Assembly (NCBI RefSeq): GCF_014109765.1 | Contig: NZ_CP059139.1 | Location: 4,220,001 to 4,284,000 of the forward strand | DNA from: Pseudomonas berkeleyensis | GTDB taxonomy: Bacteria > Pseudomonadota > Gammaproteobacteria > Pseudomonadales > Pseudomonadaceae | Length of the DNA: 64,000 bases | Reading direction: 5' to 3' | Made by a program: the position numbers and the translations under genes | Shown: in pieces, positions 1 through 64,000 of the stretch | How positions within the stretch are numbered: position 1 is the first letter of the stretch | Layout of the letters: each line of letters starts with the position of its first letter | The notes under the pieces: generated by a model | The model's input: only the letters and a program-made list of their open reading frames with translations | The model's database searches: none | Told to the model about the DNA's origin: nothing

Positions 1-260
1 ACGCGATCGTCGGCATCAGCGGCATCGACGACGACGGCAGCCTGCTCGACTTCGATTACCAGGAAGTGCGGGTTTCCCAGGCCATCATCGACAATGCCCG
101 CCAGGTCTTTCTCGCCGTCGACTCCAGCAAGTTCGGCCGTAATGCCGTGGTACGCCTGGGCTCCATCGCCCTGGTCGACCGCGTCTTCACCGATAGCGCA
201 CCTTCTGCCGCCATCACCCGCCTGCTGCACAGCCACAAGGTTCAGCTCGATCTGGTCTGA
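1..260 (+). CDS. glpR: GlpR, glycerol-3-phosphate regulon repressor (C-terminal fragment)
   Basis: Only the last 85 codons are inside the window; the reading frame is open from base 3 and stops with TGA at 258-260. The residues include the segment AVDSSKFGR, typical of the C-terminal ligand-sensing domain of DeoR-family repressors. The family member that lies directly before glpD in pseudomonads is GlpR, which releases DNA when it binds glycerol-3-phosphate. The assignment rests on this family signature, on glpD following in the same direction, and on a good GlpR operator at 413-432. The DNA-binding N-terminus cannot be seen. Confidence 0.85.
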
Positions 261-282
261 TTGGTCTCTCGACGGCTATCGC

Positions 283-335
283 GTAGGGCGGGTGCAACCC
301 GCCAGCAACGTATCGGCGGGTTGCACCCGCCCTAC
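283..335. repeat. Dispersed palindromic element, paired inverted copies
   Basis: Two 21-base arms (283-303 and 315-335) are perfect reverse complements separated by 11 bases. Each arm begins or ends with GTAGGG/CCCTAC, and each can also fold on itself (GGCGGGT, GCA, ACCCGCC). The same paired structure, with a different spacer, occurs at 42816-42868. It lies between glpR and glpD, upstream of the GlpR operator. It behaves like a REP/BIME-type intergenic repeat; an extra role as an attenuating hairpin after glpR is possible. Confidence 0.85.
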
Positions 336-412
336 TACAAACCCACCCCTGAACTACCGCTCGGCGCGCAATCGCGTGTCGGGGTAGCGAAGCTGCGCAT
401 CTTCGTCTAGCA

Positions 413-432
413 TATTTTCGAAAGTGAACATA
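413..432. promoter_or_regulatory. Probable GlpR operator upstream of glpD
   Basis: TATTTTCGAAAGTGAACATA matches about 17 of 20 positions of the enterobacterial GlpR consensus (WATKTTCGWTAWCGAACATW, quoted from memory). It lies 35 bases before the glpD start codon, between glpR and glpD. A second, poorer half-site-like stretch (ATTCGAATTCAA) follows at about 438. GlpR would block glpD transcription here in the absence of glycerol-3-phosphate. Confidence 0.7.
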
Positions 433-466
433 AACACATTCGAATTCAAATAGCCGAGCGTGCCAC

Positions 467-1996
467 ATGCCCCACGACCAGTTCGCCAGCCCCGTTGCGG
501 AAGTCTATGACCTCGCCGTTGTTGGCGGCGGTATCAACGGTGTGGGCATTGCAGCCGATGCGGCCGGTCGCGGCCTGTCCGTGTTCCTTTGCGAAAAGGA
601 CGACCTGGCCAGCCACACCTCTTCGGCCAGCAGCAAGCTGATCCATGGCGGCCTGCGCTATCTGGAACATCATGAATTTCGTCTGGTACGCGAAGCACTG
701 GCCGAGCGCGAAGTGCTGCTGGCCAAGGCGCCGCATATCGTCAAACCGATGCGCTTCATCCTGCCGCATCGCCCACACCTGCGCCCGGCCTGGATGATTC
801 GCGCCGGCCTGTTCCTCTATGACCACCTGGGCAAGCGCGAGCGCCTGCCAGCTTCGCGCGGCCTGCGTTTCGGCGCCGGCAGCCCATTGAAGGCGGAAAT
901 CAGCCGCGGTTTCGAATACTCCGACTGCTGGGTGGACGACGCCCGCCTGGTGGTACTCAACGCCATGGCCGCACGGGAAAAAGGCGCGCACATTCATCCG
1001 CGCACGCGTTGCGTCAGCGCCCGGCGCAGCAAAGGGCTGTGGCATATCCACCTGGAGCGCAGCGACGGCAGTCTGCTGTCGATTCGCGCACGCGCCCTGG
1101 TCAATGCCGCCGGCCCCTGGGTCGCCCGCTTCATCCGCGAGGATCTCAAGCAGCAATCGCCTTATGGCATTCGCCTGATTCAGGGCAGCCATATCGTCGT
1201 GCCACGGCTGTACGACGGCGAGCAGGCCTACATCCTGCAGAACGAAGACCGCCGCATCGTCTTCGCCATTCCTTATCTGGAACGCTTCACTCTGATCGGC
1301 ACCACCGACCGCGAGTACCAGGGCGACCCCGCTCAGGTGGCGATCACGGCAGAGGAAACCGATTACCTGCTCAAGGTGGTCAATGACCACTTCAAGCAGC
1401 AGCTCAGCCGTAGCGATGTGCTGCACAGCTTCGCCGGCGTGCGCCCGCTGTGCGATGACGAATCCGATGAGCCCTCGGCCATCACTCGCGACTACACCCT
1501 GTCACTCTCCGGGGCGCCGGGCGAAGCACCGCTGCTGTCGGTATTCGGCGGCAAGCTGACCACCTACCGCAAGCTGGCCGAGTCCGCCATGCAACAACTG
1601 GCGCCGCACTTCACCAAACTGGGCCCGAGCTGGACAGCCAGCGCCCCATTGCCCGGCGGCGAAGATCTGCAAAGTCAGAGCACATTGGTCGAAGCACTCT
1701 GCGAGCGCTACGGTTGGCTGCCCACCAGCCTGGCCAGGCGCTGGGCCACCAGTTATGGCAGCCGCACCTGGCGTCTGCTCGATGGCGTGCACAACCTCAC
1801 TGACCTCGGCGAACACCTCGGCGCCGGCCTCTACACCCGCGAAGTGGATTACCTGCGCCGCGAAGAGTGGGCGCGCAGCAGCGCCGATATTCTCTGGCGG
1901 CGTAGCAAGCTGGGCCTGTTCATGACCCCGGCGCAGCAGTCCCGCCTGCAAGACTATCTGCGCAGCCGCGACCCGCATTCGGCTCACGCCGCCTGA
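467..1996 (+). CDS. glpD: Aerobic glycerol-3-phosphate dehydrogenase (FAD)
   Basis: A 509-residue membrane-associated flavoprotein that oxidises sn-glycerol-3-phosphate to dihydroxyacetone phosphate and passes electrons to the quinone pool. The N-terminus carries the FAD dinucleotide-binding fold VVGGGINGVG (Gly20, Gly22, Gly25) followed by the GlpD-typical KLIHGGLRYLE segment. The C-terminal part has the FGGKLTTYRKLAE motif, also family-typical. Length is normal for bacterial GlpD (about 500-510). The start at 467 is the first ATG of the frame that includes the complete flavin fold; the ribosome site is weak. It follows glpR, has a GlpR operator upstream and ends in a clear terminator, so it is probably transcribed alone. 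Confidence 0.97.
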   Translation: MPHDQFASPVAEVYDLAVVGGGINGVGIAADAAGRGLSVFLCEKDDLASHTSSASSKLIHGGLRYLEHHEFRLVREALAEREVLLAKAPHIVKPMRFILPHRPHLRPAWMIRAGLFLYDHLGKRERLPASRGLRFGAGSPLKAEISRGFEYSDCWVDDARLVVLNAMAAREKGAHIHPRTRCVSARRSKGLWHIHLERSDGSLLSIRARALVNAAGPWVARFIREDLKQQSPYGIRLIQGSHIVVPRLYDGEQAYILQNEDRRIVFAIPYLERFTLIGTTDREYQGDPAQVAITAEETDYLLKVVNDHFKQQLSRSDVLHSFAGVRPLCDDESDEPSAITRDYTLSLSGAPGEAPLLSVFGGKLTTYRKLAESAMQQLAPHFTKLGPSWTASAPLPGGEDLQSQSTLVEALCERYGWLPTSLARRWATSYGSRTWRLLDGVHNLTDLGEHLGAGLYTREVDYLRREEWARSSADILWRRSKLGLFMTPAQQSRLQDYLRSRDPHSAHAA

Positions 1997-2012
1997 ATTC
2001 TGCGTGCCCCAT

Positions 2013-2036
2013 GCCCCGCTCTGCGGGGCTTTTTTA
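2013..2036 (+). terminator. Rho-independent terminator of glpD
   Basis: A 7-bp perfect GC stem (GCCCCGC, loop TCT, GCGGGGC) is followed by six T residues, 17 bases after the glpD stop codon. Confidence 0.9.
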
Positions 2037-2265
2037 TGGGCGGAAAAAAATAAATCACGCCCGCCAATTAACCGTTTGAGTCACGCAGGAACTTTCAGCA
2101 ACTTTTTTATTACGGCAATTCAATAACTTGGCACCTTGATGCAGAATAAAAACATTCTTATTCGGTTTTATTTTTACTTATGTTTCAAATACTTAGGTTT
2201 GACATAAAGAAAAACGGAGCCGAAAATTCAAGGCCATCACGGTCATTGAAGCTGCAGGAGCGAAC

Positions 2266-2736
2266 ATGAAAGGCGACAAGAAGGTCATTCAACACCTGAA
2301 CAAGATTCTTGGTAACGAACTGGTCGCCATCAACCAGTACTTCCTGCATGCGCGCATGTACGAAGACTGGGGCTTGAAGAAACTCGGCGAGCACGAGTAT
2401 CACGAGTCCATCGACGAGATGAAGCATGCCGACAAACTGATCAAGCGCATTCTCTTCCTCGAAGGCATTCCCAACCTGCAGGATCTGGGCAAGATCCTGA
2501 TCGGTGAAAACACCAAGGAAATGCTCGAGTGCGACCTGAAGATCGAGCACAAGGCCCACGGCGACCTCAAAGCTGCCATCGCCTACTGCGAGAGCGTCGG
2601 CGACTACGCCAGCCGTGAACTGCTGGAAGACATTTTGGAGTCCGAAGAAGAGCACATCGACTGGCTGGAAACCCAACTCAGCCTGATCGAAGCCGTCGGC
2701 CTGCAGAACTACCTGCAGTCGCAGATGGACGAATGA
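2266..2736 (+). CDS. bfrB: Bacterioferritin, haem-binding iron storage subunit
   Basis: A 156-residue protein that forms the 24-mer iron storage shell in the cytoplasm. Every ferroxidase ligand expected of Bfr is present at its usual number: Glu18, Glu51, His54, Glu94, Glu127 and His130, together with Met52, the axial haem ligand shared between subunits. The N-terminus [19 protein letters not shown] closely resembles P. aeruginosa BfrB as I remember it, hence the symbol. The start at 2266 is preceded by GCAGGAGCG at good spacing. The upstream 200 bases are AT-rich and hold an inverted repeat (GAATAA/TTATTC, 2144-2163) that could be regulatory; no convincing Fur box was seen. No bfd ferredoxin gene is adjacent. 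Confidence 0.96.
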
Positions 2737-2751
2737 TCCAACTGCGCTAAC

Positions 2752-2781
2752 AAAAACGGGAGCCAATGGCTCCCGTTTTTT
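2752..2781 (+). terminator. Terminator of bfrB
   Basis: A 13-bp perfect stem (AAAAACGGGAGCC, loop AAT, complement) ends in a run of six T residues, 15 bases after the bfrB stop. Confidence 0.95.
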
Positions 2782-2831
2782 GTTGCCTTTCATCCCTGGC
2801 AACAACCCTGCGAACCGCCACAAGCGACGTC

Positions 2832-2855
2832 AAAAATTGCTCCCAGCAATTTTTT
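2832..2855. terminator. Bidirectional AT-flanked hairpin, probable terminator of mexJK
   Basis: A 10-bp stem (AAAAATTGCT, loop CCC, AGCAATTTTT) has T runs on both strands. It lies about 130 bases beyond the mexK stop codon on the minus strand and after the bfrB terminator on the plus strand, so it can separate the two converging units. Confidence 0.65.
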
Positions 2856-2949
2856 ATTGCCACCCTCCACTGCTTCAGGCAGTTCGCAGGGGACTTTCGG
2901 CTCTTCGCTCTAGCACCTCGTTGCCACCGAAGCGCGGCCTGAAAGCTCC

Positions 2950-2970
2950 GTAGGGTGCGCCGTGCGCACC
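2950..2970. repeat. Solo copy of dispersed GTAGGGTGCGCC-type palindrome
   Basis: GTAGGGTGCGCCGTGCGCAC continues one base further and has an internal GGTGCGC/GCGCACC dyad. The same unit appears at 9640-9660, inverted at 9682-9701 and inverted at 20869-20889. It lies just after the 3' end of mexK. Confidence 0.7.
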
Positions 2971-2986
2971 GCCACGGAACCCTGGA

Positions 2987-5900
2987 TCAATGCGCGTCCT
3001 GCCGCACCTCGTTTTCCTTGACCCGGAACCACGCCGCATACAGCGCCGGCAGGAACAGCAGGGTCAGCGCCGTGGCAACAACCAGGCCGCCCATGATGGC
3101 CACCGCCATCGGCCCGAAGAACACGCTGCGCGACAACGGGATCATCGCCAGCACAGCCGCCAGGGCGGTCAGTACGATGGGCCGGAAACGCCGCACCGTC
3201 GCCTCGATGATCGCGTGCCAGCGATCCAGACCGTGACTGATGTCCTGCTCGATCTGATCCACCAGAATCACCGAGTTGCGCATGATCATCCCGGCCAGGG
3301 CGATGGTGCCGAGCATGGCGACGAAGCCGAACGGCTGGCGGAAGATCAGCAGGAACAACGTCACGCCAATCAGCCCCAGCGGCGCGGTGAGAAACACCAT
3401 TGCCGAACGCGAGAAGCTCTTGAGCTGCAACATCAGCAGCGTCAGTACCACCACGATGAACAGCGGGATACCGGCGTTCACCGATTTCTGACCACGCTGC
3501 GAGTCTTCCACCGTGCCACCCACTTCCAGCAGGTAGCCATCCGGCAACTCGGCGCGAATCGGCTCCAGAGTCGGCAGGATCTGCTGCGTCAGGCTGGCCG
3601 GCTGCTCCTTGCCATAGACATCGGCCCGCACGGTGACGTTGGGCAGGCGATTGCGGTGCCAGATGATGCCTTCCTCGAAGCCGTACTCCAGCGTCGCCAC
3701 CTGCGAAAGGGCCACGCTGCGGCCGCTGTCGGTCGGTACCGCGAGGCTCGGCAGCAAACTCAGTGCCTTGCGCTCCTGCGGCGTACCGCGCTGGAGGATT
3801 TCGATCAGTTCGTTGCCCTCGCGGTACTGGCTGACGCTGGTACCGGACAAGGAGCCCTGCAGGAAGCGCGACAGCTCGGCGGTATTGACCCCCAGGGCGC
3901 GGGCACGATCCTGATCGATATTGAGGATCACCACCTTGCTCGGCTCTTCCCAGTCCAGATGCACATTCACCACATGCGGATTCTCACGCACCTTGTCCGC
4001 CACCTGACGGGCCAGCGCGCGGACATCCTCGATGTGCTCACCACTGACCCGGAACTGGATCGGGTAGCCCACCGGCGGCCCGTTCTCCAGGCGACTGACG
4101 CGGCTACGCAGACTCGGGAACTCGTCGTTCATGACCTGGATCAGCCAGCCACGCAGACGCTCACGCTCCTCGATGCTAGAGGCCAGCACCACGAACTGGG
4201 CGAAGCTGGCCGCTGGCAACTGTTGATCCAACGGCAGGTAGAAACGTGGCGATCCAGTACCGACATAGGCCACATAGTTATCGATGCCGGTCTGCTCCTT
4301 GAGCAGTTTTTCCAGACGGTGCACTTCGGCCTCGGTCGCACTCAGCGAAGCGCCCTCTTCCAGCTTGATGTCGACCATCAGCTCCAGACGCCCGGAGGCA
4401 GGGAAGAACTGTTGCGGCACGAAGCGGAACAACAGCACCGAAGCGACGAACAGCGCAATGGTCAGCAGAATCACGATGCCCCGACGGCGCACGCACCACT
4501 CCACCGTGGCGCGAACGCGGCGATAGAACGGCGTCGAATAGGGGTCATGACCACTGGCGCTACCGCCATGCTTGGCCGCGTGCAGCTTGGCCAGATCCGG
4601 CAGCAGCTTGTCACCCAGATACGGCACGAACATCACTGCCGCGATCCACGAGGCGATCAGCGAAATGGCTACCACCTGGAAGATCGAACGGGTGTACTCG
4701 CCCGTACCGGATTGAGCCGTGGCAATGGGCAGAAAGCCGGCAGCGGTGATCAACGTCCCGGTGAGCATGGGGAAGGCGGTGCTGGTCCAGGCGAAACTGG
4801 CCGCCTTGAAGCGGTCATAGCCCTGCTCCATCTTGATCGCCATCATCTCCACCGCGATGATCGCGTCATCCACCAACAGGCCGAGCCCGAGCACCAGCGC
4901 GCCGAGAGAAATCTTGTGCAGACCGATGCCGAGGTAATACATAGCGGCGAATGTCATCGCCAGTACCAGCGGAATCACCAGCGCCACGACGAGGCCGGTG
5001 CGCACCCCGAGGGAGAAGAAGCTGACCGCGAGCACGATCACCAGCGCCTCCACCAGCACCTTGACGAACTCGCCCACGCCGGTTTTCACCGCCGCTGGCT
5101 GATCCGACACCTTGCGCAGCTCCATGCCCAGCGGCAGCGTCTGTTGCAGACGGGCGAACTCATCTTCCAGCGCCTTGCCCAGCACCAGAATGTCGCCGCC
5201 ATCCTTCATCGACACGGCGATACCAAGGGCGTCCTCGCCCATGAAGCGCATGCGCGGCGCGGGTGGATCGTTGAAGCCGCGCTTGACCTCGGCCACGTCC
5301 GCTATACGGAACGTGCGGTCACCGACGCGAATGGGGAACTCGCGAATCTCCTCCACCGACTCGAAACGCCCGGTCACGCGCAGCTGGATACGCTCACTGG
5401 GCGTCTCGAAGAAGCCGGCGGCCGCCACTGCGTTCTGTGCCTCCAGCGCCTGTTGCACCGCCGACAGCGGCAGGCCGAGGGTCGCCAGCTTGGTGTTGGA
5501 CAGCTCGATCCAGATCTTCTCATCCTGCAAGCCGACCAGCTCGACCTTGCCGACGTCCTTGACCCGCTGCAGTTGCAACTGCAGGCGGTCGGCGTAGTCC
5601 TTGAGCACGGCGTAGTCGAAGCCACTGCCGGTCAATGCATAGATATTGCCGAAGGTGGTGCCGAACTCGTCGTTGAAGAACGGCCCCTGGATGCCGGGCG
5701 GCAGCGTGTGGCGGATGTCGCTGATCTTCTTGCGCACCTGATACCACAGCTCGGGAATCTGCGAGCTGCGCATGGAGTCGCGCGCCATGAAGGTGACCTG
5801 CGACTCGCCCGGACGGGAGAAGCTGGTGATGCGGTCGTACTCGCCGGTCTCCATCAGCTTCTTCTCGATGCGCTCGGTGACCTGGCGCGACACCTCTTCG

Positions 5901-6073
5901 GCACTGGCACCCGGCCAGTTGGTGCGAATCACCATGGCCTTGAAGGTGAACGGCGGGTCTTCACTCTGTCCCAGCTTGGTATAGGACAGCGCACCGACCA
6001 CGGCGAACAGCAGCATGATGTAGAGGACGATCTGGCGATGGCGCAGCGCCCAGGCAGACAGGTTGAAGCTCAT
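2987..6073 (-). CDS. mexK: RND efflux transporter, inner-membrane pump subunit (MexK-type)
   Basis: A 1028-residue proton-driven RND transporter (AcrB/HAE1 class). The N-terminal membrane segment (residues about 14-32) is followed by a large periplasmic porter region, and the proton-relay acidic pair in membrane helix 4 is Asp402-Asp403 (GLGLLVDDAIIAVE). The second half repeats the topology and ends in the usual multi-helix block. The stop of the adaptor gene mexJ lies six bases before this start, so both are co-transcribed. A TetR gene divergent from mexJ reproduces the mexL/mexJK layout of P. aeruginosa, in which no outer-membrane channel gene is present; the same is true here. MexJK in P. 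aeruginosa exports triclosan and some antibiotics using OprM or OpmH. The substrate here is inferred only from homology. Confidence 0.85.
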   Translation of the reverse strand: MSFNLSAWALRHRQIVLYIMLLFAVVGALSYTKLGQSEDPPFTFKAMVIRTNWPGASAEEVSRQVTERIEKKLMETGEYDRITSFSRPGESQVTFMARDSMRSSQIPELWYQVRKKISDIRHTLPPGIQGPFFNDEFGTTFGNIYALTGSGFDYAVLKDYADRLQLQLQRVKDVGKVELVGLQDEKIWIELSNTKLATLGLPLSAVQQALEAQNAVAAAGFFETPSERIQLRVTGRFESVEEIREFPIRVGDRTFRIADVAEVKRGFNDPPAPRMRFMGEDALGIAVSMKDGGDILVLGKALEDEFARLQQTLPLGMELRKVSDQPAAVKTGVGEFVKVLVEALVIVLAVSFFSLGVRTGLVVALVIPLVLAMTFAAMYYLGIGLHKISLGALVLGLGLLVDDAIIAVEMMAIKMEQGYDRFKAASFAWTSTAFPMLTGTLITAAGFLPIATAQSGTGEYTRSIFQVVAISLIASWIAAVMFVPYLGDKLLPDLAKLHAAKHGGSASGHDPYSTPFYRRVRATVEWCVRRRGIVILLTIALFVASVLLFRFVPQQFFPASGRLELMVDIKLEEGASLSATEAEVHRLEKLLKEQTGIDNYVAYVGTGSPRFYLPLDQQLPAASFAQFVVLASSIEERERLRGWLIQVMNDEFPSLRSRVSRLENGPPVGYPIQFRVSGEHIEDVRALARQVADKVRENPHVVNVHLDWEEPSKVVILNIDQDRARALGVNTAELSRFLQGSLSGTSVSQYREGNELIEILQRGTPQERKALSLLPSLAVPTDSGRSVALSQVATLEYGFEEGIIWHRNRLPNVTVRADVYGKEQPASLTQQILPTLEPIRAELPDGYLLEVGGTVEDSQRGQKSVNAGIPLFIVVVLTLLMLQLKSFSRSAMVFLTAPLGLIGVTLFLLIFRQPFGFVAMLGTIALAGMIMRNSVILVDQIEQDISHGLDRWHAIIEATVRRFRPIVLTALAAVLAMIPLSRSVFFGPMAVAIMGGLVVATALTLLFLPALYAAWFRVKENEVRQDAH

Positions 6074-6079
6074 GCGGGC

Positions 6080-7183
6080 TTACTCCTTGGCAGCCAGTTC
6101 GACGTTGCGGTTGTCGCGATCGACCGGGCGAACCTGCTGCCCCTCACGCAGAATCTGCACACCTGCTGCCACGACCCAATCGGAGGCGGAAAGCCCCTCC
6201 AGCACCGGCACACGCTCATCACCATAGGCGCCAACACGTACCAGACGACGCTGCACGGTGTGCGCCTTGGGATCGACGACCCAGACGAACGGCTGATCCT
6301 GCTCGGCACTGAGTGCCGACAGCGGCACGGCCAGCGGCACCTCGCCATTGCTGGCAATGAAAACCCGTGCGCTCTGCCCCAGTTCGGCCGGCACCTTCCC
6401 CTCGGTAAAGGCGACACGGGCGGCAAAGGTACGCGATTGCGGATCGGCCGCGGGCGCCATCTCGCGGATGCGACCGGGGAAGCGCTGATCAGGCTGCGAC
6501 CACAGCTCCACCTCGACTGCCTGGCCAATCTCGAAACGCCCGAAGCTCTGCTCCGGCAGGCTGATCGACACCTCTCGCTCGCCGTCGGCAGCCAGGGTGA
6601 AAACGGTCTGGCCGCCGGCCACGACCTGCCCCACCTCGACCGCACGCCGTGCGATCACGCCGTCCTGCGAGGCGCGCAGCACGGCATAGTCGGTCTGGTT
6701 GCGGGCCACGTCGTACTCGGCCTTGACCTGCTTCAGACGGGCTTCGCCGGCGCGGTACTGGTTTTCGATATTGTCGAATTGCGAGCGACTGACAAGATTG
6801 CGCTCGAGCAGCGTCTTGTAGCGCTCACGCTCGGCACGCACGGTCTGCAAGTTGGCATCGGCCGCGGCCATTTGCGCGCGGGTGGCTTCCAGCTGCAGGC
6901 GCACGTCCTGCGGGTCGAGTTCGGCCAGCGCCTGATCCTTCTTCACCCGGTCACCGACATCCACCATGCGCTTGCTCACCTTGCCGCCGATACGGAATGC
7001 CAGCTCCGGCTCGTAACGGGCGCGCACTTCTCCCGGATAACTGTCGACCAGAGCGGTGGCCGGCTGCGGCTGCACCACCATGGCAGGCCGGATCGGCTGC
7101 TCCATCTGCTCGCTATTGCCGCAGGCAGACAACAGAAATACGAGACCCAGAGATGCAACAAGCGGGAGAACGTGGCGAGACAT
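6080..7183 (-). CDS. mexJ: RND efflux periplasmic adaptor lipoprotein (MexJ-type)
   Basis: A 367-residue membrane-fusion protein. The signal sequence ends in lipobox LSAC with Cys21 as the lipidated residue, so it is anchored to the periplasmic face of the inner membrane. The order of domains is barrel-sandwich half, a helical hairpin (residues about 90-160, RAQMAAADANLQTVRAERER), second barrel half, then beta-barrel and membrane-proximal domains. Length equals that of P. aeruginosa MexJ as I recall it. It is the first gene of the operon with mexK. The 144 bases before it, shared with the divergent mexL gene, must hold both promoters. Confidence 0.85.
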   Translation of the reverse strand: MSRHVLPLVASLGLVFLLSACGNSEQMEQPIRPAMVVQPQPATALVDSYPGEVRARYEPELAFRIGGKVSKRMVDVGDRVKKDQALAELDPQDVRLQLEATRAQMAAADANLQTVRAERERYKTLLERNLVSRSQFDNIENQYRAGEARLKQVKAEYDVARNQTDYAVLRASQDGVIARRAVEVGQVVAGGQTVFTLAADGEREVSISLPEQSFGRFEIGQAVEVELWSQPDQRFPGRIREMAPAADPQSRTFAARVAFTEGKVPAELGQSARVFIASNGEVPLAVPLSALSAEQDQPFVWVVDPKAHTVQRRLVRVGAYGDERVPVLEGLSASDWVVAAGVQILREGQQVRPVDRDNRNVELAAKE

Positions 7184-7267
7184 GTGTAAGACCTTTCGGA
7201 GAAGGTTTCGGGCTGCCTCCCAAAGCTGACTGCCTAGCCAATGCTTTTGGAGATACCCTTTGGAATA

Positions 7268-7292
7268 TTTGTACTGCCGGGTATAGTAAAAA
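7268..7292. promoter_or_regulatory. Candidate MexL operator in the mexL-mexJ divergent promoter region
   Basis: An inverted repeat TTTGTACT, nine-base spacer, AGTAAAAA (one mismatch) lies 36 bases before the mexL start and 85 bases before the mexJ start. The spacer contains TATAGT-like promoter sequence. TetR-family repressors that control divergent pump genes bind such dyads. This is inference from position and symmetry only. Confidence 0.4.
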
Positions 7293-7327
7293 TAGCAAAC
7301 TCGCCAGTCCAGTATTAAAATCCGCCA

Positions 7328-7963
7328 ATGCCTGACAAGTTGTTACAACCTTCCGGTCCCGGCCGTCCGAAGGATCCCGCCAAACGCCTCGCCATTCTCG
7401 AAGCGGCCAAGAGCCTGTTTCTGCGCAATGGTTACGATGGCAGCAGTATGGACGCCATCGCCGCTGAGGCTGGTGTTTCCAAGCTCACGGTGTACAGCCA
7501 CTTCACCGACAAGGAGACGCTGTTCTCCGCTGCGATCAAGGCCAAATGCGAAGAGCAGCTCCCCGAGCTGCTCTTCGAACTGCCGGATAACGTGCCGCTG
7601 GAAAGCCAGCTGATAGGGATCGCGCGCGGCTTCCTGGCGCTGGTCAACAGCCGCGAATCGGTAGAAATGCACCGGATGATGGTGATCCTGGCCAGCCAGG
7701 GCTCGAAGCTGTCGCAGATGTTCTACGAAGCCGGCCCCAAGCGGGTGCAGGAAGAGATGGAAGTGCTACTGCACAAAGCCGCCAAGCGCGGCCTGCTGAA
7801 CCTGGATGATCCGCATCTGGCCGCCGATCACTTCTTCAGTCTGCTCAAGGGCGGCGCACATTTCCGCCTGCTGATCGGTTGCGGCGAACCGCTGGAAGGT
7901 GAAGCCGCCGAACATCATGTGCAGGACGCGGTGCAACTGTTTCTGCGCGCCTACAGGCCCTAA
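7328..7963 (+). CDS. mexL: TetR-family repressor of the efflux operon (MexL-type)
   Basis: A 211-residue regulator with an N-terminal TetR helix-turn-helix (residues about 20-65, ending [18 protein letters not shown]) and a helical ligand domain. It is divergently transcribed from mexJK with 144 bases between the starts, the arrangement expected for a repressor of that pump that also controls itself. Length is within one residue of P. aeruginosa MexL as remembered. Its stop codon overlaps the rsmJ stop on the other strand by three bases. The symbol rests on synteny; a different TetR protein with the same role cannot be excluded. Confidence 0.78.
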
Positions 7964-8745
7964 GCGCCGGCTTCCAGCTTCTTCTTCGGGTAGATGTCGT
8001 AACGGCTGGATTTACCCTCCAGCACGTAGCCCGGCTTGCCCCCCTCGATTGCCGGTGCCTTGCGCGGGCGCTTGACCACTACACGATGAGTGGCCAGCGC
8101 CAGCGCCGCTTCGAGCAATGCCGGCGCATCCAGGTCGTCCCCCACGAAGGGACGGAACAAGCGCATCTCCTTCTTCACCAGCGCGCTCTTGTCGCGATGT
8201 GGAAACATCGGATCGAGATAGATCACCTGCGGCGCCTCGCCCTGCCAGTTGCGCATCAGCTCGATGGCATTGCCGGTGAACAGGCGCATACGCTCTGCGA
8301 TAGGCGCCACTTCGAGGTCGAGCGCCGCACGCTGCAGCCCGTCCTCCAGCAGCGCAGCGACCAGCGGTTGGCGTTCGATCAGGGTCATTCTGCAACCCAG
8401 ACTGGCCAACACGAACGCATCGCGCCCTAGGCCTGCCGTTGCGTCGAGAACGTTCGGCCGAACACCCGGCTGCACACCCACCGCCTTGGCGATCATCTGC
8501 CCACTGCCGCCGCCAAACTGACGCCGGTGCGCCGCGGCGCCCTCGACGAAATCCACCCGCACCGGGCCGGGCGCCTTGTCGCCCAGCTCCACCAGTTGCA
8601 GCCCATCGTCACCCAATTGCAGGGCGAACTCGGTTTCCCCCTCCTGCGCCAGCCCCAGGCGAGACGCCCATCGGGCGGCCGCTTCGGCGTACTGAGGATG
8701 CAAGGTTTGGATACGGATGCTGGCGTTGTGCCGCTCGTCGGTCAT
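7960..8745 (-). CDS. rsmJ: 16S rRNA (guanine-1516-N2)-methyltransferase RsmJ
   Basis: A SAM-dependent methyltransferase modifying G1516 of 16S rRNA. Motifs visible are the SAM-binding [20 protein letters not shown] and the catalytic-site motif YLDPMFPHR, both typical of RsmJ/YhiQ, plus a C-terminal [12 protein letters not shown] strand. I place the start at the ATG at 8745 (protein begins MTDERHNAS, 261 residues). A GTG eight codons upstream (8769) would extend it but has no better ribosome site. It converges on mexL, sharing bases of both stop codons. Confidence 0.93.
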
Positions 8746-8851
8746 TGGCTCGTTCTGCTCAAAAATCACTCAAACCATCAGCCGCCTGGCCGATATCGAA
8801 GAAGCGGCATTCTGCCAGACCCGGCCGCCGACAGCCGCATCGAGTGCAAAC

Positions 8852-9619
8852 ATGTTCGACGCCCTCTCCGCTCCACGCCCAAGCAGCAGCCCTGCCAGCC
8901 CTCGCCCACTGGACGATGAGCTCGACAGCGCGGCGCATGAGTCGATCAATTATCAGATCCTGCGCCGTACCCTGGGTATTGAAGACGAGCAGAAACCGGG
9001 GGAAATTGCTCGCGAGCTGCGGGAAACCGCCGCGCCACCTGCCGTAGCCAGCAGCGCAGCCGCCGTCAGCCAGGCGGTCATCGAGCAGCGCGGCCTGGAG
9101 TTGAATGTCAGCGTGGGCCAGGCGCCCCAGCAGGTCGACCCATTGGTGCTGGATCTGGCTGGCAACGGATTCTCCACCAGTGGTCTTGGCCGTGCGGTGC
9201 GTTTCGATCTGGATACCGATGGACGTATGGATTCGATCAGCGTGCCCACCGGCGACGACGCGCTACTGGCGCTCGATCGTAACGGCAACGGGCGCATCGA
9301 CGATGGCCGCGAGCTGTTTGGCGATCAGCACGGCGCCGCCAACGGTTTCGCCGAGCTGGCGCGCTTCGACGACAACGGTGACGGACGTATCGATGCTGCC
9401 GATGCGGTATTCCACCAGCTACGTCTGCTGCGCTTCGACAGCCAGGGCCGTCAGCATCTGCAAACGCTCGGTGAAGCCGGCGTCAGCGCCATCGACCTGC
9501 GCGCCCGCGATGTCAGCATCGCTCTCGGCGCCTACGACCAGATCGCGCAACTGGGGCAGTTCGAATTCGCCGATGGACGCAGCGGTCAGGCGGCCGATCT
9601 GCTGTTAGCCAAGCGCTAG
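8852..9619 (+). CDS. EF-hand calcium-binding protein, unknown role
   Basis: A 255-residue protein with no obvious signal peptide or membrane segment. The first 100 residues are low-complexity (rich in Ser, Pro, Ala). The rest holds Asp-rich loops: DLDTDGRMD, then two canonical EF-hand loops DRNGNGRIDDGRE and DDNGDGRIDAADAVF, after the family-like segment DPLVLDLAGNGFSTS. The LVLDLxGNG lead-in followed by EF-hands is common near the C-termini of large secreted repeat proteins, here as a stand-alone gene. Start chosen at the ATG before FDALSAP; longer starts run into the divergent rsmJ gene. It shares a 106-base promoter region with rsmJ. Function unknown; calcium binding is inferred from the loops. 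Confidence 0.8.
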   Translation: MFDALSAPRPSSSPASPRPLDDELDSAAHESINYQILRRTLGIEDEQKPGEIARELRETAAPPAVASSAAAVSQAVIEQRGLELNVSVGQAPQQVDPLVLDLAGNGFSTSGLGRAVRFDLDTDGRMDSISVPTGDDALLALDRNGNGRIDDGRELFGDQHGAANGFAELARFDDNGDGRIDAADAVFHQLRLLRFDSQGRQHLQTLGEAGVSAIDLRARDVSIALGAYDQIAQLGQFEFADGRSGQAADLLLAKR

Positions 9620-9639
9620 TCGCGCCGCGCCGACATACG

Positions 9640-9701
9640 AGCAGGGTGCGCCGTGCGCACCGGGAATCACGCGGTGCTTGCTGGGTGCGCACGGCACACC
9701 C
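9640..9701. repeat. Paired inverted copies of GTAGGGTGCGCC-type palindrome
   Basis: The left arm (AGGGTGCGCCGTGCGCACC, 9642-9660) and the right arm (9682-9701) are reverse complements with one mismatch, separated by 21 bases. It lies between the converging EF-hand and extensin-like genes. It is the same structural idea as the paired element at 283-335 with a different core. Confidence 0.8.
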
Positions 9702-9733
9702 TACGTAAAGCCGCCCTACGGATCACAAGCGCC

Positions 9734-10441
9734 TCAGCGGCACATCCGCCACATTCCCATATCCACGTGAAAGTGGTCACGGTGCGCAGCGTTGTATTCA
9801 GGGCCGAGGGTGACATTGAAGCTGTCGCAAGCCGCTGCCTGCACCAGACGCAGGAAACGCGCCTTGTCGTCCTCCCGTGGCCAATCCCGCAGCACGCTGA
9901 TGTGCTGACCGTCGCGCAGACGGAAGCCGACCATATCCAGCGCATTGGCATAGGAGTGCTGGCTGGGCCGCTGACTGCCGGCAATGCTGCGGCAGGCGAA
10001 GCTGCCAACGTGTTCGACACGGGTCACCGGCTGACCGAACACGGCCTGCGCCGCAGGTTGCAGCCCATGTCGCTCGAACAGAGCGAAGCTCACCGCCAGC
10101 GGGCAGGTGGCCATGAAGCTGCTGCTAAGGCCAACCCTGGCCCCCTGGATGCGCACGGCATTCTCCACCGGGCAACCTGGGTGCGGCGTGCTGTCAGGCA
10201 GGCGCGTGACACGCAACTCGGAAGTCGCCAGGGCCAGGTCGCACAATTCGCGATCTTCGCTCAGGCGCCAGAGTTTGAAAGGCGTCAGCAGGTTCGGCGT
10301 CTCTCTTACATCCAGCGGCGCCCAGGGGTTGAAACGCGGCGCGACATCCAGCCAACCACGCCACAGCGCCAGCAGCAGCGCCGCACCCAGTAGCACGGAG
10401 AGAAACAGCAAACGGCCGATTATCCGTATCAGCATATTCAT
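9734..10441 (-). CDS. Extensin-like C-terminal domain protein (putative zinc peptidase)
   Basis: A 235-residue protein with one N-terminal membrane segment (residues about 7-26), then a periplasmic domain of the extensin-like C family, related to M15-type D-Ala-D-Ala peptidases. The family's putative metal-binding pattern is present: SQHSYANALDM (His and Asp) and, near the C-terminus, AAHRDHFHVDMG (His and Asp). Conserved cysteines in GCPVENAV, ATCPLAV, FACRSIAG and AACDSF probably form disulfides, fitting a periplasmic location. It starts six bases before the end of the upstream DUF72 gene's stop, so the two are probably co-transcribed. A role in peptidoglycan trimming is inferred from the family only. 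Confidence 0.82.
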   Translation of the reverse strand: MNMLIRIIGRLLFLSVLLGAALLLALWRGWLDVAPRFNPWAPLDVRETPNLLTPFKLWRLSEDRELCDLALATSELRVTRLPDSTPHPGCPVENAVRIQGARVGLSSSFMATCPLAVSFALFERHGLQPAAQAVFGQPVTRVEHVGSFACRSIAGSQRPSQHSYANALDMVGFRLRDGQHISVLRDWPREDDKARFLRLVQAAACDSFNVTLGPEYNAAHRDHFHVDMGMWRMCR

Positions 10442-10447
10442 CCCTTA

Positions 10448-11317
10448 TCAGAGCAAGCCGAGCTGCTCCAGTTCCGGCTCCGTCTTCAATACCGGCAACT
10501 CAGGCAAACCAGGCAGGCGCTGGATCAATTGCTCGTGAAAACGCCGCGCCAGCTCGGGCGCCAGGCGATTGTCCGAGGTATGGGCAAACACGTAAGGGCG
10601 TAGCCCCTGCTCGATCCAGCCGGCGACCTTGTCCAGCCAGGGCGTCATGAAGGGATCGTTGGCCAGCAGCTCCGGGTGACCGATGAAGCGCAGCTGCGGG
10701 TTCTGGCTGAACGCCGCAGGCCGGGTTGGCAGACGCGGCTTCTTGGCCTGTGCGTGCAGTACCGCAGGCGCCTGCGAGTCGCAACTGAACAGCGCGCGCG
10801 AATCCAGGCAGATGCGCTCGACGCCCCGCTCATGCAACAGGCGATTGAGCAGGCGCTCGGCATCGCCCTTGGCGAAGAATTCCGGGTGGCGCACTTCGAC
10901 GGCCAGCGGCCAATCACCCCATTGCTCGATGAATGCAGCGAGCTCGGCCAGACGTGAGGGGCCGAAGCTGGCCGGCAGCTGCAGCCAATAAGGTGCTACC
11001 CGTGCCCCAAGCGGTGCCAGCAATTGGCGAAACTGCTCGACCTCATCCAGTTGCTGGCAAAGGTCACCACCGTGGCTGATGTCGCGGGGCAGCTTGGCGC
11101 AAAAGCGGAAGTTCTCCGGCATCTGCTCGGCCCAACGCGCAACGGTCTGCTCGGAAGGCCGCGCGTAGAAGGTGGTATTGCCCTCCACGGCATTGAACAC
11201 CTGTGCATAGCAGGCGAGAAAATCGCCAGAGCGGGTATCGTCCGGATAGAGCGTGGAGCGCCAGGTAGCCTCGCTCCATGAAGGGCAACCAAGATGATAG
11301 GGAAAGGCTGAGGTCAT
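10448..11317 (-). CDS. DUF72 family protein (YecE-like)
   Basis: A 289-residue soluble protein of the DUF72 family, which adopts a TIM-barrel fold. Family features visible are the opening GCPSWSEATWRSTLYP, the NAVEGNTTFYARPS segment, KLPRDISHG, and WPLAVEVRHPEFF. The biochemical function of the family is not established. The gene lies between a small unknown gene and the extensin-like gene on the same strand with short gaps (24 and 6 bases), so the three probably share a transcript. Confidence 0.88.
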   Translation of the reverse strand: MTSAFPYHLGCPSWSEATWRSTLYPDDTRSGDFLACYAQVFNAVEGNTTFYARPSEQTVARWAEQMPENFRFCAKLPRDISHGGDLCQQLDEVEQFRQLLAPLGARVAPYWLQLPASFGPSRLAELAAFIEQWGDWPLAVEVRHPEFFAKGDAERLLNRLLHERGVERICLDSRALFSCDSQAPAVLHAQAKKPRLPTRPAAFSQNPQLRFIGHPELLANDPFMTPWLDKVAGWIEQGLRPYVFAHTSDNRLAPELARRFHEQLIQRLPGLPELPVLKTEPELEQLGLL

Positions 11318-11341
11318 CGAATGGGTAACAACGATACGCCG

Positions 11342-11686
11342 TTAGGCGTAGAGGTCGAGCCCGAGTACTTCCTGGGCGTCGTAATCATTGGCGTAGGCAG
11401 CCGTGGTGCTGTAACTGGCAAGCGCCTGCGCGGCGCGACTGCCCGGTGCAGGCTGGGCGTAGGTGGCATCCTGCGCACGCGTCGGCAAGCTGTCGTTACC
11501 GGCGCTGCTGGCTTGTACCCGACGAATCTGCGGCGCCTGCTCCAGCCCCTGGCTACTGGCAGGTGCTGCCGGCTGCTCACGCTGCGCCTCGACCTCCCGC
11601 TGTGCCTCACGATAAGGCGTGACCGCAGTCCCCGAACGGGGGCCGCGATCTGGCGAGTAAGGAGGTAGGTAACCGTCGATCCGCAT
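11342..11686 (-). CDS. Small uncharacterised protein
   Basis: A 114-residue protein, MRIDGYLPPYSPDRG at the start, rich in Ala, Gln, Pro and Tyr, with no signal sequence or membrane helix. Much of it looks disordered; a short Glu/Gln/Arg-rich helix lies around residues 25-40. I recognise no domain. The coding call rests on an open frame with Pseudomonas-like codon use, and on the consistent position between tsaB and the DUF72 gene on the same strand. The 113 bases between tsaB and this gene show no terminator. Confidence 0.6.
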   Translation of the reverse strand: MRIDGYLPPYSPDRGPRSGTAVTPYREAQREVEAQREQPAAPASSQGLEQAPQIRRVQASSAGNDSLPTRAQDATYAQPAPGSRAAQALASYSTTAAYANDYDAQEVLGLDLYA

Positions 11687-11799
11687 CTAGGACTGCTCGG
11701 TAGGCTCGGCTGAACAAGTGACAATGCTGGCAATGTAGCGGCGAGCACGGGTGTTGGCAAATACCGCGAGCCTGCTGGCGATCAGCATCCGACCAGTTG

Positions 11800-12483
11800 T
11801 CACGCGGGTGGCGCCTTGGGCGTGGCGACCTGATCGCGCAGGTATACCGGCTGTGCCTGATCGGCCGGCAATGCCTCGCCACGGGCCCAGGCGAAACGAG
11901 CCAGGCTCAGCAGGTCTTCGGCATGCGGCAGCAGGCTGCCATCCATGGCCGCCGGCTTGAGGGCGATACGTGACGCGAAAGTGCCCCAGCCGGTACCGGC
12001 CCCAAACCATTCGCCACTGCTGCCGCGCGGCGCCTCGGCCTGCTCCGGCGGCAGCACCGCTTCCTGCCCGAGCAAGCGCATCTCGCCGGCCTCGACGCGG
12101 TAGCAACCCCAGTAGACCTCGTCCATGCGCGCATCGATGGCCGCAGCCACCTGAGTCGCGCCCTGCTCCCGCAGCGCACGCTGAGCGAGCACGGCCAGGT
12201 TCGATACCGGCAGCACCGGTCGATCCAGTGCGAAGGCCAGGCCCTGCACGACACCGATGGCGATGCGCACGCCGGTGAAGGCACCAGGGCCGCGACCGAA
12301 GGCGATCGCATCCAGTTGTGCCGCGGCGATCCCCGCCTCGCCCAGCAGTTGCTGAATCATCGGCAGCAGGCGCTGAGCATGCAGACGCGGCGCCACTTCG
12401 TAGTGGCTGAGCACGCGACCGTCATGCAGCAGTGCGACGGAACAGGCTTCGGTAGCGGTATCCAGGGCCAGGAGAGTGGTCAT
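11800..12483 (-). CDS. tsaB: tRNA threonylcarbamoyladenosine biosynthesis protein TsaB
   Basis: A 227-residue ASKHA-fold protein that pairs with TsaD in transferring threonylcarbamoyl to A37 of ANN-decoding tRNAs. The N-terminal LLALDTATEACSVAL and the GRGPGAFTGVRIA motif are the family hallmarks. Length is normal for the shorter TsaB paralogue, which lacks the metal-binding residues of TsaD. The gene lies downstream of the acid phosphatase and adk on the minus strand, separated from them by a terminator, so it has its own promoter within about 100 bases upstream. Confidence 0.95.
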   Translation of the reverse strand: MTTLLALDTATEACSVALLHDGRVLSHYEVAPRLHAQRLLPMIQQLLGEAGIAAAQLDAIAFGRGPGAFTGVRIAIGVVQGLAFALDRPVLPVSNLAVLAQRALREQGATQVAAAIDARMDEVYWGCYRVEAGEMRLLGQEAVLPPEQAEAPRGSSGEWFGAGTGWGTFASRIALKPAAMDGSLLPHAEDLLSLARFAWARGEALPADQAQPVYLRDQVATPKAPPA

Positions 12484-12501
12484 TGCATTCGGACAGCTGA
12501 A

Positions 12502-12528
12502 GAAAAAGAGCCGGCATTAGACCGGCTC
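12502..12528 (-). terminator. Terminator of the acid phosphatase gene
   Basis: A stem GAGCCGG / CCGGCTC with a seven-base loop is followed on the minus strand by five T residues; it lies about 70 bases past the phosphatase stop. The plus strand also has a T run a few bases away. Confidence 0.8.
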
Positions 12529-12598
12529 GGGGATTTTTTTTCCAGCGCCACGACAGCCTCTGACTGCCACCGAATGACCAGCGGAGGTCAGCCTGGCC

Positions 12599-13372
12599 TT
12601 ACCAGGGCTCGACCACCGGCTCGGCGTCCCAGCCTTTCAGCGGCGCCTTGGACCACGTGCCGTAACCGGCGTTGGGGAACACGATCCACTCGACGCCCCA
12701 CTTATCGGACTCCTCGGCGACGGTCTTGCGCTGGGCATCGAGCGGCGTCTTGCGGAAGCGGGCATCGAAGTCATGCAGCGTGTCGCCCAGCAGCATGATG
12801 ATCTGATGATCGGCACTGACGATGGCGCGACGTTCGACCTTGGGTGGCCCCAGCAGCAGCACGCTCTCTTCAGACACCTGCGGCAGGCCCAGCTTGCTCA
12901 GAGTGGCCAGGGTGTACTTCTTCTGTTCATCGGCGCGATCGGAGATGTAGCGGATAGTCACACCGAGCTTGTCGGCGTGCTCGAGGAATTTCTTCGCACC
13001 AGGAATCAACTCCGGCGTGCCATCGCGCTCCCAGGGCAGCCAGGTGTCCCAGGCGTCGTACTGGTGACAGTTGGCCAGGTCACGCGCGAGCAGAGCACTG
13101 TTGTCGATCACGGTTTCATCTAGGTCAGTGACGATGGCCAGCTTCGACGGATCTTTCGCCGCAGCCACGGCCTTGTCGAGTTTCTCCGTGGCGATGTTGT
13201 AAGCCTGCAGCTGCAGCGCCTGGACTTCCGCCGACTGCTGCTGAAAGCGCAAGCCCATGGTGAATTCGGCGACGGAACAGTCGGCCTTGCCCTGTGCGGT
13301 GGAGTCGGCGAATGCCAGCGGAGTGGCCAGCAGCGATACCGCAAGGCCCAGCCAGATGCGTTTCTCGGTCAT
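12599..13372 (-). CDS. Secreted class C (HAD) acid phosphatase, e(P4)-like 5'-nucleotidase
   Basis: A 257-residue HAD-superfamily phosphatase with a cleavable signal peptide (residues 1-22, ending LAFA-DS), so it acts in the periplasm or outside. Catalytic motif I is VTDLDETVID with Asp83 and Asp85. Motif II is the SDRAD segment, and motif IV is LLGDTLHDF with Asp197 and Asp201. This four-Asp pattern defines the class C / lipoprotein e(P4) group, which dephosphorylates nucleotides such as NMN and AMP. Unlike true e(P4), no lipobox cysteine is present, so it is probably soluble. It is a single gene followed by a terminator. Confidence 0.88.
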   Translation of the reverse strand: MTEKRIWLGLAVSLLATPLAFADSTAQGKADCSVAEFTMGLRFQQQSAEVQALQLQAYNIATEKLDKAVAAAKDPSKLAIVTDLDETVIDNSALLARDLANCHQYDAWDTWLPWERDGTPELIPGAKKFLEHADKLGVTIRYISDRADEQKKYTLATLSKLGLPQVSEESVLLLGPPKVERRAIVSADHQIIMLLGDTLHDFDARFRKTPLDAQRKTVAEESDKWGVEWIVFPNAGYGTWSKAPLKGWDAEPVVEPW

Positions 13373-13503
13373 TGAATGCCCTCTTCTATTGGTTCACGTA
13401 TCAACTCCCTCCGGCGCCGGCCGGAGGTTCGCATCGTCGATACTAGTCGGCCGATGTTGCGCGGCCATGCTTGAGAGCGACCAGAACGTATCCGTGTTCC
13501 ATA

Positions 13504-13532
13504 AACAACCAAGGCCCCTTTCGGGGCCTTGG
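13504..13532 (-). terminator. Terminator of adk
   Basis: A palindromic GC-rich hairpin (CCAAGGCCCC with its complement around a short loop, 13509-13531) lies about 27 bases after the adk stop; on the minus strand it is followed by TTGTTT. Confidence 0.75.
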
Positions 13533-13557
13533 CAGGAGGACAGCTGGCTCAGTGGAC

Positions 13558-14223
<666 letters not shown>

Positions 14224-14428
14224 TTATGTAGTAATCGGTCGGACTCGCCTCGTGGGGCCAATCTCTTAAGTGTGTACGGCAGCTGTAGCGGCCAAAAGGC
14301 TGCTCAAGATACACAGCGCACCCCAGCGGCACAAGCCGCCAAAAGTCGGATAAAAAACCTCCTTCCGGCGACTCGTACGCTGCTTTTGGCAGCGACTGAA
14401 CCTATACCTGACAACGTGTTCAGCCACC

Positions 14429-17065
14429 TCAACCGGTGTTGCGCAAACCCGCCGCGATCCCCGCCACGCTGACCAATAGCGCCTGCTCCAGAGGGCTCTC
14501 CGGCGCCTGTTCACGCAGCCGGCAGCGGGCCAGAAGCTCGGCCTGCAGCAAATGCAGCGGGTCGAGATAGGTATTACGCACGCTGATCGATTCCAGGGTT
14601 TCGACACTGTGCGCAAGCAGCTGTGACTGACCGGTCAATTCCAGCACCGCAGCACATGCCTGCGACAATAGGTCGCGTAACTGCGCACCCAATGGACGCA
14701 GCGCCGGTTCGACCAGGCGCTCGTCATAAAGCGCGGCAATGCTGGCGTCAGCCTTGGCCAGCACCATCTCCAGCATGTCGATACGGGTACGGAAGAACGG
14801 CCAGCGCTCGCGCATCTGCTTGAGCAGTTCACCGTCGCCATCGGCCAGGGCCTGGCCCAGCGCCTGCTCCCATCCGAGCCAGGCTGGCAGCATCAGCCGC
14901 GTCTGCGTCCAGGCGAAGATCCAGGGAATCGCCCGCAGGCTCTCCACGCCGCCCTCGCGCCGCTTGGCCGGCCGGCTGCCCAATGGCAGGCGGCCCAGTT
15001 CCTGCTCCGGCGTAGCCTGGCGGAAGTACTCGACGAACTGCGGATGCTCACGCACCACGGCGCGATAGGCCGTCACGCCAGCACTGGCCAGACGGTCCAT
15101 CATGGCTCGCCAGCTCGGCTCCGGTGCGGGCGGTGGCAGTAGCGTGGCTTCCAGCACGGCGGCCAGGTAGAGATTGAGGTTTTGCTCGGCGATATCCGGC
15201 AGGCCAAATTTGAAACGAATCATTTCCCCCTGCTCGGTGGTGCGGAAACGCCCCGCGACCGAACCGGGCGGTTGCGACAGGATCGCCGCGTGTGCCGGAC
15301 CACCGCCCCGGCCGACGGTGCCACCGCGACCATGGAACAGGAGCAACTCGACCTGATGTTCAGCGCACAGGCGCACCAGTTCTTCCTGGGCGCGGTACTG
15401 CGCCCAGGCCGCAGCGGTGGTGCCGGCATCCTTGGCCGAATCCGAATAGCCGATCATCACCTCCTGCGGGCCGTGCAGACGGGCGCAATAGCCTGGCAGA
15501 CCGAGCAGACGGTCGATGACCGGGCCGGCGTTATCCAGATCAGCCAGGGTTTCGAACAGTGGCACCACGCGCATCGGCCGGCGCAACCCGGCCTCCTTGA
15601 GCAGCAGTTGCACCGCCAGTACATCGGAGGCGGCGCCAGCCATGGAGATCACATAGGAACCCAGCGAGGCCGCAGGCGCAGCGGCCACTTCACGGCAGGT
15701 GGCGAGCACTTCGGCCGTATCGGCAGAGGGTCGGTAGTCGCTTGGCAGCAACGGTCTGCGGTTATCCAGTTCGCGCTGCAGGAAACTCAAGCGTGCGTCT
15801 TCGTCCCAGTCGGCGTAGCGCCCCAGACCAAGATAATCGGTAATTTCCGACAGCGCGGCGGCATGCCGTGCGGCGTCCTGGCGGACATCGAGACGCACCA
15901 GGAACAGGCCGAACGTCGCCGCCCGACGCAGGCAGTCGAGCAACGGGCCATCGGCGATCACGCCCATGCCGCACTCGTGCAGCGACTGGTAGCACAGTTG
16001 CAGCGGCGCCAGCAGGTCGCGATTGTCCTGCAACACCGCCGCACTGGGAGCCACGGCAGCCGTGAGCGCCTGTTGCGCCCAACTGCGGGTTTCACGCAGA
16101 CGCTCACGCAGTTGCTTGAGCAGCGCCCGATAGGGTTCGGCACTGTCGCCGACCTGGGCAAGCAGCGCATCGCTGGCCTGCTGCATGGAAAGCTCGGCAG
16201 CCAGCTGATCGATGTCGCGCAGGTACAGATCCGCCGCCATCCAGCGCGCCAACAACAACACTTCACGGGTGACCTTGGCGGTGACATTGGGGTTACCGTC
16301 ACGATCCCCGCCCATCCACGAAGCGAAGCGGATCGGCGCGGCTTCCAGCGGCAAGCGCAACCCAGTGGCGGCGTGCAGACTCTGGTCGGCCTTGCGCAGG
16401 AAACGCGGCACCGCTAGCCACAGCGAATGTTCGATGACCGCGAAGCCCCACTTGGCCTCATCCACCGGGCTGGGTCGGCTGCGACGGATCTCCTCGGTAT
16501 GCCAGGCCTCGGCGATCAACCGCTGCAGCCGTTCGATGATGCGCTCGCGCTCGACCGGCAACAGGTCGCTGTGATCCAGCGCCGTCAGTTGCGCGGCGAT
16601 GGCATCGTATTTCTGGATCAGGGTGCGCCGCGCCACTTCGGTAGGGTGCGCTGTCAGCACCAGTTGAATATCCAGGCGCCCCAACTGACGCGCCAGCTCA
16701 TCGCCGCCCTGACCTGCGGCAAGCAGACGTTCGAGCAGTTCGTCGAGCACACGCAACTCGAAAGGTTCGGGCTCATTCGGCCGACGGCGACGTACCCGAT
16801 GCTGTTGCTCGGCAATATTGGCCAGGTTGAGGAACTGATTGAAGGCGCGCGCCACGGGCAGCAACTCGTCGTCACCAAGATCGCCCAGGGTGCTGCTCAG
16901 TTGCTCGGCACCTGCCGCAGAGCCACGCCGACCGGCCTTGGCGCTCTTGCGAATGCGCTCGATCTTGTCGAGGAAGTCGTCGCCCAACTGAGTACTGATG
17001 GTTTGCCCAAGCAACTCGCCGAGCAGGTGAACTTCCTCACGTAGACGCGCATCGATTTCCGCCAT
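14429..17065 (-). CDS. ppc: Phosphoenolpyruvate carboxylase
   Basis: An 878-residue anaplerotic enzyme making oxaloacetate from PEP and bicarbonate. The catalytic histidine is His140 in [12 protein letters not shown]. The [11 protein letters not shown] motif and the glycine-rich loop [14 protein letters not shown] (around residues 570-585) are intact, and the C-terminus ends RNTG, as usual for the family. Length is normal (about 880). ppc and adk are neighbours in P. aeruginosa too. The 459 bases upstream are shared with the divergent lipoprotein pair, so ppc must have its own promoter there. Confidence 0.98.
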
Positions 17066-17524
17066 GTCGCACTCCTTCTGCTAACCAAGGTCAACAGAGT
17101 GCACAGCCCTTCCGTTACTTACAAGGCTGGGTCGCCTCTCCCAATGCACATGCAAACAGTGCTGCATTGGGCGCCACCACCTGTTCGTTATTTTGTTCAA
17201 AAACCTTCATGAAATGCTCATAAATCCGTTTGGCATAAGCCTTTCCAACGCATGCCAGACGTCACCACGGGCGTGCAGAGCCCATTGAACAAGCTGTTCA
17301 ATGCAGTGCTGCGAGGCAATTGAACGCATGGAGCGAGCGATAAGTTGACCAACCGGTCATCCCATAAAACATAAGCTCACTGTCTTTTTTTATGAACTAT
17401 CCAAAAAAAATGCCTGTCCATTCGGTAGGCCATCAAGCAATGCCGGCATCAGCAACCCCTTGGGTAAAACGCCGTCCTGATGCGCCAGATGTCACGGATA
17501 TCGTCATTCATAGGAGTGTTTCAA
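17066..17524. other. Long divergent intergenic region between ppc and the lipoprotein pair
   Basis: No gene of convincing length is seen in these 459 bases. The part next to the lipoprotein gene is AT-richer than its surroundings and includes GACCAACCGGTC (a short dyad around 17346-17357) and a TTTTTTT tract near 17385. The gene's ribosome site is TAGGAGTG, eight bases before 17525. A TTGGCATAAGCCTTTCC stretch near 17230 resembles half of a sigma-54 promoter but lacks the -12 GC. Promoters for both flanking units must be here; their exact position cannot be read. Confidence 0.5.
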
Positions 17525-17938
17525 ATGGAGTTAGCCGCCATGAAGACCCATACCGAAAAAGCCCAGCGCACTCGTCTGCATGGGATCAAGCTGGCTGCAC
17601 TGGTACTGGGCAGCAGCCTGGTACTCGCGGGCTGCGCCGGTAATCCGCCCAGTGAGCAGTACGCCGTGACGCAGTCTGCCGTGAATTCGGCAATCAGCGC
17701 TGGCGGTACCGAGTTTGCCGCCGTGGAAATGAAATCGGCGCAGGACAAGCTCAAGGAGGCCGAACTGGCCATGCATGAGAAGGAGTACGAGAAAGCCCGC
17801 CGCCTGGCCGAACAGGCCGAGTGGGATGCTCGTCTCGCCGAGCGCAAGGCCCAGGCCGCCAAAGCCGAACAAGCACTGCAGGACGCCCGCCAGGGTGTGC
17901 AGGAACTGCGTGAGGAAGGCATGCGTAGCGCTCAGTGA
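17525..17938 (+). CDS. DUF4398-type outer-membrane lipoprotein
   Basis: A 137-residue lipoprotein. The signal sequence ends in lipobox LAGC with Cys37 as the lipidation site; the residue after it is Ala, which does not retain it in the inner membrane. The mature part is an Ala/Glu/Lys/Arg-rich helix (residues about 65-135) predicted to form a coiled coil, as in DUF4398 proteins. Start at 17525 is set by AGGAGTG at eight bases; a shorter start at 17540 is possible. The next gene, an OmpA-type lipoprotein, begins 47 bases downstream and carries a related helical domain, so they form an operon. In P. aeruginosa the corresponding pair is PA3691-PA3692 as I recall. Confidence 0.85.
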   Translation: MELAAMKTHTEKAQRTRLHGIKLAALVLGSSLVLAGCAGNPPSEQYAVTQSAVNSAISAGGTEFAAVEMKSAQDKLKEAELAMHEKEYEKARRLAEQAEWDARLAERKAQAAKAEQALQDARQGVQELREEGMRSAQ

Positions 17939-17985
17939 GCCGCATGCACCCCACCCATTCGCTGACAGATCAAAGGATGAACGCC

Positions 17986-18771
17986 ATGCGTAAACACGTA
18001 ATGATCCCCGCCCTTCTGGCCCTGAGCGTCGGCCTGGCCGCCTGCTCGCACCAGCCCAATGCCAACCTGGAGTCGGCCCGCAGCAACTTCTCCACGCTGC
18101 AGAGCGACCCGCAGGCGAGCAAAGTCGCCGCACTGGAAACCAAGGAAGCCCAGGAATGGCTGAACAAGGCCGACAAGGCCTACATGGAGAAGGAAGACGA
18201 GAAGAAGGTCGACCAGCTGGCCTACCTGACCAATCAGCGCGTCGAGGTGGCCAAGCAGACCATCGCCCTGCGTACCGCCGAAGCCGAACTGAAGAACACC
18301 TCGGCGCAACGTGCCCAGGCCCTGCTCGATGCGCGTGATGCACAGATTCGCAAGCTGCAGGACAGCCTCAACGCCAAGCAGACCGAGCGCGGCACCCTGG
18401 TGACCTTCGGTGACGTACTGTTCGACTTCAACAAGGCCGAACTCAAGAGCAGCGCGCTGCCCAACGTCACGCAACTGGCGCGCTTCCTCCAGGAAAACCC
18501 GGAGCGTCAGGTGATCGTAGAGGGCTACACCGACAGCGTCGGCTCGGCCAGCTACAACCAGGGCCTGTCCGAGCGTCGCGCCGAATCCGTACGTCGCGCG
18601 CTGATTCGCGCTGGCGTCGAGCCGACGCGTATCGTCGCCCAGGGTTACGGCAAGGAGTATCCGGTTGCGGACAACTCCAGCGACTCCGGTCGTGCGCAGA
18701 ACCGTCGCGTGGAGGTGACCATCTCCAACGACAACCAGCCGGTCGCACCCCGTTCGGCTAGCGGCGCCTGA
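17986..18771 (+). CDS. lptF: OmpA-family lipoprotein (LptF-type)
   Basis: A 261-residue outer-membrane lipoprotein with lipobox LAAC, an N-terminal helical DUF4398-like domain (about residues 25-120) and a C-terminal OmpA peptidoglycan-binding domain (about 135-245). The latter shows the family features VLFDFNKAEL, VIVEGYTDSVGSASYNQ, LSERRAESVRRAL and NRRVEV, including the Asp and Arg that bind diaminopimelate. I place the start at 17986 because AAAGG lies eight bases before it; an ATG at 17977 sits on that site. The gene resembles P. aeruginosa lptF (PA3692), reported to be AlgU-dependent; no AlgU promoter is clear here. A terminator follows directly. Confidence 0.85.
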   Translation: MRKHVMIPALLALSVGLAACSHQPNANLESARSNFSTLQSDPQASKVAALETKEAQEWLNKADKAYMEKEDEKKVDQLAYLTNQRVEVAKQTIALRTAEAELKNTSAQRAQALLDARDAQIRKLQDSLNAKQTERGTLVTFGDVLFDFNKAELKSSALPNVTQLARFLQENPERQVIVEGYTDSVGSASYNQGLSERRAESVRRALIRAGVEPTRIVAQGYGKEYPVADNSSDSGRAQNRRVEVTISNDNQPVAPRSASGA

Positions 18772-18788
18772 TAGCGCCAGCGCAATGA

Positions 18789-18818
18789 AGAAACCCGCCT
18801 GATGGCGGGTTTCTTTTT
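18789..18818 (+). terminator. Terminator of the lipoprotein operon
   Basis: A 10-11-bp perfect stem (AGAAACCCGCC, loop TGAT, complement) with a run of T residues, 17 bases after the lptF stop. Confidence 0.95.
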
Positions 18819-18848
18819 GGTCATGCGCCCTACGTAAGCGTTTTGGCC

Positions 18849-19172
18849 TTACTGCTCCAGTGCTGGAGTTTCCTGGCCCATGCAGCGCACGGCTTGCTTC
18901 TTGTTATCCACCAGCACGCCGGTCAGGCCCTTCTGTTGCAGGTCGAACAGCACCAGCACGCCGTCGATGCACTGCGCCACCTGGTCAGCAGGCTTCAGCG
19001 AAACCTTGTAGTCCTCGCCAGGAATGGTCTTGAGCATGGTGAAATCGGACAGCAGCAGCGCATCTTCCGGCTTGGCGAAGTGCACATAACCGTAATACCA
19101 GAGCACGCCAACGGTACCGACGATGCTGGCGACACCAGTGAGGATCAGAGGGATGGGATTGCGTTCGGTCAT
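18849..19172 (-). CDS. Small membrane-anchored protein of unknown function
   Basis: A 107-residue protein with one N-terminal membrane helix (residues about 8-27, LILTGVASIVGTVGVLWYY) and a soluble domain of about 75 residues that holds two cysteines (AQCIDG, VRCMG). Its start overlaps the stop of the hydrolase gene by four bases (ATGA), so translation is coupled and it is the last gene of the AIM24-hydrolase operon. I recognise no characterised family. In P. aeruginosa a similar small gene follows the equivalent hydrolase. Confidence 0.75.
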   Translation of the reverse strand: MTERNPIPLILTGVASIVGTVGVLWYYGYVHFAKPEDALLLSDFTMLKTIPGEDYKVSLKPADQVAQCIDGVLVLFDLQQKGLTGVLVDNKKQAVRCMGQETPALEQ

Positions 19173-20101
19173 TGCAGATTCTCTGTTGCGGATTCGGTAG
19201 CCGGCACCTGGCGTTCGACAAAAGCCTGCGGCGCACTGAAAAACGCCAGCAACGATTGGCGCCAGGCGGGCTCGGCAAAGGTTTGCACGTGCGGCCCACG
19301 GGTTGCCTGAAAGGCGCGTGGCGGGCGCGCAGCTTGATACAAACGGCGACCATTGGAAAGCGGCACGATCGTATCGTCAACACTGTGATAGATCATCAGC
19401 GGCAAACCCTGGAGCCGATCGATGCTGTTGATTGCACTGTCGGCATCCGGTACCAGCCAGGACAATGGCACCTGCAACGGCCAGGTCAGCCAGGACGTGC
19501 TCAGTGCGTAGCGGGCGACATCACGGTAACTCGCCGGTACACCATCCAAGGCCATGCCCTGCAGGGCTGAGCGCCGCTCGGGATGTTCGGCCAGGTAATG
19601 CACGGCCAGAGCGCCACCAAGACTCTGCCCCAGCACGAAAAGCGGCGCGCTCTGCACCTGCGGCGCCTGTGCGAGCCAGGCGAAGGCCGCATCGATATCC
19701 TGATAGACCTCGGGTAATCGCGGCTTGCCGGCGGACAGGCCATAGCCCCGATAATCCAGCATCAGCACCTGATAGCCCTGCTCCGGCAGCCAGTGAACGC
19801 CGCCCAGGTGCCAGGCCAGATTGCCGCCATTGCCGTGCAGGTGCAGTACCGTACCCTTGACCTTCACCCCAGCCTTGGCCGGCAACCACCAGGCGTGCAG
19901 ACGCGTGCCGTCGGCGGCGCGCAGTTCGATGTCGCGGTATTCCAGCCCGGCACGCTCCGGGGTGATCGGCAACCCTGGCTCGGGGTAAAACAACAAGCCA
20001 CTGCAACCGACCAGCCACAGGCTGGCCAGCAGCAACGCCAGCGCTCGCAGGCTACTTGCCACCAGCGCGAACCTCTTCGCGCGCCTGTACGGTCGCGGCA
20101 T
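19169..20101 (-). CDS. Alpha/beta hydrolase, lipoprotein-type
   Basis: A 310-residue protein of the serine aminopeptidase/BEM46-like alpha/beta hydrolase group. The signal region ends in lipobox LVGC (Cys33 from the ATG start). Catalytic features are the oxyanion-side [13 protein letters not shown], the nucleophile elbow GQSLGG (Ser), HSVDDTIVP (Asp) and RGPHVQTF (His). The ATG start at 20101 overlaps the end of the AIM24 gene by 50 bases; an in-frame GTG at 20062 would still leave a complete lipoprotein signal and reduces the overlap to 11 bases, so it may be the real start. Substrate unknown. Confidence 0.85.
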
Positions 20102-20798
20102 AGACGCGCTCGGCCAGGCGCGAGAACGGCAAACTTTGAATCCACACCGTGCCGGTGCCCTTGAGCGTGGTCAGCAGAATGCCTTCGCCACCGAAGAGCA
20201 TGCTCTTCAGGCCGCCAGCAAGAGCGATGTCGTAATCGATACCACTGCTGAAGGCCACCAGGCAGCCGGTGTCCAGACGCAGGGTTTCGTTGTTCAGCTC
20301 CTTGCGAATCACCGTGCCGCCGGCATGCACGAAGGCCAAACCATCACCTTCGAGCTTCTGCAGGATGAACCCTTCACCACCAAAGAACCCCGCGCCCAGA
20401 CGCTTGGCAAAGCTGATACCAATGCTGGTGCCATGCGCCGCACAGAGAAAGGCATCTTTCTGGCAGATCAACCGGCCGCCTATCTTGGCCAGGTCGATGG
20501 GCACCACGGTACCCGGGTAAGGCGCGGCGAAGGCGACCCGCGCCTGGTTCTTGCCGGCATTGCTGAAGTGGGTCATGAACAGCGATTCGCCAGTCAGCAT
20601 GCGCTTGCCGACGCTCCACAGCTTGCCCAGCAGACCGCTGGACGAGCCATCGCCCATACGCGTTTCGAAACGCACACCCTCGGTCATGTAGTTCATCGCC
20701 CCGGCTTCGGCGATCACCGTTTCGCCAGGGTCGAGAACGATCTCCACCGACTGCGCTGAGCTGCCGAGAATTTCGTAGTCGAGTTGATGGCTGGGCAC
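20052..20798 (-). CDS. AIM24 / TIGR00266 family protein
   Basis: A 248-residue soluble protein of the AIM24 family (beta-helix-like, trimeric in solved structures). Typical features are the N-terminal [47 protein letters not shown] and [21 protein letters not shown]. The function is not established in bacteria. It begins the operon containing the hydrolase and the small membrane protein. The upstream 96 bases contain a dispersed palindrome rather than a clear promoter. Confidence 0.9.
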
Positions 20799-20868
20799 TC
20801 GTTGGTCTCCTGGGTTGCTACGGCAGGGTTAGACAAGCTTCGTCGATCAGACTGCACGCTGGCGCCGT

Positions 20869-20889
20869 GGTGCGCACGGCGCACCCTGC
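20869..20889. repeat. Solo copy of GTAGGGTGCGCC-type palindrome (inverted)
   Basis: GGTGCGCACGGCGCACCC followed by TGC is the reverse complement of the unit at 9640-9660. It lies between the DUF1704 stop and the AIM24 start. Confidence 0.7.
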
Positions 20890-20894
20890 AGTCG

Positions 20895-22184
20895 CTAGAG
20901 GATATTGGCGTAGTCCGCTTCGATCCGATCCAGGCTCAAATGGTTGAGGAAGTTGGAGAAGCACATCCAGGCCGACAGAGCGTTCATATCCTGGAACTGC
21001 GGCGGCAGGTACTTGGGCGGCAGCACCAGGCCTTCGTCCACCAGCTTGCGCAGGGTGCGCATATCTTCCAGGGTGGTCTTGCCGCAGAACAGCAGCGGAA
21101 TCTGCTCCAGCTTGCCCTTGCGCACCGCCAACTGGATGTAGTTGTAGATCAGGATGAAACCCTTGAGATACGACAGATCCTTGGTGAACGGCAGGCCGTT
21201 CGGCAACGAACCACGGAACACCCGGCTGGCGTTGCTGTAGCCACCTTCCAGGCCGTAACCCTGCTCGCGGAAGAACTCGAACACCTCGAGGAAATCCGCC
21301 CCCTCTTCGGCCATGTGGATGGCGCGGGTACGGTTGGTCAGCTTGCGCAGGCGCGTCGGGTAGGAGGCGAAGGCGATCACTTCCATAAGGATGGCCAGGC
21401 CTTCCTGGGTCACCGTCGACGAGGGCGGGCCTTTGGCCAGGAAGGTGCAGATCGGCTGGTTCAAGCCATTGAGCGTGGTGCCGACATGCACCAGCCCCTC
21501 ATGCACCTCCAGCGCCTTGACGTCACGCTCGTTGAAGCGCGCATCGCTGCGAATCTTGATGTAGTCGGCGCCAGCCGCGGCGTCGGCGAGGATACCGTCG
21601 GACTCGAACACGCGAATGGTGTCGTCGCCGAACACGCCGGCCAGGCGCTGTTGCAGGATACTCACCGCATCGGCGGCGCCAAGCACCTTGGGCTCGTCTT
21701 CCAGGTCGCCACGGGCGGCGATGTTGTTGAGGTAGTCCGAAAGCATCAGGCCGAGATCGGCGAGGGTCGGATCACCGGCATGGAAAGCGTCGGAGGCGGC
21801 GCCGTAGAGCTCTTGGCTGATCAGCCCGAAGTCCTCGGTGCCACGCGCCTCGAGCATGCGGATGACCATGCGGTATTCCTTGCACATGCGTCGCATGATC
21901 TGCCCGACCGGATTGAACTGGCCGAGCTGGCGGGTGATGTCGCGCTCGATGTTCTGGAATTCCAGCTTCTTCGCTTGCGCATCGAAGGCCAGCGGCCGGC
22001 TCAGGTAGTAGTCGCGATCCACCGCTGGTGGTTGCTTGCCCTTGGCCTTGAGAAAACCGTCGCGGATGCCGTCATCCCACTTCACTGCATCGAGCACGCG
22101 GATCGGCGTCTGCGCCTCGACGATACGGTCGCTCAGGGCACGAATGCAGAGCTGGTAATCGTCCAGTTTTTGCTGGCTGTTCAT
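20895..22184 (-). CDS. DUF1704 protein, putative zinc metallopeptidase (QEGLA motif)
   Basis: A 429-residue cytosolic protein of the DUF1704 family, named in bacteria after the QEGLA motif (here Gln260-Ala264, TVTQEGLAILMEV). It also has His228-Glu229-x3-His233 in ALEVHEGLVHVGTTLNG. In the eukaryotic members of this family (MATCAP tubulin carboxypeptidases) an HEXXXH motif of this kind binds zinc, with a downstream Glu completing the site; Glu261 is a candidate here. The start at 22184 (MNSQQKLDDYQ) is supported by CTAGGAAAAGCA just before it; a longer open frame upstream runs over the preceding lipoprotein gene in another frame. The lipoprotein gene ends eight bases upstream, so they are co-transcribed. 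Bacterial substrate unknown. Confidence 0.88.
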   Translation of the reverse strand: MNSQQKLDDYQLCIRALSDRIVEAQTPIRVLDAVKWDDGIRDGFLKAKGKQPPAVDRDYYLSRPLAFDAQAKKLEFQNIERDITRQLGQFNPVGQIMRRMCKEYRMVIRMLEARGTEDFGLISQELYGAASDAFHAGDPTLADLGLMLSDYLNNIAARGDLEDEPKVLGAADAVSILQQRLAGVFGDDTIRVFESDGILADAAAGADYIKIRSDARFNERDVKALEVHEGLVHVGTTLNGLNQPICTFLAKGPPSSTVTQEGLAILMEVIAFASYPTRLRKLTNRTRAIHMAEEGADFLEVFEFFREQGYGLEGGYSNASRVFRGSLPNGLPFTKDLSYLKGFILIYNYIQLAVRKGKLEQIPLLFCGKTTLEDMRTLRKLVDEGLVLPPKYLPPQFQDMNALSAWMCFSNFLNHLSLDRIEADYANIL

Positions 22185-22192
22185 TGCTTTTC

Positions 22193-22744
22193 CTAGTCGG
22201 CACCCCGCTGATAGCGCGCCACTTCGACGAACAGGTCGGCGTTGGCCGGATCGTCGAGGTAAGCGAGTACCTTCTCCAGCGGGCTGGTGATCAAGGCACC
22301 ATCGGCTTCGGGCATGGAGACGGTCTGGCCTTCCAGCAGGCCCTTTTCCATGTCCTGAAGGATGCGGTCGGTATCGAGGTTGTACACCACCAGTTCGTTG
22401 TCCCGGGTCAGCTCGAAACCGGCGATGGCGAAGTTGGCACCGAGGCTCTTGGGCAGCCCAGCCGAGAGATACCAGCGACGACCGTGGTGGGCGACGGTGA
22501 AGCCAAACTCCTCGAGGCTGTCGAGGTTGTCCGCACTGCCTTCGTAAATGCGCGCTTCGTACAGGTTGGCACCGGCACGGGTGATTTCCAGAAAGAGCTG
22601 ATCGCCCCATTCGTCCTGCCGGGTCCATTCGCCCAGCAGCGGGATCGGTGCCGCCTCATTGGCCGGAATCGGATCCTTGAAAGTGACCAGACAGCCACTC
22701 AACATCAGGAAGGATAAGGCGACCAGTACGCGCCAGGCTTTCAT
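22193..22744 (-). CDS. Uncharacterised lipoprotein
   Basis: A 183-residue protein with a clear lipoprotein signal: MKAWRVLVALSFLMLSGC, Cys18 being the lipidated residue, followed by Leu, which favours the outer membrane. The mature part has a predicted beta-rich domain (LLGEWTRQDEWGDQLFLEI, then HHGRRWYLSAGLP) and an acidic C-terminus. I recognise no characterised family. It is the first gene of a two-gene unit with the DUF1704 gene, and follows the TetR gene after a 37-base gap, so all three may be transcribed together. Confidence 0.82.
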   Translation of the reverse strand: MKAWRVLVALSFLMLSGCLVTFKDPIPANEAAPIPLLGEWTRQDEWGDQLFLEITRAGANLYEARIYEGSADNLDSLEEFGFTVAHHGRRWYLSAGLPKSLGANFAIAGFELTRDNELVVYNLDTDRILQDMEKGLLEGQTVSMPEADGALITSPLEKVLAYLDDPANADLFVEVARYQRGAD

Positions 22745-22781
22745 TTCGCTCTCCTTGTGAAAACCACCAGCCGGTTGGGCA

Positions 22782-23495
22782 TCAAAGCCCGAGAACCAGG
22801 TTCATGTAGCGTTTAAGGATGGCCAGCATTCCCTGGCTGTCCAGATTCTCGATGCCGTCGAGCAGGCCCTGATACTCCATCCGCACGATGGTAGCCGTCA
22901 ACAGCACGGCATCCTGCTCCGGCTGGCGCGAGCCGAGCACTTCGAAGAAGTGCGTCACACCCTGCTGCAGGATCTGGCGATGGGCGCGAACCAGGTCACT
23001 CAGGCGTGGATTGAGCAGCGCCTCCTGCTGGAACGCCTGCTCGGCGATCAGGTGCTCGCGGCGCTCGCGCAACTGACGTTGCACGTATTGCACCGCCAGC
23101 TCGGCGATTTCATCGGCCAGTTGTCGACGCGCAGCTTCACTGCCATCGAGACGACCGACCATCTCCTGCAGCGCGCCCTGGGTGCTGGCCCAGAAAGCCG
23201 CCATCTGCGCGGCGCTGCGTTCGACGAACAAGGCGAAGGTATCGGTGATCAGGTCATCGATATCCTTGAAGTAATAAGTCGTGGCCGACAGCGGTACCTG
23301 CGCCTCGGCAGCGACCGCGCGGTGACGTACGGCGCGCACGCCATCGCGCACGATGATGCGCATGGCGGCATCGAGAATCGCCTGGCGGCGTTGCTCGCTA
23401 CCTTGTCGGCTGGCCTTGCGGCCCTGGTACTGGACACTCTCGGCAACGGCGTTGGCTGCCTCGGTGGCATTCGGGGACGCAGAAACGGAACTCAC
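22782..23495 (-). CDS. TetR-family transcriptional regulator
   Basis: A regulator with a disordered N-terminus (about 35 residues) followed by a TetR helix-turn-helix (RRQAILDAAMRIIVRDG then VPLSATTYYFKDIDDLI) and a helical C-terminal domain. I favour the GTG at 23495 as start (237 residues, beginning MSSVSAS) because GAGGG lies about ten bases before it; the frame stays open 30 codons further upstream without a better site. It lies downstream of lysS, separated by a terminator, and upstream of the lipoprotein/DUF1704 pair on the same strand, so those genes may be its targets. Ligand unknown. Confidence 0.82.
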   Translation of the reverse strand: MSSVSASPNATEAANAVAESVQYQGRKASRQGSEQRRQAILDAAMRIIVRDGVRAVRHRAVAAEAQVPLSATTYYFKDIDDLITDTFALFVERSAAQMAAFWASTQGALQEMVGRLDGSEAARRQLADEIAELAVQYVQRQLRERREHLIAEQAFQQEALLNPRLSDLVRAHRQILQQGVTHFFEVLGSRQPEQDAVLLTATIVRMEYQGLLDGIENLDSQGMLAILKRYMNLVLGL

Positions 23496-23602
23496 TATGG
23501 GTCGACCCTCTACGTTCTGGTTATGGCACTCAGAGTAATGGTTAACAGGCCGTTGAAACACCATCCACGCCGACACGCCCCACAAAGTGGAACGACAGGT
23601 AG

Positions 23603-23630
23603 CAAAAAGCCGCCCGAAGGCGGCTTTTCG
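23603..23630 (-). terminator. Terminator of lysS
   Basis: A 10-bp perfect stem (AAAAGCCGCC, loop CGAA on the plus strand, GGCGGCTTTT) ends in a T run on the minus strand, eight bases after the lysS stop. Confidence 0.9.
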
Positions 23631-23637
23631 TGAGGCA

Positions 23638-25140
23638 TCAAGCCTGCGGACGCATGTGCGGGAACAGGATGACGTCGCGGATCGACGGCGAGTTGGTCAG
23701 CAGCATCACCAGGCGGTCGATACCGATGCCTTCACCGGCGGTGGGCGGCATGCCGTACTCGAGCGCACGAACGAAGTCGGCGTCGTAGTGCATGGCTTCG
23801 TCGTCACCGGCGTCCTTCTCCGCCACCTGGGCGAGGAAACGCTCGGCCTGGTCTTCAGCGTCGTTGAGCTCGGAGTAGGCGTTGGCGATCTCGCGGCCAC
23901 CGATGAACAGCTCGAAGCGGTCGGTGACGCTCGGATTCTGGTCGTTGCGACGCGCCAGCGGCGAGACTTCAAACGGGTACTCGGTGATGAAGTGCGGCTG
24001 CTCCAGCTTGCTCTCCACCAGCTCCTCGAAAATCATCACCTGCAGCTTGCCCAGGCCTTCGTGGCCGAGCACCTTGGCGCCGGCCTTCTTGGCGATGGCG
24101 CGGGCCTTCTCGACGTCGTTCAGGTCAGCCGCGGTGATGTCCGGGTTGTACTTGAGGATCGAGTCGTACACCGAAAGACGCACGAACGGCTCGCCGAAGT
24201 GGAACACCTTGTCACCGTACGGCACGTCGGTGGTGCCCAGCACGGCCAGGGCCAGCTCGCGGAACAGCTCCTCGGTCAGATCCATGTTGTCGCGGTAGTC
24301 GGCGTAGGCCTGGTAGAACTCGAGCATGGTGAACTCGGGGTTGTGCCGGGTCGAGACGCCTTCGTTACGGAAGTTGCGATTGATCTCGAATACTTTCTCG
24401 AAGCCGCCAACCACCAGGCGCTTGAGGTACAGCTCCGGGGCGATACGCAGGAACATGGCCATGTCCAGCGCATTGTGATGGGTCTCGAACGGCTTGGCCG
24501 CCGCGCCACCGGGGATGGTCTGCAGCATCGGGGTTTCCACTTCGAGGAAACCGCGGTCATTGAGGAAACGACGGATGTGGGCGATCACCTGCGAGCGCAC
24601 GCGGAAGGTGTGGCGGGTTTCCTCGTTGACGATCAGGTCGACGTAGCGCTGGCGGTAGCGCTGCTCGGTGTCGGTCAGGCCGTGGTGTTTGTCAGGCAGC
24701 GGACGCAGCGACTTGGTCAGCAGGCGCACGTTGGTCATGTGCACGTACAGGTCGCCCTTGCCGGAACGCGCCAGGGTGCCTTCGGCGGCGATGATGTCGC
24801 CCAGATCCCAGGTCTTGATCGCTTCCAGGGTCTCGGCCGGCAGGCCCTTGCGGTCGACGTAGACCTGCAGGCGACCGGAGGTGTCCTGCAGCACCATGAA
24901 GGCGCCACGGTTGAGCATGATGCGCCCGGCAATCTTCACCGGGATGGCAGCGGCTTCCAGCTCTTCCTTGCTCTTGCCCTCGTACTGTTTCTGCAGGTCG
25001 GCGCACAGGCTGTCGCGGCGGAAATCGTTGGGGAAGGCAATGCCCTGCTCACGGACGGCAGCAAGCTTTTCCTTGCGCTGGGCAATCAGCTTGTTTTCTT
25101 CCTGTTGCAGTTCGTTGTGGTCGAGTTGTTGGTCGCTCAT
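23638..25140 (-). CDS. lysS: Lysyl-tRNA synthetase (class II)
   Basis: A 500-residue class II synthetase that charges tRNA-Lys. The N-terminal OB-fold anticodon-binding domain (about residues 50-160, [18 protein letters not shown]) precedes the catalytic core with motif 1 (FLEVETPML), motif 2 ([18 protein letters not shown]) and motif 3 ([13 protein letters not shown]). The ATG at 25140 ([10 protein letters not shown]) gives the usual length; an ATG 19 codons upstream has no family support. It follows prfB on the same strand with a 119-base gap, the prfB-lysS order also known from E. coli. Confidence 0.98.
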
Positions 25141-25259
25141 GGTCGCTTGTCTGCCTGGCGTATCTTTCAATTGAATTCGTTGTAGGCCATCTGACACCTG
25201 CTCGCGAGCCCGTTACAAAGCGTCGCGAGCAGGCTCTCACCTACAGGGTTGGTGCTGCC

Positions 25260-26355
25260 TTACAGCCCCTGCTTCAAACTGGCTTCGAGGTAACCGTCGA
25301 GGTCGCCATCGAGCACTTTCTGGCAATCGCTACGCTCGACGCCGGTACGCAGATCCTTGATGCGCGAGTCGTCGAGCACGTAGGAGCGGATCTGGTGGCC
25401 CCAACCGATGTCCGACTTGCTGTCTTCCAGCGCCTGCGAGGCGGCGTTGCGTTTCTGCATCTCCAGCTCGTACAACTTGGCCCGCAGCATCTTCATCGCG
25501 GTGTCCTTGTTGGCGTGCTGCGAACGTTCGTTCTGGCAGGCCACCACGGTGTTGGTCGGCACGTGGGTGATACGTACCGCCGAGTCGGTGGTGTTTACGT
25601 GCTGACCACCAGCACCGGAGGAGCGGTAGGTGTCGATACGCAGGTCGGCCGGGTTGATCTCGATCTCGACCTTATCGTCGATCTCGGGCGAGACGAACAC
25701 CGCCGAGAACGAGGTATGACGACGGGCGCCGGAGTCGAACGGGCTCTTGCGCACCAGGCGGTGCACGCCGATCTCGGTGCGCAGCCAACCGAAGGCGTAC
25801 TCGCCCTTGATGTGCACAGTGGCGCCCTTGATGCCGGCGACTTCACCCTCGGACAGCTCGACGATCTCGGCATTGAAGCCGCGCTTGTCAGCCCAGCGCA
25901 GGTACATGCGCAGCAGAATGTTGGCCCAATCCTGGGCCTCGGTGCCGCCGGAACCGGCCTGGATGTCCAGGTAGCAGTTGTTCGGATCCATCTCGTGGCT
26001 GAACATGCGGCGGAACTCGAGCTTCTCGAGAATCTCGCGCAGGCGCTCGACTTCGGCGGCGACGTCGTTCACCGCGCCTTCGTCGTTCTCTTCGGCGGCC
26101 ATTTCCAGCAGATCCTTGGAATCGGCCAGGCTGCCAGTGAGGTCATCGATGGTTTCGACGATCTGCGCCAGCATGGCGCGCTCACGGCCCAGGGCCTGGG
26201 CGTACTCGGGCTTGTTCCAGACGCTGGCGTCTTCCAGCTCGCGGTTTACTTCGACCAGACGATCATGCTTCTGATCGTAGTCAAAGATACCCCCGAATGG
26301 TCTGGGTGCGTTCGGAGAGATCCTTGATGCTGTTGAGGATCGGATTGATTTCCAT
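25260..26355 (-). CDS. prfB: Peptide chain release factor 2, expressed by programmed +1 frameshift
   Basis: RF2 recognises UGA and UAA. The gene starts at the ATG at 26355 ([20 protein letters not shown]), reads 24 codons and meets an in-frame TGA at 26283-26281. Skipping one base (26283) joins the frame that runs to 25260, giving 364 residues, the normal RF2 length. The downstream frame has the SPF codon-recognition tripeptide ([15 protein letters not shown]) and the GGQ hydrolysis motif ([10 protein letters not shown], near residue 250). A simple open-frame call would give the wrong N-terminus. Frameshifting autoregulates RF2: low RF2 lets the ribosome pause at UGA and shift. lysS follows. 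Confidence 0.97.
26280..26295 (-). promoter_or_regulatory. RF2 programmed +1 frameshift site
   Basis: On the coding strand the site reads CGGGGGTATCTTTGAC: an internal Shine-Dalgarno-like GGGGG, three bases before the slippery CTT, then the UGA stop and C. This is the conserved arrangement known from E. coli prfB (AGGGGGTATCTTTGAC), differing only in the first base. Confidence 0.97.
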
Positions 26356-26518
26356 GGTAGGCGGCTCTCGCGGGCAAATCGGACGGAAAGCCGACGATTA
26401 TACCCGAGCCTGAACAGGCTGGCAGCACACTCTTGACACGTGATCACGGCTCAATGGATCAACGGCGATCTATACTGGTCACAAAGCCAATAACAACGCC
26501 CTTTCTCGGATCCCCAGC

Positions 26519-28165
26519 ATGCCCCCATCGCATAGCCTGCGTAGCCATATCGCCCTTTTCATCGCCCTGTTGGTCGGTGCACTCACCTGGCTGCTGGGCA
26601 CCTTGATCGGCCAGCACACCAGCCAGCAGATCCGCGAGGACATAGGCCGAAACATGGCCGAGGTGTCCTATGCGATGGTCGACCGCCTGGATCGCGACAT
26701 GGCTTCGCGCTCGGCAGTGCTGCGCGTGCTCGGCAACCTGCAAACACTGCGGCAACCGGAGGATCCGGCCGAGATACGGCGCCTGCTCGACAGCCTGCAG
26801 AAGGAAATTCCCAGCATCGCCTGGATCGGCTTCACCGACCCAGCAGGCCAGGTGCTGGCCTCCAGCAATGGCGTGCTGGAAGGCGCCAGCATTGCCCAGC
26901 GCCCGGTCTACCTGAAGGGGCGTGAGGATCTGTTCATCGGCGACGTGCACGAGGCCGTACTGCTGGCCAAGCTGCTGCCCAACCCCAGCGGTGAGGCGAT
27001 GAAGTTCGTCGACATCAGCCTGCCGGTAACGGCGAACGATGGCAGCCTGGCCGGCGTACTGGCCTGCCACCTGTCGTGGGGCTGGGCCAATGAGGTCGCT
27101 CAATCGATTCTCGCCCCGATCCAGGATCGACGCATGATCGAGTTCTTCGTGATCGGGCGGGATAACAGCATTCTGCTGGGCCCTCGCGAGATGATCGGGC
27201 AGTCCCTGCGCCTGCCGGCACTCGACGGCCTGAAACCGGGCGAAAGCCGTTGGGCGGTGGAGCAATGGCCGGATGGCAACGAATACCTTACCGGTCTGAC
27301 CCTGAGCCAGGGCTACAAGGACTATCCCGGCCTGGGCTGGACTGTCGTCGCGCGCCAGTCACTGGACTTGGCCTACGCCCCCGCGCAAAGCCTGCTGCTC
27401 ACCATCCTGCTCTGGGGCTGCGGCCTGGCCTTGATCTTCGCCATGCTCGGCTGGGTGATCAGCGGCTACTTCACCCGCCCCCTGCAGGAAATCGCCACCG
27501 CCGCGGATCGCCTCAGCGCAGGCGAGATCAACGAAATTCCCGAGCTGCGCGGCAGCCGTGAAGTTCACCAACTGAGTCAGTCGATCCGGCATCTAGTAGA
27601 AAGCCTGACCCTGCAACAGACGGCGCTTGGCGTCATGGAGAGCCTCGCCCATCACGACGCCCTGACCGGGTTGCCCAACCGCATGGCGCTGGAGAAATTC
27701 CTGCCCCAGGCCCAACAGCGCAGCCACCTGCAACATGGCTGTCTGGCCCTGCTCTATCTCGATCTCGATGGTTTCAAACCGATCAACGATATCCACGGTC
27801 ATGCCGCTGGCGATCACTTGCTACGGGAGATCGCCCAGCGCCTGCGCAGTTGCCTGCGCGATGGCGACATGGTCGCGCGCCTGGGCGGTGACGAGTTCCT
27901 CATGGTGCTGCAAGTACCAGGGCAGGACGCGCAACAGCACGCGCGCCAGGTGGCTGAGCGGGCCATCGCCACGCTCGGCCAGCCAGTGCTGCTGGAGGTA
28001 GGAGCAGTTGCCATCGGCTGCAGCATAGGCGGTGCGCTCTGGCCGGTGGATCACAATGAGCTGGACGAGGTGCTGCAGTTGGCCGACCAGGCGCTGTATC
28101 GCGCCAAGCAAGACGGACGTAACCGGGCGCTCTTCCAGAGCGAACTCGAAAAACACCTCAGCTGA
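26519..28165 (+). CDS. Membrane-bound diguanylate cyclase with Cache-type sensor
   Basis: A 548-residue c-di-GMP synthase. The order is an N-terminal membrane helix (about 10-30), a periplasmic Cache-like sensing region (about 35-280), a second helix (about 285-315), a HAMP-like linker, then a GGDEF domain. The active-site motif is intact (Gly456-Phe460, RLGGDEF) and the product-inhibition I-site RxxD is present at Arg447-Asp450, five residues upstream, so it is predicted to be active and feedback-inhibited. It is divergent from prfB and stands alone. Its stop overlaps the GMC oxidoreductase stop by eight bases on the other strand. The sensed ligand is unknown. Confidence 0.93.
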   Translation: MPPSHSLRSHIALFIALLVGALTWLLGTLIGQHTSQQIREDIGRNMAEVSYAMVDRLDRDMASRSAVLRVLGNLQTLRQPEDPAEIRRLLDSLQKEIPSIAWIGFTDPAGQVLASSNGVLEGASIAQRPVYLKGREDLFIGDVHEAVLLAKLLPNPSGEAMKFVDISLPVTANDGSLAGVLACHLSWGWANEVAQSILAPIQDRRMIEFFVIGRDNSILLGPREMIGQSLRLPALDGLKPGESRWAVEQWPDGNEYLTGLTLSQGYKDYPGLGWTVVARQSLDLAYAPAQSLLLTILLWGCGLALIFAMLGWVISGYFTRPLQEIATAADRLSAGEINEIPELRGSREVHQLSQSIRHLVESLTLQQTALGVMESLAHHDALTGLPNRMALEKFLPQAQQRSHLQHGCLALLYLDLDGFKPINDIHGHAAGDHLLREIAQRLRSCLRDGDMVARLGGDEFLMVLQVPGQDAQQHARQVAERAIATLGQPVLLEVGAVAIGCSIGGALWPVDHNELDEVLQLADQALYRAKQDGRNRALFQSELEKHLS

Positions 28166-29810
28166 CCAGGGCCTCGCGCACCGCGGGCGCCGGCACCTGG
28201 CGCCGTGCGTCTTCGGTGATCATCTGCGCAGCTTTCTCCGCGATCATCAGCACCGGCGAGCAAGTGTTGCCTGAGGTGATGCTCGGCATGATCGAGGCAT
28301 CGACCACACGCAGCCCGGCGATGCCATGCACGCGCAGACGCGCGTCGACCACAGCCTCGCGCCCCTGTCCCATCGCGCAGGTGCCCACCGGATGGAAGAT
28401 GGTGGTACCGATTTCACCGGCGGCCCGCTGCAGGTCTTCTTCGCTACGGTATTCCGGCCCCGGCTTGTATTCCTCGGGCCGATAGCCCGCCAGAGCAGGC
28501 GCAGCGACGATGCGCCGGGTCAGCCGAATCGCGTCGGCCGCCACCTGCAGGTCGCGTGAATCGCTCAGGTAGTTCGGCATGATCGATGGCGCGACGCTGG
28601 CATCCATCGACGTGATCGTGACACGCCCGCGGCTGTATGGGCGCAGGTTGCAAACCGAGGCAGTGAATGCCGGGAAATCGTGCAGGGGTTCACCAAAACG
28701 CTCCAGCGACAGTGGCTGCACGTGGTACTGCAGGTTGGCGCGCAACTGCTCGGGGCTCGACCTGGCGAAAGCGCCGAGCTGACTGGGCGCCATGGCCAGC
28801 GGCCCGCTGCGATTGAACAGGTACTCCAAGCCCATGCCCAACTTGCCCCACGCGCTGGCGGCGATGCGATTGAGGGTTTTCACCCCGCTGACCCGGTAGA
28901 TCAGGCGTAGTTGCAGGTGATCCTGCAGGTTCTCGCCAACGCCGGGCAGCTCGTGCTTCACGCCAAGGCCCAGGCGTTCGAGCACGGGTCGAGGGCCGAT
29001 GCCGGAGCGCTGCAGCAGCACCGGCGAACCAATGGCACCGGCACACAGGATGATCTCGCGGCGAGCGCTGACCCGCAGCGCCCGCCCCTGCCAGCGCAGG
29101 TGCAGCGCATTGGCGCGGCCACCATCCAGTTCCAGACGCTCGGCCTCCGCACCGGTCAACACGTGCAGATTGGGGCGCTGGCGAATGCCGCGCAGAAATG
29201 CCTTGGAGGCGTTCCAGCGTACCCCGCGCTTCTGGTTGACCTGAAAGTAGCTGCAGCCTTCGTTATCGCCGCCGTTGAAGTCGTCGATGCTGGTGATGCC
29301 AGTCTGCGCTGCAGCCTGGCGAAAGGCTTCGAGAATGTCCCAGGACAACCGCTGGCGCTCGACCCGCCATTCACCCGTGCCGCCATGCAGCTCGCTGCCG
29401 CCGGCAAAATGATTCTCCGAGCGTTTGAACAGCGTCAGCACGTCGCGCCAGGCCCAGCCCGGATTGCCAGCCGCCGCCCAGCCATCGTAGTCAGCCGCCT
29501 GGCCACGCATGTAGATCATGCCGTTGATCGAAGAGCTGCCACCCAGCACACGTCCGCGCGGATATTTCAGCGAACGGCCGTGCAGGCCAGGGTCGCTCTC
29601 GGTGCTGTAGCACCAGTCCGTACGCGGATTACCGATGCAATAGAGGTAGCCAACCGGAATGTGGATCCACGGATAGTTATCGCGCCCGCCGGCCTCGATC
29701 AACAATACGCTGACGCCAGGATCGGCGGAGAGCCGGTTGGCCAGCAGGCAACCGGCCGGGCCGGCGCCGACGATCAGGTAGTCGTAACATTCCAGGGGCG
29801 GCTGCGCCAT
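28158..29810 (-). CDS. GMC-family FAD oxidoreductase (choline/alcohol dehydrogenase-like)
   Basis: A 550-residue flavoprotein of the glucose-methanol-choline family. The FAD fold is at the N-terminus (YLIVGAGPAGCLLANRL; Gly15, Gly17, Gly20), followed by the GMC signature GRVLGGSSSINGMIYMRG and, near the C-terminus, the catalytic-side HPVGTCAMG and the DASIMPSITSGNT motif. It resembles the AlkJ/BetA branch, which oxidises alcohols or choline-like compounds; the substrate cannot be read. The start at 29810 (MAQPPLECYDY) is favoured by GCGAGGATGCTC just upstream; the longer frame adds residues with no family match. It is divergent from the SulP gene. Confidence 0.9.
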   Translation of the reverse strand: MAQPPLECYDYLIVGAGPAGCLLANRLSADPGVSVLLIEAGGRDNYPWIHIPVGYLYCIGNPRTDWCYSTESDPGLHGRSLKYPRGRVLGGSSSINGMIYMRGQAADYDGWAAAGNPGWAWRDVLTLFKRSENHFAGGSELHGGTGEWRVERQRLSWDILEAFRQAAAQTGITSIDDFNGGDNEGCSYFQVNQKRGVRWNASKAFLRGIRQRPNLHVLTGAEAERLELDGGRANALHLRWQGRALRVSARREIILCAGAIGSPVLLQRSGIGPRPVLERLGLGVKHELPGVGENLQDHLQLRLIYRVSGVKTLNRIAASAWGKLGMGLEYLFNRSGPLAMAPSQLGAFARSSPEQLRANLQYHVQPLSLERFGEPLHDFPAFTASVCNLRPYSRGRVTITSMDASVAPSIMPNYLSDSRDLQVAADAIRLTRRIVAAPALAGYRPEEYKPGPEYRSEEDLQRAAGEIGTTIFHPVGTCAMGQGREAVVDARLRVHGIAGLRVVDASIMPSITSGNTCSPVLMIAEKAAQMITEDARRQVPAPAVREALVS

Positions 29811-29988
29811 GAGCATCCTCGCAAGAGCAACGAATCGAAACCCTGAGACTAGCCGCCGAACAAGCCGCGCAGAATGATCTTTTGGTCTGATGCAACGGAT
29901 GAATGCTCGCCCATCGACGGACGACACCTATGGTTAAGCAACTGCGCTCTGCGCTTTACTTGCCACGATTCCCGCCCGAGCCATTGCG

Positions 29989-31761
29989 ATGCCACCAGCT
30001 TCACCGAGCAACACGCACAAGCCACTTCCCGCCGCTCAGCCACAGAACGGCTGGCTGCGCTGGCTACCCGGCCTGCTGATGCTCAGGCAGTACCAGCTGG
30101 CCTGGCTGCCCAAGGACATCGCCGCCGGCCTGGTGCTGACCACCATGCTGGTGCCGGTGGGAATCGCTTATGCCGAAGCGTCCGGCGTGCCCGGTATCTA
30201 TGGCCTGTACGCGACCATCGTGCCTCTGCTGGCCTACGCGCTGTTCGGCCCGAGCCGCATCCTCGTACTCGGCCCGGACTCGGCGCTGGCAGCGCTGATT
30301 CTCGCCGTGGTGCTGCCGCTTTCCGGCGGCGACCCAATGCGCGCGGTGACCCTGGCCAGCATGATGGCGGTGGTTGCCGGGCTGACCTGCATAATCGCCG
30401 GTTTTCTGCGCCTGGGCTTCATTACCGAACTGCTGTCCAAGCCGATTCGCTACGGCTATATGAACGGTATCGCCCTGAGCGTACTGATCAGCCAGACCCC
30501 CAAGCTGTTCGGCTTTTCCATCGACAGCCAGGGCCCGCTCAGCGATATCCGTGCAATCGGCGCCGCACTGCTGGATGGCCAGGCCAACCTCTACAGCCTG
30601 GCAGTCGGCGCTGGCACGCTGACCTTGATCCTGTTGCTGAAACGCTTCAAACAGCTTCCCGGCATCCTTATCGCAGTGACGCTGGCGACGCTCGCGGTCG
30701 CTCTGCTGGATCTCGATGCTCACGGCGTTCAGGTTCTCGGTGAGCTGCCACAAGGTCTGCCGAGCTTCGTCCTGCCCTGGCTCAGCGGTGTCGATATCGC
30801 CAGTGTGGTGATTGGCGGCATCGCCATCGCCGTGGTCGCATTCGCCGATACCAGCGTACTGTCACGCACCTATGCGGCTCGCACCGGGCATCAGGTCGAT
30901 CCCAATCAGGAGCTGGTCGGCCTCGGCGCCGCCAACCTGATTGGCGGCCTGTTTCAGGGTTTCCCCATCAGCAGCAGCTCATCACGTACCCCCGTCGCCG
31001 AGGCCGCAGGGGCCAAGACTCAGATCGCCGGCGTGGTCGGTGCCCTGGGCGTCGCCCTGCTGCTGGTCGTGGCGCCCAATCTGATGCAGTACCTGCCCAC
31101 CAGCGCACTTGCCGCAGTGGTGATCGCTGCTGTCATTGGTCTGTTCGTCATTACCGATCTGCAGCGCATCTTCCGCGTGCAGCAATGGGAGTTCTGGCTA
31201 TCGATGGCCTGCTTCGTCGGCGTGGTGACCTTCGGCGTCATTCCCGGCATCGGCATTGCCTTGGTGCTGGCAGTGATCGAGTTTCTCTGGGATGCCTGGC
31301 GGCCGTACTACGCCATTCTCGGCAAGGTCGATGGCATCCGTGGCTTCCATGATATCGAGCGCTATCCCGAAGCCCAGCAAATACCGGGCCTGCTGCTGTT
31401 TCGCTGGGACGCGCCACTGTTCTTCGCCAACGCCGAACTGTTCCAGCAATGCCTGCTGCAGGCGATCGCGCAATCTCCCACCGCCGTACGCCGTGTGGTG
31501 GTCGCAGCCGAACCGGTAACCAGTATCGACGTGACGTCCGCCGACATGCTCGGTGAACTGGAAAAGATGCTGGAAGATGCCGGCATCGAGCTGCATTTTG
31601 CCGAGGTAAAGGGCCCGATGATGGACAAGCTACGACGCTTTGGTCTGCTGAACGAGAGGCAGGAGCGCCATCATCAGCCTACGGTAAGCGCCGCTGTCGA
31701 CGCCTACCTGAACGATCATGGCGGGGACGCGATGCCAGACAAGGCCTGGCATGCGGATTGA
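29989..31761 (+). CDS. SulP-family anion transporter with STAS domain
   Basis: A 590-residue inner-membrane transporter of the SulP (SLC26) family. About ten to twelve hydrophobic segments span residues 35-440. Family motifs include the opening KDIAAGLVLTTMLVPVGIAYAEASGVP and GLFQGFPISSSSSRTPVAEAAGA. A cytoplasmic STAS domain (about 450-565) follows, with LFFANAELFQQ and EPVTSIDVTSADML. Substrates in the family include sulfate, bicarbonate and dicarboxylates; nothing nearby points to one. It is a single gene that ends 15 bases before the convergent DUF533 gene. Confidence 0.93.
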   Translation: MPPASPSNTHKPLPAAQPQNGWLRWLPGLLMLRQYQLAWLPKDIAAGLVLTTMLVPVGIAYAEASGVPGIYGLYATIVPLLAYALFGPSRILVLGPDSALAALILAVVLPLSGGDPMRAVTLASMMAVVAGLTCIIAGFLRLGFITELLSKPIRYGYMNGIALSVLISQTPKLFGFSIDSQGPLSDIRAIGAALLDGQANLYSLAVGAGTLTLILLLKRFKQLPGILIAVTLATLAVALLDLDAHGVQVLGELPQGLPSFVLPWLSGVDIASVVIGGIAIAVVAFADTSVLSRTYAARTGHQVDPNQELVGLGAANLIGGLFQGFPISSSSSRTPVAEAAGAKTQIAGVVGALGVALLLVVAPNLMQYLPTSALAAVVIAAVIGLFVITDLQRIFRVQQWEFWLSMACFVGVVTFGVIPGIGIALVLAVIEFLWDAWRPYYAILGKVDGIRGFHDIERYPEAQQIPGLLLFRWDAPLFFANAELFQQCLLQAIAQSPTAVRRVVVAAEPVTSIDVTSADMLGELEKMLEDAGIELHFAEVKGPMMDKLRRFGLLNERQERHHQPTVSAAVDAYLNDHGGDAMPDKAWHAD

Positions 31762-31776
31762 AATGCGAAGGGGCGG

Positions 31777-32511
31777 TCAGACGCCGGCTGGCAGTGACCG
31801 CACCTGAGCTTCCAGTTCGGACTTGAGTGCGGGAGGGAGCTGCAACTGACGCGCCAGCTCTTCGAGGTAGGCACGCTCCATGAAGTGCTCCTCGTCGACC
31901 ATCAGCACGCTGGCCAGGTACATCTCGGCGGCCATTTCCGGAGTGGTAGCGGCGCGCGCGACCTCGGCCGGATCGAGCGGCTTGTTCAACTCGGTGTGCA
32001 GCCATTGCTTCAGCTCGGCATCATTGGCCAGCTTGCCCAGCTCTTCCTCGATCAACTGACGCTCACGCTCATCGACATGACCGTCGGCCTTGGCCGCGGC
32101 CACCAGTGCCTTGAGAATCGCGTGACTGTGCTGCTCGACCTGCGGCGCCGGCAAACGATCCAGTGTCTGCGGCTCGACCGGTTGCGCCTGACCTTGCTGG
32201 GCCTGTTGCGCCTGCCAGTTGCCGTAGGCCTTGTAGGCCATCACGCCGAGCGCGGCCAGACCACCATAAATGGCCACCTTGCCACCGACCTTGCGCACAC
32301 GCTTGTTGCCCAGCAGCATGGCCAACGCGGCACCGCCACCGGCGCCCTTGAGCATCGCCCCCAGATCGCTACCACCAGCCTTGCCTGCACCACCGCCGAG
32401 CAAACCGCCCAGCGCCCCACCCAGCCCAGAAGAGGCGCCGCCAGCGCCCTTCTGTTGCAGCAAGTCCTGCCCGGATTTGAGCAGTTGATCGAGCAAGCCA
32501 CGTGTGTTCAT
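31777..32511 (-). CDS. DUF533 family protein with TerB-like domain (YebE-like)
   Basis: A 244-residue protein. The N-terminal part is Gly-rich (SSGLGGALGGLLGGGAGKAG), a hydrophobic segment lies around residues 70-90 (KVAIYGGLAALGVMAYKAY), and the C-terminal 120 residues form a helical TerB-like domain (LVAAAKADGHVDERERQLIEEEL) typical of DUF533. The start at 32511 (MNTRGLLDQLL) has AGAGGAATTC upstream and gives the family N-terminus; seven additional codons upstream are not supported. E. coli YebE is an envelope-stress-linked member; the molecular role is unknown. Confidence 0.87.
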   Translation of the reverse strand: MNTRGLLDQLLKSGQDLLQQKGAGGASSGLGGALGGLLGGGAGKAGGSDLGAMLKGAGGGAALAMLLGNKRVRKVGGKVAIYGGLAALGVMAYKAYGNWQAQQAQQGQAQPVEPQTLDRLPAPQVEQHSHAILKALVAAAKADGHVDERERQLIEEELGKLANDAELKQWLHTELNKPLDPAEVARAATTPEMAAEMYLASVLMVDEEHFMERAYLEELARQLQLPPALKSELEAQVRSLPAGV

Positions 32512-32697
32512 GAAGGAATTCCTCTTGCGCAAATGCGGCCGATTCTATGCCTGCCCTTATAGAGCGTCGGTAAGCAGATCAATTCCAGATGTTGCCTATA
32601 TTTCCCTTCAACACGGCCAAGCTTTCGATGAAAAAGAACGAGGAAGAACACATTCGATAAACCATAATGGGCAAAACTGTCAGAACCTCTCAATGCC

Positions 32698-33609
32698 ATG
32701 ATGACCCTGCGCCAGATTCGCCATTTCATCGCCGTTGCCGAGACAGGCTCGATATCTGCGGCGGCTCAAGCTGTATTCATTTCCCAGTCGACACTGACCC
32801 AGGCGATTCAGCAACTGGAGGAAGAAATCAGCGTTACCCTGTTCAACCGCCATGCCAAGGGGATGAGCCTCACTCACCAGGGCCACCAGTTCCTGCGGCA
32901 GGCCCACCTGATTCTCGCCACGGTGGAAAACGCCAAGCGCAGCCTGCAGCAAAGCACATCCCAGGTTAAAGGCCAGCTCACCATCGGCGTGACGAGCCTG
33001 GTCGCAGGCTACTACCTGGCCGACCTGATCACGCGATTTCAACACGCCTACCCCAATGTGCAGACGCGCGTTATCGAGGACGAGCGACCCTACATCGAGC
33101 ATCTGCTGGTCGCCGGGGAGATTGATGTCGGTGTCCTGATCCTCTCCAACCTCGAAGATCGCCATGCCTTGCAGACCGAAGTGCTGACGCACTCTCCGCA
33201 CCGCCTTTGGCTACCACCGCGTCACCCACTACTGGATCGAGACAGCATCACCCTGGCCGATGTAGCCAGCGAACCACTGATCCAGCTCAACGCCGATGAA
33301 ATGGGCCTGCACACCCAGCGTATCTGGCATCGCGCCTGTCTCACTCCTCGCGTCAGCCTGCGCACCGCATCGGTGGAGGCCGTACGTAGCCTGGTTGCGG
33401 CAGGGCTCGGCCTGTCCATTCAACCTGACATGACCTACCGCCCCTGGTCACTGGAGGGCGACATCATCGAGGCCCGCCCGCTGGCGGATCTGAACGAGCC
33501 ACTTGAGGTCGGGCTGGCCTGGCGCAGGGGGACGGCACGACCGGTACTGGTCGATCCATTCCTGACGCTGGCACGGGCACAGCCGACAAATCGCAAGGTT
33601 TCGATTTAA
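32698..33609 (+). CDS. LysR-family transcriptional regulator
   Basis: A 303-residue LysR-type regulator with an N-terminal winged helix-turn-helix (residues about 3-62, TLRQIRHFIAVAETGSISAA and FISQSTLTQAIQQLEEEI) and a C-terminal effector domain. It stands directly before, and in the same direction as, the amine-catabolic cluster that starts at 33708, so it is probably its regulator. A perfect T-N11-A palindrome overlaps its stop codon (33600-33614). TTCGAT half-sites also occur in its own upstream region (near 32626 and 32655), consistent with autoregulation. Unlike many LysR genes it is not divergent from its likely target. Confidence 0.92.
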   Translation: MMTLRQIRHFIAVAETGSISAAAQAVFISQSTLTQAIQQLEEEISVTLFNRHAKGMSLTHQGHQFLRQAHLILATVENAKRSLQQSTSQVKGQLTIGVTSLVAGYYLADLITRFQHAYPNVQTRVIEDERPYIEHLLVAGEIDVGVLILSNLEDRHALQTEVLTHSPHRLWLPPRHPLLDRDSITLADVASEPLIQLNADEMGLHTQRIWHRACLTPRVSLRTASVEAVRSLVAAGLGLSIQPDMTYRPWSLEGDIIEARPLADLNEPLEVGLAWRRGTARPVLVDPFLTLARAQPTNRKVSI

Positions 33610-33614
33610 TCGAA
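33600..33614. promoter_or_regulatory. Probable LysR-type operator (T-N11-A palindrome)
   Basis: TTCGATT T AATCGAA is a perfect 15-base dyad; TCGATTTAATCGA fits the LysR T-N11-A rule. It spans the LysR gene's stop codon and lies 94 bases before the first aldehyde dehydrogenase start, where an activator site is expected. Assignment to this LysR protein is inference. Confidence 0.6.
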
Positions 33615-33707
33615 CGCTACTTTCAATATTTAGAATTTGTGAAGCCAACTGTCGGACTCTAGTCTCGCTTCCGTGAATACAGGCGCTCCGACACACGAGG
33701 AGACGTC

Positions 33708-35198
33708 ATGCAGAACGACACGAGAAAAAGAAGAAGTCCGAGAATGTCCGCGAGCCTCCCGCCCCTGCACAGCGCTCAGCTGATCGATGGCCAACTGGTC
33801 AGCGGTGAGGGCTTCGTCGAGCCGATCATCAACCCGGCCACTGGCGACGTTCTGATCAACATTGCCGAAGCCTCGCTGGAGCAACTGGAACAGGCCGTGC
33901 TGGCTGCCAACAGTGCTTTTCCTGCCTGGTCACGCACCACGCCAGCCCAGCGTTCCGGCCTTCTCCTGGCGATTGCCGAGGCAATCGAAAGTAACGCCGA
34001 ACTGCTCGCCCGTCTGGAATCACTCAACTGTGGCAAGCCCCTGCATCTGGCACGCCGGGACGACATTCCGGCCACCGCTGATGTCTTTCGCTTTTTCGCA
34101 GGCGCCGTGCGCTGCCAACAGGGCCAGCTCGCCGGCGAATACATTCCCGGCCATACCAGCATGGTCAGGCGTGACCCGGTCGGCGTGATCGCTTCCATAG
34201 CACCATGGAACTACCCCCTGATGATGGCCGCCTGGAAAATCGCCCCCGCTCTCGCGGCTGGCAATACCCTGGTATTCAAACCATCCGAACACACTCCGCT
34301 GTCCATTCTCGCGCTGGCGCCGGTACTGGCGCAGATTCTTCCGCCAGGCGTGCTGAACATCGTTTGCGGCAGTGGTGAGGGCGTCGGTAGCCAGTTGGTC
34401 GGCCACCCGAAGGTGCGCATGGTGTCACTGACCGGCGACATCATCACCGGGCAGAAGATTCTCCAGAGCGCATCACGCACGCTCAAGCGCACTCACCTGG
34501 AACTGGGCGGCAAGGCGCCCGTCATCGTCTGCGATGACGCCGACCTCGATGCCGTGGTTGAAGGCATCCGTACCCATGGTTTCTACAATGCCGGGCAGGA
34601 CTGCACCTCGGCTTGCCGCATCTATGCCGAGAAAGGCATCCATGACCGCCTGACCGCTGCACTGGGCGATGCGATAGGCAACATCCGTTTCGCCCGCAAG
34701 AAGGACAGCGACAACGAGATGGGGCCACTGATCAGCACCCGCCAACGCGACCGGGTGGCCAGTTTCGTCGAACGCGCTCTTGGCTTGCCGCATATCGAGC
34801 GGGTCACCGGCGCCGCCATGCACTCCGGCCCCGGCTTCTACTACCAGCCGACGCTGCTCGCGGGTTGCCGCCAGCAGGACGAAATCGTCCAGCGCGAAGT
34901 GTTCGGTCCGGTCGTGACCATCACCCGCGTGGAAGACCCGCGCCAGGCTCTGGAATGGGCCAACGACTCCGAATACGCCCTGGCCAGCTCGGTCTGGACG
35001 CAGGATCTGGACAAGGCCTTCCAGCTGGCCAATCGCCTGCAGTACGGCTGCACCTGGATCAACACCCATTTCATGCTGGCCAGCGAAATGCCTCATGGCG
35101 GACTCAAGCGCTCCGGCTATGGCAAGGATCTGTCCAGCGACTCCCTGCAGGATTACAGCGTGGTGCGCCACATCATGGCCCGCCACAAACCACTCTGA
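33708..35198 (+). CDS. NAD-dependent aldehyde dehydrogenase, aminobutyraldehyde dehydrogenase-like (copy 1)
   Basis: A 496-residue aldehyde dehydrogenase. Catalytic Cys299 lies in [13 protein letters not shown] and the general base Glu265 in [11 protein letters not shown]; the coenzyme-binding [16 protein letters not shown] is intact. It aligns along its whole length with the second copy at 38484-39908 and with E. coli PatD, which oxidises 4-aminobutyraldehyde to GABA, but it is the more divergent copy and has a 20-residue basic N-terminal extension (KRRSPR). The start is supported by CGAGGAGACGTC immediately upstream. It begins the cluster, followed by an iron alcohol dehydrogenase after 116 bases. 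Confidence 0.9.
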   Translation: MQNDTRKRRSPRMSASLPPLHSAQLIDGQLVSGEGFVEPIINPATGDVLINIAEASLEQLEQAVLAANSAFPAWSRTTPAQRSGLLLAIAEAIESNAELLARLESLNCGKPLHLARRDDIPATADVFRFFAGAVRCQQGQLAGEYIPGHTSMVRRDPVGVIASIAPWNYPLMMAAWKIAPALAAGNTLVFKPSEHTPLSILALAPVLAQILPPGVLNIVCGSGEGVGSQLVGHPKVRMVSLTGDIITGQKILQSASRTLKRTHLELGGKAPVIVCDDADLDAVVEGIRTHGFYNAGQDCTSACRIYAEKGIHDRLTAALGDAIGNIRFARKKDSDNEMGPLISTRQRDRVASFVERALGLPHIERVTGAAMHSGPGFYYQPTLLAGCRQQDEIVQREVFGPVVTITRVEDPRQALEWANDSEYALASSVWTQDLDKAFQLANRLQYGCTWINTHFMLASEMPHGGLKRSGYGKDLSSDSLQDYSVVRHIMARHKPL

Positions 35199-35314
35199 GG
35201 CTCAAGGATCGGCCCACAAAACAACCATAACGAGGTCAGCCGACTTAGCCGGCCACTGACATACCTGCCACCAACAAAAATCGTCAGCGCATCTGCGAGC
35301 AAGAGGTATCCATC

Positions 35315-36466
35315 ATGCAGTTCCAGTTTCTGTTACCCACCCGAATAGTCATGGAGCCCGGCCTGCGCGCACGCACCGGCGAGCATTTGGCCGAGCTTGG
35401 CCTGCGCCATGTTCTGCTGATCACCGACCCCGGGGTCAAACGGGCCGGTCTGCTGGAAACCATCTACCAGAGCCTGGATGCGGCCGGCATTCGCTATGCA
35501 GAAGTTGCCGACGTCAAGCCCAACCCCCGTGCCGAGGATGTCAACCGGGTCGCCGAGCAGTTCCGCGGTCAGGGCATCGACGGCCTGCTGGCAGTCGGCG
35601 GCGGCAGCGCCATGGATGCCGCCAAGGCCATCGCAGTGCTGCTCACCCATCCAGGCAAGGTCGAAGACTATGAGGGCGCGTTCCAACTGCAAGGCCCTGC
35701 CCTACCTGTAGTGGCCATTCCGACCACTGCCGGAACCGGTAGCGAAGTCACCTTCTTCTCGGTCATCACCGATACTAAACGCCAGTTCAAGATGAGCCTG
35801 CTGGATTACCGCATCGGCCCGGTGCTGGCACTGCTCGACTCGGACATCACCACCACCCTGCCACCGGCCATCGCAGCTGCCACCGGCATGGACGCCCTGA
35901 CTCATGCCATCGAAGCCTATACCGGCAAGCCGGCGAACCCCATCAGTGATGGGCTGGCTCTGCATGCCATCCGCCTGATCGCACGCTATCTCAAGCCCGC
36001 CGTGCAGGAGCCGGACAATCTAGAAGCCCGCGAGCAGATGCTGATCGCCAGCCTGATCGCCGGCATGGCGTTCGGTAACGCTGACATCGCCAGCGTGCAC
36101 TGCATTTCCGAGGCGATCGGCGGCATGTACGACACGCCACATGGTGTCGGCAACGCCATCTTCCTGCCGTTCGTGTTTGCCCATAACCGCGATGCCGATC
36201 TGCGCCGCCATGCCGATGTCGCCTACGCCCTTGGCATCGATCCGACGCTGGCTCCAGCAGCCGCCGCCGAGGCTGCAGTGGAACACCTGTTCGCCATGAG
36301 CCGTGAGCTGAAGATCCCTCGCTTCAAGGAAGTCGCCGGCGTACGTGAAGAGGACTTCCTGGCCATCGCCGAGAAATCCAAGAGCAATATTTCCGACAGC
36401 AGCAACGCCAAGCCCATGAGCGTCGAGAGCTACCTGGCGATCATCCACCAGGCTTACCAATACTGA
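35315..36466 (+). CDS. Iron-containing alcohol dehydrogenase
   Basis: A 383-residue group III alcohol dehydrogenase. NAD binding is by the GGGS loop (Gly95-Ser98) and the PTTAGTGSE motif. All four metal ligands are present: Asp193 and His197 (GMDALTHAIEAY), His262 (SVHCISEAIGG) and His276 (TPHGVGNA), so the enzyme should be active. It lies between the first aldehyde dehydrogenase and the permease, whose start is 14 bases downstream. In this context it most likely oxidises an amino alcohol to the aminoaldehyde used by the aldehyde dehydrogenases, or reduces the aldehyde; the substrate is not shown by the sequence. Confidence 0.93.
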   Translation: MQFQFLLPTRIVMEPGLRARTGEHLAELGLRHVLLITDPGVKRAGLLETIYQSLDAAGIRYAEVADVKPNPRAEDVNRVAEQFRGQGIDGLLAVGGGSAMDAAKAIAVLLTHPGKVEDYEGAFQLQGPALPVVAIPTTAGTGSEVTFFSVITDTKRQFKMSLLDYRIGPVLALLDSDITTTLPPAIAAATGMDALTHAIEAYTGKPANPISDGLALHAIRLIARYLKPAVQEPDNLEAREQMLIASLIAGMAFGNADIASVHCISEAIGGMYDTPHGVGNAIFLPFVFAHNRDADLRRHADVAYALGIDPTLAPAAAAEAAVEHLFAMSRELKIPRFKEVAGVREEDFLAIAEKSKSNISDSSNAKPMSVESYLAIIHQAYQY

Positions 36467-36480
36467 ATCGAGGCACGGAC

Positions 36481-37902
36481 ATGACATCCACTTCATTGAA
36501 CAGAACCCTCGGTTTCTGGCGGGCCTTCGCCACCTGCACCGGGCTTGTCGTTGCCGGCACCACCATGGTGTCCCTCGGCTACAGCATGGGCCTGGTCGGC
36601 CCGGCCTTCATGGTCAGCGCGCTGATCGCGATGTTCGTCAGCATCCTGGTTTCCTTCTCTTACGCCGAGCTGTCATCGTTCATGCCCGGCGCCGGCATGA
36701 TCGGTGACTACACATTGATTGCCATGGGCCCATTCATGGCCATCGTCAGTGTGCTGGGTGGCTACATCGTGCTGGTCTCCGCGGCCGGCGCGATGGAGTC
36801 GATCACGGCCGGGCTGGCGGTGCAGAGCCTGTTCCCATCGATCAGTGCAACCATCGTTGCCATCACCATGCTGGTGCTGTTCCTGGTGGTCAACCTGGTT
36901 GGCGTTGGTGTATTCGGCTCGGTTCAAGTGCTGATCACCGGCTCGATGATCATTGGTACCTCGATCATGGGTCTGCTCGGTCTGCTGAGTATCGGCACCG
37001 TGGGCGAAATCCAGAGCGTGCCCTTCAACCCGAAAGGCTGGGAGGTGGTATTCCAATCTCTGGCCCTGGGCATCTGGCTATTCGTCGGCATAGAGTATGT
37101 CGCGCCCATGGCCGAGGAAGTGGTCGAGCCCGAGAAGACCATCCCCAAAGCCATGATTTTCGGCCTGCTGACCATCTTCGTGGCGGACATGCTGTTTGGT
37201 CAGGCGATTGCCCATTACGTGCCGCTGAATATTCTCGAAAGCTCCACCGCACCACAGGTTGAAGGTGCCCGGGCGATGTTCGGCCATATCGGCGCGGTCT
37301 TCATCGTGCTGATCACGGTGCTGGCCAGCGCCAGCTCGGTCAGCTCCCACCTCGCGGCCGTTCCGCGCATGCTCTACGGTCTGGCTCGCGAAGGTCTGCT
37401 GCCCAAGGCCTTCACCTATGTACACCCACAGTTCCGTACGCCCTGGGTCGGCATCATCGCGGTGTTCGCACTGCTGTGCATTCCCTTCCTGCTGAGCATC
37501 GACATGGATCTGATCGCCACCCTGATCCTGGCGTCCTGCGTAACCTGGCTGCTGTCCTACGTGATCGCCCAGATCAACGTGATCATCCTGCGTCGCCGCT
37601 ACCCCAACATCAAACGGCCATTCCGTACCCCGCTGTTCCCAATCCCTCAGCTCATCGGGATCGCAGCCTGCCTGTACATGATTCTGACCATCCACCCCGA
37701 GACGGAAATGAAGTTGCGCATCTATGCGATCTCCGGCGGCTTCATGCTGTTGATCGTGACCTATGCCATCTGCTGGCTGCGTTACAAGCGCATTCCACTG
37801 TTCCGCCCGGTTCCTCTGGAGCAGCTCTATGGGCTGAGCACAACGGAAGTCGATCAAGCACGCACCACCCCGTCTTCGGCAAAAGCGCTGGAACACGTCT
37901 GA
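36481..37902 (+). CDS. APC-superfamily amino acid/amine permease
   Basis: A 473-residue inner-membrane transporter with about 12 hydrophobic segments, beginning with the APC-type first helix (GLVVAGTTMVSLGYSMGLVGP). The helix 6 region (IWLFVGIEYVAPMAEEVVEPEKTIPKAM) carries the acidic motif of APC amino acid/amine carriers such as ethanolamine and amino acid permeases. It is tightly linked to the alcohol dehydrogenase upstream (14 bases) and to the unknown gene downstream (one base between stop and start), which makes it the likely uptake system for the substrate of this cluster. Confidence 0.92.
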   Translation: MTSTSLNRTLGFWRAFATCTGLVVAGTTMVSLGYSMGLVGPAFMVSALIAMFVSILVSFSYAELSSFMPGAGMIGDYTLIAMGPFMAIVSVLGGYIVLVSAAGAMESITAGLAVQSLFPSISATIVAITMLVLFLVVNLVGVGVFGSVQVLITGSMIIGTSIMGLLGLLSIGTVGEIQSVPFNPKGWEVVFQSLALGIWLFVGIEYVAPMAEEVVEPEKTIPKAMIFGLLTIFVADMLFGQAIAHYVPLNILESSTAPQVEGARAMFGHIGAVFIVLITVLASASSVSSHLAAVPRMLYGLAREGLLPKAFTYVHPQFRTPWVGIIAVFALLCIPFLLSIDMDLIATLILASCVTWLLSYVIAQINVIILRRRYPNIKRPFRTPLFPIPQLIGIAACLYMILTIHPETEMKLRIYAISGGFMLLIVTYAICWLRYKRIPLFRPVPLEQLYGLSTTEVDQARTTPSSAKALEHV

Positions 37903-37903
37903 G

Positions 37904-38404
37904 ATGAACATCTTCGGCAACGTAGAGCGCCGTGCACAGCAGGCCTTCCGGCATCTGTGCACGCAGTTCGGACACGCGCCGTCTGCAGAAGACCCTTTGC
38001 AGGCACTGGACGAACAAGTCGGTATCGAACGGCGCCTGGACTACTACGTCCGCCGCCAGTTCTTCAGCCGTATCTACAAGCTGGATGTGCGTTACGCACT
38101 GAACATGAGCACGGTGCCAGAGGGCCGAGCCAAGTGGGTCAAGGGCCGCCAATGGAAGAGCGACCAGACAGCTCTGGAGGCCTGGTTGAACCAGTCTCCC
38201 GAGCTGACCGCTAGCTTGCGTAGCCTGGATACCGAGCAGGTCGAGCTGACCAGTGAACAGGGGCAGGTGAACCTGCGCGTACGCCCACTGCCTGGCTGCT
38301 TCGTCTGGACGCTACTACCGCCGATGCACTACTTCGTGCGCATGAAGGAAAACGAAGTGGCTCTGATCTCCGGACTGCCTGCGCTGCTACAAGCCAGGTG
38401 TTGA
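37904..38404 (+). CDS. Unknown protein co-translated with the permease
   Basis: A 166-residue soluble protein beginning MNIFGNVERRAQQAFRHLC. It starts one base after the permease stop, so it is translationally coupled to it. The middle is basic and aromatic (DYYVRRQFFSRIYKLDVRY) and the C-terminus ends in a hydrophobic strand region (PGCFVWTLLPPMHYFVRM). It may belong to the DUF3156 group, which I recall as found next to such permeases; I cannot confirm this. No catalytic motif is evident. A permease accessory or regulatory role is a guess from position. Confidence 0.78.
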   Translation: MNIFGNVERRAQQAFRHLCTQFGHAPSAEDPLQALDEQVGIERRLDYYVRRQFFSRIYKLDVRYALNMSTVPEGRAKWVKGRQWKSDQTALEAWLNQSPELTASLRSLDTEQVELTSEQGQVNLRVRPLPGCFVWTLLPPMHYFVRMKENEVALISGLPALLQARC

Positions 38405-38483
38405 CTGCCCCAGAGCGATTTAACGAAGAACATCCGACCGGCATCTGTACTGACAGTGCCGGCCCTGCAACGAGGCCAATAAC

Positions 38484-39908
38484 ATGCAAACCAAGCTCTT
38501 GATAAACGGCCAACTGGTCGCTGGAGAAGGTGAGGTTCAAACCATCTTCAACCCCTCGCTGGGTAGCGCCCTGATGGAAATTCCAGAGGCCAGCATCACC
38601 CAAGTTGATGCTGCCGTACTCGCCGCGGACGCGGCGTTCGAAGACTGGTCGCAAACCACTCCCGGGCAGCGCTCGGCGCTGCTGCTGGCACTGGCCGATG
38701 CCATCGATGCCAATGCCGAGCAACTGGCCCGCATGGAGTCGCAGAACTGCGGTAAACCTTATAACGCTGCACTCAACGATGAGCTTCCCGCAGTTGCCGA
38801 TGTATTCCGCTTCTTCGCTGGTGCGGCGCGTTGCCTGCAAGGGTCGGCCGCCGGCGAGTACCTGCCGGGGCACACCTCGATGATCCGCCGCGATCCGGTT
38901 GGCGTGGTCGCCTCCATCGCACCCTGGAACTACCCGCTGATGATGCTCGCCTGGAAGCTCGCCCCAGCGCTGGCAGCCGGCAACACCGTCGTGCTCAAGC
39001 CTTCGGAGCAGACGCCCTTGACCGCTCTGCACCTGGGCCAATTGCTGGCAGAGATCTTCCCCGCAGGCGTCGTCAATATCGTATTCGGCCGCGGCTCCAG
39101 TGTCGGTGAGCCGCTGACCTGCCACCCCAAGGTGCGCATGGTTTCCCTGACCGGCTCGGTGAATACCGGCAGCCGCATCATCGCCGGCACCGCAGACAGC
39201 GTGAAGCGGATGCACATGGAGCTGGGCGGCAAGGCACCGGTCATCATCTTCGACGATGCCGATATAGACGCCGCAGTAGAAGGTATCCGCAGCTTCGGTT
39301 TCTACAATGCCGGCCAGGATTGCACCGCGGCCTGCCGTATCTATGCCCACCGCGACATCTACGAGCGCTTCGTCAGCAAACTCGGCGAGGCGGTAAGTAC
39401 GCTCAAGATTGGTCTGCAGGACGAAGAAGGTGTCGAACTCGGCCCGCTGATCACCGAGCAGCATCTGCAGCGCGTCGAAGGTTTCGTCGAGCGCGCCAAG
39501 GCCCAGCCACACATCGAGGTCATCACCGGGGGTAAGCGAGCCGATCGTGCAGGTTACTTCTTCGAGCCCACCGTACTGGCCGGGGCACGCCAGGATGACG
39601 AGATCGTCCAGCGAGAAGTGTTCGGCCCGGTGGTATCGGTCACCCGCTTCGATGACGAAGCCCAGGTGCTGTCCTGGGCCAACGACTCCAGCTACGGCCT
39701 CGCCTCATCGGTCTGGACGCGTGATGTGGGTCGTGCCCATCGCCTGGCTGCCCGGTTGCAGTACGGCTGCACCTGGGTCAACACCCACTTCATGCTGGTC
39801 AGCGAGATGCCTCACGGCGGCGTGAAGCTCTCGGGTTATGGCAAGGACATGTCGATGTATGGCCTGGAGGACTACACCGTCATTCGCCACGTCATGTTCA
39901 AGCACTGA
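38484..39908 (+). CDS. patD: Aminobutyraldehyde dehydrogenase (PatD-like, copy 2)
   Basis: A 474-residue NAD-dependent aldehyde dehydrogenase, collinear with and very similar to E. coli PatD (YdcW), which converts 4-aminobutyraldehyde to 4-aminobutanoate. Catalytic Cys280 lies in [13 protein letters not shown] and Glu246 in [12 protein letters not shown]. The C-terminal block ([20 protein letters not shown]) is near-identical in wording to the E. coli enzyme as remembered. The gene follows the unknown gene after 79 bases with its own ribosome site (ACGAGGCCAATAAC). With copy 1 in the same cluster, the two probably act on related aldehydes or at different steps. Confidence 0.9.
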
Positions 39909-40227
39909 TCAGCAATTGTCCGGCACGGGGAAACCACCCCGTGCTTGACAGCCTCGCGCTCGACCCCGCAACATCACCGAACGATTTACGCAACGGGCTC
40001 TCCATGTACGCCACCTTCGACCAACTGCCGCTGATCCCAGGCTTCACTGCCTGCCAGTGCGCGTACGTCGTCGTTGCCAAGAAATCCAAGAAACAGTCGC
40101 TCATTTGACCGGGGCGCTGTCCCGTCAGATGGGCTGACAGGACAAGCGCCAGGTTGTATCTCCCCTCCCGCTCGATTCCCGCCCCCTCCCTGACGGCGAC
40201 CAGACGGTCAGTCGCAAGGAGTTTTGC
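39909..40227. other. Intergenic region between patD and the DapA paralogue
   Basis: These 319 bases hold an 8-bp GC hairpin (GCACGGGG, loop AAACCA, CCCCGTGC, 39923-39944) 15 bases after the patD stop; it lacks a T run, so it may be only a weak terminator or a transcript 3' stabiliser. A 34-codon open frame (40004-40108) lies in the middle. The last 30 bases hold GACCAGACGGTC (a short dyad) and the ribosome site AAGGAG of the next gene. Confidence 0.5.
40004..40108 (+). CDS. Possible small protein of 34 residues
   Basis: An ATG-started frame in the intergenic region encodes 34 residues, starting MYATFDQLPLIPGFTACQCA and ending in a short hydrophobic stretch and a lysine-rich tail (AKKSKKQ). 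The ribosome site is weak (CAACGGGCTCTCC). It could be a small membrane-associated or leader peptide for the downstream gene, or a chance frame; there is no independent evidence for translation. Confidence 0.25.
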   Translation: MYATFDQLPLIPGFTACQCAYVVVAKKSKKQSLI

Positions 40228-41094
40228 ATGTCCAATTTTCAGGGTATCTGGGTGGCGCTGGTCACCCCTTTTCGTAACGGTGAGATCGATTTCACCAGCC
40301 TCGACCGTCTGCTGGGCAAGCTGCTGGAGGATGGCGTCGCCGGCTTCGTGGTCTGCGGCACCACCGGCGAAGCTGCCGCACTGAGCCAGGTAGAGCAACT
40401 GGCGGTGCTGGATGCGGTACTCCAGCGCGTCCCCGCAGAGCGCGTGATCATGGGCCTGGCCGGCAACCAACTGAGCGCCCTGCTCGACCTGCAACGGGAA
40501 ATCCAGCGGCGCCCGCTGGCCGGCCTGCTGGTGCCGGCGCCTTACTACATCCGTCCATCCCAGGCCGGGCTGGAGCACTTCTTCACCACGCTGGCAGATG
40601 CAGCCGAGGTGCCGCTGGTGCTCTACGACATTCCCTACCGCACAGGAATACGCATCGAGCGCGACACGCTGCGCCGCATCGTCAGCCATCCCAATATCCA
40701 GGCCATCAAGGACTGCGCGGGGGATGCCGAAACCACCATGACGCTGATCGCCGAAGGCTTGGTGCAGGTGCTGGCCGGCGAGGACACGCAGATCTTCAAC
40801 ACCCTGTGCCTCGGTGGCGCCGGTGCCATCTCGGCGTCGGCACATATCCGCGCCGATCTGTACGTGCGTATGCAGCAGTGTGTGGCAGGCGGTGATCTAC
40901 AGGGCGCCCGTCAGTTGCACTACCAGTTGCTGCCCTGGATGCAGGCCGCCTTTGCCGAAGCCAACCCATCGGCGATCAAGGCGGCGCTGGCGCTTCAGGG
41001 CCTGATCGGCGAGGAACCGAGGGCACCACTGCTGCCCTGCACAGAGGCAACACGCGAAAGACTGCGGGAGGTGCTGGCCAGGCTTAAGTGCTAG
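40228..41094 (+). CDS. DapA-family lyase (4-hydroxy-tetrahydrodipicolinate synthase paralogue)
   Basis: A 288-residue class I aldolase-type enzyme. The residues of the DapA active site are at the same numbers as in E. coli: Tyr107, Tyr133 and Arg138 (YDIPYRTG), and the Schiff-base Lys161 (AIKDCAGD); GTTGE (44-48) holds the threonine pair. This makes HTPA synthase activity credible, although many N-acetylneuraminate lyase-like or catabolic members share the fold. The start is set by AAGGAGTTTTGC. It lies at the end of the amine cluster, not beside lysine genes, and converges on recJ with a four-base overlap (CTAG). Its role in the cluster is unknown. Confidence 0.85.
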   Translation: MSNFQGIWVALVTPFRNGEIDFTSLDRLLGKLLEDGVAGFVVCGTTGEAAALSQVEQLAVLDAVLQRVPAERVIMGLAGNQLSALLDLQREIQRRPLAGLLVPAPYYIRPSQAGLEHFFTTLADAAEVPLVLYDIPYRTGIRIERDTLRRIVSHPNIQAIKDCAGDAETTMTLIAEGLVQVLAGEDTQIFNTLCLGGAGAISASAHIRADLYVRMQQCVAGGDLQGARQLHYQLLPWMQAAFAEANPSAIKAALALQGLIGEEPRAPLLPCTEATRERLREVLARLKC

Positions 41095-42800
41095 CGCGGA
41101 GCGATATGCGCCACCATCAGTTGCACGGTCTCGTTACCGCGGAACTCGTTGAGGTCGAGCTTGTACGCCAGCTCGGCCCAGCGCAACGTAGGGTTGGGCC
41201 AGACGTCACGGTCGATGTTGAAGGCTATGCCGTCGAGCTGCACGCTGCCGCACTCGGTCTTGAGCACCAGTTTCAGATGGCGCTCACCCACGATACGCTG
41301 GCCCACGATCTGGAATACGCCATGGAACAACGGCTCGGGGAAATGCTGTCCCCAGGGGCCGGCATTGCGCAACGCGCGCGCCAGTTCGAGATGGAATTCG
41401 GTCACGTCGAGCTGACCGTCGGATAGCAAACGGCCAGTCAGATCGTCCTCGCACAGCTGACGACGCACTTCGGCATCGAAAGCCTGGGCGAAGGCCCCGA
41501 AGTTGGCCTGCGGCAGCGACAGGCCGGCCGCCATCGCGTGCCCACCGAACTTGCTGATCAGCCCCGGATGGCGCGCCGCCACGGCGTCCAGCGCATCGCG
41601 AATATGCAGCCCCGGCACCGAGCGCGCCGAGCCCTTGAGCATCCCCTCGCCTGCATCGGCGAAAGCGATGGCCGGACGGTGGTAACGCTCCTTCAGACGC
41701 GAAGCGAGGATGCCGATCACGCCCTGGTGCCAGTCCGGCTCGAACAGACACAGGCCGAACGGCATGTCCTCAAGGGGCAGATCCTTGAGCTGGGCCAGCG
41801 CCTCGCGCTGCATGCCCTGCTCGATGGCCTTGCGATCCTGATTGAGCTGGTCGAGCTGTACCGCCATATCGCGGGCCAGCGCCTCGTCGTCGCAAAGCAG
41901 GCATTCGATGCCCAGGCTCATGTCGTCCAGGCGCCCGGCCGCATTCAAGCGCGGGCCGAGGATGAAACCGAGATCAGTGGAAGTGATACGCCGATGGTCG
42001 CGACCGGCGACTTCGAGAATCGCGCGCAGGCCCGGTCGCGCACGGCCGGCGCGAATTCGCGCCAGGCCCTGATGCACCAGGATGCGGTTATTGGCGTCCA
42101 GCGGCACTACGTCGGCGACGCTACCGAGCGCCACCAGATCGAGCAACTCGCCCAGGTTCGGCTCCTGGCGGTTGGCGAACCAACCGGTCTCACGCAGACG
42201 CGCACGCAGCGCCAGCAACACGTAGAACATCACACCAACGCCTGCCAAAGCCTTGCTGGGGAAGGTGCAGTCGGGCTGGTTCGGGTTGACGATGGCATCG
42301 GCAGCCGGCAACTCCGGCCCTGGCAGGTGGTGGTCGGTGACCAGCACCGTCAGTCCTGCTGCCTTGGCAGCAGTCACGCCGTCAACGCTGGAAATACCGT
42401 TGTCCACAGTCAGCAACAAATCGGGCTGGCGCTCCAGCGCCACGGCAACGATTTCCGGGGTCAGGCCGTAGCCGTACTCGAAGCGGTTCGGCACCAGGTA
42501 GTCCACATGCGCTGCACCGAGCAGGCGCAGGCCGAGCACACCGACCGTGCTGGCCGTGGCGCCATCGGCATCGAAGTCGCCGACGATGAGGATACGCTGA
42601 CGCTGCGCCAGCGCCTCAACCAACAGTTCGACCGCCGCATCGATGCCCTTGAGCTGCTGGTACGGGATCAACCGCGCCAGCCCCTTGTCCAGCTCCTCGG
42701 CGGACTGCACGCCACGCGCGGCGTAGAGACGGGTGAGCAGGGGCGGCAGGTTACCCAGGTCGGGCAGTTGTGCAGGTAGGGGACGGGCTTCGATACGCAT
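41091..42800 (-). CDS. recJ: Single-stranded-DNA-specific exonuclease RecJ
   Basis: A 569-residue 5'-3' exonuclease for recombination and mismatch repair. The DHH phosphoesterase motifs are complete: DFDADG (Asp75-Gly80), VDNGISS, and DHH (Asp155-His157, TDHHLPG), with the later DHHA1 motif SKFGGHAMAAGLSL. The start is the ATG at 42800 (MRIEARPLP), ten codons inside the longest frame, giving the family N-terminus and normal length. It follows the yaeQ gene on the same strand, as in P. aeruginosa, with a dispersed palindrome between them. Confidence 0.97.
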   Translation of the reverse strand: MRIEARPLPAQLPDLGNLPPLLTRLYAARGVQSAEELDKGLARLIPYQQLKGIDAAVELLVEALAQRQRILIVGDFDADGATASTVGVLGLRLLGAAHVDYLVPNRFEYGYGLTPEIVAVALERQPDLLLTVDNGISSVDGVTAAKAAGLTVLVTDHHLPGPELPAADAIVNPNQPDCTFPSKALAGVGVMFYVLLALRARLRETGWFANRQEPNLGELLDLVALGSVADVVPLDANNRILVHQGLARIRAGRARPGLRAILEVAGRDHRRITSTDLGFILGPRLNAAGRLDDMSLGIECLLCDDEALARDMAVQLDQLNQDRKAIEQGMQREALAQLKDLPLEDMPFGLCLFEPDWHQGVIGILASRLKERYHRPAIAFADAGEGMLKGSARSVPGLHIRDALDAVAARHPGLISKFGGHAMAAGLSLPQANFGAFAQAFDAEVRRQLCEDDLTGRLLSDGQLDVTEFHLELARALRNAGPWGQHFPEPLFHGVFQIVGQRIVGERHLKLVLKTECGSVQLDGIAFNIDRDVWPNPTLRWAELAYKLDLNEFRGNETVQLMVAHIAPR

Positions 42801-42815
42801 CTTGAGTCTTTTCGT

Positions 42816-42868
42816 GTAGGGCGGGTGCAACCCGCCACAGGTGATCCGGCGGGTTGCACCCGCCCTAC
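42816..42868. repeat. Dispersed palindromic element, paired inverted copies (second copy)
   Basis: It has the same 21-base inverted arms as the element at 283-335 (42816-42836 and 42848-42868), with an unrelated 11-base spacer. It fills the gap between the yaeQ stop and the recJ start, so any transcript across both genes carries this strong hairpin. Confidence 0.85.
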
Positions 42869-42872
42869 GGCT

Positions 42873-43412
42873 TCAACGCTGGCCAGCCAACCATTCCAGC
42901 GGAATCTCGTGCTGACCGCGCTCGTCAGTCACGAACAGCTCGCCATCGCTAATCATCACGCTCCAGGACAGCGAACGCGGCATGTCCAGCGCCAGCTCGG
43001 CCAGCGCCTCCTGGCCCAGGCCAACCACGTTGATGTTCTTCAGGCTGCGCACCGGGTCGAGGCACTTGGTCTGCCACACGCGCAGGTTGCCGTAGGCCAC
43101 CAGGCTGAATTTCTCGGTACGTCGCGAACACCAGGTGATGCGCTCGCTGTCCGGCTGACCGACTTCGATCCAGTGCAGCACACGGTCATCCAGGCTCTTC
43201 TCCCACAGCGCCGGCTCGTCGACATCCGACAGGCCACGGCCGAAGGCCAGTTGCTCGTGATAGAACAATGCATAAGCGATAAGCCGCGCAGCCAGGCGCT
43301 CTTCGGTTTCCGAGGGGTGGCGCGCGACGGTGAAACGCAGGTTTTCGTAAACGCTGCGATCCATGTCGGTGAGGTTCAGTTCGATCTTGTAGGTGGTCGA
43401 TGGCAGGGCCAT
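42873..43412 (-). CDS. YaeQ family protein
   Basis: A 179-residue protein of the YaeQ family, which has a fold related to PD-(D/E)XK nucleases. Features visible are the opening MALPSTTYKIELNLTDMDR, TEERLAARLIAYALFYHEQL, LWEKSLDDRVLHWIEVGQP and the basic RRTEKFSLVAYG. The nuclease-like acidic/lysine core residues (Glu in HWIEVGQP, Lys in TEKFS) are retained, but no activity is established for the family. The start is the ATG at 43412; the open frame upstream lacks family similarity. It precedes recJ. Confidence 0.9.
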   Translation of the reverse strand: MALPSTTYKIELNLTDMDRSVYENLRFTVARHPSETEERLAARLIAYALFYHEQLAFGRGLSDVDEPALWEKSLDDRVLHWIEVGQPDSERITWCSRRTEKFSLVAYGNLRVWQTKCLDPVRSLKNINVVGLGQEALAELALDMPRSLSWSVMISDGELFVTDERGQHEIPLEWLAGQR

Positions 43413-43603
43413 GGCGGGCTTCTTGGCTGGTCGAAAGACGGCAAGTCTAACGCGAATCGCCATCTCGATGCCGACGCGCCAATGAACAGGTTGGCAAATG
43501 TCCCGATACGCGGTTGTCAGCCTGACCGGTGATCCGTATAAACCGCAACGCCGGAGCATTCATGATGAATGCCCAAGGGAAAGCACTGCCACAAGGAGGT
43601 TTC

Positions 43604-45358
43604 ATGGAGGCGCTCATCATTGCGGCGATGGTATTTTTCATCATCGTCAGGCTCCTTAACTCGGTCAGCGGCACGGAAGAAGAACTTCACGTGGATGTCT
43701 CAGGCCGCCATGCGCGCATCACGCCCACAGACGCCGCACAAATCAATCGCATCAGCATACTGAGCCTCAGCGCACCGGAGCTGGCCTTGCAGGTCGCCTC
43801 CCGCCTGTGGGGAGATGCCTGGCAAATCGCTCATGTTTCGCTCTGCAGCGTACTGCTGAAGCTGGATAGGGAGGAGGACGCGCTAAAACTGCTCTCACAT
43901 CTCGAAGCGCCCTACGCCCAGAACGCCCTGGTAGAGATGCTGCAGTACCTGCTGGAGAACGGACAGAGGGACAAGGCGCTCGAGATAAAGAATCGCCTGG
44001 GTGCAGATCTCTCCAGCCTACCGCTGCTGCATGCCGAACTGCTGCTGGCCGAGGGAAAAGCAGATGGGGCACGTAGCGTATTGGCTGCCCTGACCCAGGA
44101 TGATCAGCTCGATGCCGACCAACTGATCGCTCTCGCGCGCCTGCAGCAATGCAGCGATATGCCCGATGCCGCGCAGGCGAGCTTTGCCAAGGCTGAAGCT
44201 GCATTAAATACCGAAGAACAGCGCTCGCTTATCGAGTGGCGCCCCTTCATGCAGGCGCTGGCCGAATTTCAGCGCTATCCGGAACTGCTTCAACTCGCCG
44301 AACGGAGCGAGGAAGACAAGCGCTACATCGCGCAGTTGCTATTGGACAAAGGGCAGTACGAGCACACCTTGACCTTGCTGGGCTCCGTCGACTCCGCCGC
44401 CGCTTACCTGCTGGATTACGAAAAGCTGCTCGCTCAATTGCTGCATGACCAGCGCCATGATCTGGCACAACAGCTGTTGCTCAACTCGACCGGAAGCACC
44501 CACTCGATCCTGCTGGAGCACTATCTGGACTGGTATGTCCGGCAAGGCGATACCCGGCAAGCGCAAAAACTGCTGGACGATGAAGCATCGCGTCTGGAGC
44601 CCGCCACGCTCAACTGGCTCATGCTCAACCTGGCGCAGCGCCATTGCGAAAGCCAGCACTATTGGACGGGAGATCTGCTACGCCAGTCGGATCGCCTGGT
44701 GAGCAGTCGCAGAGGACAGCCGGAGTGGCCATTCATGCGCCTGCTCTACCTGCAACACCTGCTAAAAGAGCAAGCCAAGCGCCCCTTGAGCCAGCGCGAT
44801 AGCTGGACGATCCGCAATCATCTGGAAGAAATCGCCAAACTGCACGCCCAACTCGAATTCGACGACGCACTATCCGAGCGCATTCATCACTGTGAATTAC
44901 TGCAGACACTCGGCGAGCCGGAGCAGGCTCGGACACTGGCGAAAGAGATCGAACGACAACTGCGCGATGCGCAGTTCCAGGAAGAAGACGATAGAAGTTT
45001 CTACTGCGATGAATTCGTCACAGTCCTGATCAAGCTTGGCGAGCTGGACACTGCCAGGAAACTGCTTGAGGAAGGCCTGACCAGCGACTGGCAGGAGGCG
45101 CCGTTGCTACAGGCTTATGTCGAAGCAGATCGACTGGAAGAAGCCGTGGAACAGATCAGCTTCAAAACGCTTATCGGGCACGCTGACGCCCCCATAAACG
45201 CGCTACATCAACGTATCGTGCGCCTGGCCGAGCAAGACAAACAACGCAGCCAACACCTGCAGCAGCGCTTGTTCGAGCGCCTGAATGACGACACCACCTG
45301 GAAATCCTGGGGCATGCTTAGCCAAGGTCAGCGCAACGAAACCGAGGCCTCGACCTAG
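43604..45358 (+). CDS. Membrane-anchored TPR-like helical repeat protein
   Basis: A 584-residue protein with one N-terminal membrane helix (MEALIIAAMVFFIIVRLL) and a long alpha-helical repeat region resembling tetratricopeptide or related solenoids (for example REEDALKLLSHLE, LDKGQYEHTLTLLG, LGELDTARKLLEEG), probably cytoplasmic or periplasmic depending on topology. The start is set by an almost perfect ribosome site, AAGGAGGTTTC; ATGs at 43562 and 43565 lack one. It is less GC-rich than its neighbours. It converges on the helicase gene, sharing a CTAG stop tetramer. Protein-interaction scaffold is inferred; no partner is known. Confidence 0.82.
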   Translation: MEALIIAAMVFFIIVRLLNSVSGTEEELHVDVSGRHARITPTDAAQINRISILSLSAPELALQVASRLWGDAWQIAHVSLCSVLLKLDREEDALKLLSHLEAPYAQNALVEMLQYLLENGQRDKALEIKNRLGADLSSLPLLHAELLLAEGKADGARSVLAALTQDDQLDADQLIALARLQQCSDMPDAAQASFAKAEAALNTEEQRSLIEWRPFMQALAEFQRYPELLQLAERSEEDKRYIAQLLLDKGQYEHTLTLLGSVDSAAAYLLDYEKLLAQLLHDQRHDLAQQLLLNSTGSTHSILLEHYLDWYVRQGDTRQAQKLLDDEASRLEPATLNWLMLNLAQRHCESQHYWTGDLLRQSDRLVSSRRGQPEWPFMRLLYLQHLLKEQAKRPLSQRDSWTIRNHLEEIAKLHAQLEFDDALSERIHHCELLQTLGEPEQARTLAKEIERQLRDAQFQEEDDRSFYCDEFVTVLIKLGELDTARKLLEEGLTSDWQEAPLLQAYVEADRLEEAVEQISFKTLIGHADAPINALHQRIVRLAEQDKQRSQHLQQRLFERLNDDTTWKSWGMLSQGQRNETEAST

Positions 45359-48066
45359 AGGCGCGCCAGTAGCGCCTCCAGCGCCTGCTCCGGTGCCTCG
45401 CGCCATAGGCCGTAACTCAGTGGCAGGGTTTCCAACCCTGCCCGCGCCAGCACCAGGTAGCGCTCCAGTTCTAGAAAGCCCTCGCCCTCCCCCGGAAAGC
45501 CGATCAGGTCGATGGCCAGGCACTTGTCGCCGCGCCGGCAAAAGATGTCCAGCACCAACCCGGCCAGCGGGTAGTGATTCCAGGTGGTCACCCCCTGGGC
45601 CTGCAACGCCTCGCACAACTGGCTCCGCGCCGCATCGGTGGCGCCAGGTTGCCAGGCAGCACCCGGTATCTCCAGCGACTCCAAATAGCGACGTAGCAGG
45701 TGCGTGGCGGGCAACTGGCGTTCGTCGCCACTGAACAGCAGCACCTGGCGTTCGCGAGCGCGAGTGATGGCGACGTTGAACAGGTCGGCGCGATTGAGGT
45801 AGGCCGCCGCCTGGCTCGACTCGCGGTCGATGGCGAAGCTGAGGATCATCAGATCGCGCTCTTCGCCCTGGAAGCCATAGGGCGTGTCCACCAGCAGGCG
45901 AAATTCGCGCAGCTGTTCCAGTGGCAGCGTTTCACCGACGCGCTTGCGGATCAGTTCGACCTGATCACGAAACGGCGACAGCACGCCGACACTGGGCTTT
46001 AGCGGGCTGCCACGGTACTCGGCCAGGTGCGCTTCGAGGAGCGCCAGTACCCGCGCAACCTCCACCTCGTTGGCGCCATTGCGCCCACGCTGGCCATCCA
46101 GCCGCTGTAACTGCAGGCTGTCGCAGCCTTGGACGCCGGGACGTTCCTTCATCACCCGCAGGCGGCGGTCGTAGAACATCTCGTTGCTAAAGCGGATCAG
46201 CGCCGGGCGGCTGCGGAAGTGTTCGTCGAGAAACACCACAGCCTCCTGGCTGGCCAACTGCTGGCCGACCAGATCGAGCACGCTGTTGTCGCGGTAACTC
46301 CAGGCCTCGCGTTCCTCGGCCTGCAGACCGGCACGCTGCAACAACTGCACCTCGCGCACGCGGGAGAGGAAGGAGATATGCCGCAGCTGGCGTATGTCAC
46401 CGGTGACCACGGCGCGCTTGCAGCGCTGGAAGGCCGGCAGCGCCGAGGCGATATCGCACTGGGTCGCCTCGTCCATCACCATCACGTCGAACAGCTCGGG
46501 GCGCAGCGGCAGCAGGCGGTGCAACTCGTCCAGCGTCACCACCCAGATCGGGAATGCTGCCAGCAGGCGGGCCGGGTCGATATCCTCGAACAGGGCCAAC
46601 TGGCGCTGCGAGTTGCGCGCGCGGATGGCCTGGTTGTAGCGCACGAACAGCGCACGATCGCTGAGCAGCAGGCGCTTGAGGTTCAGCGCTCGATGGCTGT
46701 TGAGGTGCTCGCGGCTGAGACGCTGACGGCGCTGCTGACAGTAGCGCAGCTCATCGAGCAGCACCCAGGGGCGCACGCTGCTGCCGATGCGCTTGCGCAC
46801 CCAGGGTACCTGCAGCCAGCGCCGCCAGAACGCCAGGCTGCCGCGCTCGGCGCGCAGCAGCAGGCGGCTCCAGCGCACTGCCTGTTCGCACCGTTCACGA
46901 AAATCCGCCGACAGCCGTTGCTCAGCCTGGGTCAGCACCTGCAACTCGCTGCGCTGACGCTCCTCGGCCTGCTCGGAAACGTTCTCGAACTCGCCCTGCA
47001 GCAGGCGCTCCAGGCGCTCACGCAGGGCCTGACGCAAGCTCTGGCCATCGCCTTCGAGCACACCGTCGCGTAGGCCGAAGTCCTCGCGCAGCTTCTGTGC
47101 GATCACCCGTACTGCCTGGGCGCTGCGGCTGACCAGCAGCACGCTCTCACCCTGCAAGTAACGATCCAGCGCCAGCGCCGCCAGGCTGTAGCTCTTGCCG
47201 GTGCCCGGCGGCCCGGAAATCTGGCTGAGGGGATAGCGCGCGGCATTGTCCAGCGCCCGACACTGGGCCGTGCTGAGTTGCGCCGGCAAACGTTGCGGCG
47301 TGCTGGTTGAACCGGCGAGCTGAACCGGCGGTGTCTCACCGAGCAGTTGCAACAGCGCAGGAGATAGATGCGGCGCTTCGTGCAGCAGTTGCAGTTCGTG
47401 GGCGATACCACGGCTGCCGCTGCCACGCGGCACCAACGCAACGAAGGCGCCGGGCAGCAGGCTCAGGCTGCGCCGACGCTGGGCCTGGGCCAGTTCGTCA
47501 GCGCTGGCCAGCGCCGGAAAGCCGGCCGCAGCGGTCACCTCGCGCGCCAGGGTATGACGTTCGACCCAAGCCAGCAGCTCGCCAAGCCCGGCAATATCCA
47601 GTGCCGCCGCCGGTAGCGGCAGGCCGTCGATCTCGCCCCCCTGGCTGTCGTCGAACAGGCGGCGTAGCAGGCGCCAGTTGCCGTGGGCACGCTGCACGTC
47701 GATGCCGAGCAGGTGGCCGTTACCATCCTCGGTGGGTTGCAGGCTGGCCTCGTAGTAGAACAGCGGGCCGCAGATGGCCTGCGAGCCGCCCTGCTCCAGC
47801 TGCAGGCGGCCGCACACTGGCAGCACGCCATAGACCAGTTGCAGCTCGCGCTGATACAGGGCCTGGGCCTCAGCCAGGGCAAGCCCCAGCTCGGCCGACA
47901 GGGGCAGCAGCGGCAGGCTGCCGCTGACCAGCTCTTCACGCCCATCGAGCCAGGCCCAGCGCTGGGCCGGCAGCTTGCCCAGGTTGTCCAGATCCAGGTC
48001 GCGGCTGTCGGCCAGGTAGCAACTACGGTAGAAGCCGATCAGCTGGCGGGCGTGTTGGTCGCTCAT
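45355..48066 (-). CDS. Superfamily 1 (UPF1-like) helicase with possible C-terminal nuclease-like domain
   Basis: A 903-residue protein. The helicase core shows Walker A GPPGTGKS (about residue 285), Q-motif-side LSTAQCRALDNA, motif II DEAT (VMDEATQCDIASA), motif III (VVTGDIRQL), motif V-type DTPYGFQGEERDLMILSF and motif VI FNVAITRARERQVLLFSG, placing it in the UPF1/AAA_11-AAA_12 group. A roughly 260-residue N-terminal region is unassigned. The last 90 residues (YPLAGLVLDIFCRRGDKCLAIDLIGF) resemble the core of a DUF559/Vsr-like PD-(D/E)XK fold: an Asp then IDL after a lysine; this is tentative. It is the last gene of the block, with its ATG overlapping the PLD gene's TGA by one base. Confidence 0.88.
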   Translation of the reverse strand: MSDQHARQLIGFYRSCYLADSRDLDLDNLGKLPAQRWAWLDGREELVSGSLPLLPLSAELGLALAEAQALYQRELQLVYGVLPVCGRLQLEQGGSQAICGPLFYYEASLQPTEDGNGHLLGIDVQRAHGNWRLLRRLFDDSQGGEIDGLPLPAAALDIAGLGELLAWVERHTLAREVTAAAGFPALASADELAQAQRRRSLSLLPGAFVALVPRGSGSRGIAHELQLLHEAPHLSPALLQLLGETPPVQLAGSTSTPQRLPAQLSTAQCRALDNAARYPLSQISGPPGTGKSYSLAALALDRYLQGESVLLVSRSAQAVRVIAQKLREDFGLRDGVLEGDGQSLRQALRERLERLLQGEFENVSEQAEERQRSELQVLTQAEQRLSADFRERCEQAVRWSRLLLRAERGSLAFWRRWLQVPWVRKRIGSSVRPWVLLDELRYCQQRRQRLSREHLNSHRALNLKRLLLSDRALFVRYNQAIRARNSQRQLALFEDIDPARLLAAFPIWVVTLDELHRLLPLRPELFDVMVMDEATQCDIASALPAFQRCKRAVVTGDIRQLRHISFLSRVREVQLLQRAGLQAEEREAWSYRDNSVLDLVGQQLASQEAVVFLDEHFRSRPALIRFSNEMFYDRRLRVMKERPGVQGCDSLQLQRLDGQRGRNGANEVEVARVLALLEAHLAEYRGSPLKPSVGVLSPFRDQVELIRKRVGETLPLEQLREFRLLVDTPYGFQGEERDLMILSFAIDRESSQAAAYLNRADLFNVAITRARERQVLLFSGDERQLPATHLLRRYLESLEIPGAAWQPGATDAARSQLCEALQAQGVTTWNHYPLAGLVLDIFCRRGDKCLAIDLIGFPGEGEGFLELERYLVLARAGLETLPLSYGLWREAPEQALEALLARL

Positions 48067-48752
48067 CAGTTACCTGCGTAACGCGCCCAGAGCTTGTCGA
48101 ATTCGCGGCGATATTCGGCCACCAGATGCGGGTCATCGGTCACCAGCAGGTTTTCCTCGTTGCTGGTACTGGCGCTGCGCGTCCAGTTGAAACTGCCGTT
48201 GAGCAGCAGGCGGCCATCGAACAGGGCGAACTTGTGGTGCATGTGGAACGGGCTGTTGTCGATGCGCAGTGGCACGCCCTGCTCGACCAGGTGCTGGATG
48301 TCGCTACCAGCATCGAAACGCTTTTCGCTGTCGCTGATGATGCGCACGGCGATACCGCGACGGTGCACGGCGATCAACTCGTCGCTGAGCTGGTTGTCGG
48401 AGATGGTGTAGACGCAGACATCCACCGATTCCCTGGCCTGGCGGCACAGGTCGCGAATGCGCTGGCGGCAGCTCTCGCCAGGACTGAAGTGCGCGCTGCT
48501 ATGGCCGCGAATCGGCGAGCAACGTACCTCCAGGGTCTTGATCACCTGCTCCAGCCACTTCAGGGCGGACATGGCGTCCTCGGGGTTCTGGATCAACTCA
48601 CGCACCAGGGCGAAGGCGCGGTTGCGCATGTAGCGCACCTGATCGGGGCTCAGGTCATTGCCCAGCTCGCGCAGCTCGTCGCGTTCCTCGTTACTCAGGC
48701 GCAGGTCGGCCAGGCTGTCGCGCAGGTGCTGGTCGAGTCGGTTGAAATCCAT
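48066..48752 (-). CDS. Single-HKD phospholipase D-like nuclease
   Basis: A 228-residue protein. The N-terminal 75 residues are helical (NEERDELRELGNDLSPDQV). The catalytic half has one HKD motif, His172-x-Lys174-x4-Asp179 (HHKFALFDG), followed by NGSFNWT, the pattern of Nuc and mitochondrial PLD/Zucchini-type enzymes that act as homodimers on nucleic acid. No signal peptide is seen, so it is cytoplasmic and unlikely to act on bulk phospholipid. The stop and the helicase start overlap (TGATG), and the rhomboid gene ends 15 bases upstream. Confidence 0.9.
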   Translation of the reverse strand: MDFNRLDQHLRDSLADLRLSNEERDELRELGNDLSPDQVRYMRNRAFALVRELIQNPEDAMSALKWLEQVIKTLEVRCSPIRGHSSAHFSPGESCRQRIRDLCRQARESVDVCVYTISDNQLSDELIAVHRRGIAVRIISDSEKRFDAGSDIQHLVEQGVPLRIDNSPFHMHHKFALFDGRLLLNGSFNWTRSASTSNEENLLVTDDPHLVAEYRREFDKLWARYAGN

Positions 48753-48767
48753 GCAAATTCCCTTTCG

Positions 48768-49316
48768 TCATTGATTGCGGCGGCGACTCAATGCGGCATA
48801 GAGCACGCCACTGAAGGCACCGGCCAGATGGTACTCGAAGGAGACGCCAGCGCGTGGCAGCAGGCCGAAGAACCAGCCGCCGTAGAGGAAGAACACCAGC
48901 ACGGCCAGCAGCAGGTCGAGCAAGCTGCGCTCGAACCAGGCCCGTGCCAGCAGCAGCCCCCAGAAGCCGAACAACCAGCCACTGGCGCCGACGTGCAGGC
49001 CGGTACGACCGAACAGCCAGACCAGCGCACCGCTGAGCAGGATGATAAAGGCACTGGATCGGAAGAAGTCACGGCGCGAGCGCAGCAGCACCAGGCTGCC
49101 GAGCACCAGCAGGCCACTGAGGTTGCTGAGCAGATGCGCCCAGCTGCCATGCAGCCAGGGCGCGAGAAGAATGCCGGGTAGCGCCTCGATATGCCGGGGC
49201 AGCAAGCCCCAGACGTTCAAGGCGCCGCCAAGGGCGCCATTGACCACTTGCACCAGCAGCATCGCGCCGCTGATCACCAACAGCGGGCGAAGCTCGGTCA
49301 GCCAGCCTCGCCTCAC
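48768..49316 (-). CDS. Rhomboid-family intramembrane serine protease
   Basis: A 182-residue protein with six hydrophobic segments. The rhomboid serine motif GASG (Ser112, LHVGASGWLFGFWG) and the partner His163 (EYHLAGAFSG) form the catalytic dyad, and the oxyanion-side HLLSN (His61, Asn65) is present, so it is predicted active. It is a minimal rhomboid with no extra domain. Its start overlaps the stop of the giant ATPase by four bases (ATGA), so it is translationally coupled to it. Cleavage of a membrane protein within this module is possible but unproved. Confidence 0.9.
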   Translation of the reverse strand: MRRGWLTELRPLLVISGAMLLVQVVNGALGGALNVWGLLPRHIEALPGILLAPWLHGSWAHLLSNLSGLLVLGSLVLLRSRRDFFRSSAFIILLSGALVWLFGRTGLHVGASGWLFGFWGLLLARAWFERSLLDLLLAVLVFFLYGGWFFGLLPRAGVSFEYHLAGAFSGVLYAALSRRRNQ

Positions 49317-52300
49317 GGCGCCTCGTCATCCACGATGTCGCTACGCTGCTCCTGTCCAAGCAGCGTTCCCAGGTCACGCAGTTGGGTGGAGATTTCCAAC
49401 ATGCGGTTGTGGGTGCGCAGGTCGATATCGATCTTCTTGTCCATCGCCTTGATCAGCGGCAGGAAGCTGTTCTGCAGGCTGTCGGCCAGGTTCTCCAGCA
49501 ACTTCTGCGTGCCCGGCTGCGGCGGCGCGACCACCTCCACCTGCGGGCGCAGCTTGCCCAGATTGTCCAGACCAGCCAGCAGTTGCTCCCAGGGAATGCT
49601 CGGCGTCTCGCTGGCCGGCTTGCCGGCGCCCAGACCGCGTACACCTTCGACCAGGTCGACCAGTTGCGCCACCACGCGGCCACCAACATCGCTGTCGCTG
49701 CCGCCCATGGCCTTGTTGCGCATGAAGTCGCGCTTGATCTGCGCCCAGCGCTCGACCTGCTCCGGAGTCTGATTGCCGCGCAGCTCGGCGAGCTTGAGCA
49801 GGTTCTCCTCGGCGCCGGTAGTGAGCAACTGCGACTCGCCCTGGTAGTGGTCGGCAATCAGTTGCAGCAGTTCGGCGTCGTTCATCACCGAACTGATCTT
49901 CTCGGCCATCTTGTTCATGTTGCGGTAGCTGCCCTGCAGCTTGAACGGCGGCTCGGTACGGTATGTATCCGCCTGCGCGGCGCTGACGATGTACTGCTGG
50001 TTGACCCGACCGACCACGTCGCGCACCTGCATCAGGCGCTGCAGAGTCGAGGTGATCTCGTTGATCTCGGCGGCGCTGTAGGTGTGCGACAGCTCATTGG
50101 CGGAGAACGGCTTGCCCTCAGCCTTGGCGACGAAGCGGTAAACATCCGCCATATCGCGGGTGGCCAGCGGCGCCAGCACCGGGTTGGAGGTCAGACTGTT
50201 CTCGATGTAGGACAGCGCGAAGGCTTCCTGCATGCCGCCCAGGGTGTCGCCGAGGTTGTAGATGTCGGCGCGGTTGGCGAGCATGTCGGGGATCTTGAAC
50301 ACGTCTCCGGACTCGGTGTACGGGTTGCCACTCATCACCACGCAGAACTTCTTGCCGCGCATGTCGTAGGTCTTGGTGCGGCCCTTCCACACGCCCTCGA
50401 TGCGCCGTGTGCCGTCGCACAGCGAGATGAATTTCTGCAGGAACTCGGGATGGGTGTGCTGGATGTCGTCGACATAGAGCATCACGTTGTTGCCCATCTC
50501 CAGCGCCAGATTGAGCTTTTCCAGCTCCTGGCGCGAAGTGGCGTCCGGCGCCTGCGCCGGGTCAATGGAACGCACCTCGTGGCCCAATGCCGGGCCGTTG
50601 ATCTTCATGAAGATCAAGCCCAGGCGGTGCGCCACGTACTCCATCAGTGTGGTCTTGCCGTAGCCGGGCGGCGAGATGAGCATCAACAGCCCCATCAGGT
50701 CGGTGCGCTTGTTCTCGCCGGCGGTGCCCATCTGCTTGGCTAGGTTGTCGCCGATAAAGCCCAGGTACACGTCGTTGATCAGCTTGTTACGCACGAACGA
50801 CGACAGCGGTCGCGGCTTGAACTCGCTCAGGCGCAGGGCCTGGCGCTCGCGGTTGATCACGTCCTGGCGCAGCGCCTGGTAGCGCTGCAACTGCGGCACG
50901 AAGTGACCGCGGTGCTGTTCGAGGCGGGCGAAGTAGTCATCGATGGCCAATACCAGCGCGCCGTCCTGCACACGCGGATGGTCGCCGAGCAATCCGCTGA
51001 CGGCAAAGCGCAGATCGACCTCGGTGAAGCGCCGCGCAAATTCATCGTCCAGCAGGCTGATGGCCACGGCTTCGGGAATGTACTCGACCAGCTCAGCCAA
51101 CGCCTCGTCCTGCGCACAGAGGCCATCGAACCAAGTCTGCGCCAGCGACCAACGCTGCACTGGGCGCCCGCGCAGGTTGTCCAGCGCCTCACGGTAGTCG
51201 TCCCAAATATGGCTGGTTTGCATGCGCTGCTGCAGGCTGTCGAGCAGTTGCCGCGCGTACTTGCTGAAGGTGAACTCGATGGGCTTGGCTGCCAGTTCTT
51301 CGACCAGATAGGCCGCAGCTGCCTGGCGCTGCGAGGCATCGATCGGTAGCGGGTTCTGCGCGAGGAAACGCTGCATCGCCGCATCGATCTCTTCCCGCAG
51401 GCGCAGCACACCATTCTCGCTGCCGAACATCTGCCGCAGGTGCAGGCTGCTGCGCGCTCGCTCGGGCCACAGCTCGGCCTCGATATCCTGTCCCCAGCGG
51501 TTCCAGAACAGCGCGGCGAAGCCACGGGAGGCCGGTGCATAACGCAGCAGCCCGGCGCTTTCGCGCAGCGGCAGCAACTGGATCAGGATCAGCGCAGCAT
51601 CATGGTCGTGGATGCCTTTCTCGTAGGCATCCTTGTAACGCGGCGCGGCAAAATCACGAATCAGCCGGGTCAGGTCATCCGGCTGCGCCAGGTGGGTCTT
51701 GAGCAAGTCCAGGGTCAGGCCTTCACGCCCGCCGAGTGCGGCGTCCAGCACCAGCCCGGCGAGGTATTCGGCGCGGTACAGCGATGGCGATTCGGACTCC
51801 AGCGAGACCTGCCAATAGTCGCGCAGGCCCTCCAGGGTTTCGTCGCGCAGCGGTTCGAGAAAATCGGTGCCGGTCAGGTGCAGATACAGCGCATCGCCAC
51901 GCGGCATCAGAGTCAGATCGAGTTCCTGGGTGTTGACGCTGAAGCGGTGGCGCGGGCCGAGCTTGATGACGTTGCCGCCCTCTTCGAACAGCTCGCTCTT
52001 GTCGCGCAAAGCGCGTACGGCCTGGTCGCGGGCGGCCTTCAGGCGTGCCTCGACGTCATCGGCCTTGACGCTGTCCTTGAGCTCGCGCAGGCGCTCGGCC
52101 ATTTCGCGCAACTTGAGGATCAACGGATCCGCGGCGAAGAAGGCGTTGAGCTCCTCCATCTGGGTCAGGCGTGCGGTACGCCGGCCGAGGCTGTCGAGGA
52201 TACGCTGGGCGGCGTCGAGCACACCCTGGGCACGGCGCTGACGCTCGTCGAGCAGGCTCTGCTTGTGCGCCTCGAAGGTTTCCAGCAACTCTTCACGCTT

Positions 52301-54550
52301 GCCGAGGATGTCGCTGAGGAACTGTTCCTGATCGCCGAACTGGCTTTCCAGCTCTTCCAGCTGCACCAGCAGGCGCGACAGCTGCTCGTCGCACTTCTCC
52401 GGATCCTGCGCCAGTGCCAGGGCGTTGGTGATGCCCTGGCCGAACAGTTTGAACTGGGCGCCGAACTGCGCCACGGTCTCGGCCGAACCCAGGCCCTTGC
52501 GCCGTTGCTCGGCGCGCGCCTTGGCCTGGTTGAGACGGGCGTAGACCTCGGAAATCGACTCGACGATACGCGTGCGCTGGGTGGCATCGTCGATCTTCAG
52601 CGAGGCCATCAGGCTCGACAGCATGTCGAGGTTGCCGGCCATCTCCTGCATCTCGACCAGCGGCTCGTTGAGCTGGGTGACGGTCTCGGCCTTCTGCGCC
52701 AGAGTGTCCAGCTCGCCGAGGCGCTGCACATAGGGTTGCAGCGCCGCATCGCTGGCGAGGAAAGCCGAGGTGGCAGTGGCCACGCGCTCCTGCGCGTCGA
52801 GCAGTTCGGTTTCCATGGCGTCGATGCGCGCCACGTCGATATAGCGGTAGTCGCGGATGGTCAGCAGTTGGCCGCGCTGCGCGGTGATGGCGTTGAGCGC
52901 CTCGACGAAGTGCTGCACCTCGTCCCAGCTGTCGACCAGCAGACCCGAGAGCAGGCTCTTCTGCCGCGACTCGGCCTCGGCCATGGCCCGGCTGGACTGC
53001 TGCCGAATGCTCTCGACCTTCTCGAACTCGTCGAGCACCAGCTCGGAAGTGGCGGCCACTTCGCGCAGCAGCGGCGCCAGCTCAGCGCACTGGGCGTCGC
53101 CCAGCCAGTGGTAGATGTCGAACAGGCGGCGGGTGTTCTGGCACAGCTGGGTGTAGCGCGCCACCGATACTTCGCGGCTGTCGATCTCGCGGCTGAGGTT
53201 GAGCAGGTCGGATACGCCACGTACCAGCTCGGCGTTGCCGATGCGCCCGAAGAAGCCACTGCGCGCCGGCTGGCGGGCAGCGTAGTCCTCGCTCTCGAAC
53301 GGCGTCTGCCAGATCTGCATCGGGTGGATACGGGTCGGCTCGCTGCCCTCGGCGGAGAAGATCACCATGCGCCCGTCTTCCAGGCGCGCGTAGCCATGGC
53401 CGAAGATCGGGTTGTGCAACTGGCGGTTGATCATGTTGTAGGTGAACAGCGCCGCGCGGCCTTCTTCCGGGTGGTAGAAGATGTACTGCACGTCTTCGCC
53501 GTTGGGCGAGCGCACCGAGCGCTTGAAACGCATGCCGACCATCGACTGCTCGAAGGTCTTGTGCTCGCCGTTCTGCAGGTAGTAGCCGCCCGGGAAGATG
53601 ATGCCGTGGTCTTCCGGCAGCTGCACGCAGGCCAGGCCGATGGCGTCGATACGCTCGACCTGGCGGGTCAGGCTGTTGAATACCAGGTAGCGCCACTGCT
53701 CCTCACGGTACGGCAGCACCTTGAGCAGGATCAGGCTGCCCAGACGGGCATATTCGATCTGTGCGTCGTCCAGCGACTGGGTCTTGTCCACCACCGCCTC
53801 GCGGTAGATGCCCTGGCCGTCCTGGGTGTTGTTCTCGACCTTGATGGTCAGGTCGCCGCCGACGGTCTCGACGAACACGGTGTCGAGGATGTTCATGTGC
53901 GGATGGCGGCCCATGACCACCATCTCGCGGGTGGTCTTCTGCCACTCGAAGTCGAACGGCGCCGGCAGCGCGATATCGCGCTCGCCGCGGTTGTCGATGT
54001 AGCGGACGTCCTTGCCGTCGGTGGAGATCGACCAGCGGAACACGCGGATATCGGTGATTCGCTCGCCGATCTGGAAACTCGCCAGCAGCTTGCCGTCACG
54101 AATGGCCAACTGCAGCAAACGGGTGTTCTTGTAGTAGGTGTACAGCTCGTTGAAGTCGGCGACGAAGCTGGCCTGGGCCAGGAAGCTGCCCTCCAGCGGC
54201 ACCGACTCGGCCTCGTAGCCTTCGGCGTTCTCCACCAGACGGTAGAGGGAGAACACGTCGGCGACGTGGGTTTCCTTCTTCAGGCCAATGAACACGTTGT
54301 AGCCGAACAGCAGGCACTCGCCGACCTGGACGATATCGCGGGCGATGCAGTTGTTCTCGGTGCGGATACGCACCCGGCCGATGGCCTCCATGTGACTACT
54401 GCCGAACTCGGCCAGGCGCTGGCCATTGAGCGCCTCGGTCAGGCCGCGCAGGCGCTGGCCCTGCTCCTGCAAGCGCCGGTGCAGCACCTCGTAGGCACCA
54501 CCTTCGGCGACGGCCTTGTCCAATACGTCCTGTGTTTGTTCGTCCGACAT
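49313..54550 (-). CDS. Giant coiled-coil AAA ATPase ('DNA repair ATPase' type)
   Basis: A 1745-residue protein. The first 450 residues are beta-rich, with repeated short strands suggesting a propeller-like region (GRHPHMNILDTVFVE, FGHGYARLEDGRMVIFS). A long helical, coiled-coil region follows (about 480-870, with SRAMAEAESRQKSLL and RARAEQRRKG-type heptads), then a helical region, then an AAA ATPase: Walker A PPGYGKTTL (Gly1298, Lys1299), Walker B VMLYVDDIQH (Asp1361, Asp1362), and sensor-1-type VVMSGNPYTESGDVF. Databases commonly label such proteins DNA repair ATPase; I know of no experimental proof. P. aeruginosa PA3728 is the likely counterpart. It lies in the same direction as yqiK and the TerB-like gene upstream, and overlaps the rhomboid gene downstream. 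Confidence 0.9.
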   Translation of the reverse strand: MSDEQTQDVLDKAVAEGGAYEVLHRRLQEQGQRLRGLTEALNGQRLAEFGSSHMEAIGRVRIRTENNCIARDIVQVGECLLFGYNVFIGLKKETHVADVFSLYRLVENAEGYEAESVPLEGSFLAQASFVADFNELYTYYKNTRLLQLAIRDGKLLASFQIGERITDIRVFRWSISTDGKDVRYIDNRGERDIALPAPFDFEWQKTTREMVVMGRHPHMNILDTVFVETVGGDLTIKVENNTQDGQGIYREAVVDKTQSLDDAQIEYARLGSLILLKVLPYREEQWRYLVFNSLTRQVERIDAIGLACVQLPEDHGIIFPGGYYLQNGEHKTFEQSMVGMRFKRSVRSPNGEDVQYIFYHPEEGRAALFTYNMINRQLHNPIFGHGYARLEDGRMVIFSAEGSEPTRIHPMQIWQTPFESEDYAARQPARSGFFGRIGNAELVRGVSDLLNLSREIDSREVSVARYTQLCQNTRRLFDIYHWLGDAQCAELAPLLREVAATSELVLDEFEKVESIRQQSSRAMAEAESRQKSLLSGLLVDSWDEVQHFVEALNAITAQRGQLLTIRDYRYIDVARIDAMETELLDAQERVATATSAFLASDAALQPYVQRLGELDTLAQKAETVTQLNEPLVEMQEMAGNLDMLSSLMASLKIDDATQRTRIVESISEVYARLNQAKARAEQRRKGLGSAETVAQFGAQFKLFGQGITNALALAQDPEKCDEQLSRLLVQLEELESQFGDQEQFLSDILGKREELLETFEAHKQSLLDERQRRAQGVLDAAQRILDSLGRRTARLTQMEELNAFFAADPLILKLREMAERLRELKDSVKADDVEARLKAARDQAVRALRDKSELFEEGGNVIKLGPRHRFSVNTQELDLTLMPRGDALYLHLTGTDFLEPLRDETLEGLRDYWQVSLESESPSLYRAEYLAGLVLDAALGGREGLTLDLLKTHLAQPDDLTRLIRDFAAPRYKDAYEKGIHDHDAALILIQLLPLRESAGLLRYAPASRGFAALFWNRWGQDIEAELWPERARSSLHLRQMFGSENGVLRLREEIDAAMQRFLAQNPLPIDASQRQAAAAYLVEELAAKPIEFTFSKYARQLLDSLQQRMQTSHIWDDYREALDNLRGRPVQRWSLAQTWFDGLCAQDEALAELVEYIPEAVAISLLDDEFARRFTEVDLRFAVSGLLGDHPRVQDGALVLAIDDYFARLEQHRGHFVPQLQRYQALRQDVINRERQALRLSEFKPRPLSSFVRNKLINDVYLGFIGDNLAKQMGTAGENKRTDLMGLLMLISPPGYGKTTLMEYVAHRLGLIFMKINGPALGHEVRSIDPAQAPDATSRQELEKLNLALEMGNNVMLYVDDIQHTHPEFLQKFISLCDGTRRIEGVWKGRTKTYDMRGKKFCVVMSGNPYTESGDVFKIPDMLANRADIYNLGDTLGGMQEAFALSYIENSLTSNPVLAPLATRDMADVYRFVAKAEGKPFSANELSHTYSAAEINEITSTLQRLMQVRDVVGRVNQQYIVSAAQADTYRTEPPFKLQGSYRNMNKMAEKISSVMNDAELLQLIADHYQGESQLLTTGAEENLLKLAELRGNQTPEQVERWAQIKRDFMRNKAMGGSDSDVGGRVVAQLVDLVEGVRGLGAGKPASETPSIPWEQLLAGLDNLGKLRPQVEVVAPPQPGTQKLLENLADSLQNSFLPLIKAMDKKIDIDLRTHNRMLEISTQLRDLGTLLGQEQRSDIVDDEAP

Positions 54551-54656
54551 CGTGTTCTTCCTGAAATCTTCGCCTGCGGGCCAGCGAGGCCCGATGGGAG
54601 CGGGTTCTTGATCGGTTGTGGCGGGTCAGGTGGGCAAGGCTGGCGCCAGGGCCAAC

Positions 54657-54896
54657 CTACGCACCGATCTTCTTCTCGATCTTGGCGATCTTGTCACGCA
54701 GCGGCTGGTCGATTTCCTCGGGCCGCACCTGGGCGATGATCTTCTTCAGCACCCGTACTTCGTTATCGTCGATCACCCCATCACGCTCGGCGATCTCCAG
54801 CAGCGCTTTCAGCTCCTGGGCATCGAGACGCCCGTCATTGCTGAAGCACTGAATCGAGCGGAAGGTCATCTCCAGATAGTCTCTTGATTCAGACAT
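54657..54896 (-). CDS. Small TerB-like helical protein
   Basis: A 79-residue acidic/basic helical protein (MSESRDYLEMTFRSIQCFSN at the start). The middle, DGRLDAQELKALLEIAERDGVIDDNEVRVLKKII, has two Asp-rich turns between helices as in TerB-like domains (metal-binding helical bundle found beside membrane-stress and tellurite-resistance genes); it also resembles an EF-hand pair. The ribosome site CAGGAGAGCTC precedes the ATG. It is 106 bases before the giant ATPase start and 160 bases after yqiK. Confidence 0.82.
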   Translation of the reverse strand: MSESRDYLEMTFRSIQCFSNDGRLDAQELKALLEIAERDGVIDDNEVRVLKKIIAQVRPEEIDQPLRDKIAKIEKKIGA

Positions 54897-54984
54897 GCAT
54901 GAGCTCTCCTGAGTGAGCGAATGGTCTGCAGCAGCCGGCTTGCCGGCGATTCTGATAGTCAGACCACTCGAGCGGCTCGCTGTG

Positions 54985-55045
54985 GTGGGCTGAAGCCCAC
55001 CCTACGAACGGTTTACCGTCACTCCCGTGAAAGCGGGAGTGACGG
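54985..55045. repeat. Two consecutive palindromes between yqiK and the TerB-like gene
   Basis: The first is GTGGGCT-GA-AGCCCAC (54985-55000) followed by CCTACG, a member of the GTAGGG family in inverse orientation. The second is a 12-bp perfect stem CCGTCACTCCCG, loop TGAAAG, CGGGAGTGACGG (55016-55045), a typical Pseudomonas REP-like unit. Being in a co-directional gene gap of an otherwise tight block, they may separate the yqiK transcript from the downstream genes or stabilise it. Confidence 0.75.
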
Positions 55046-55057
55046 CTATTTCACGCT

Positions 55058-57094
55058 CTATGCCTGCTCAACGTCCGGCTGCGCCGGCTTGGCCTCCGGC
55101 ACACGCCCCTGCAACAGACGCGACAGCACGTCCTGCACCACCGGGCTCTTGCCGACCACGCCCTCGATGGCCTTGCCCACCGACAGCGACTTGGCGAAGG
55201 AGTTGAAGAAGTCGCCCTCGCCGCCGACGATCTCGATCTTCGCCTTGGCCAGCGCGGTAGCCAACACCTCGGCCTGATCCTTGGCGATTTCCTTGTTCGC
55301 GGCGATGGCGGCCATGGCCTCCTCGAAGCTCTTCTCCAACTGCATGCGGAACTCTTCGTGCTGACGAGCATTGTCGCTGAGCGCGTCGAGAGCACCGAAC
55401 TTCTTGCCCAGACCTTCTGCCTCGGCGTTCAGACGCTCCAGCAGCACCTGGGCTTCGGCCATACCCAGATCCTGGGTGGCCTTGGCCTTGGCAGTACCGA
55501 GCTGCTCTTCGCCGCGAGCCTGGGCGCCGAGTTTTTCTTCCAACACCTTGGCGTCGGCCAGACCATCCTTTTCCTTGGCGGCAGCCTGCGCTTCGATCAC
55601 GCGGGCCTGGGCCAGACCTTTCTCCTGCTCGCCCTTGGCTTCGGCGATCAGACGCTCGGCCTGCACGCGAGCCTCGGCCAGACCTTCCTTCTCTTTCGCC
55701 GCGGCGGTGACTTCACGCACCCGCGCATCGGCCAGGCCCGGCGCGGCGCGCTCGGCTTCGATACCTTCGGCCAGTTTCTTCTTGGCCTCGGCACTCTTGG
55801 CTGCGGCTTCCAGCTCGGCCTGGGCCAGGTTGTTGATTTCCACTGCCTTGTGCTTGGAACGGGTTTCGTCGGCTTCGGCCTGCTTGACCTGGCGCACCAG
55901 CTCCTGCTCGGCTTCGGCCTGGGCGTTGAGCACGGTGACCTGCTTCAAACGCTCGGCCTCGGACACTTCACGCACTTCCTTGATGCGCTCTTCTTCCTGC
56001 GCCACGGTCTTCTCGACCGCAACACGCTCGCGCACCACGGCGGCGATGTTCTTGCGCTCTTCTTCAAGCGCCTTTTCCTTCTCGATGCGCTGCAGTTCGA
56101 CCTCGCGCTCGCGGGAGACCACTTCCAGATCCTTGGCGCGGGTGACTTTCTCCACTTCGATGACCACGGCACGCTGGCGGTTCTGCTGGGCCACCTCCAC
56201 TTCGCGCTGGTGGTTCTCAGCACGGATATCCAGTTCCTGCTGGGTCTGGATGCGTGCCTGCTCGGCCTTGAGGCGCTCTTCCTCACGCACCTTGAGGGTT
56301 TCCGCTTCCTCACGGGCACGGATGGTCTCGATCTCACGCTTCTGGCGCGCCTCGGCATCAGCCTGCTGACGCTCAAGCGACAGGGTCGCCTCGCGGGTTT
56401 CGACGTTCTTCTTCTTGATCGCCAGCTCTTCGTTGCGCTCCAGTTCGTTGGTGATGACGTTCTGTGCGGCGGTCAGCTCGGTGATCTTGCGGATACCCTC
56501 GGCGTCGAGGATGTTGCTCGGATCCAGGGAAGCCTTGGAGGTCTGCTCCAGGTAATCGATGGCCACGTCTTCGAGCACGTAACCATTGAGGTCGTTGCCG
56601 ATCACTTCGACGATGCGATCACGGAAGTCCTGGCGATTCTCGAACAGCTCGACGAAGTCGAACTGCTTACCGACGGTCTTCAGCGCTTCGGAGAACTTGG
56701 CGTTGAACAGCTCGTTGACCGCGCCGCGGTCGGAGGCTCGCTCGACGCCGATGGCCTTGGCCACCTTGAGCACGTCTTCCTGGGTTTCGTTGACGCGCAG
56801 GTAGAAGGCCACGGTGATGTCGGCGCGCATGTTGTCGCGGCAGATCAGACCGTCCTTGGCGCGGCGGTCGACCTCCAGGGTGATCAGGGAGATCTTCATG
56901 AACTCCTTGAGGTGGATCACCGGGTACACCAGCGAGCCGGTGAAGTGCACCTTGGGCGTCGAACTCATGTCGTTGACGATCAGCGCGGTGCCTTGCGGAA
57001 CCTTGATGTAGAAGGCCTTGAACAGGGCGATCAAGGCAATCACGAAGAGGACGACCAGCCCTGCCCCGACGATGAAGGGAATCAGGTTTTCCAT
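55058..57094 (-). CDS. yqiK: Flotillin-like SPFH/Band 7 membrane protein (YqiK-type)
   Basis: A 678-residue flotillin. An N-terminal membrane helix (residues 5-27) is followed by an SPFH/Band 7 domain (about 28-210, VPQGTALIVNDM and VDRRAKDGLICRDNMRADI). A very long Glu/Ala/Lys/Arg coiled coil spans about 215-590 and includes imperfect tandem repeats of the type AAKEKEGLAEARVQAE. A Gly-containing C-terminal segment (GGEGDFFNSFAKSLSVGKA) follows. It resembles E. coli YqiK; yqiJ lies 83 bases upstream as in E. coli. Such proteins organise membrane microdomains. It is longer than classical flotillins, mostly in the coiled coil. Confidence 0.92.
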   Translation of the reverse strand: MENLIPFIVGAGLVVLFVIALIALFKAFYIKVPQGTALIVNDMSSTPKVHFTGSLVYPVIHLKEFMKISLITLEVDRRAKDGLICRDNMRADITVAFYLRVNETQEDVLKVAKAIGVERASDRGAVNELFNAKFSEALKTVGKQFDFVELFENRQDFRDRIVEVIGNDLNGYVLEDVAIDYLEQTSKASLDPSNILDAEGIRKITELTAAQNVITNELERNEELAIKKKNVETREATLSLERQQADAEARQKREIETIRAREEAETLKVREEERLKAEQARIQTQQELDIRAENHQREVEVAQQNRQRAVVIEVEKVTRAKDLEVVSREREVELQRIEKEKALEEERKNIAAVVRERVAVEKTVAQEEERIKEVREVSEAERLKQVTVLNAQAEAEQELVRQVKQAEADETRSKHKAVEINNLAQAELEAAAKSAEAKKKLAEGIEAERAAPGLADARVREVTAAAKEKEGLAEARVQAERLIAEAKGEQEKGLAQARVIEAQAAAKEKDGLADAKVLEEKLGAQARGEEQLGTAKAKATQDLGMAEAQVLLERLNAEAEGLGKKFGALDALSDNARQHEEFRMQLEKSFEEAMAAIAANKEIAKDQAEVLATALAKAKIEIVGGEGDFFNSFAKSLSVGKAIEGVVGKSPVVQDVLSRLLQGRVPEAKPAQPDVEQA

Positions 57095-57177
57095 TACAGC
57101 TTTACTCCTTTGCTAATTGTGCAGGCAGGTTCGGCAATGCCTAGCGTGCCAGCCCTCTGTTACGTACGGATTGTCGG

Positions 57178-57819
57178 CTAGACGCCTCGAAACTCTTCTT
57201 CGGTGATGACCCGGTAGGCATGCTCGGCGGCCAGGTATTCCAGCAGCACCACGCGGTCGCCACGCTTGAAGCCCGATGCCTCATCGGCGCGAACCCGCAG
57301 GATCAGACCAGCGCCGCCATCCTCCAGCACCGCTTCGCCATGGCTGGCCGTGACGCGACCACTGCGAACGACGGCCACCTGACCCAGCACCGACTTGCTG
57401 CTGATCGCTTCGACCTTGTGAAACAGCGGGCGCAGCGGTCGGCAGATTACCGCACACAGTGGCGCAGCCAGGACGAAGGCGCCGGCGATGACCAGCAACC
57501 CAAGCGGATAGCGCAAGATTCCCAGCGGCAGGTGACGCAGCAACCAAAGCTCGATGAAGTAGCAGACGAACCAGGCGAAGAAGAACAGCAACGTCAGCAC
57601 CAGTGTGACCGGCACGCCGTCGAGCTTGAACTTGTAGAGCAGGCCAGCGAGCCCTTCGGTCTGGCCGCTGCCTTCCATCATCGAGTCGGCCTCGACGTCG
57701 AGCAGGTCGACTTCGAGCAAGCCGGCCGCAACGACCAACCAGTAGATGACCGCCACGCACAGCAGGAAGCTGTAGATGGCAGTGGGAAATGACAGCGAAG
57801 TCTGCAGGAAGAGTTCCAT
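57178..57819 (-). CDS. yqiJ: YqiJ-type membrane protein with OB-fold (NfeD-like)
   Basis: A 213-residue inner-membrane protein with hydrophobic segments at about 10-35, 70-95 and 105-128, and a C-terminal soluble OB-fold domain (about 140-205, LGQVAVVRSGRVTASHGEAV), matching the YqiJ/NfeD1b partner of flotillins. NfeD-like proteins are habitually encoded next to SPFH proteins and bind them. It lies between pspA and yqiK. A GC hairpin stands just before its ribosome-binding region. Confidence 0.9.
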   Translation of the reverse strand: MELFLQTSLSFPTAIYSFLLCVAVIYWLVVAAGLLEVDLLDVEADSMMEGSGQTEGLAGLLYKFKLDGVPVTLVLTLLFFFAWFVCYFIELWLLRHLPLGILRYPLGLLVIAGAFVLAAPLCAVICRPLRPLFHKVEAISSKSVLGQVAVVRSGRVTASHGEAVLEDGGAGLILRVRADEASGFKRGDRVVLLEYLAAEHAYRVITEEEFRGV

Positions 57820-57843
57820 TTTTTCCTTTCCCGAATCAGGGAA

Positions 57844-57863
57844 ACGGGGCGCGAACGCCCCGT
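57844..57863. promoter_or_regulatory. Hairpin between pspA and yqiJ
   Basis: An 8-bp stem ACGGGGCG, loop CGAA, CGCCCCGT is followed on the minus strand by TTTCCC only. It may be a partial terminator or a processing/stabilising element lowering yqiJK expression relative to yjfI-pspA. Confidence 0.5.
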
Positions 57864-57879
57864 GTTATTCACAGCGAGG

Positions 57880-58575
57880 TCAGGACTTGGACTTGTCCTT
57901 CAGGCGTGCCAGCACACTGTCCGCACTGGCGTTGTCGGCCTTGATGCCAGCAGCACGCAGCTTGGCTTCCAGCGAATCATCCGGCGCGCTGGTGGCAGCC
58001 AGTTCGGCCGAAGCCTCCATCTTCGCCGCGCGCTCGGCCTGCTTCTGCTTGATGCGCTCGAGCGACTCGACCGCCGTCTGCAACTTGGCCTGCGAACCAC
58101 CATAGCGCTGTGCTACGGCCATCTGCGCCTTCTGCACGCTTTCGGTGGCCTTGACCGTATCCACCTGCTGCTTGAGGCGCTTGATGTTGCCCTCGGCCTG
58201 GGTCACGGCCTTGCGCAGTTGCGCCACGCTGGCGGCGAAACCCTCGGCCTGTTCACGCTCGCTGGCCTGCTCGACTTCCAGGTTGGCGATCTTCTCGGCG
58301 ACTTCCTTGGCCAAGGTTTCGTTGCCCGCATCCAGCGCCTTGAGCGCGTACTGTTCGTACTCGGCGATGCTCGCCGCGCTCTTGTTGGCCTTGTCGCTGG
58401 CCAGCTTCTGCTTGGCCATGATCTCGGCCAGGGCTTCCTTAGACTTGCGCAGCTCGACATCGGCGTCGCGGATTTCCTGATCGAGGATACGCAGGGCCTG
58501 GCTATCGACCACTGCCTCACCCACTTCGTTGGCACCGCCACGCAGCGCCGTCAGCAATTTGCTCCAGACATTCAT
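57880..58575 (-). CDS. PspA/IM30 family membrane-remodelling protein (YjfJ-like)
   Basis: A 231-residue protein, nearly all helical, of the PspA/Vipp1 family, bacterial relatives of ESCRT-III. It begins MNVWSKLLTALRGGANEVGE, the amphipathic helix that docks to stressed membranes, then has the long coiled-coil hairpin (about 30-170). The C-terminal domain (KLRAAGIKADNASADSVLARLK) is the shorter one seen in the YjfJ branch rather than classical PspA. No pspF or pspBC lies nearby, so control differs from the classical Psp response. yjfI lies 14 bases upstream. Confidence 0.92.
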   Translation of the reverse strand: MNVWSKLLTALRGGANEVGEAVVDSQALRILDQEIRDADVELRKSKEALAEIMAKQKLASDKANKSAASIAEYEQYALKALDAGNETLAKEVAEKIANLEVEQASEREQAEGFAASVAQLRKAVTQAEGNIKRLKQQVDTVKATESVQKAQMAVAQRYGGSQAKLQTAVESLERIKQKQAERAAKMEASAELAATSAPDDSLEAKLRAAGIKADNASADSVLARLKDKSKS

Positions 58576-58589
58576 CGTCTTATCTCCTC

Positions 58590-59210
58590 TCAGGCGCTGG
58601 TCTTGAGGAAGCCTTCATAGGCTTCGGTGGCCTTGATCACGTTGTCCGCCAGCAGTTCGATCTCGAACACCACGTCGGACAGTGTCGACGACGAGCTAAG
58701 CGCGCCGAACATGATGTAGCTATCGCTACCGTCGGCCGAGCGTTCCAGGCCGATGGACGACAGCGGAAACAGCTTGTGGGTACGCAGCACTTCTTCGTTG
58801 AACGCGGCGATATCCGTGACATCGGCAGCCGGCCAGAGCAGCGCCTCGACGACGATCTGCTCACCGAATACGGCGATGAACAACGGCAGCTCGCCGTACT
58901 CGCGCATGGTGACATGCAAACTGGCATCGGCACCCTGAAGCAATTCGATGCCGGCCTGCCCGCTTTGGAACAGTTCCGTTGCCGCCAACGCTTCACTCAG
59001 CGCCTGGGCGGTCCAAACCTGCGGCATGCTCATACCTTCCTCCTTTTCCATCGAAGCCAGCGACAACTGAGGCTGGCGCAGTTTGCGCTCGAACGCGAGC
59101 AACAGCGGCGCGTGCTCGGGCAAGATCCAGACTTCCTTCTTCACCAACCCCTGCTCCCGCAGGCGCTGACGATAAAGACGCTGGTAATGGGCTGATGATT
59201 TATTGTCCAT
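58590..59210 (-). CDS. DUF2170 protein (YjfI-like)
   Basis: A 206-residue protein. Residues about 65-200 form the DUF2170 domain (PLFIAVFGEQIVVEALLWP, SYIMFGALSSSSTLSDVVFE), the family encoded next to pspA-like yjfJ in E. coli. Residues 1-55 are a basic, Arg-rich extension (HYQRLYRQRLREQGLVKKEV) that looks like a possible ribbon-helix-helix-type DNA-binding element; this is my reading, not a known property. It is the first gene of the block and sits directly behind a tandem palindrome, so autoregulation is conceivable. Confidence 0.85.
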   Translation of the reverse strand: MDNKSSAHYQRLYRQRLREQGLVKKEVWILPEHAPLLLAFERKLRQPQLSLASMEKEEGMSMPQVWTAQALSEALAATELFQSGQAGIELLQGADASLHVTMREYGELPLFIAVFGEQIVVEALLWPAADVTDIAAFNEEVLRTHKLFPLSSIGLERSADGSDSYIMFGALSSSSTLSDVVFEIELLADNVIKATEAYEGFLKTSA

Positions 59211-59549
59211 GAAGAGCAGCCTAGATCCTCACATGTAATAACGCAACACATCACATGTGATGAATTTCATACCATTCGTCGAAATATCGGACAGTACTCA
59301 TCCACGACCACGAAGCGGCCGGCGAGACAGAGGGGCTTTGAAGGAAAGGACAAGAAGGGAAAGCCATCCATGCGATCTGACCAAGCGCATCCATTCGCCT
59401 GGGCGAATTAAACCGCAGCACGCCTGCCGTTGCACGCCGAAAAGCGCCAACCCCTTCGCACTTGGGTCGTTTGCCACTACACGAGCAAACGTGGCCAGGC
59501 CTCCATCAATGCAATAGGCTTGCTGCCGTCCACAGCTACAGGAGTCATC
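59211..59549. other. Divergent intergenic region between yjfI and the CoA transferase
   Basis: These 339 bases hold promoters for both directions. Next to yjfI lies the tandem palindrome (59229-59262). The part near the CoA transferase contains a CAGGAGTCATC ribosome site before 59550 but no clear -35/-10 pair. An in-frame extension of the CoA transferase frame up to 59430 has no family similarity and is rejected as coding. Confidence 0.5.
59229..59262. promoter_or_regulatory. Tandem TCACATGTRA palindromic operator candidate before yjfI
   Basis: CATCACATGTGATG (59249-59262) is a perfect 14-base palindrome. A second, imperfect copy TCACATGTAA starts at 59229, exactly 22 bases (about two helical turns) from the TCACATGTGA core at 59251. 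Both lie within the 55 bases before the yjfI start, a typical place for repressor or activator dimers binding on the same DNA face. The regulator is not identified. Confidence 0.6.
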
Positions 59550-60749
59550 ATGAGCACACCCAGCAAACCCCTGTCCGGCCTGAAAGTGATCGAACTCGGC
59601 AGCCTGATCGCCGGCCCGTTCGCCTCACGCATCTGCGCCGAGTTCGGCGCCGAGGTGATCAAGGTGGAATCTCCCGACGGCGGCGATCCACTGCGTAAAT
59701 GGCGCAAGCTCTACGAAGGCACCTCGCTGTGGTGGTTCGTGCAGGCGCGCAACAAGCGCTCGATCACCCTCAATCTCAAGCATGAAGCCGGCCGCGAGGT
59801 ACTGCGCAAATTGCTGACAGAGGCAGACATCCTGATCGAGAACTTCCGCCCCGGCGTACTGGAAAAACTCGGTTTCGACTGGCAGACCCTGCACGCACTC
59901 AATCCCAAACTGGTGATGGTGCGCCTCTCCGGCTTCGGCCAGAGCGGCCCGATGAAGGAGCAACCCGGTTTCGGCGCCGTCGGTGAATCCATGGGCGGAC
60001 TGCGCTACATCACCGGCTTCGAGGATCGCCCACCAGTGCGCACCGGCATCAGTATCGGCGACTCCATCGCCGCCCTCTGGGGCGTGATCGGCGCACTAAT
60101 GGCGCTGCGCCAGCGCGAGGTCAACGGCGGCAGCGGCCAGGTCGTGGACGTAGCCCTGTACGAGGCGGTGTTCGCCATGATGGAGTCGATGGTGCCGGAG
60201 TTCGATGTGTTCGGTTTCATCCGTGAGCGCAGCGGCAACATCATGCCCGGCATCACGCCCTCCTCCATCCACACCACGGCCGACAACAAGCACATCCAGA
60301 TCGGCGCCAACGGCGATGCTATCTTCAAGCGCTTCATGCAGGCGATCGACCGCGAAGACCTGGCCAACGACCCGACCTTGAGCAGCAATGACGGACGCGA
60401 CGCACGCCGTGGCGAACTGTACGAAGTGATCGACCGCTGGGCGGCAAGCCTGCCACTGAACGAAGTGGAAAACCTGCTGCGCCAGGCGGAGGTTCCCGCC
60501 AGCCGCATCTACTCGGCCGAGGACATGTTCAGCGATCCACAGTATCTCGCCCGAGAGATGTTCCTCTCAGCCAAACTGCCGGATGGCAAGGCGTTCAAGA
60601 TGCCGGGCATCATACCCAAGCTATCGGAGACGCCGGGCAGCGTCGACTGGGTAGGCCCGGAACTGGGCGAACACAACGAAGAAGTTCTGGGCGGGCTCGG
60701 CTACAGCACCGAACAAATTGCCGCGCTGCGCGCAGACGGCGCGCTCTAG
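59550..60749 (+). CDS. CaiB/BaiF family acyl-CoA transferase (class III)
   Basis: A 399-residue class III CoA transferase. Family features are the opening LSGLKVIELGSLIAGPFASR, GAEVIKVESPDGGDPLR, ADILIENFRPGVLEKLGFD, RLSGFGQSGP and a conserved Asp in the GISIGDSIAALWG segment that serves as the CoA-ester-forming residue in this family. Donor and acceptor acids cannot be inferred; common substrates are oxalate, succinate, carnitine and related acids. The start at 59550 has CAGGAGTCATC upstream. It is a single gene ending in a bidirectional terminator shared with thrC. Confidence 0.93.
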   Translation: MSTPSKPLSGLKVIELGSLIAGPFASRICAEFGAEVIKVESPDGGDPLRKWRKLYEGTSLWWFVQARNKRSITLNLKHEAGREVLRKLLTEADILIENFRPGVLEKLGFDWQTLHALNPKLVMVRLSGFGQSGPMKEQPGFGAVGESMGGLRYITGFEDRPPVRTGISIGDSIAALWGVIGALMALRQREVNGGSGQVVDVALYEAVFAMMESMVPEFDVFGFIRERSGNIMPGITPSSIHTTADNKHIQIGANGDAIFKRFMQAIDREDLANDPTLSSNDGRDARRGELYEVIDRWAASLPLNEVENLLRQAEVPASRIYSAEDMFSDPQYLAREMFLSAKLPDGKAFKMPGIIPKLSETPGSVDWVGPELGEHNEEVLGGLGYSTEQIAALRADGAL

Positions 60750-60797
60750 GATTCCACTCCCGGATATCATTCGACTCACGCCAGTTTGCAGATATGA

Positions 60798-60831
60798 AAA
60801 GGCCGCAGGAGCTTGCACTCCTGCGGCCTTT
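60798..60831. terminator. Bidirectional terminator between the CoA transferase and thrC
   Basis: A 14-bp perfect stem (AAAGGCCGCAGGAG, loop CTTGCA, complement) ends in TTT on both strands, about 50 bases after the CoA transferase stop and 20 bases after the thrC stop. Confidence 0.9.
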
Positions 60832-60852
60832 CACTTTCGGCTTAGCGCGGTA

Positions 60853-62262
60853 TCAGAGCGGCTTGCCGCGATTGCCGTGAGCCGCGACGAATTGCTGTAC
60901 GGCCTTCAGATCATTGGCCAGCACCGTGCAACGCTCTTCGCGCTCGAACAGATCGGTCAGGTGAGCCGGCAACGCCGGAACGGCGTCGATACCAGCCTTT
61001 TCCACCGCCTCGGGGAATTTGACCGGATGCGCGGTTCCCAGCACCACCATCGGCGTCGCCAAGCTGCGGCGGCATTCACGCGCGGCGCGCACACCGATGG
61101 CTGTGTGCGGATCGAGCAACTCGCCGCATTCCTTGTACACCTCGGTGATGGTCTCGCAGGTCTGCTCGTCATTCACCGCCAGCGAATCGAACAACTTGCG
61201 CGCCTCGACCCAGCGATCTCCCTCGACACTGAAACCGCCGCCCTGCTTGAAGCTATCCATCAGGCTGGCGATGGCAGCACCATTGCGACCGTGCAGATCG
61301 AACAGCAGACGCTCGAAGTTGGACGACACCATGATATCCATCGACGGCGACAGGGTCGGGTGCAGGGTTTCTTTCACATACTGATTGCCGCTCATGAAGC
61401 GATGCAGGATGTCGTTGCGATTGGTGGCAACGATCAGTTGGCTGACCGGCAAGCCCATGTTGCGCGCCAGGTAACCGGCGAAGATGTCGCCGAAGTTGCC
61501 GGTCGGCACCGAGAAGGCAATGGAACGCGCCGGCGCACCGAGCTGCAGCGCAGCGTGGAAGTAGTAGACGATCTGGGCCATGATCCGCGCCCAGTTGATC
61601 GAGTTGACCGCTACCAGACGCGTGCCCTTGAGGAAGCCCTGGTCGGCGAAGCTGGCCTTGACCATTTCCTGGCAGTCGTCGAAGTTGCCTTCGATGGCGA
61701 TGTTGTGGATGTTCTCACCGAGAATGGTGGTCATCTGCCGACGCTGCACCTCGGACACACGGTTGTGCGGGTGCATGATGAAGATGTCGACGTTGTCGCA
61801 GGCCTTGCAGCCTTCGATGGCCGCCGAGCCCGTGTCGCCGGAAGTAGCCCCCATGATCACCACGCGCTCGCCGCGCTTGGCCAGCACATGATCGAGCAGG
61901 CGACCGAGCAGTTGCAGGGCGAAGTCCTTGAACGCCAGAGTCGGGCCGTGGAACAGCTCCAACACCCACTCGTTGCCGTTCAGCTGACGCAGTGGCGCCA
62001 CGGCGTTGTGGGCGAACACGCCGTAGGTTTCTTCGAGGATCTTCTTGAAATCAGCATCGGAGATGCTGCCGGCAACGAACGGGCGCATCACCCGGAAGGC
62101 CAGCTCGTGATACGGCAGACCCGCCCAGGAAGCGATTTCCTCGACGGTGAAGCGCGGCAGATTCTCCGGCACGTAGAGGCCGCCATCGCTGGCCAGGCCA
62201 GCCAGCAGCACATCTTCGAAATTCAGGGCCGGCGCCTGGCCGCGGGTACTGATATAGCGCAT
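60853..62262 (-). CDS. thrC: Threonine synthase
   Basis: A 469-residue PLP enzyme converting O-phosphohomoserine to threonine. The N-terminal YISTRGQAPALNFEDVLLAG and the PLP-binding FHGPTLAFKDFALQ (Lys112) are typical, as is GATSGDTGSAAIEG, which binds the cofactor phosphate. Length is normal for the enterobacterial/Pseudomonas type. It follows hom with a 57-base gap, forming the hom-thrC operon known across Pseudomonas. Confidence 0.98.
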   Translation of the reverse strand: MRYISTRGQAPALNFEDVLLAGLASDGGLYVPENLPRFTVEEIASWAGLPYHELAFRVMRPFVAGSISDADFKKILEETYGVFAHNAVAPLRQLNGNEWVLELFHGPTLAFKDFALQLLGRLLDHVLAKRGERVVIMGATSGDTGSAAIEGCKACDNVDIFIMHPHNRVSEVQRRQMTTILGENIHNIAIEGNFDDCQEMVKASFADQGFLKGTRLVAVNSINWARIMAQIVYYFHAALQLGAPARSIAFSVPTGNFGDIFAGYLARNMGLPVSQLIVATNRNDILHRFMSGNQYVKETLHPTLSPSMDIMVSSNFERLLFDLHGRNGAAIASLMDSFKQGGGFSVEGDRWVEARKLFDSLAVNDEQTCETITEVYKECGELLDPHTAIGVRAARECRRSLATPMVVLGTAHPVKFPEAVEKAGIDAVPALPAHLTDLFEREERCTVLANDLKAVQQFVAAHGNRGKPL

Positions 62263-62319
62263 GGGATAAACCTTCGTTCGACTGCACCCACAGGCCTGCG
62301 CCTGCGGGTGGACACGGGA

Positions 62320-63624
62320 TTAGTTGAGCTGTTCGACGCGCAGACGCATGACCGGCGAGGTCACGCCATCCAGCGCTTCCATGGCGGCAATGGCTTCGAT
62401 GATACGCGCCTCGACCACACGATGGGTCACGAGGATCATCGGCACCAGGCCATCCTGCTCCTCGGCCTCCTTCTGCATGATCGACTCGATGTTGATGCCA
62501 CGCTCGGAGAGGATGCTCGCCACCTGGGCCAGCACACCCGGGTGATCCTTGGCCTGGATACGCAGGTAATAGGCGCTCTCGCACTCGGCGATCGGCAGAA
62601 TCGGGTGATCGGACAGCGAGTCCGGCTGGAAAGCCAGGTGCGGCACGCGATTGGTCGGATCAGTAGTCAGCGCACGCACCACATCCACCAAGTCAGCCAC
62701 CACTGCCGAGGCAGTCGGCTCCATGCCGGCACCAGCGCCGTAATACAGCGTGCTGCCAACCGCATCGCCATTGACCATCACCGCATTCATCACGCCATTG
62801 ACGTTGGCGATCAGGCGGTCGGCCGGGATCAGCGTCGGGTGCACGCGCAGCTCGATACCGACCTCGGTACGACGAGCGACGCCCAGGTGCTTGATGCGAT
62901 AACCCAGCGCCTCGGCATAGTTCACGTCGGCGGTGGTCAGCTTGGTGATGCCTTCGGTGTAAGCCTTGTCGAATTGCAGCGGAATACCGAAGGCGATGGA
63001 GGCCAGGATGGTCAGCTTGTGCGCGGCATCGATACCCTCGACATCGAAGGTCGGATCGGCTTCGGCATAACCCAGCGCCTGCGCTTCCTTGAGCACGTCC
63101 TCGAAGGCACGGCCCTTCTCGCGCATTTCGGTGAGAATGAAGTTACCGGTGCCGTTGATGATGCCGGCCAGCCAGTTGATGCGGTTGGCAGCCAGACCTT
63201 CGCGGATCGCCTTGATCACCGGAATACCGCCAGCCACGGCAGCTTCGAAGGCGACGATAACGCCCTTCTCACGCGCCTTGGCGAAGATCTCGTTACCGTG
63301 CACCGCGATCAGCGCCTTGTTGGCGGTGACCACGTGCTTGCCATTCTCGATAGCCTTGAGCACCAACTCCTTGGCCAGGGTATAGCCGCCGATCAGCTCG
63401 ATGACGATGTCGATCTCAGGATTGTTGACCAGTTCGAAGACATCGCTGGTCATGGCAATGCCGGTGGTGTCGTACTGCGGCTTGGGCGAACGAATGGCGA
63501 TCTGGGCAATCTCAATGCCGCGACCGGCGCGCCGAGTAATCTCCTCGGCATTGCGCTTGAGTACATTCAAAGTACCGCCACCGACGGTGCCCAACCCACA
63601 GATGCCCACTTTGACCGGCTTCAC
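62320..63624 (-). CDS. hom: Homoserine dehydrogenase
   Basis: A 434-residue enzyme reducing aspartate semialdehyde to homoserine. The N-terminal NAD(P) fold VGICGLGTVGGG (Gly10, Gly12, Gly15), the catalytic core ADPTFDVEGIDAAHKL, and a C-terminal ACT domain (about 350-430, YYLRIQAKDHPGVLAQ) for threonine feedback are visible. I choose the GTG at 63624 (protein MKPVKVGICG, as in P. aeruginosa) with GGGGAATTGA before it; a TTG two codons upstream is less likely. It is co-transcribed with thrC. The usual neighbour dsbC is not visible before the window ends; a MITE-like element lies upstream. Confidence 0.97.
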   Translation of the reverse strand: MKPVKVGICGLGTVGGGTLNVLKRNAEEITRRAGRGIEIAQIAIRSPKPQYDTTGIAMTSDVFELVNNPEIDIVIELIGGYTLAKELVLKAIENGKHVVTANKALIAVHGNEIFAKAREKGVIVAFEAAVAGGIPVIKAIREGLAANRINWLAGIINGTGNFILTEMREKGRAFEDVLKEAQALGYAEADPTFDVEGIDAAHKLTILASIAFGIPLQFDKAYTEGITKLTTADVNYAEALGYRIKHLGVARRTEVGIELRVHPTLIPADRLIANVNGVMNAVMVNGDAVGSTLYYGAGAGMEPTASAVVADLVDVVRALTTDPTNRVPHLAFQPDSLSDHPILPIAECESAYYLRIQAKDHPGVLAQVASILSERGINIESIMQKEAEEQDGLVPMILVTHRVVEARIIEAIAAMEALDGVTSPVMRLRVEQLN

Positions 63625-63730
63625 ACTCAATTCCCCATCAGCACTGCACGAAACGGCCGGAGCAAGCCCCGGCCGCAGATAAAGAGCCGCACCTTACGAA
63701 GCGGCTGTTTGTTAGTCAATCCACGGCTCA

Positions 63731-63987
63731 AAGAACCTATTCACGAGCTCGCGAGCTAGAGCAATGCAAGGCGCAACGACCAGCGGGAGTAACAGCCGAA
63801 GGCTGGCCCGAAGGGCGAGCGCCAGCGAGTCAAACAGGCGAGGACGCGCAGTTTACGAGCTGTAAATGAGCAGTACTCACTTCGTTCGCCCTTCGGGCCG
63901 CGCTAAAGCGCGTTAGCCGCAAGCGGCTCTCCGAGCCTGTTTTTAACGCAGCAGAGCCGACGCACAGCAGGTCGTGGATAGGTTCTT
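63731..63987. mobile_element. MITE-like element with 16-bp terminal inverted repeats
   Basis: A 257-base non-coding element bounded by AAGAACCTATTCACGA (63731-63746) and its inverted copy TCGTGGATAGGTTCTT (63972-63987), 15 of 16 matching. The inside is full of inverted repeats: GCCCGAAGGGCGA paired with TCGCCCTTCGGGC, the palindrome TTTACGAGCTGTAAA and GCCGCAAGCGGC. It has no open frame of note. No target-site duplication is obvious. It resembles non-autonomous elements that I recall as common in P. mendocina/P. stutzeri-type genomes. The 106 bases between it and hom contain only the hom promoter region and a short GGCCGG/CCGGCC dyad. Confidence 0.75.
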
Positions 63988-64000
63988 AGTTCGACTCCAG

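Follow-up and report, generated by a model that had tools for sequence, protein, structure and literature searches.

The bac operon and related gene clusters

The closest described counterpart of the locus studied here is the bac operon of Pseudomonas aeruginosa, bacABCDEF (PA3732–PA3728, PA14_16140–16200), which was named in 2008 and has phenotypes, in the available text of the two reports, in biofilm, rhamnolipids, swarming and osmotic shock (PMC2587700, PMC10948618). Co-transcription of bacA–F was shown in 2024 by RT–PCR, in PA14 only, and a bacA mutant has biofilm and swarming phenotypes (available text of PMC10948618). According to the accessible part of a 2025 study, phage infection of PAO1 raised the expression of PA3728–PA3732 in every infected sample, at each of the two time points (PMC12041424). 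Operons that combine CesT/Tir–PspA with band-7/flotillin, YqiJ and AAA+ genes were surveyed by Ravi et al. in 2024, with a PLD (HKD) hydrolase added in some Proteobacteria; rhomboid, helicase and TerB have no matches in the main text (PMC11237479). Finally, Type III CoCoNuT, a predicted RNA-targeting defence system, combines the UPF1-like helicase CnuH, found with a Vsr fusion, with CnuE effectors (available text of PMC11090510).

A bac operon with three extra genes

Within the 64,000-nt window, the whole stretch of DNA that was analysed, nine genes lie on the minus strand, with their coordinates verified from open reading frames; their order, strand and lengths are as an earlier note on this DNA had claimed (ORFs, Pfam). 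The first six match bacA–bacF in the same order on one strand, and the block is a known envelope-stress cluster with three extra 3′ genes. The earlier note had called PA3728–PA3732 uncharacterised; they are in fact the bac operon. That operon, as published, has six genes, and the rhomboid, PLD, helicase and convergent TPR genes described below are not named in the available text. Compared with the operons of Ravi et al., the core is the same and the PLD addition is also found there, in some Proteobacteria (main text of PMC11237479). The phage-induction data from P. aeruginosa concern the core genes, not the extension (accessible part of PMC12041424).

The block opens with the bacA homologue (58590..59210), a DUF2170 (YjfI/CesT-Tir-like) protein of 206 aa (Pfam DUF2170 E 5e-51; NCBIfam BacA equivalog NF050185, 345.8 bits against a cut-off of 300), followed by the bacB homologue (57880..58575), a PspA/IM30-family protein of 231 aa (Pfam PspA_IM30 E 2e-55) that is the only PspA_IM30 match genome-wide at E 0.001. 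The bacC homologue (57178..57819), a YqiJ/YuaF-like membrane protein of 213 aa, is assigned from its position, its hydrophobic segments and the published operon; it has no useful Pfam match and aligns with 17 relatives at 36–67% identity. The bacD homologue (55058..57094) is a flotillin-like SPFH/Band_7 coiled-coil protein of 678 aa with one hydrophobic segment, at its N-terminus, and reaches the Band_7 cut-off only if that N-terminus is scanned alone (E 1e-8). The bacE position is occupied by an open reading frame for a TerB-like protein of 79 aa (54657..54896), for which the TerB match (E 0.022) is below the Pfam cut-off and ranks under several EF-hand models. The bacF homologue (49313..54550) encodes the giant ATPase of 1745 aa, with DUF3686 (692.7 bits), a coiled coil with DUF7902, and a C-terminal AAA+ domain (AAA_5).

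The three extra genes encode a rhomboid intramembrane serine protease (48768..49316, 182 aa, GTG start; Pfam Rhomboid E 1.7e-19), a PLD-family phosphodiesterase with one HKD domain behind an N-terminal domain that looks helical (48066..48752, 228 aa; Pfam PLDc_2 E 3e-31) and an SF1B UPF1-like helicase with a long helical insertion and a putative nuclease fold at its C-terminus (45355..48066, 903 aa; AAA_11/AAA_12). The ATPase and rhomboid genes overlap by 4 bases, the rhomboid and PLD genes are separated by 15 bases, and the PLD and helicase genes have 1 base in common, confirming the tight spacing of the last four genes that had been noted before. Most of the earlier gene labels also hold, with DUF2170, PspA_IM30, DUF3686, DUF7902, AAA, Rhomboid, PLDc_2 and AAA_11/AAA_12 above Pfam cut-offs; the TerB and YqiJ labels do not have this support. 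Unlike the E. coli type of Psp system, the nine proteins contain no PspB, PspC or PspF domain.

For comparison, we used a genus sample of 398 genomes, source genome included, and a set of named loci comprising the best 80 of 583 confirmed, which is biased toward close relatives and in which several loci come from the same genomes as other loci in the analysis. We split the 80 into 28 Pseudomonas-type loci, taking in Halopseudomonas, Stutzerimonas and a MAG whose title says no more than Gammaproteobacteria, and 52 others; one search over relatives' loci covered 49 of 50. The core order is conserved: the yqiJ, flotillin-like and ATPase genes occur together at 15/15 other DUF3686 loci (the first set fetched), a grouping that therefore exceeds chance. 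Homologues of the 79-aa protein are found at 20 of the 28 Pseudomonas-type and 8 of the 52 other loci among the best 80 of 583, at varying positions. The earlier idea of a membrane-stress set with co-located enzymes is borne out, and the reading that we prefer, with belief and doubt about equally weighted, is that the block is an extended bac operon acting as an envelope- and phage-stress membrane machine, with the PLD enzyme as its effector and a helicase arm in a few lineages.

The giant ATPase

The ATPase gene is present in 43 of the 398 genomes, the source genome included. The predicted structure of its AAA+ domain ranks nearest to MoxR-type AAA+ proteins (NorQ, CbbQ) in the VIA list by a small margin, with a lead of about 2 Z for the best MoxR row over the best dynein and ClpA rows, with which the lowest MoxR rows are level; Foldseek alone places RuvB and Clp rows first. 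The protein thus probably carries a MoxR-like AAA+ ring, as judged from the model. By contrast with NorQ and CbbQ, the AAA+ domain here is part of a 1745-aa protein that also contains DUF3686 and DUF7902, and no VWA domain is listed among the nine proteins. An ESCRT-like action on PspA, proposed earlier by analogy with Vps4 and ESCRT-III, gains no support from the model, in which MoxR rows lead by that small margin and no Vps4 row appears among the 50 matches listed.

The Pfam entry for DUF3686 speaks of an ATPase with a role in DNA repair, and a recJ-type gene lies nearby at 41091..42830, which would fit DNA repair at the envelope by the ATPase together with RecJ, a PLD nuclease and the helicase. 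We regard this as very improbable: recJ is outside the block, past yaeQ and the TPR gene, the published bac phenotypes listed above are of a different kind, and the term DUF3686 had no literature match in the open-access subset.

A rhomboid and a PLD enzyme beside the core

Returning to the preferred membrane machine, its first extra component, the rhomboid, keeps the GxSG serine and the C-terminal His in 23/23 aligned rows; its score for the rhombosortase model TIGR03902 is 32.7 bits, against a cut-off of 84. Among the best 80 of 583 loci, it is found at 21 of the 28 Pseudomonas-type and 12 of the 52 other loci (on the opposite strand at one of these 12), so its linkage recurs in several bacterial families beyond Pseudomonas.

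The linkage of the PLD enzyme is stricter. Its subfamily occurs in 36 of the 398 genomes (own included), all 36 being among the 43 with the ATPase, and in 36/36 it lies on the ATPase contig within 6 kb. In the genus sample the enzyme is therefore found only beside this ATPase, which excludes chance adjacency; the core can do without it, since 7 of the 43 ATPase genomes lack it. PLD recurs beside the core in several bacterial families, and alleles of the gene have been exchanged among relatives (7 of 9 rows usable in this comparison, with L105 and L021 left out). The P. aeruginosa orthologue has 69% identity (among the matches listed, 120 of 2326). Confinement to a handful of close strains, a possibility raised in the earlier note, does not apply to the PLD or the rhomboid, and applies in part to the helicase, which is mostly confined to one species group but also turns up in two lineages outside it. 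The note had also supposed the coupling of such enzymes to the core to be undescribed: the core operon and the PLD addition are already in print, whereas rhomboid and helicase have no matches in the main text of Ravi et al. 2024 (PMC11237479).

The PLD protein has a single HKD motif, at residues 172–179. Among solved chains, mitochondrial cardiolipin hydrolases are nearest (down to E 4.6e-28), and the Nuc endonuclease (4.8e-13) and NucT (2.3e-9) come behind them; in NCBIfam, NucT nucleases rank first, below cut-offs. Enzymes of the MitoPLD/Zucchini type have a transmembrane segment at the N-terminus and a zinc site with four Cys/His ligands, and have also been described as nucleases. The enzyme here is close to them in its single HKD domain and differs in lacking both other features: no hydrophobic segment was found at the threshold used, and only one Cys among the Cys/His residues before the catalytic domain is kept in 23/23 aligned relatives. 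Its N-terminus gives a TerB-like match (hhalign probability 48). By sequence, the enzyme is closer to mitochondrial cardiolipin hydrolase than to bacterial nucleases, and the earlier label of nuclease is not established; because MitoPLD-type enzymes are also described as nucleases, the sequence does not decide the substrate, and lipid and nucleic acid are both possible.

The same ranking would suit a machine that acts on lipid only, in which the enzyme is a cardiolipin or phosphatidyl hydrolase editing the membrane under PspA/flotillin assemblies and the helicase is an unrelated 3′ passenger. That 26 of the 36 PLD genomes have no linked helicase, and that the helicase is internally deleted in three genomes and unlinked in four, agrees with this account. 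The nuclease activity of MitoPLD-type enzymes and the NucT ranking tell against it, as does the recurrence of the helicase after PLD in three separated tree branches, which chance explains poorly; we consider it possible, if doubtful.

An optional helicase

Fourteen of the 398 genomes carry the helicase (12 full-length, 2 truncated), all with the ATPase and PLD; within the ATPase genomes, the association of helicase with PLD has p 0.048 with kinship ignored. The gene is linked in 10 of the 14, each time directly 3′ of PLD, and stands alone in the other four. Linkage is found mainly in the P. mendocina group, with P. alcaligenes and Motilimonas (36% identity) as further cases, also after PLD; in a sister clade the helicase is unlinked, and in close relatives it is absent or internally deleted. 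The helicase is thus an optional add-on, mainly of one species group. Chance adjacency is unlikely because linkage after PLD recurs in Motilimonas and P. alcaligenes. A homologue search that scored 7997 candidates gave distant homologues in Corallincola and Thaumasiovibrio. The helicase tree, with long branches and context known for 20 of 34 rows, requires the linked label to change 3 times, so a single old linkage followed by relocation fits the pattern as well as repeated gain.

The predicted helicase structure (pLDDT 87.5) has Setx, Sen1 and Upf1 as its nearest folds. Motifs are found at 285 (P-loop), 532 (DEAT), 733 and 768, with helices at 365–482 forming the insertion between the P-loop and DEAT. 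The C-terminus has, in the model, a helix and strand order that fits the PD-(D/E)XK fold, with D840 and D853 invariant and no K two residues past D853. MTES_1575 matches 16 of 26 family members; at E 0.01 the helicase encoded in the window gives no such match.

These features raise the prospect of an anti-phage module, in which the helicase would sense or load foreign nucleic acid, the PLD and the nuclease-fold C-terminus would destroy it, and the phage-shock membrane platform would serve as a tether. In Mokosh type II a single protein, MkoC, contains both the helicase and the PLD, which agrees with the length covered by the PADLOC model. The best PADLOC match of the helicase is MkoC (E 1.5e-43), and PLD matches DrmC, DpdK, MkoC and MkoB, all with partial model cover; the two proteins each resemble part of MkoC but are encoded here by separate genes, PLD then helicase. 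Shared with Type III CoCoNuT are a UPF1-like helicase with a long helical insertion after Walker A, a C-terminus with a putative nuclease fold and a PLD partner, and the MTES_1575 matches recall the Vsr fusion of CnuH (available text of PMC11090510). By contrast, the nine proteins include no McrB GTPase (NxD) and no McrC, the PLD has one HKD rather than two and no wHTH over the cut-off, and flotillin, rhomboid and PspA have no matches in the available text of the CoCoNuT paper (PMC11090510). The phage link that had been suggested earlier is upheld by the induction of the core in infected PAO1 (accessible part of PMC12041424), and allele exchange in PLD and the patchy helicase also fit defence. 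Against this, the flanks recJ, yaeQ, thrC and hom are core genes, not a defence island, and scores for the anti-phage models in NCBIfam stay well under their cut-offs. We find such a module, which would work as has been proposed for CnuH/CnuE or as in Mokosh, rather unlikely.

Proposed mechanism

In the preferred reading, an extended bac operon, envelope damage, phage attack included, would induce the operon. PspA would then assemble on the inner membrane, as would the SPFH protein together with YqiJ. The giant ATPase, through its probable MoxR-like ring, may build or turn over PspA/SPFH polymers, and the rhomboid, a candidate regulator, could control a membrane protein of the set by cutting. 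PLD would be brought as effector to the damage site, perhaps via its own TerB-like N-terminus, there to hydrolyse a phosphodiester in cardiolipin or nucleic acid. In lineages with a helicase gene behind that for PLD, the two enzymes may act on nucleic acid entering, or at, the damaged membrane. More specifically, and in our view improbably, a phage-inducible PspA/flotillin operon would have acquired a UPF1-like helicase together with a PLD nuclease, an arm otherwise known from predicted RNA-targeting defence systems, and would use it to attack invading nucleic acid at the damaged inner membrane. If so, the MoxR-like ATPase and rhomboid would couple membrane damage to nuclease release, and a membrane-tethered defence would be an envelope-repair system at once.

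For the bac core, which is up under phage and affects biofilm, PLD is a candidate enzyme output. Its strict linkage to the ATPase provides a single testable effector whose substrate would discriminate between membrane editing and defence, and helicase-bearing lineages can be compared with helicase-free ones.

Regulatory signals and flanking genes

Upstream of bacA, the best sigma54 site in the window scores 8/11 at −220, with no consistent site across relatives; shuffles of 89 upstream regions score at least 8 in 384/1780. In the window, no sigma70 promoters were predicted, terminators were at background (10 against 9.5 in shuffles) and Rfam gave no matches.

Convergent with the helicase gene and overlapping its stop is a cluster-associated gene on the plus strand (43529..45358) for a TPR-type protein of 609 aa with one N-terminal hydrophobic segment and weak TPR_14/TPR_4 matches below cut-off; it was absent from the earlier note. 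Its use as a fixed flank for an empty-site comparison failed, with 0/12 ATPase-lacking genomes carrying it. In counts that took 33 of the 43 ATPase genomes and 31 ATPase-lacking ones, those 12 included, the TPR gene is present in 13/33 and 0/31, respectively.

Anatomy of the block

We conclude that the nine-gene block is a known operon with an extension that recurs and has been described in part, the helicase being optional. All nine genes lie on the minus strand within 45355–59210, where the earlier note had placed them, and the last four, ATPase (49313–54550), rhomboid (48768–49316), PLD (48066–48752) and helicase (45355–48066), are indeed tightly packed, overlapping or separated by 15 bases or fewer. 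For DUF2170/BacA, PspA, the DUF3686 AAA ATPase, rhomboid, PLD and SF1 helicase, the identification is confirmed by Pfam and NCBIfam. The note's other labels stand less firmly: TerB is sub-threshold in Pfam for the small protein, and a Pfam scan gave no useful match for the YqiJ-like protein. The flotillin-like protein (55058–57094) matches Band_7 when its N-terminus is scanned alone, with no Band_7 match in the full-length Pfam scan. The block is flanked on one side by yaeQ and recJ and on the other by genes for a CoA-transferase, threonine synthase and homoserine dehydrogenase. The source genome, a single contig of 5.65 Mb, probably belongs to the group of P. mendocina, P. composti, P. toyotomiensis and others, because the window ATPase is, among the matches listed, 93–96% identical to those of P. 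composti, P. toyotomiensis, P. alcaliphila, P. chengduensis, P. mendocina and P. khazarica.

The first six genes of the block, whose first half was likened to a PA3728–PA3732 set thought uncharacterised, are in fact the bac operon (PMC2587700, PMC10948618). The name, for biofilm-associated cluster, was given to PA3729–PA3732 (PMC2587700); bacA–bacF form one six-gene operon in PA14 by RT-PCR, and a crystal structure of BacA is reported (PMC10948618). The same operon class has been described with a novel AAA+ ATPase bearing coiled coils and a β-propeller, and with a PLD-superfamily hydrolase added in some Proteobacteria (PMC11237479), so that the supposedly undescribed coupling to nucleic-acid enzymes is in print for the PLD and new, as far as the literature searched shows, for the helicase. 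To the same extent, the rhomboid linkage, the strictness of the PLD linkage and the TPR neighbour are new. When PAO1 was infected with phage JG024, singly or together with JG005, 17 genes were upregulated in every infected sample at both 8 and 24 min, PA3728–PA3732 among them (PMC12041424); a table in a paper dealing with cystic fibrosis isolates gives PA3728 a count of 3 (PMC8190622). Any function of the extension would be putative.

Linkage of PLD and rhomboid to the ATPase

With the window's own genome counted here and in the tallies below, DUF3686 is present in 9 of the 57 relatives, in 8 of 398 genomes sampled across the phylum and, over its cut-off, in 43 of 398 sampled from the genus Pseudomonas, where one further fragment scores below it. 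The PLD subfamily (E 1e-20) occurs in 36 of these 398 genus-sample genomes, all 36 among the 43 with the ATPase (hypergeometric 1.6e-44, genomes treated as unrelated) and in each case no more than 6 kb from it on a shared contig; seven ATPase genomes lack the PLD. Among the best 80 of 583 confirmed loci, the rhomboid is present in 21 of the 28 Pseudomonas-type loci and 12 of the 52 others (one of the 12 lying on the opposite strand), the PLD in 25 and 13 respectively, and the TerB-like gene in 20 of the 28. Helicase sequence is present in 8 of the 28 (full-length in 6, in two frames in 1, truncated in 1) and in 1 of the 52. Absences here are upper limits because some contigs stop inside the region; 4 kb of downstream sequence is present in 27 of the 28 and 43 of the 52. 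Within these 80, Cellvibrio, Pragia and Limnobaculum loci have both PLD and rhomboid, Providencia only the rhomboid and Lysobacter only the PLD, in some 2 kb distant.

The PLD retains a single HKD motif; its nearest solved structures are mitochondrial cardiolipin hydrolases, and NucT ranks top in NCBIfam with a score below cut-off. By hhalign its N-terminal 75 residues give a weak match to the TerB-like small protein (probability 48; E 1.8e-4 for a single comparison). The rhomboid serine and histidine are retained in 23 of 23 aligned rows.

Two PLD alleles circulate. In 14 near relatives the flotillin-like, ATPase, rhomboid and YqiJ proteins are 89–99% identical to the window's, yet their PLD shares 75–77% identity with the window PLD. 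The latter is 88–92% identical to the PLD at five further loci, of which L150, L112 and L146 are likewise near relatives, and by DNA identity, with 7 of 9 rows usable, the switch falls inside the gene (48066–48752). The P. aeruginosa orthologue is 69% identical, among the matches listed.

An optional helicase

The helicase is optional, as follows from its patchy, partly unlinked and partly truncated occurrence, and wherever a linked copy was seen, the PLD gene precedes it.

First, 14 of the 398 genus-sample genomes give high-identity matches, full-length in 12 and lacking the core in 2; weak, partial matches in 16 more are taken as other SF1 helicases. All 14 carry ATPase and PLD (3.4e-15 against the ATPase, genomes treated as unrelated; p 0.048 against the PLD within ATPase genomes). 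Beyond the P. mendocina group, linked helicases among the best 80 of 583 loci are those of P. alcaligenes, split between two frames downstream of the PLD (L149:16241–19011; a true split or a sequencing error), and Motilimonas sp. E26, which is 36% identical and stands in the gene order YqiJ, flotillin-like, ATPase, PLD, helicase. Among 49 ATPase-bearing genomes reached through the named loci, these two included, 6 match the family at E 1e-50. The match spans the whole model in 4 (in two pieces for P. alcaligenes) and just its second half in 2, where the protein exceeds 1500 residues.

Second, 10 of the 14 are linked, each immediately after the PLD (8 full-length, 2 truncated), and 4, all in one clade, stand alone elsewhere in the genome. 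P. argentinensis and P. daroniae likewise have whole-model matches away from their bac loci. Near the standalone copies (L070–L073) no match to the window PLD was found; their neighbours, read by eye, are a patatin-like protein and a HexR-like regulator.

Third, the truncated copies in genomes G611 and G493 retain residues 1–135 and 787 onward, and the P. chengduensis pieces have the same ends. These remnants (loci L074, L075 and L173) share an internal deletion of the motor core, with both ends retained.

The predicted helicase model (pLDDT 87.5) has senataxin, Sen1 and UPF1 as its closest neighbours, and long helices (365–482) separate the P-loop (285) from motif II (532). Its C-terminal 90 residues have the element order of a restriction-nuclease fold, in which D840 and D853 are invariant in the family alignment and no catalytic lysine is evident; MTES_1575 is matched by 16 of 26 family members, with no match for the window helicase at E 0.01. 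In these features it resembles CnuH of CoCoNuT systems, for which RNA targeting is predicted, with a Vsr-like nuclease fused or a PLD protein as partner (PMC11090510).

A convergent TPR gene

Convergent with the block lies a gene (43529–45358) whose TPR-type product has a single hydrophobic segment. It occurs in 13 of the 33 ATPase-bearing genomes searched, drawn from the set of 43, and in none of 31 that lack the ATPase, genomes being treated as unrelated; distant copies may be missed because the protein diverges fast (27–42% identity). All 20 matches adjoin the cluster, and a single genome holds as many as three in tandem.
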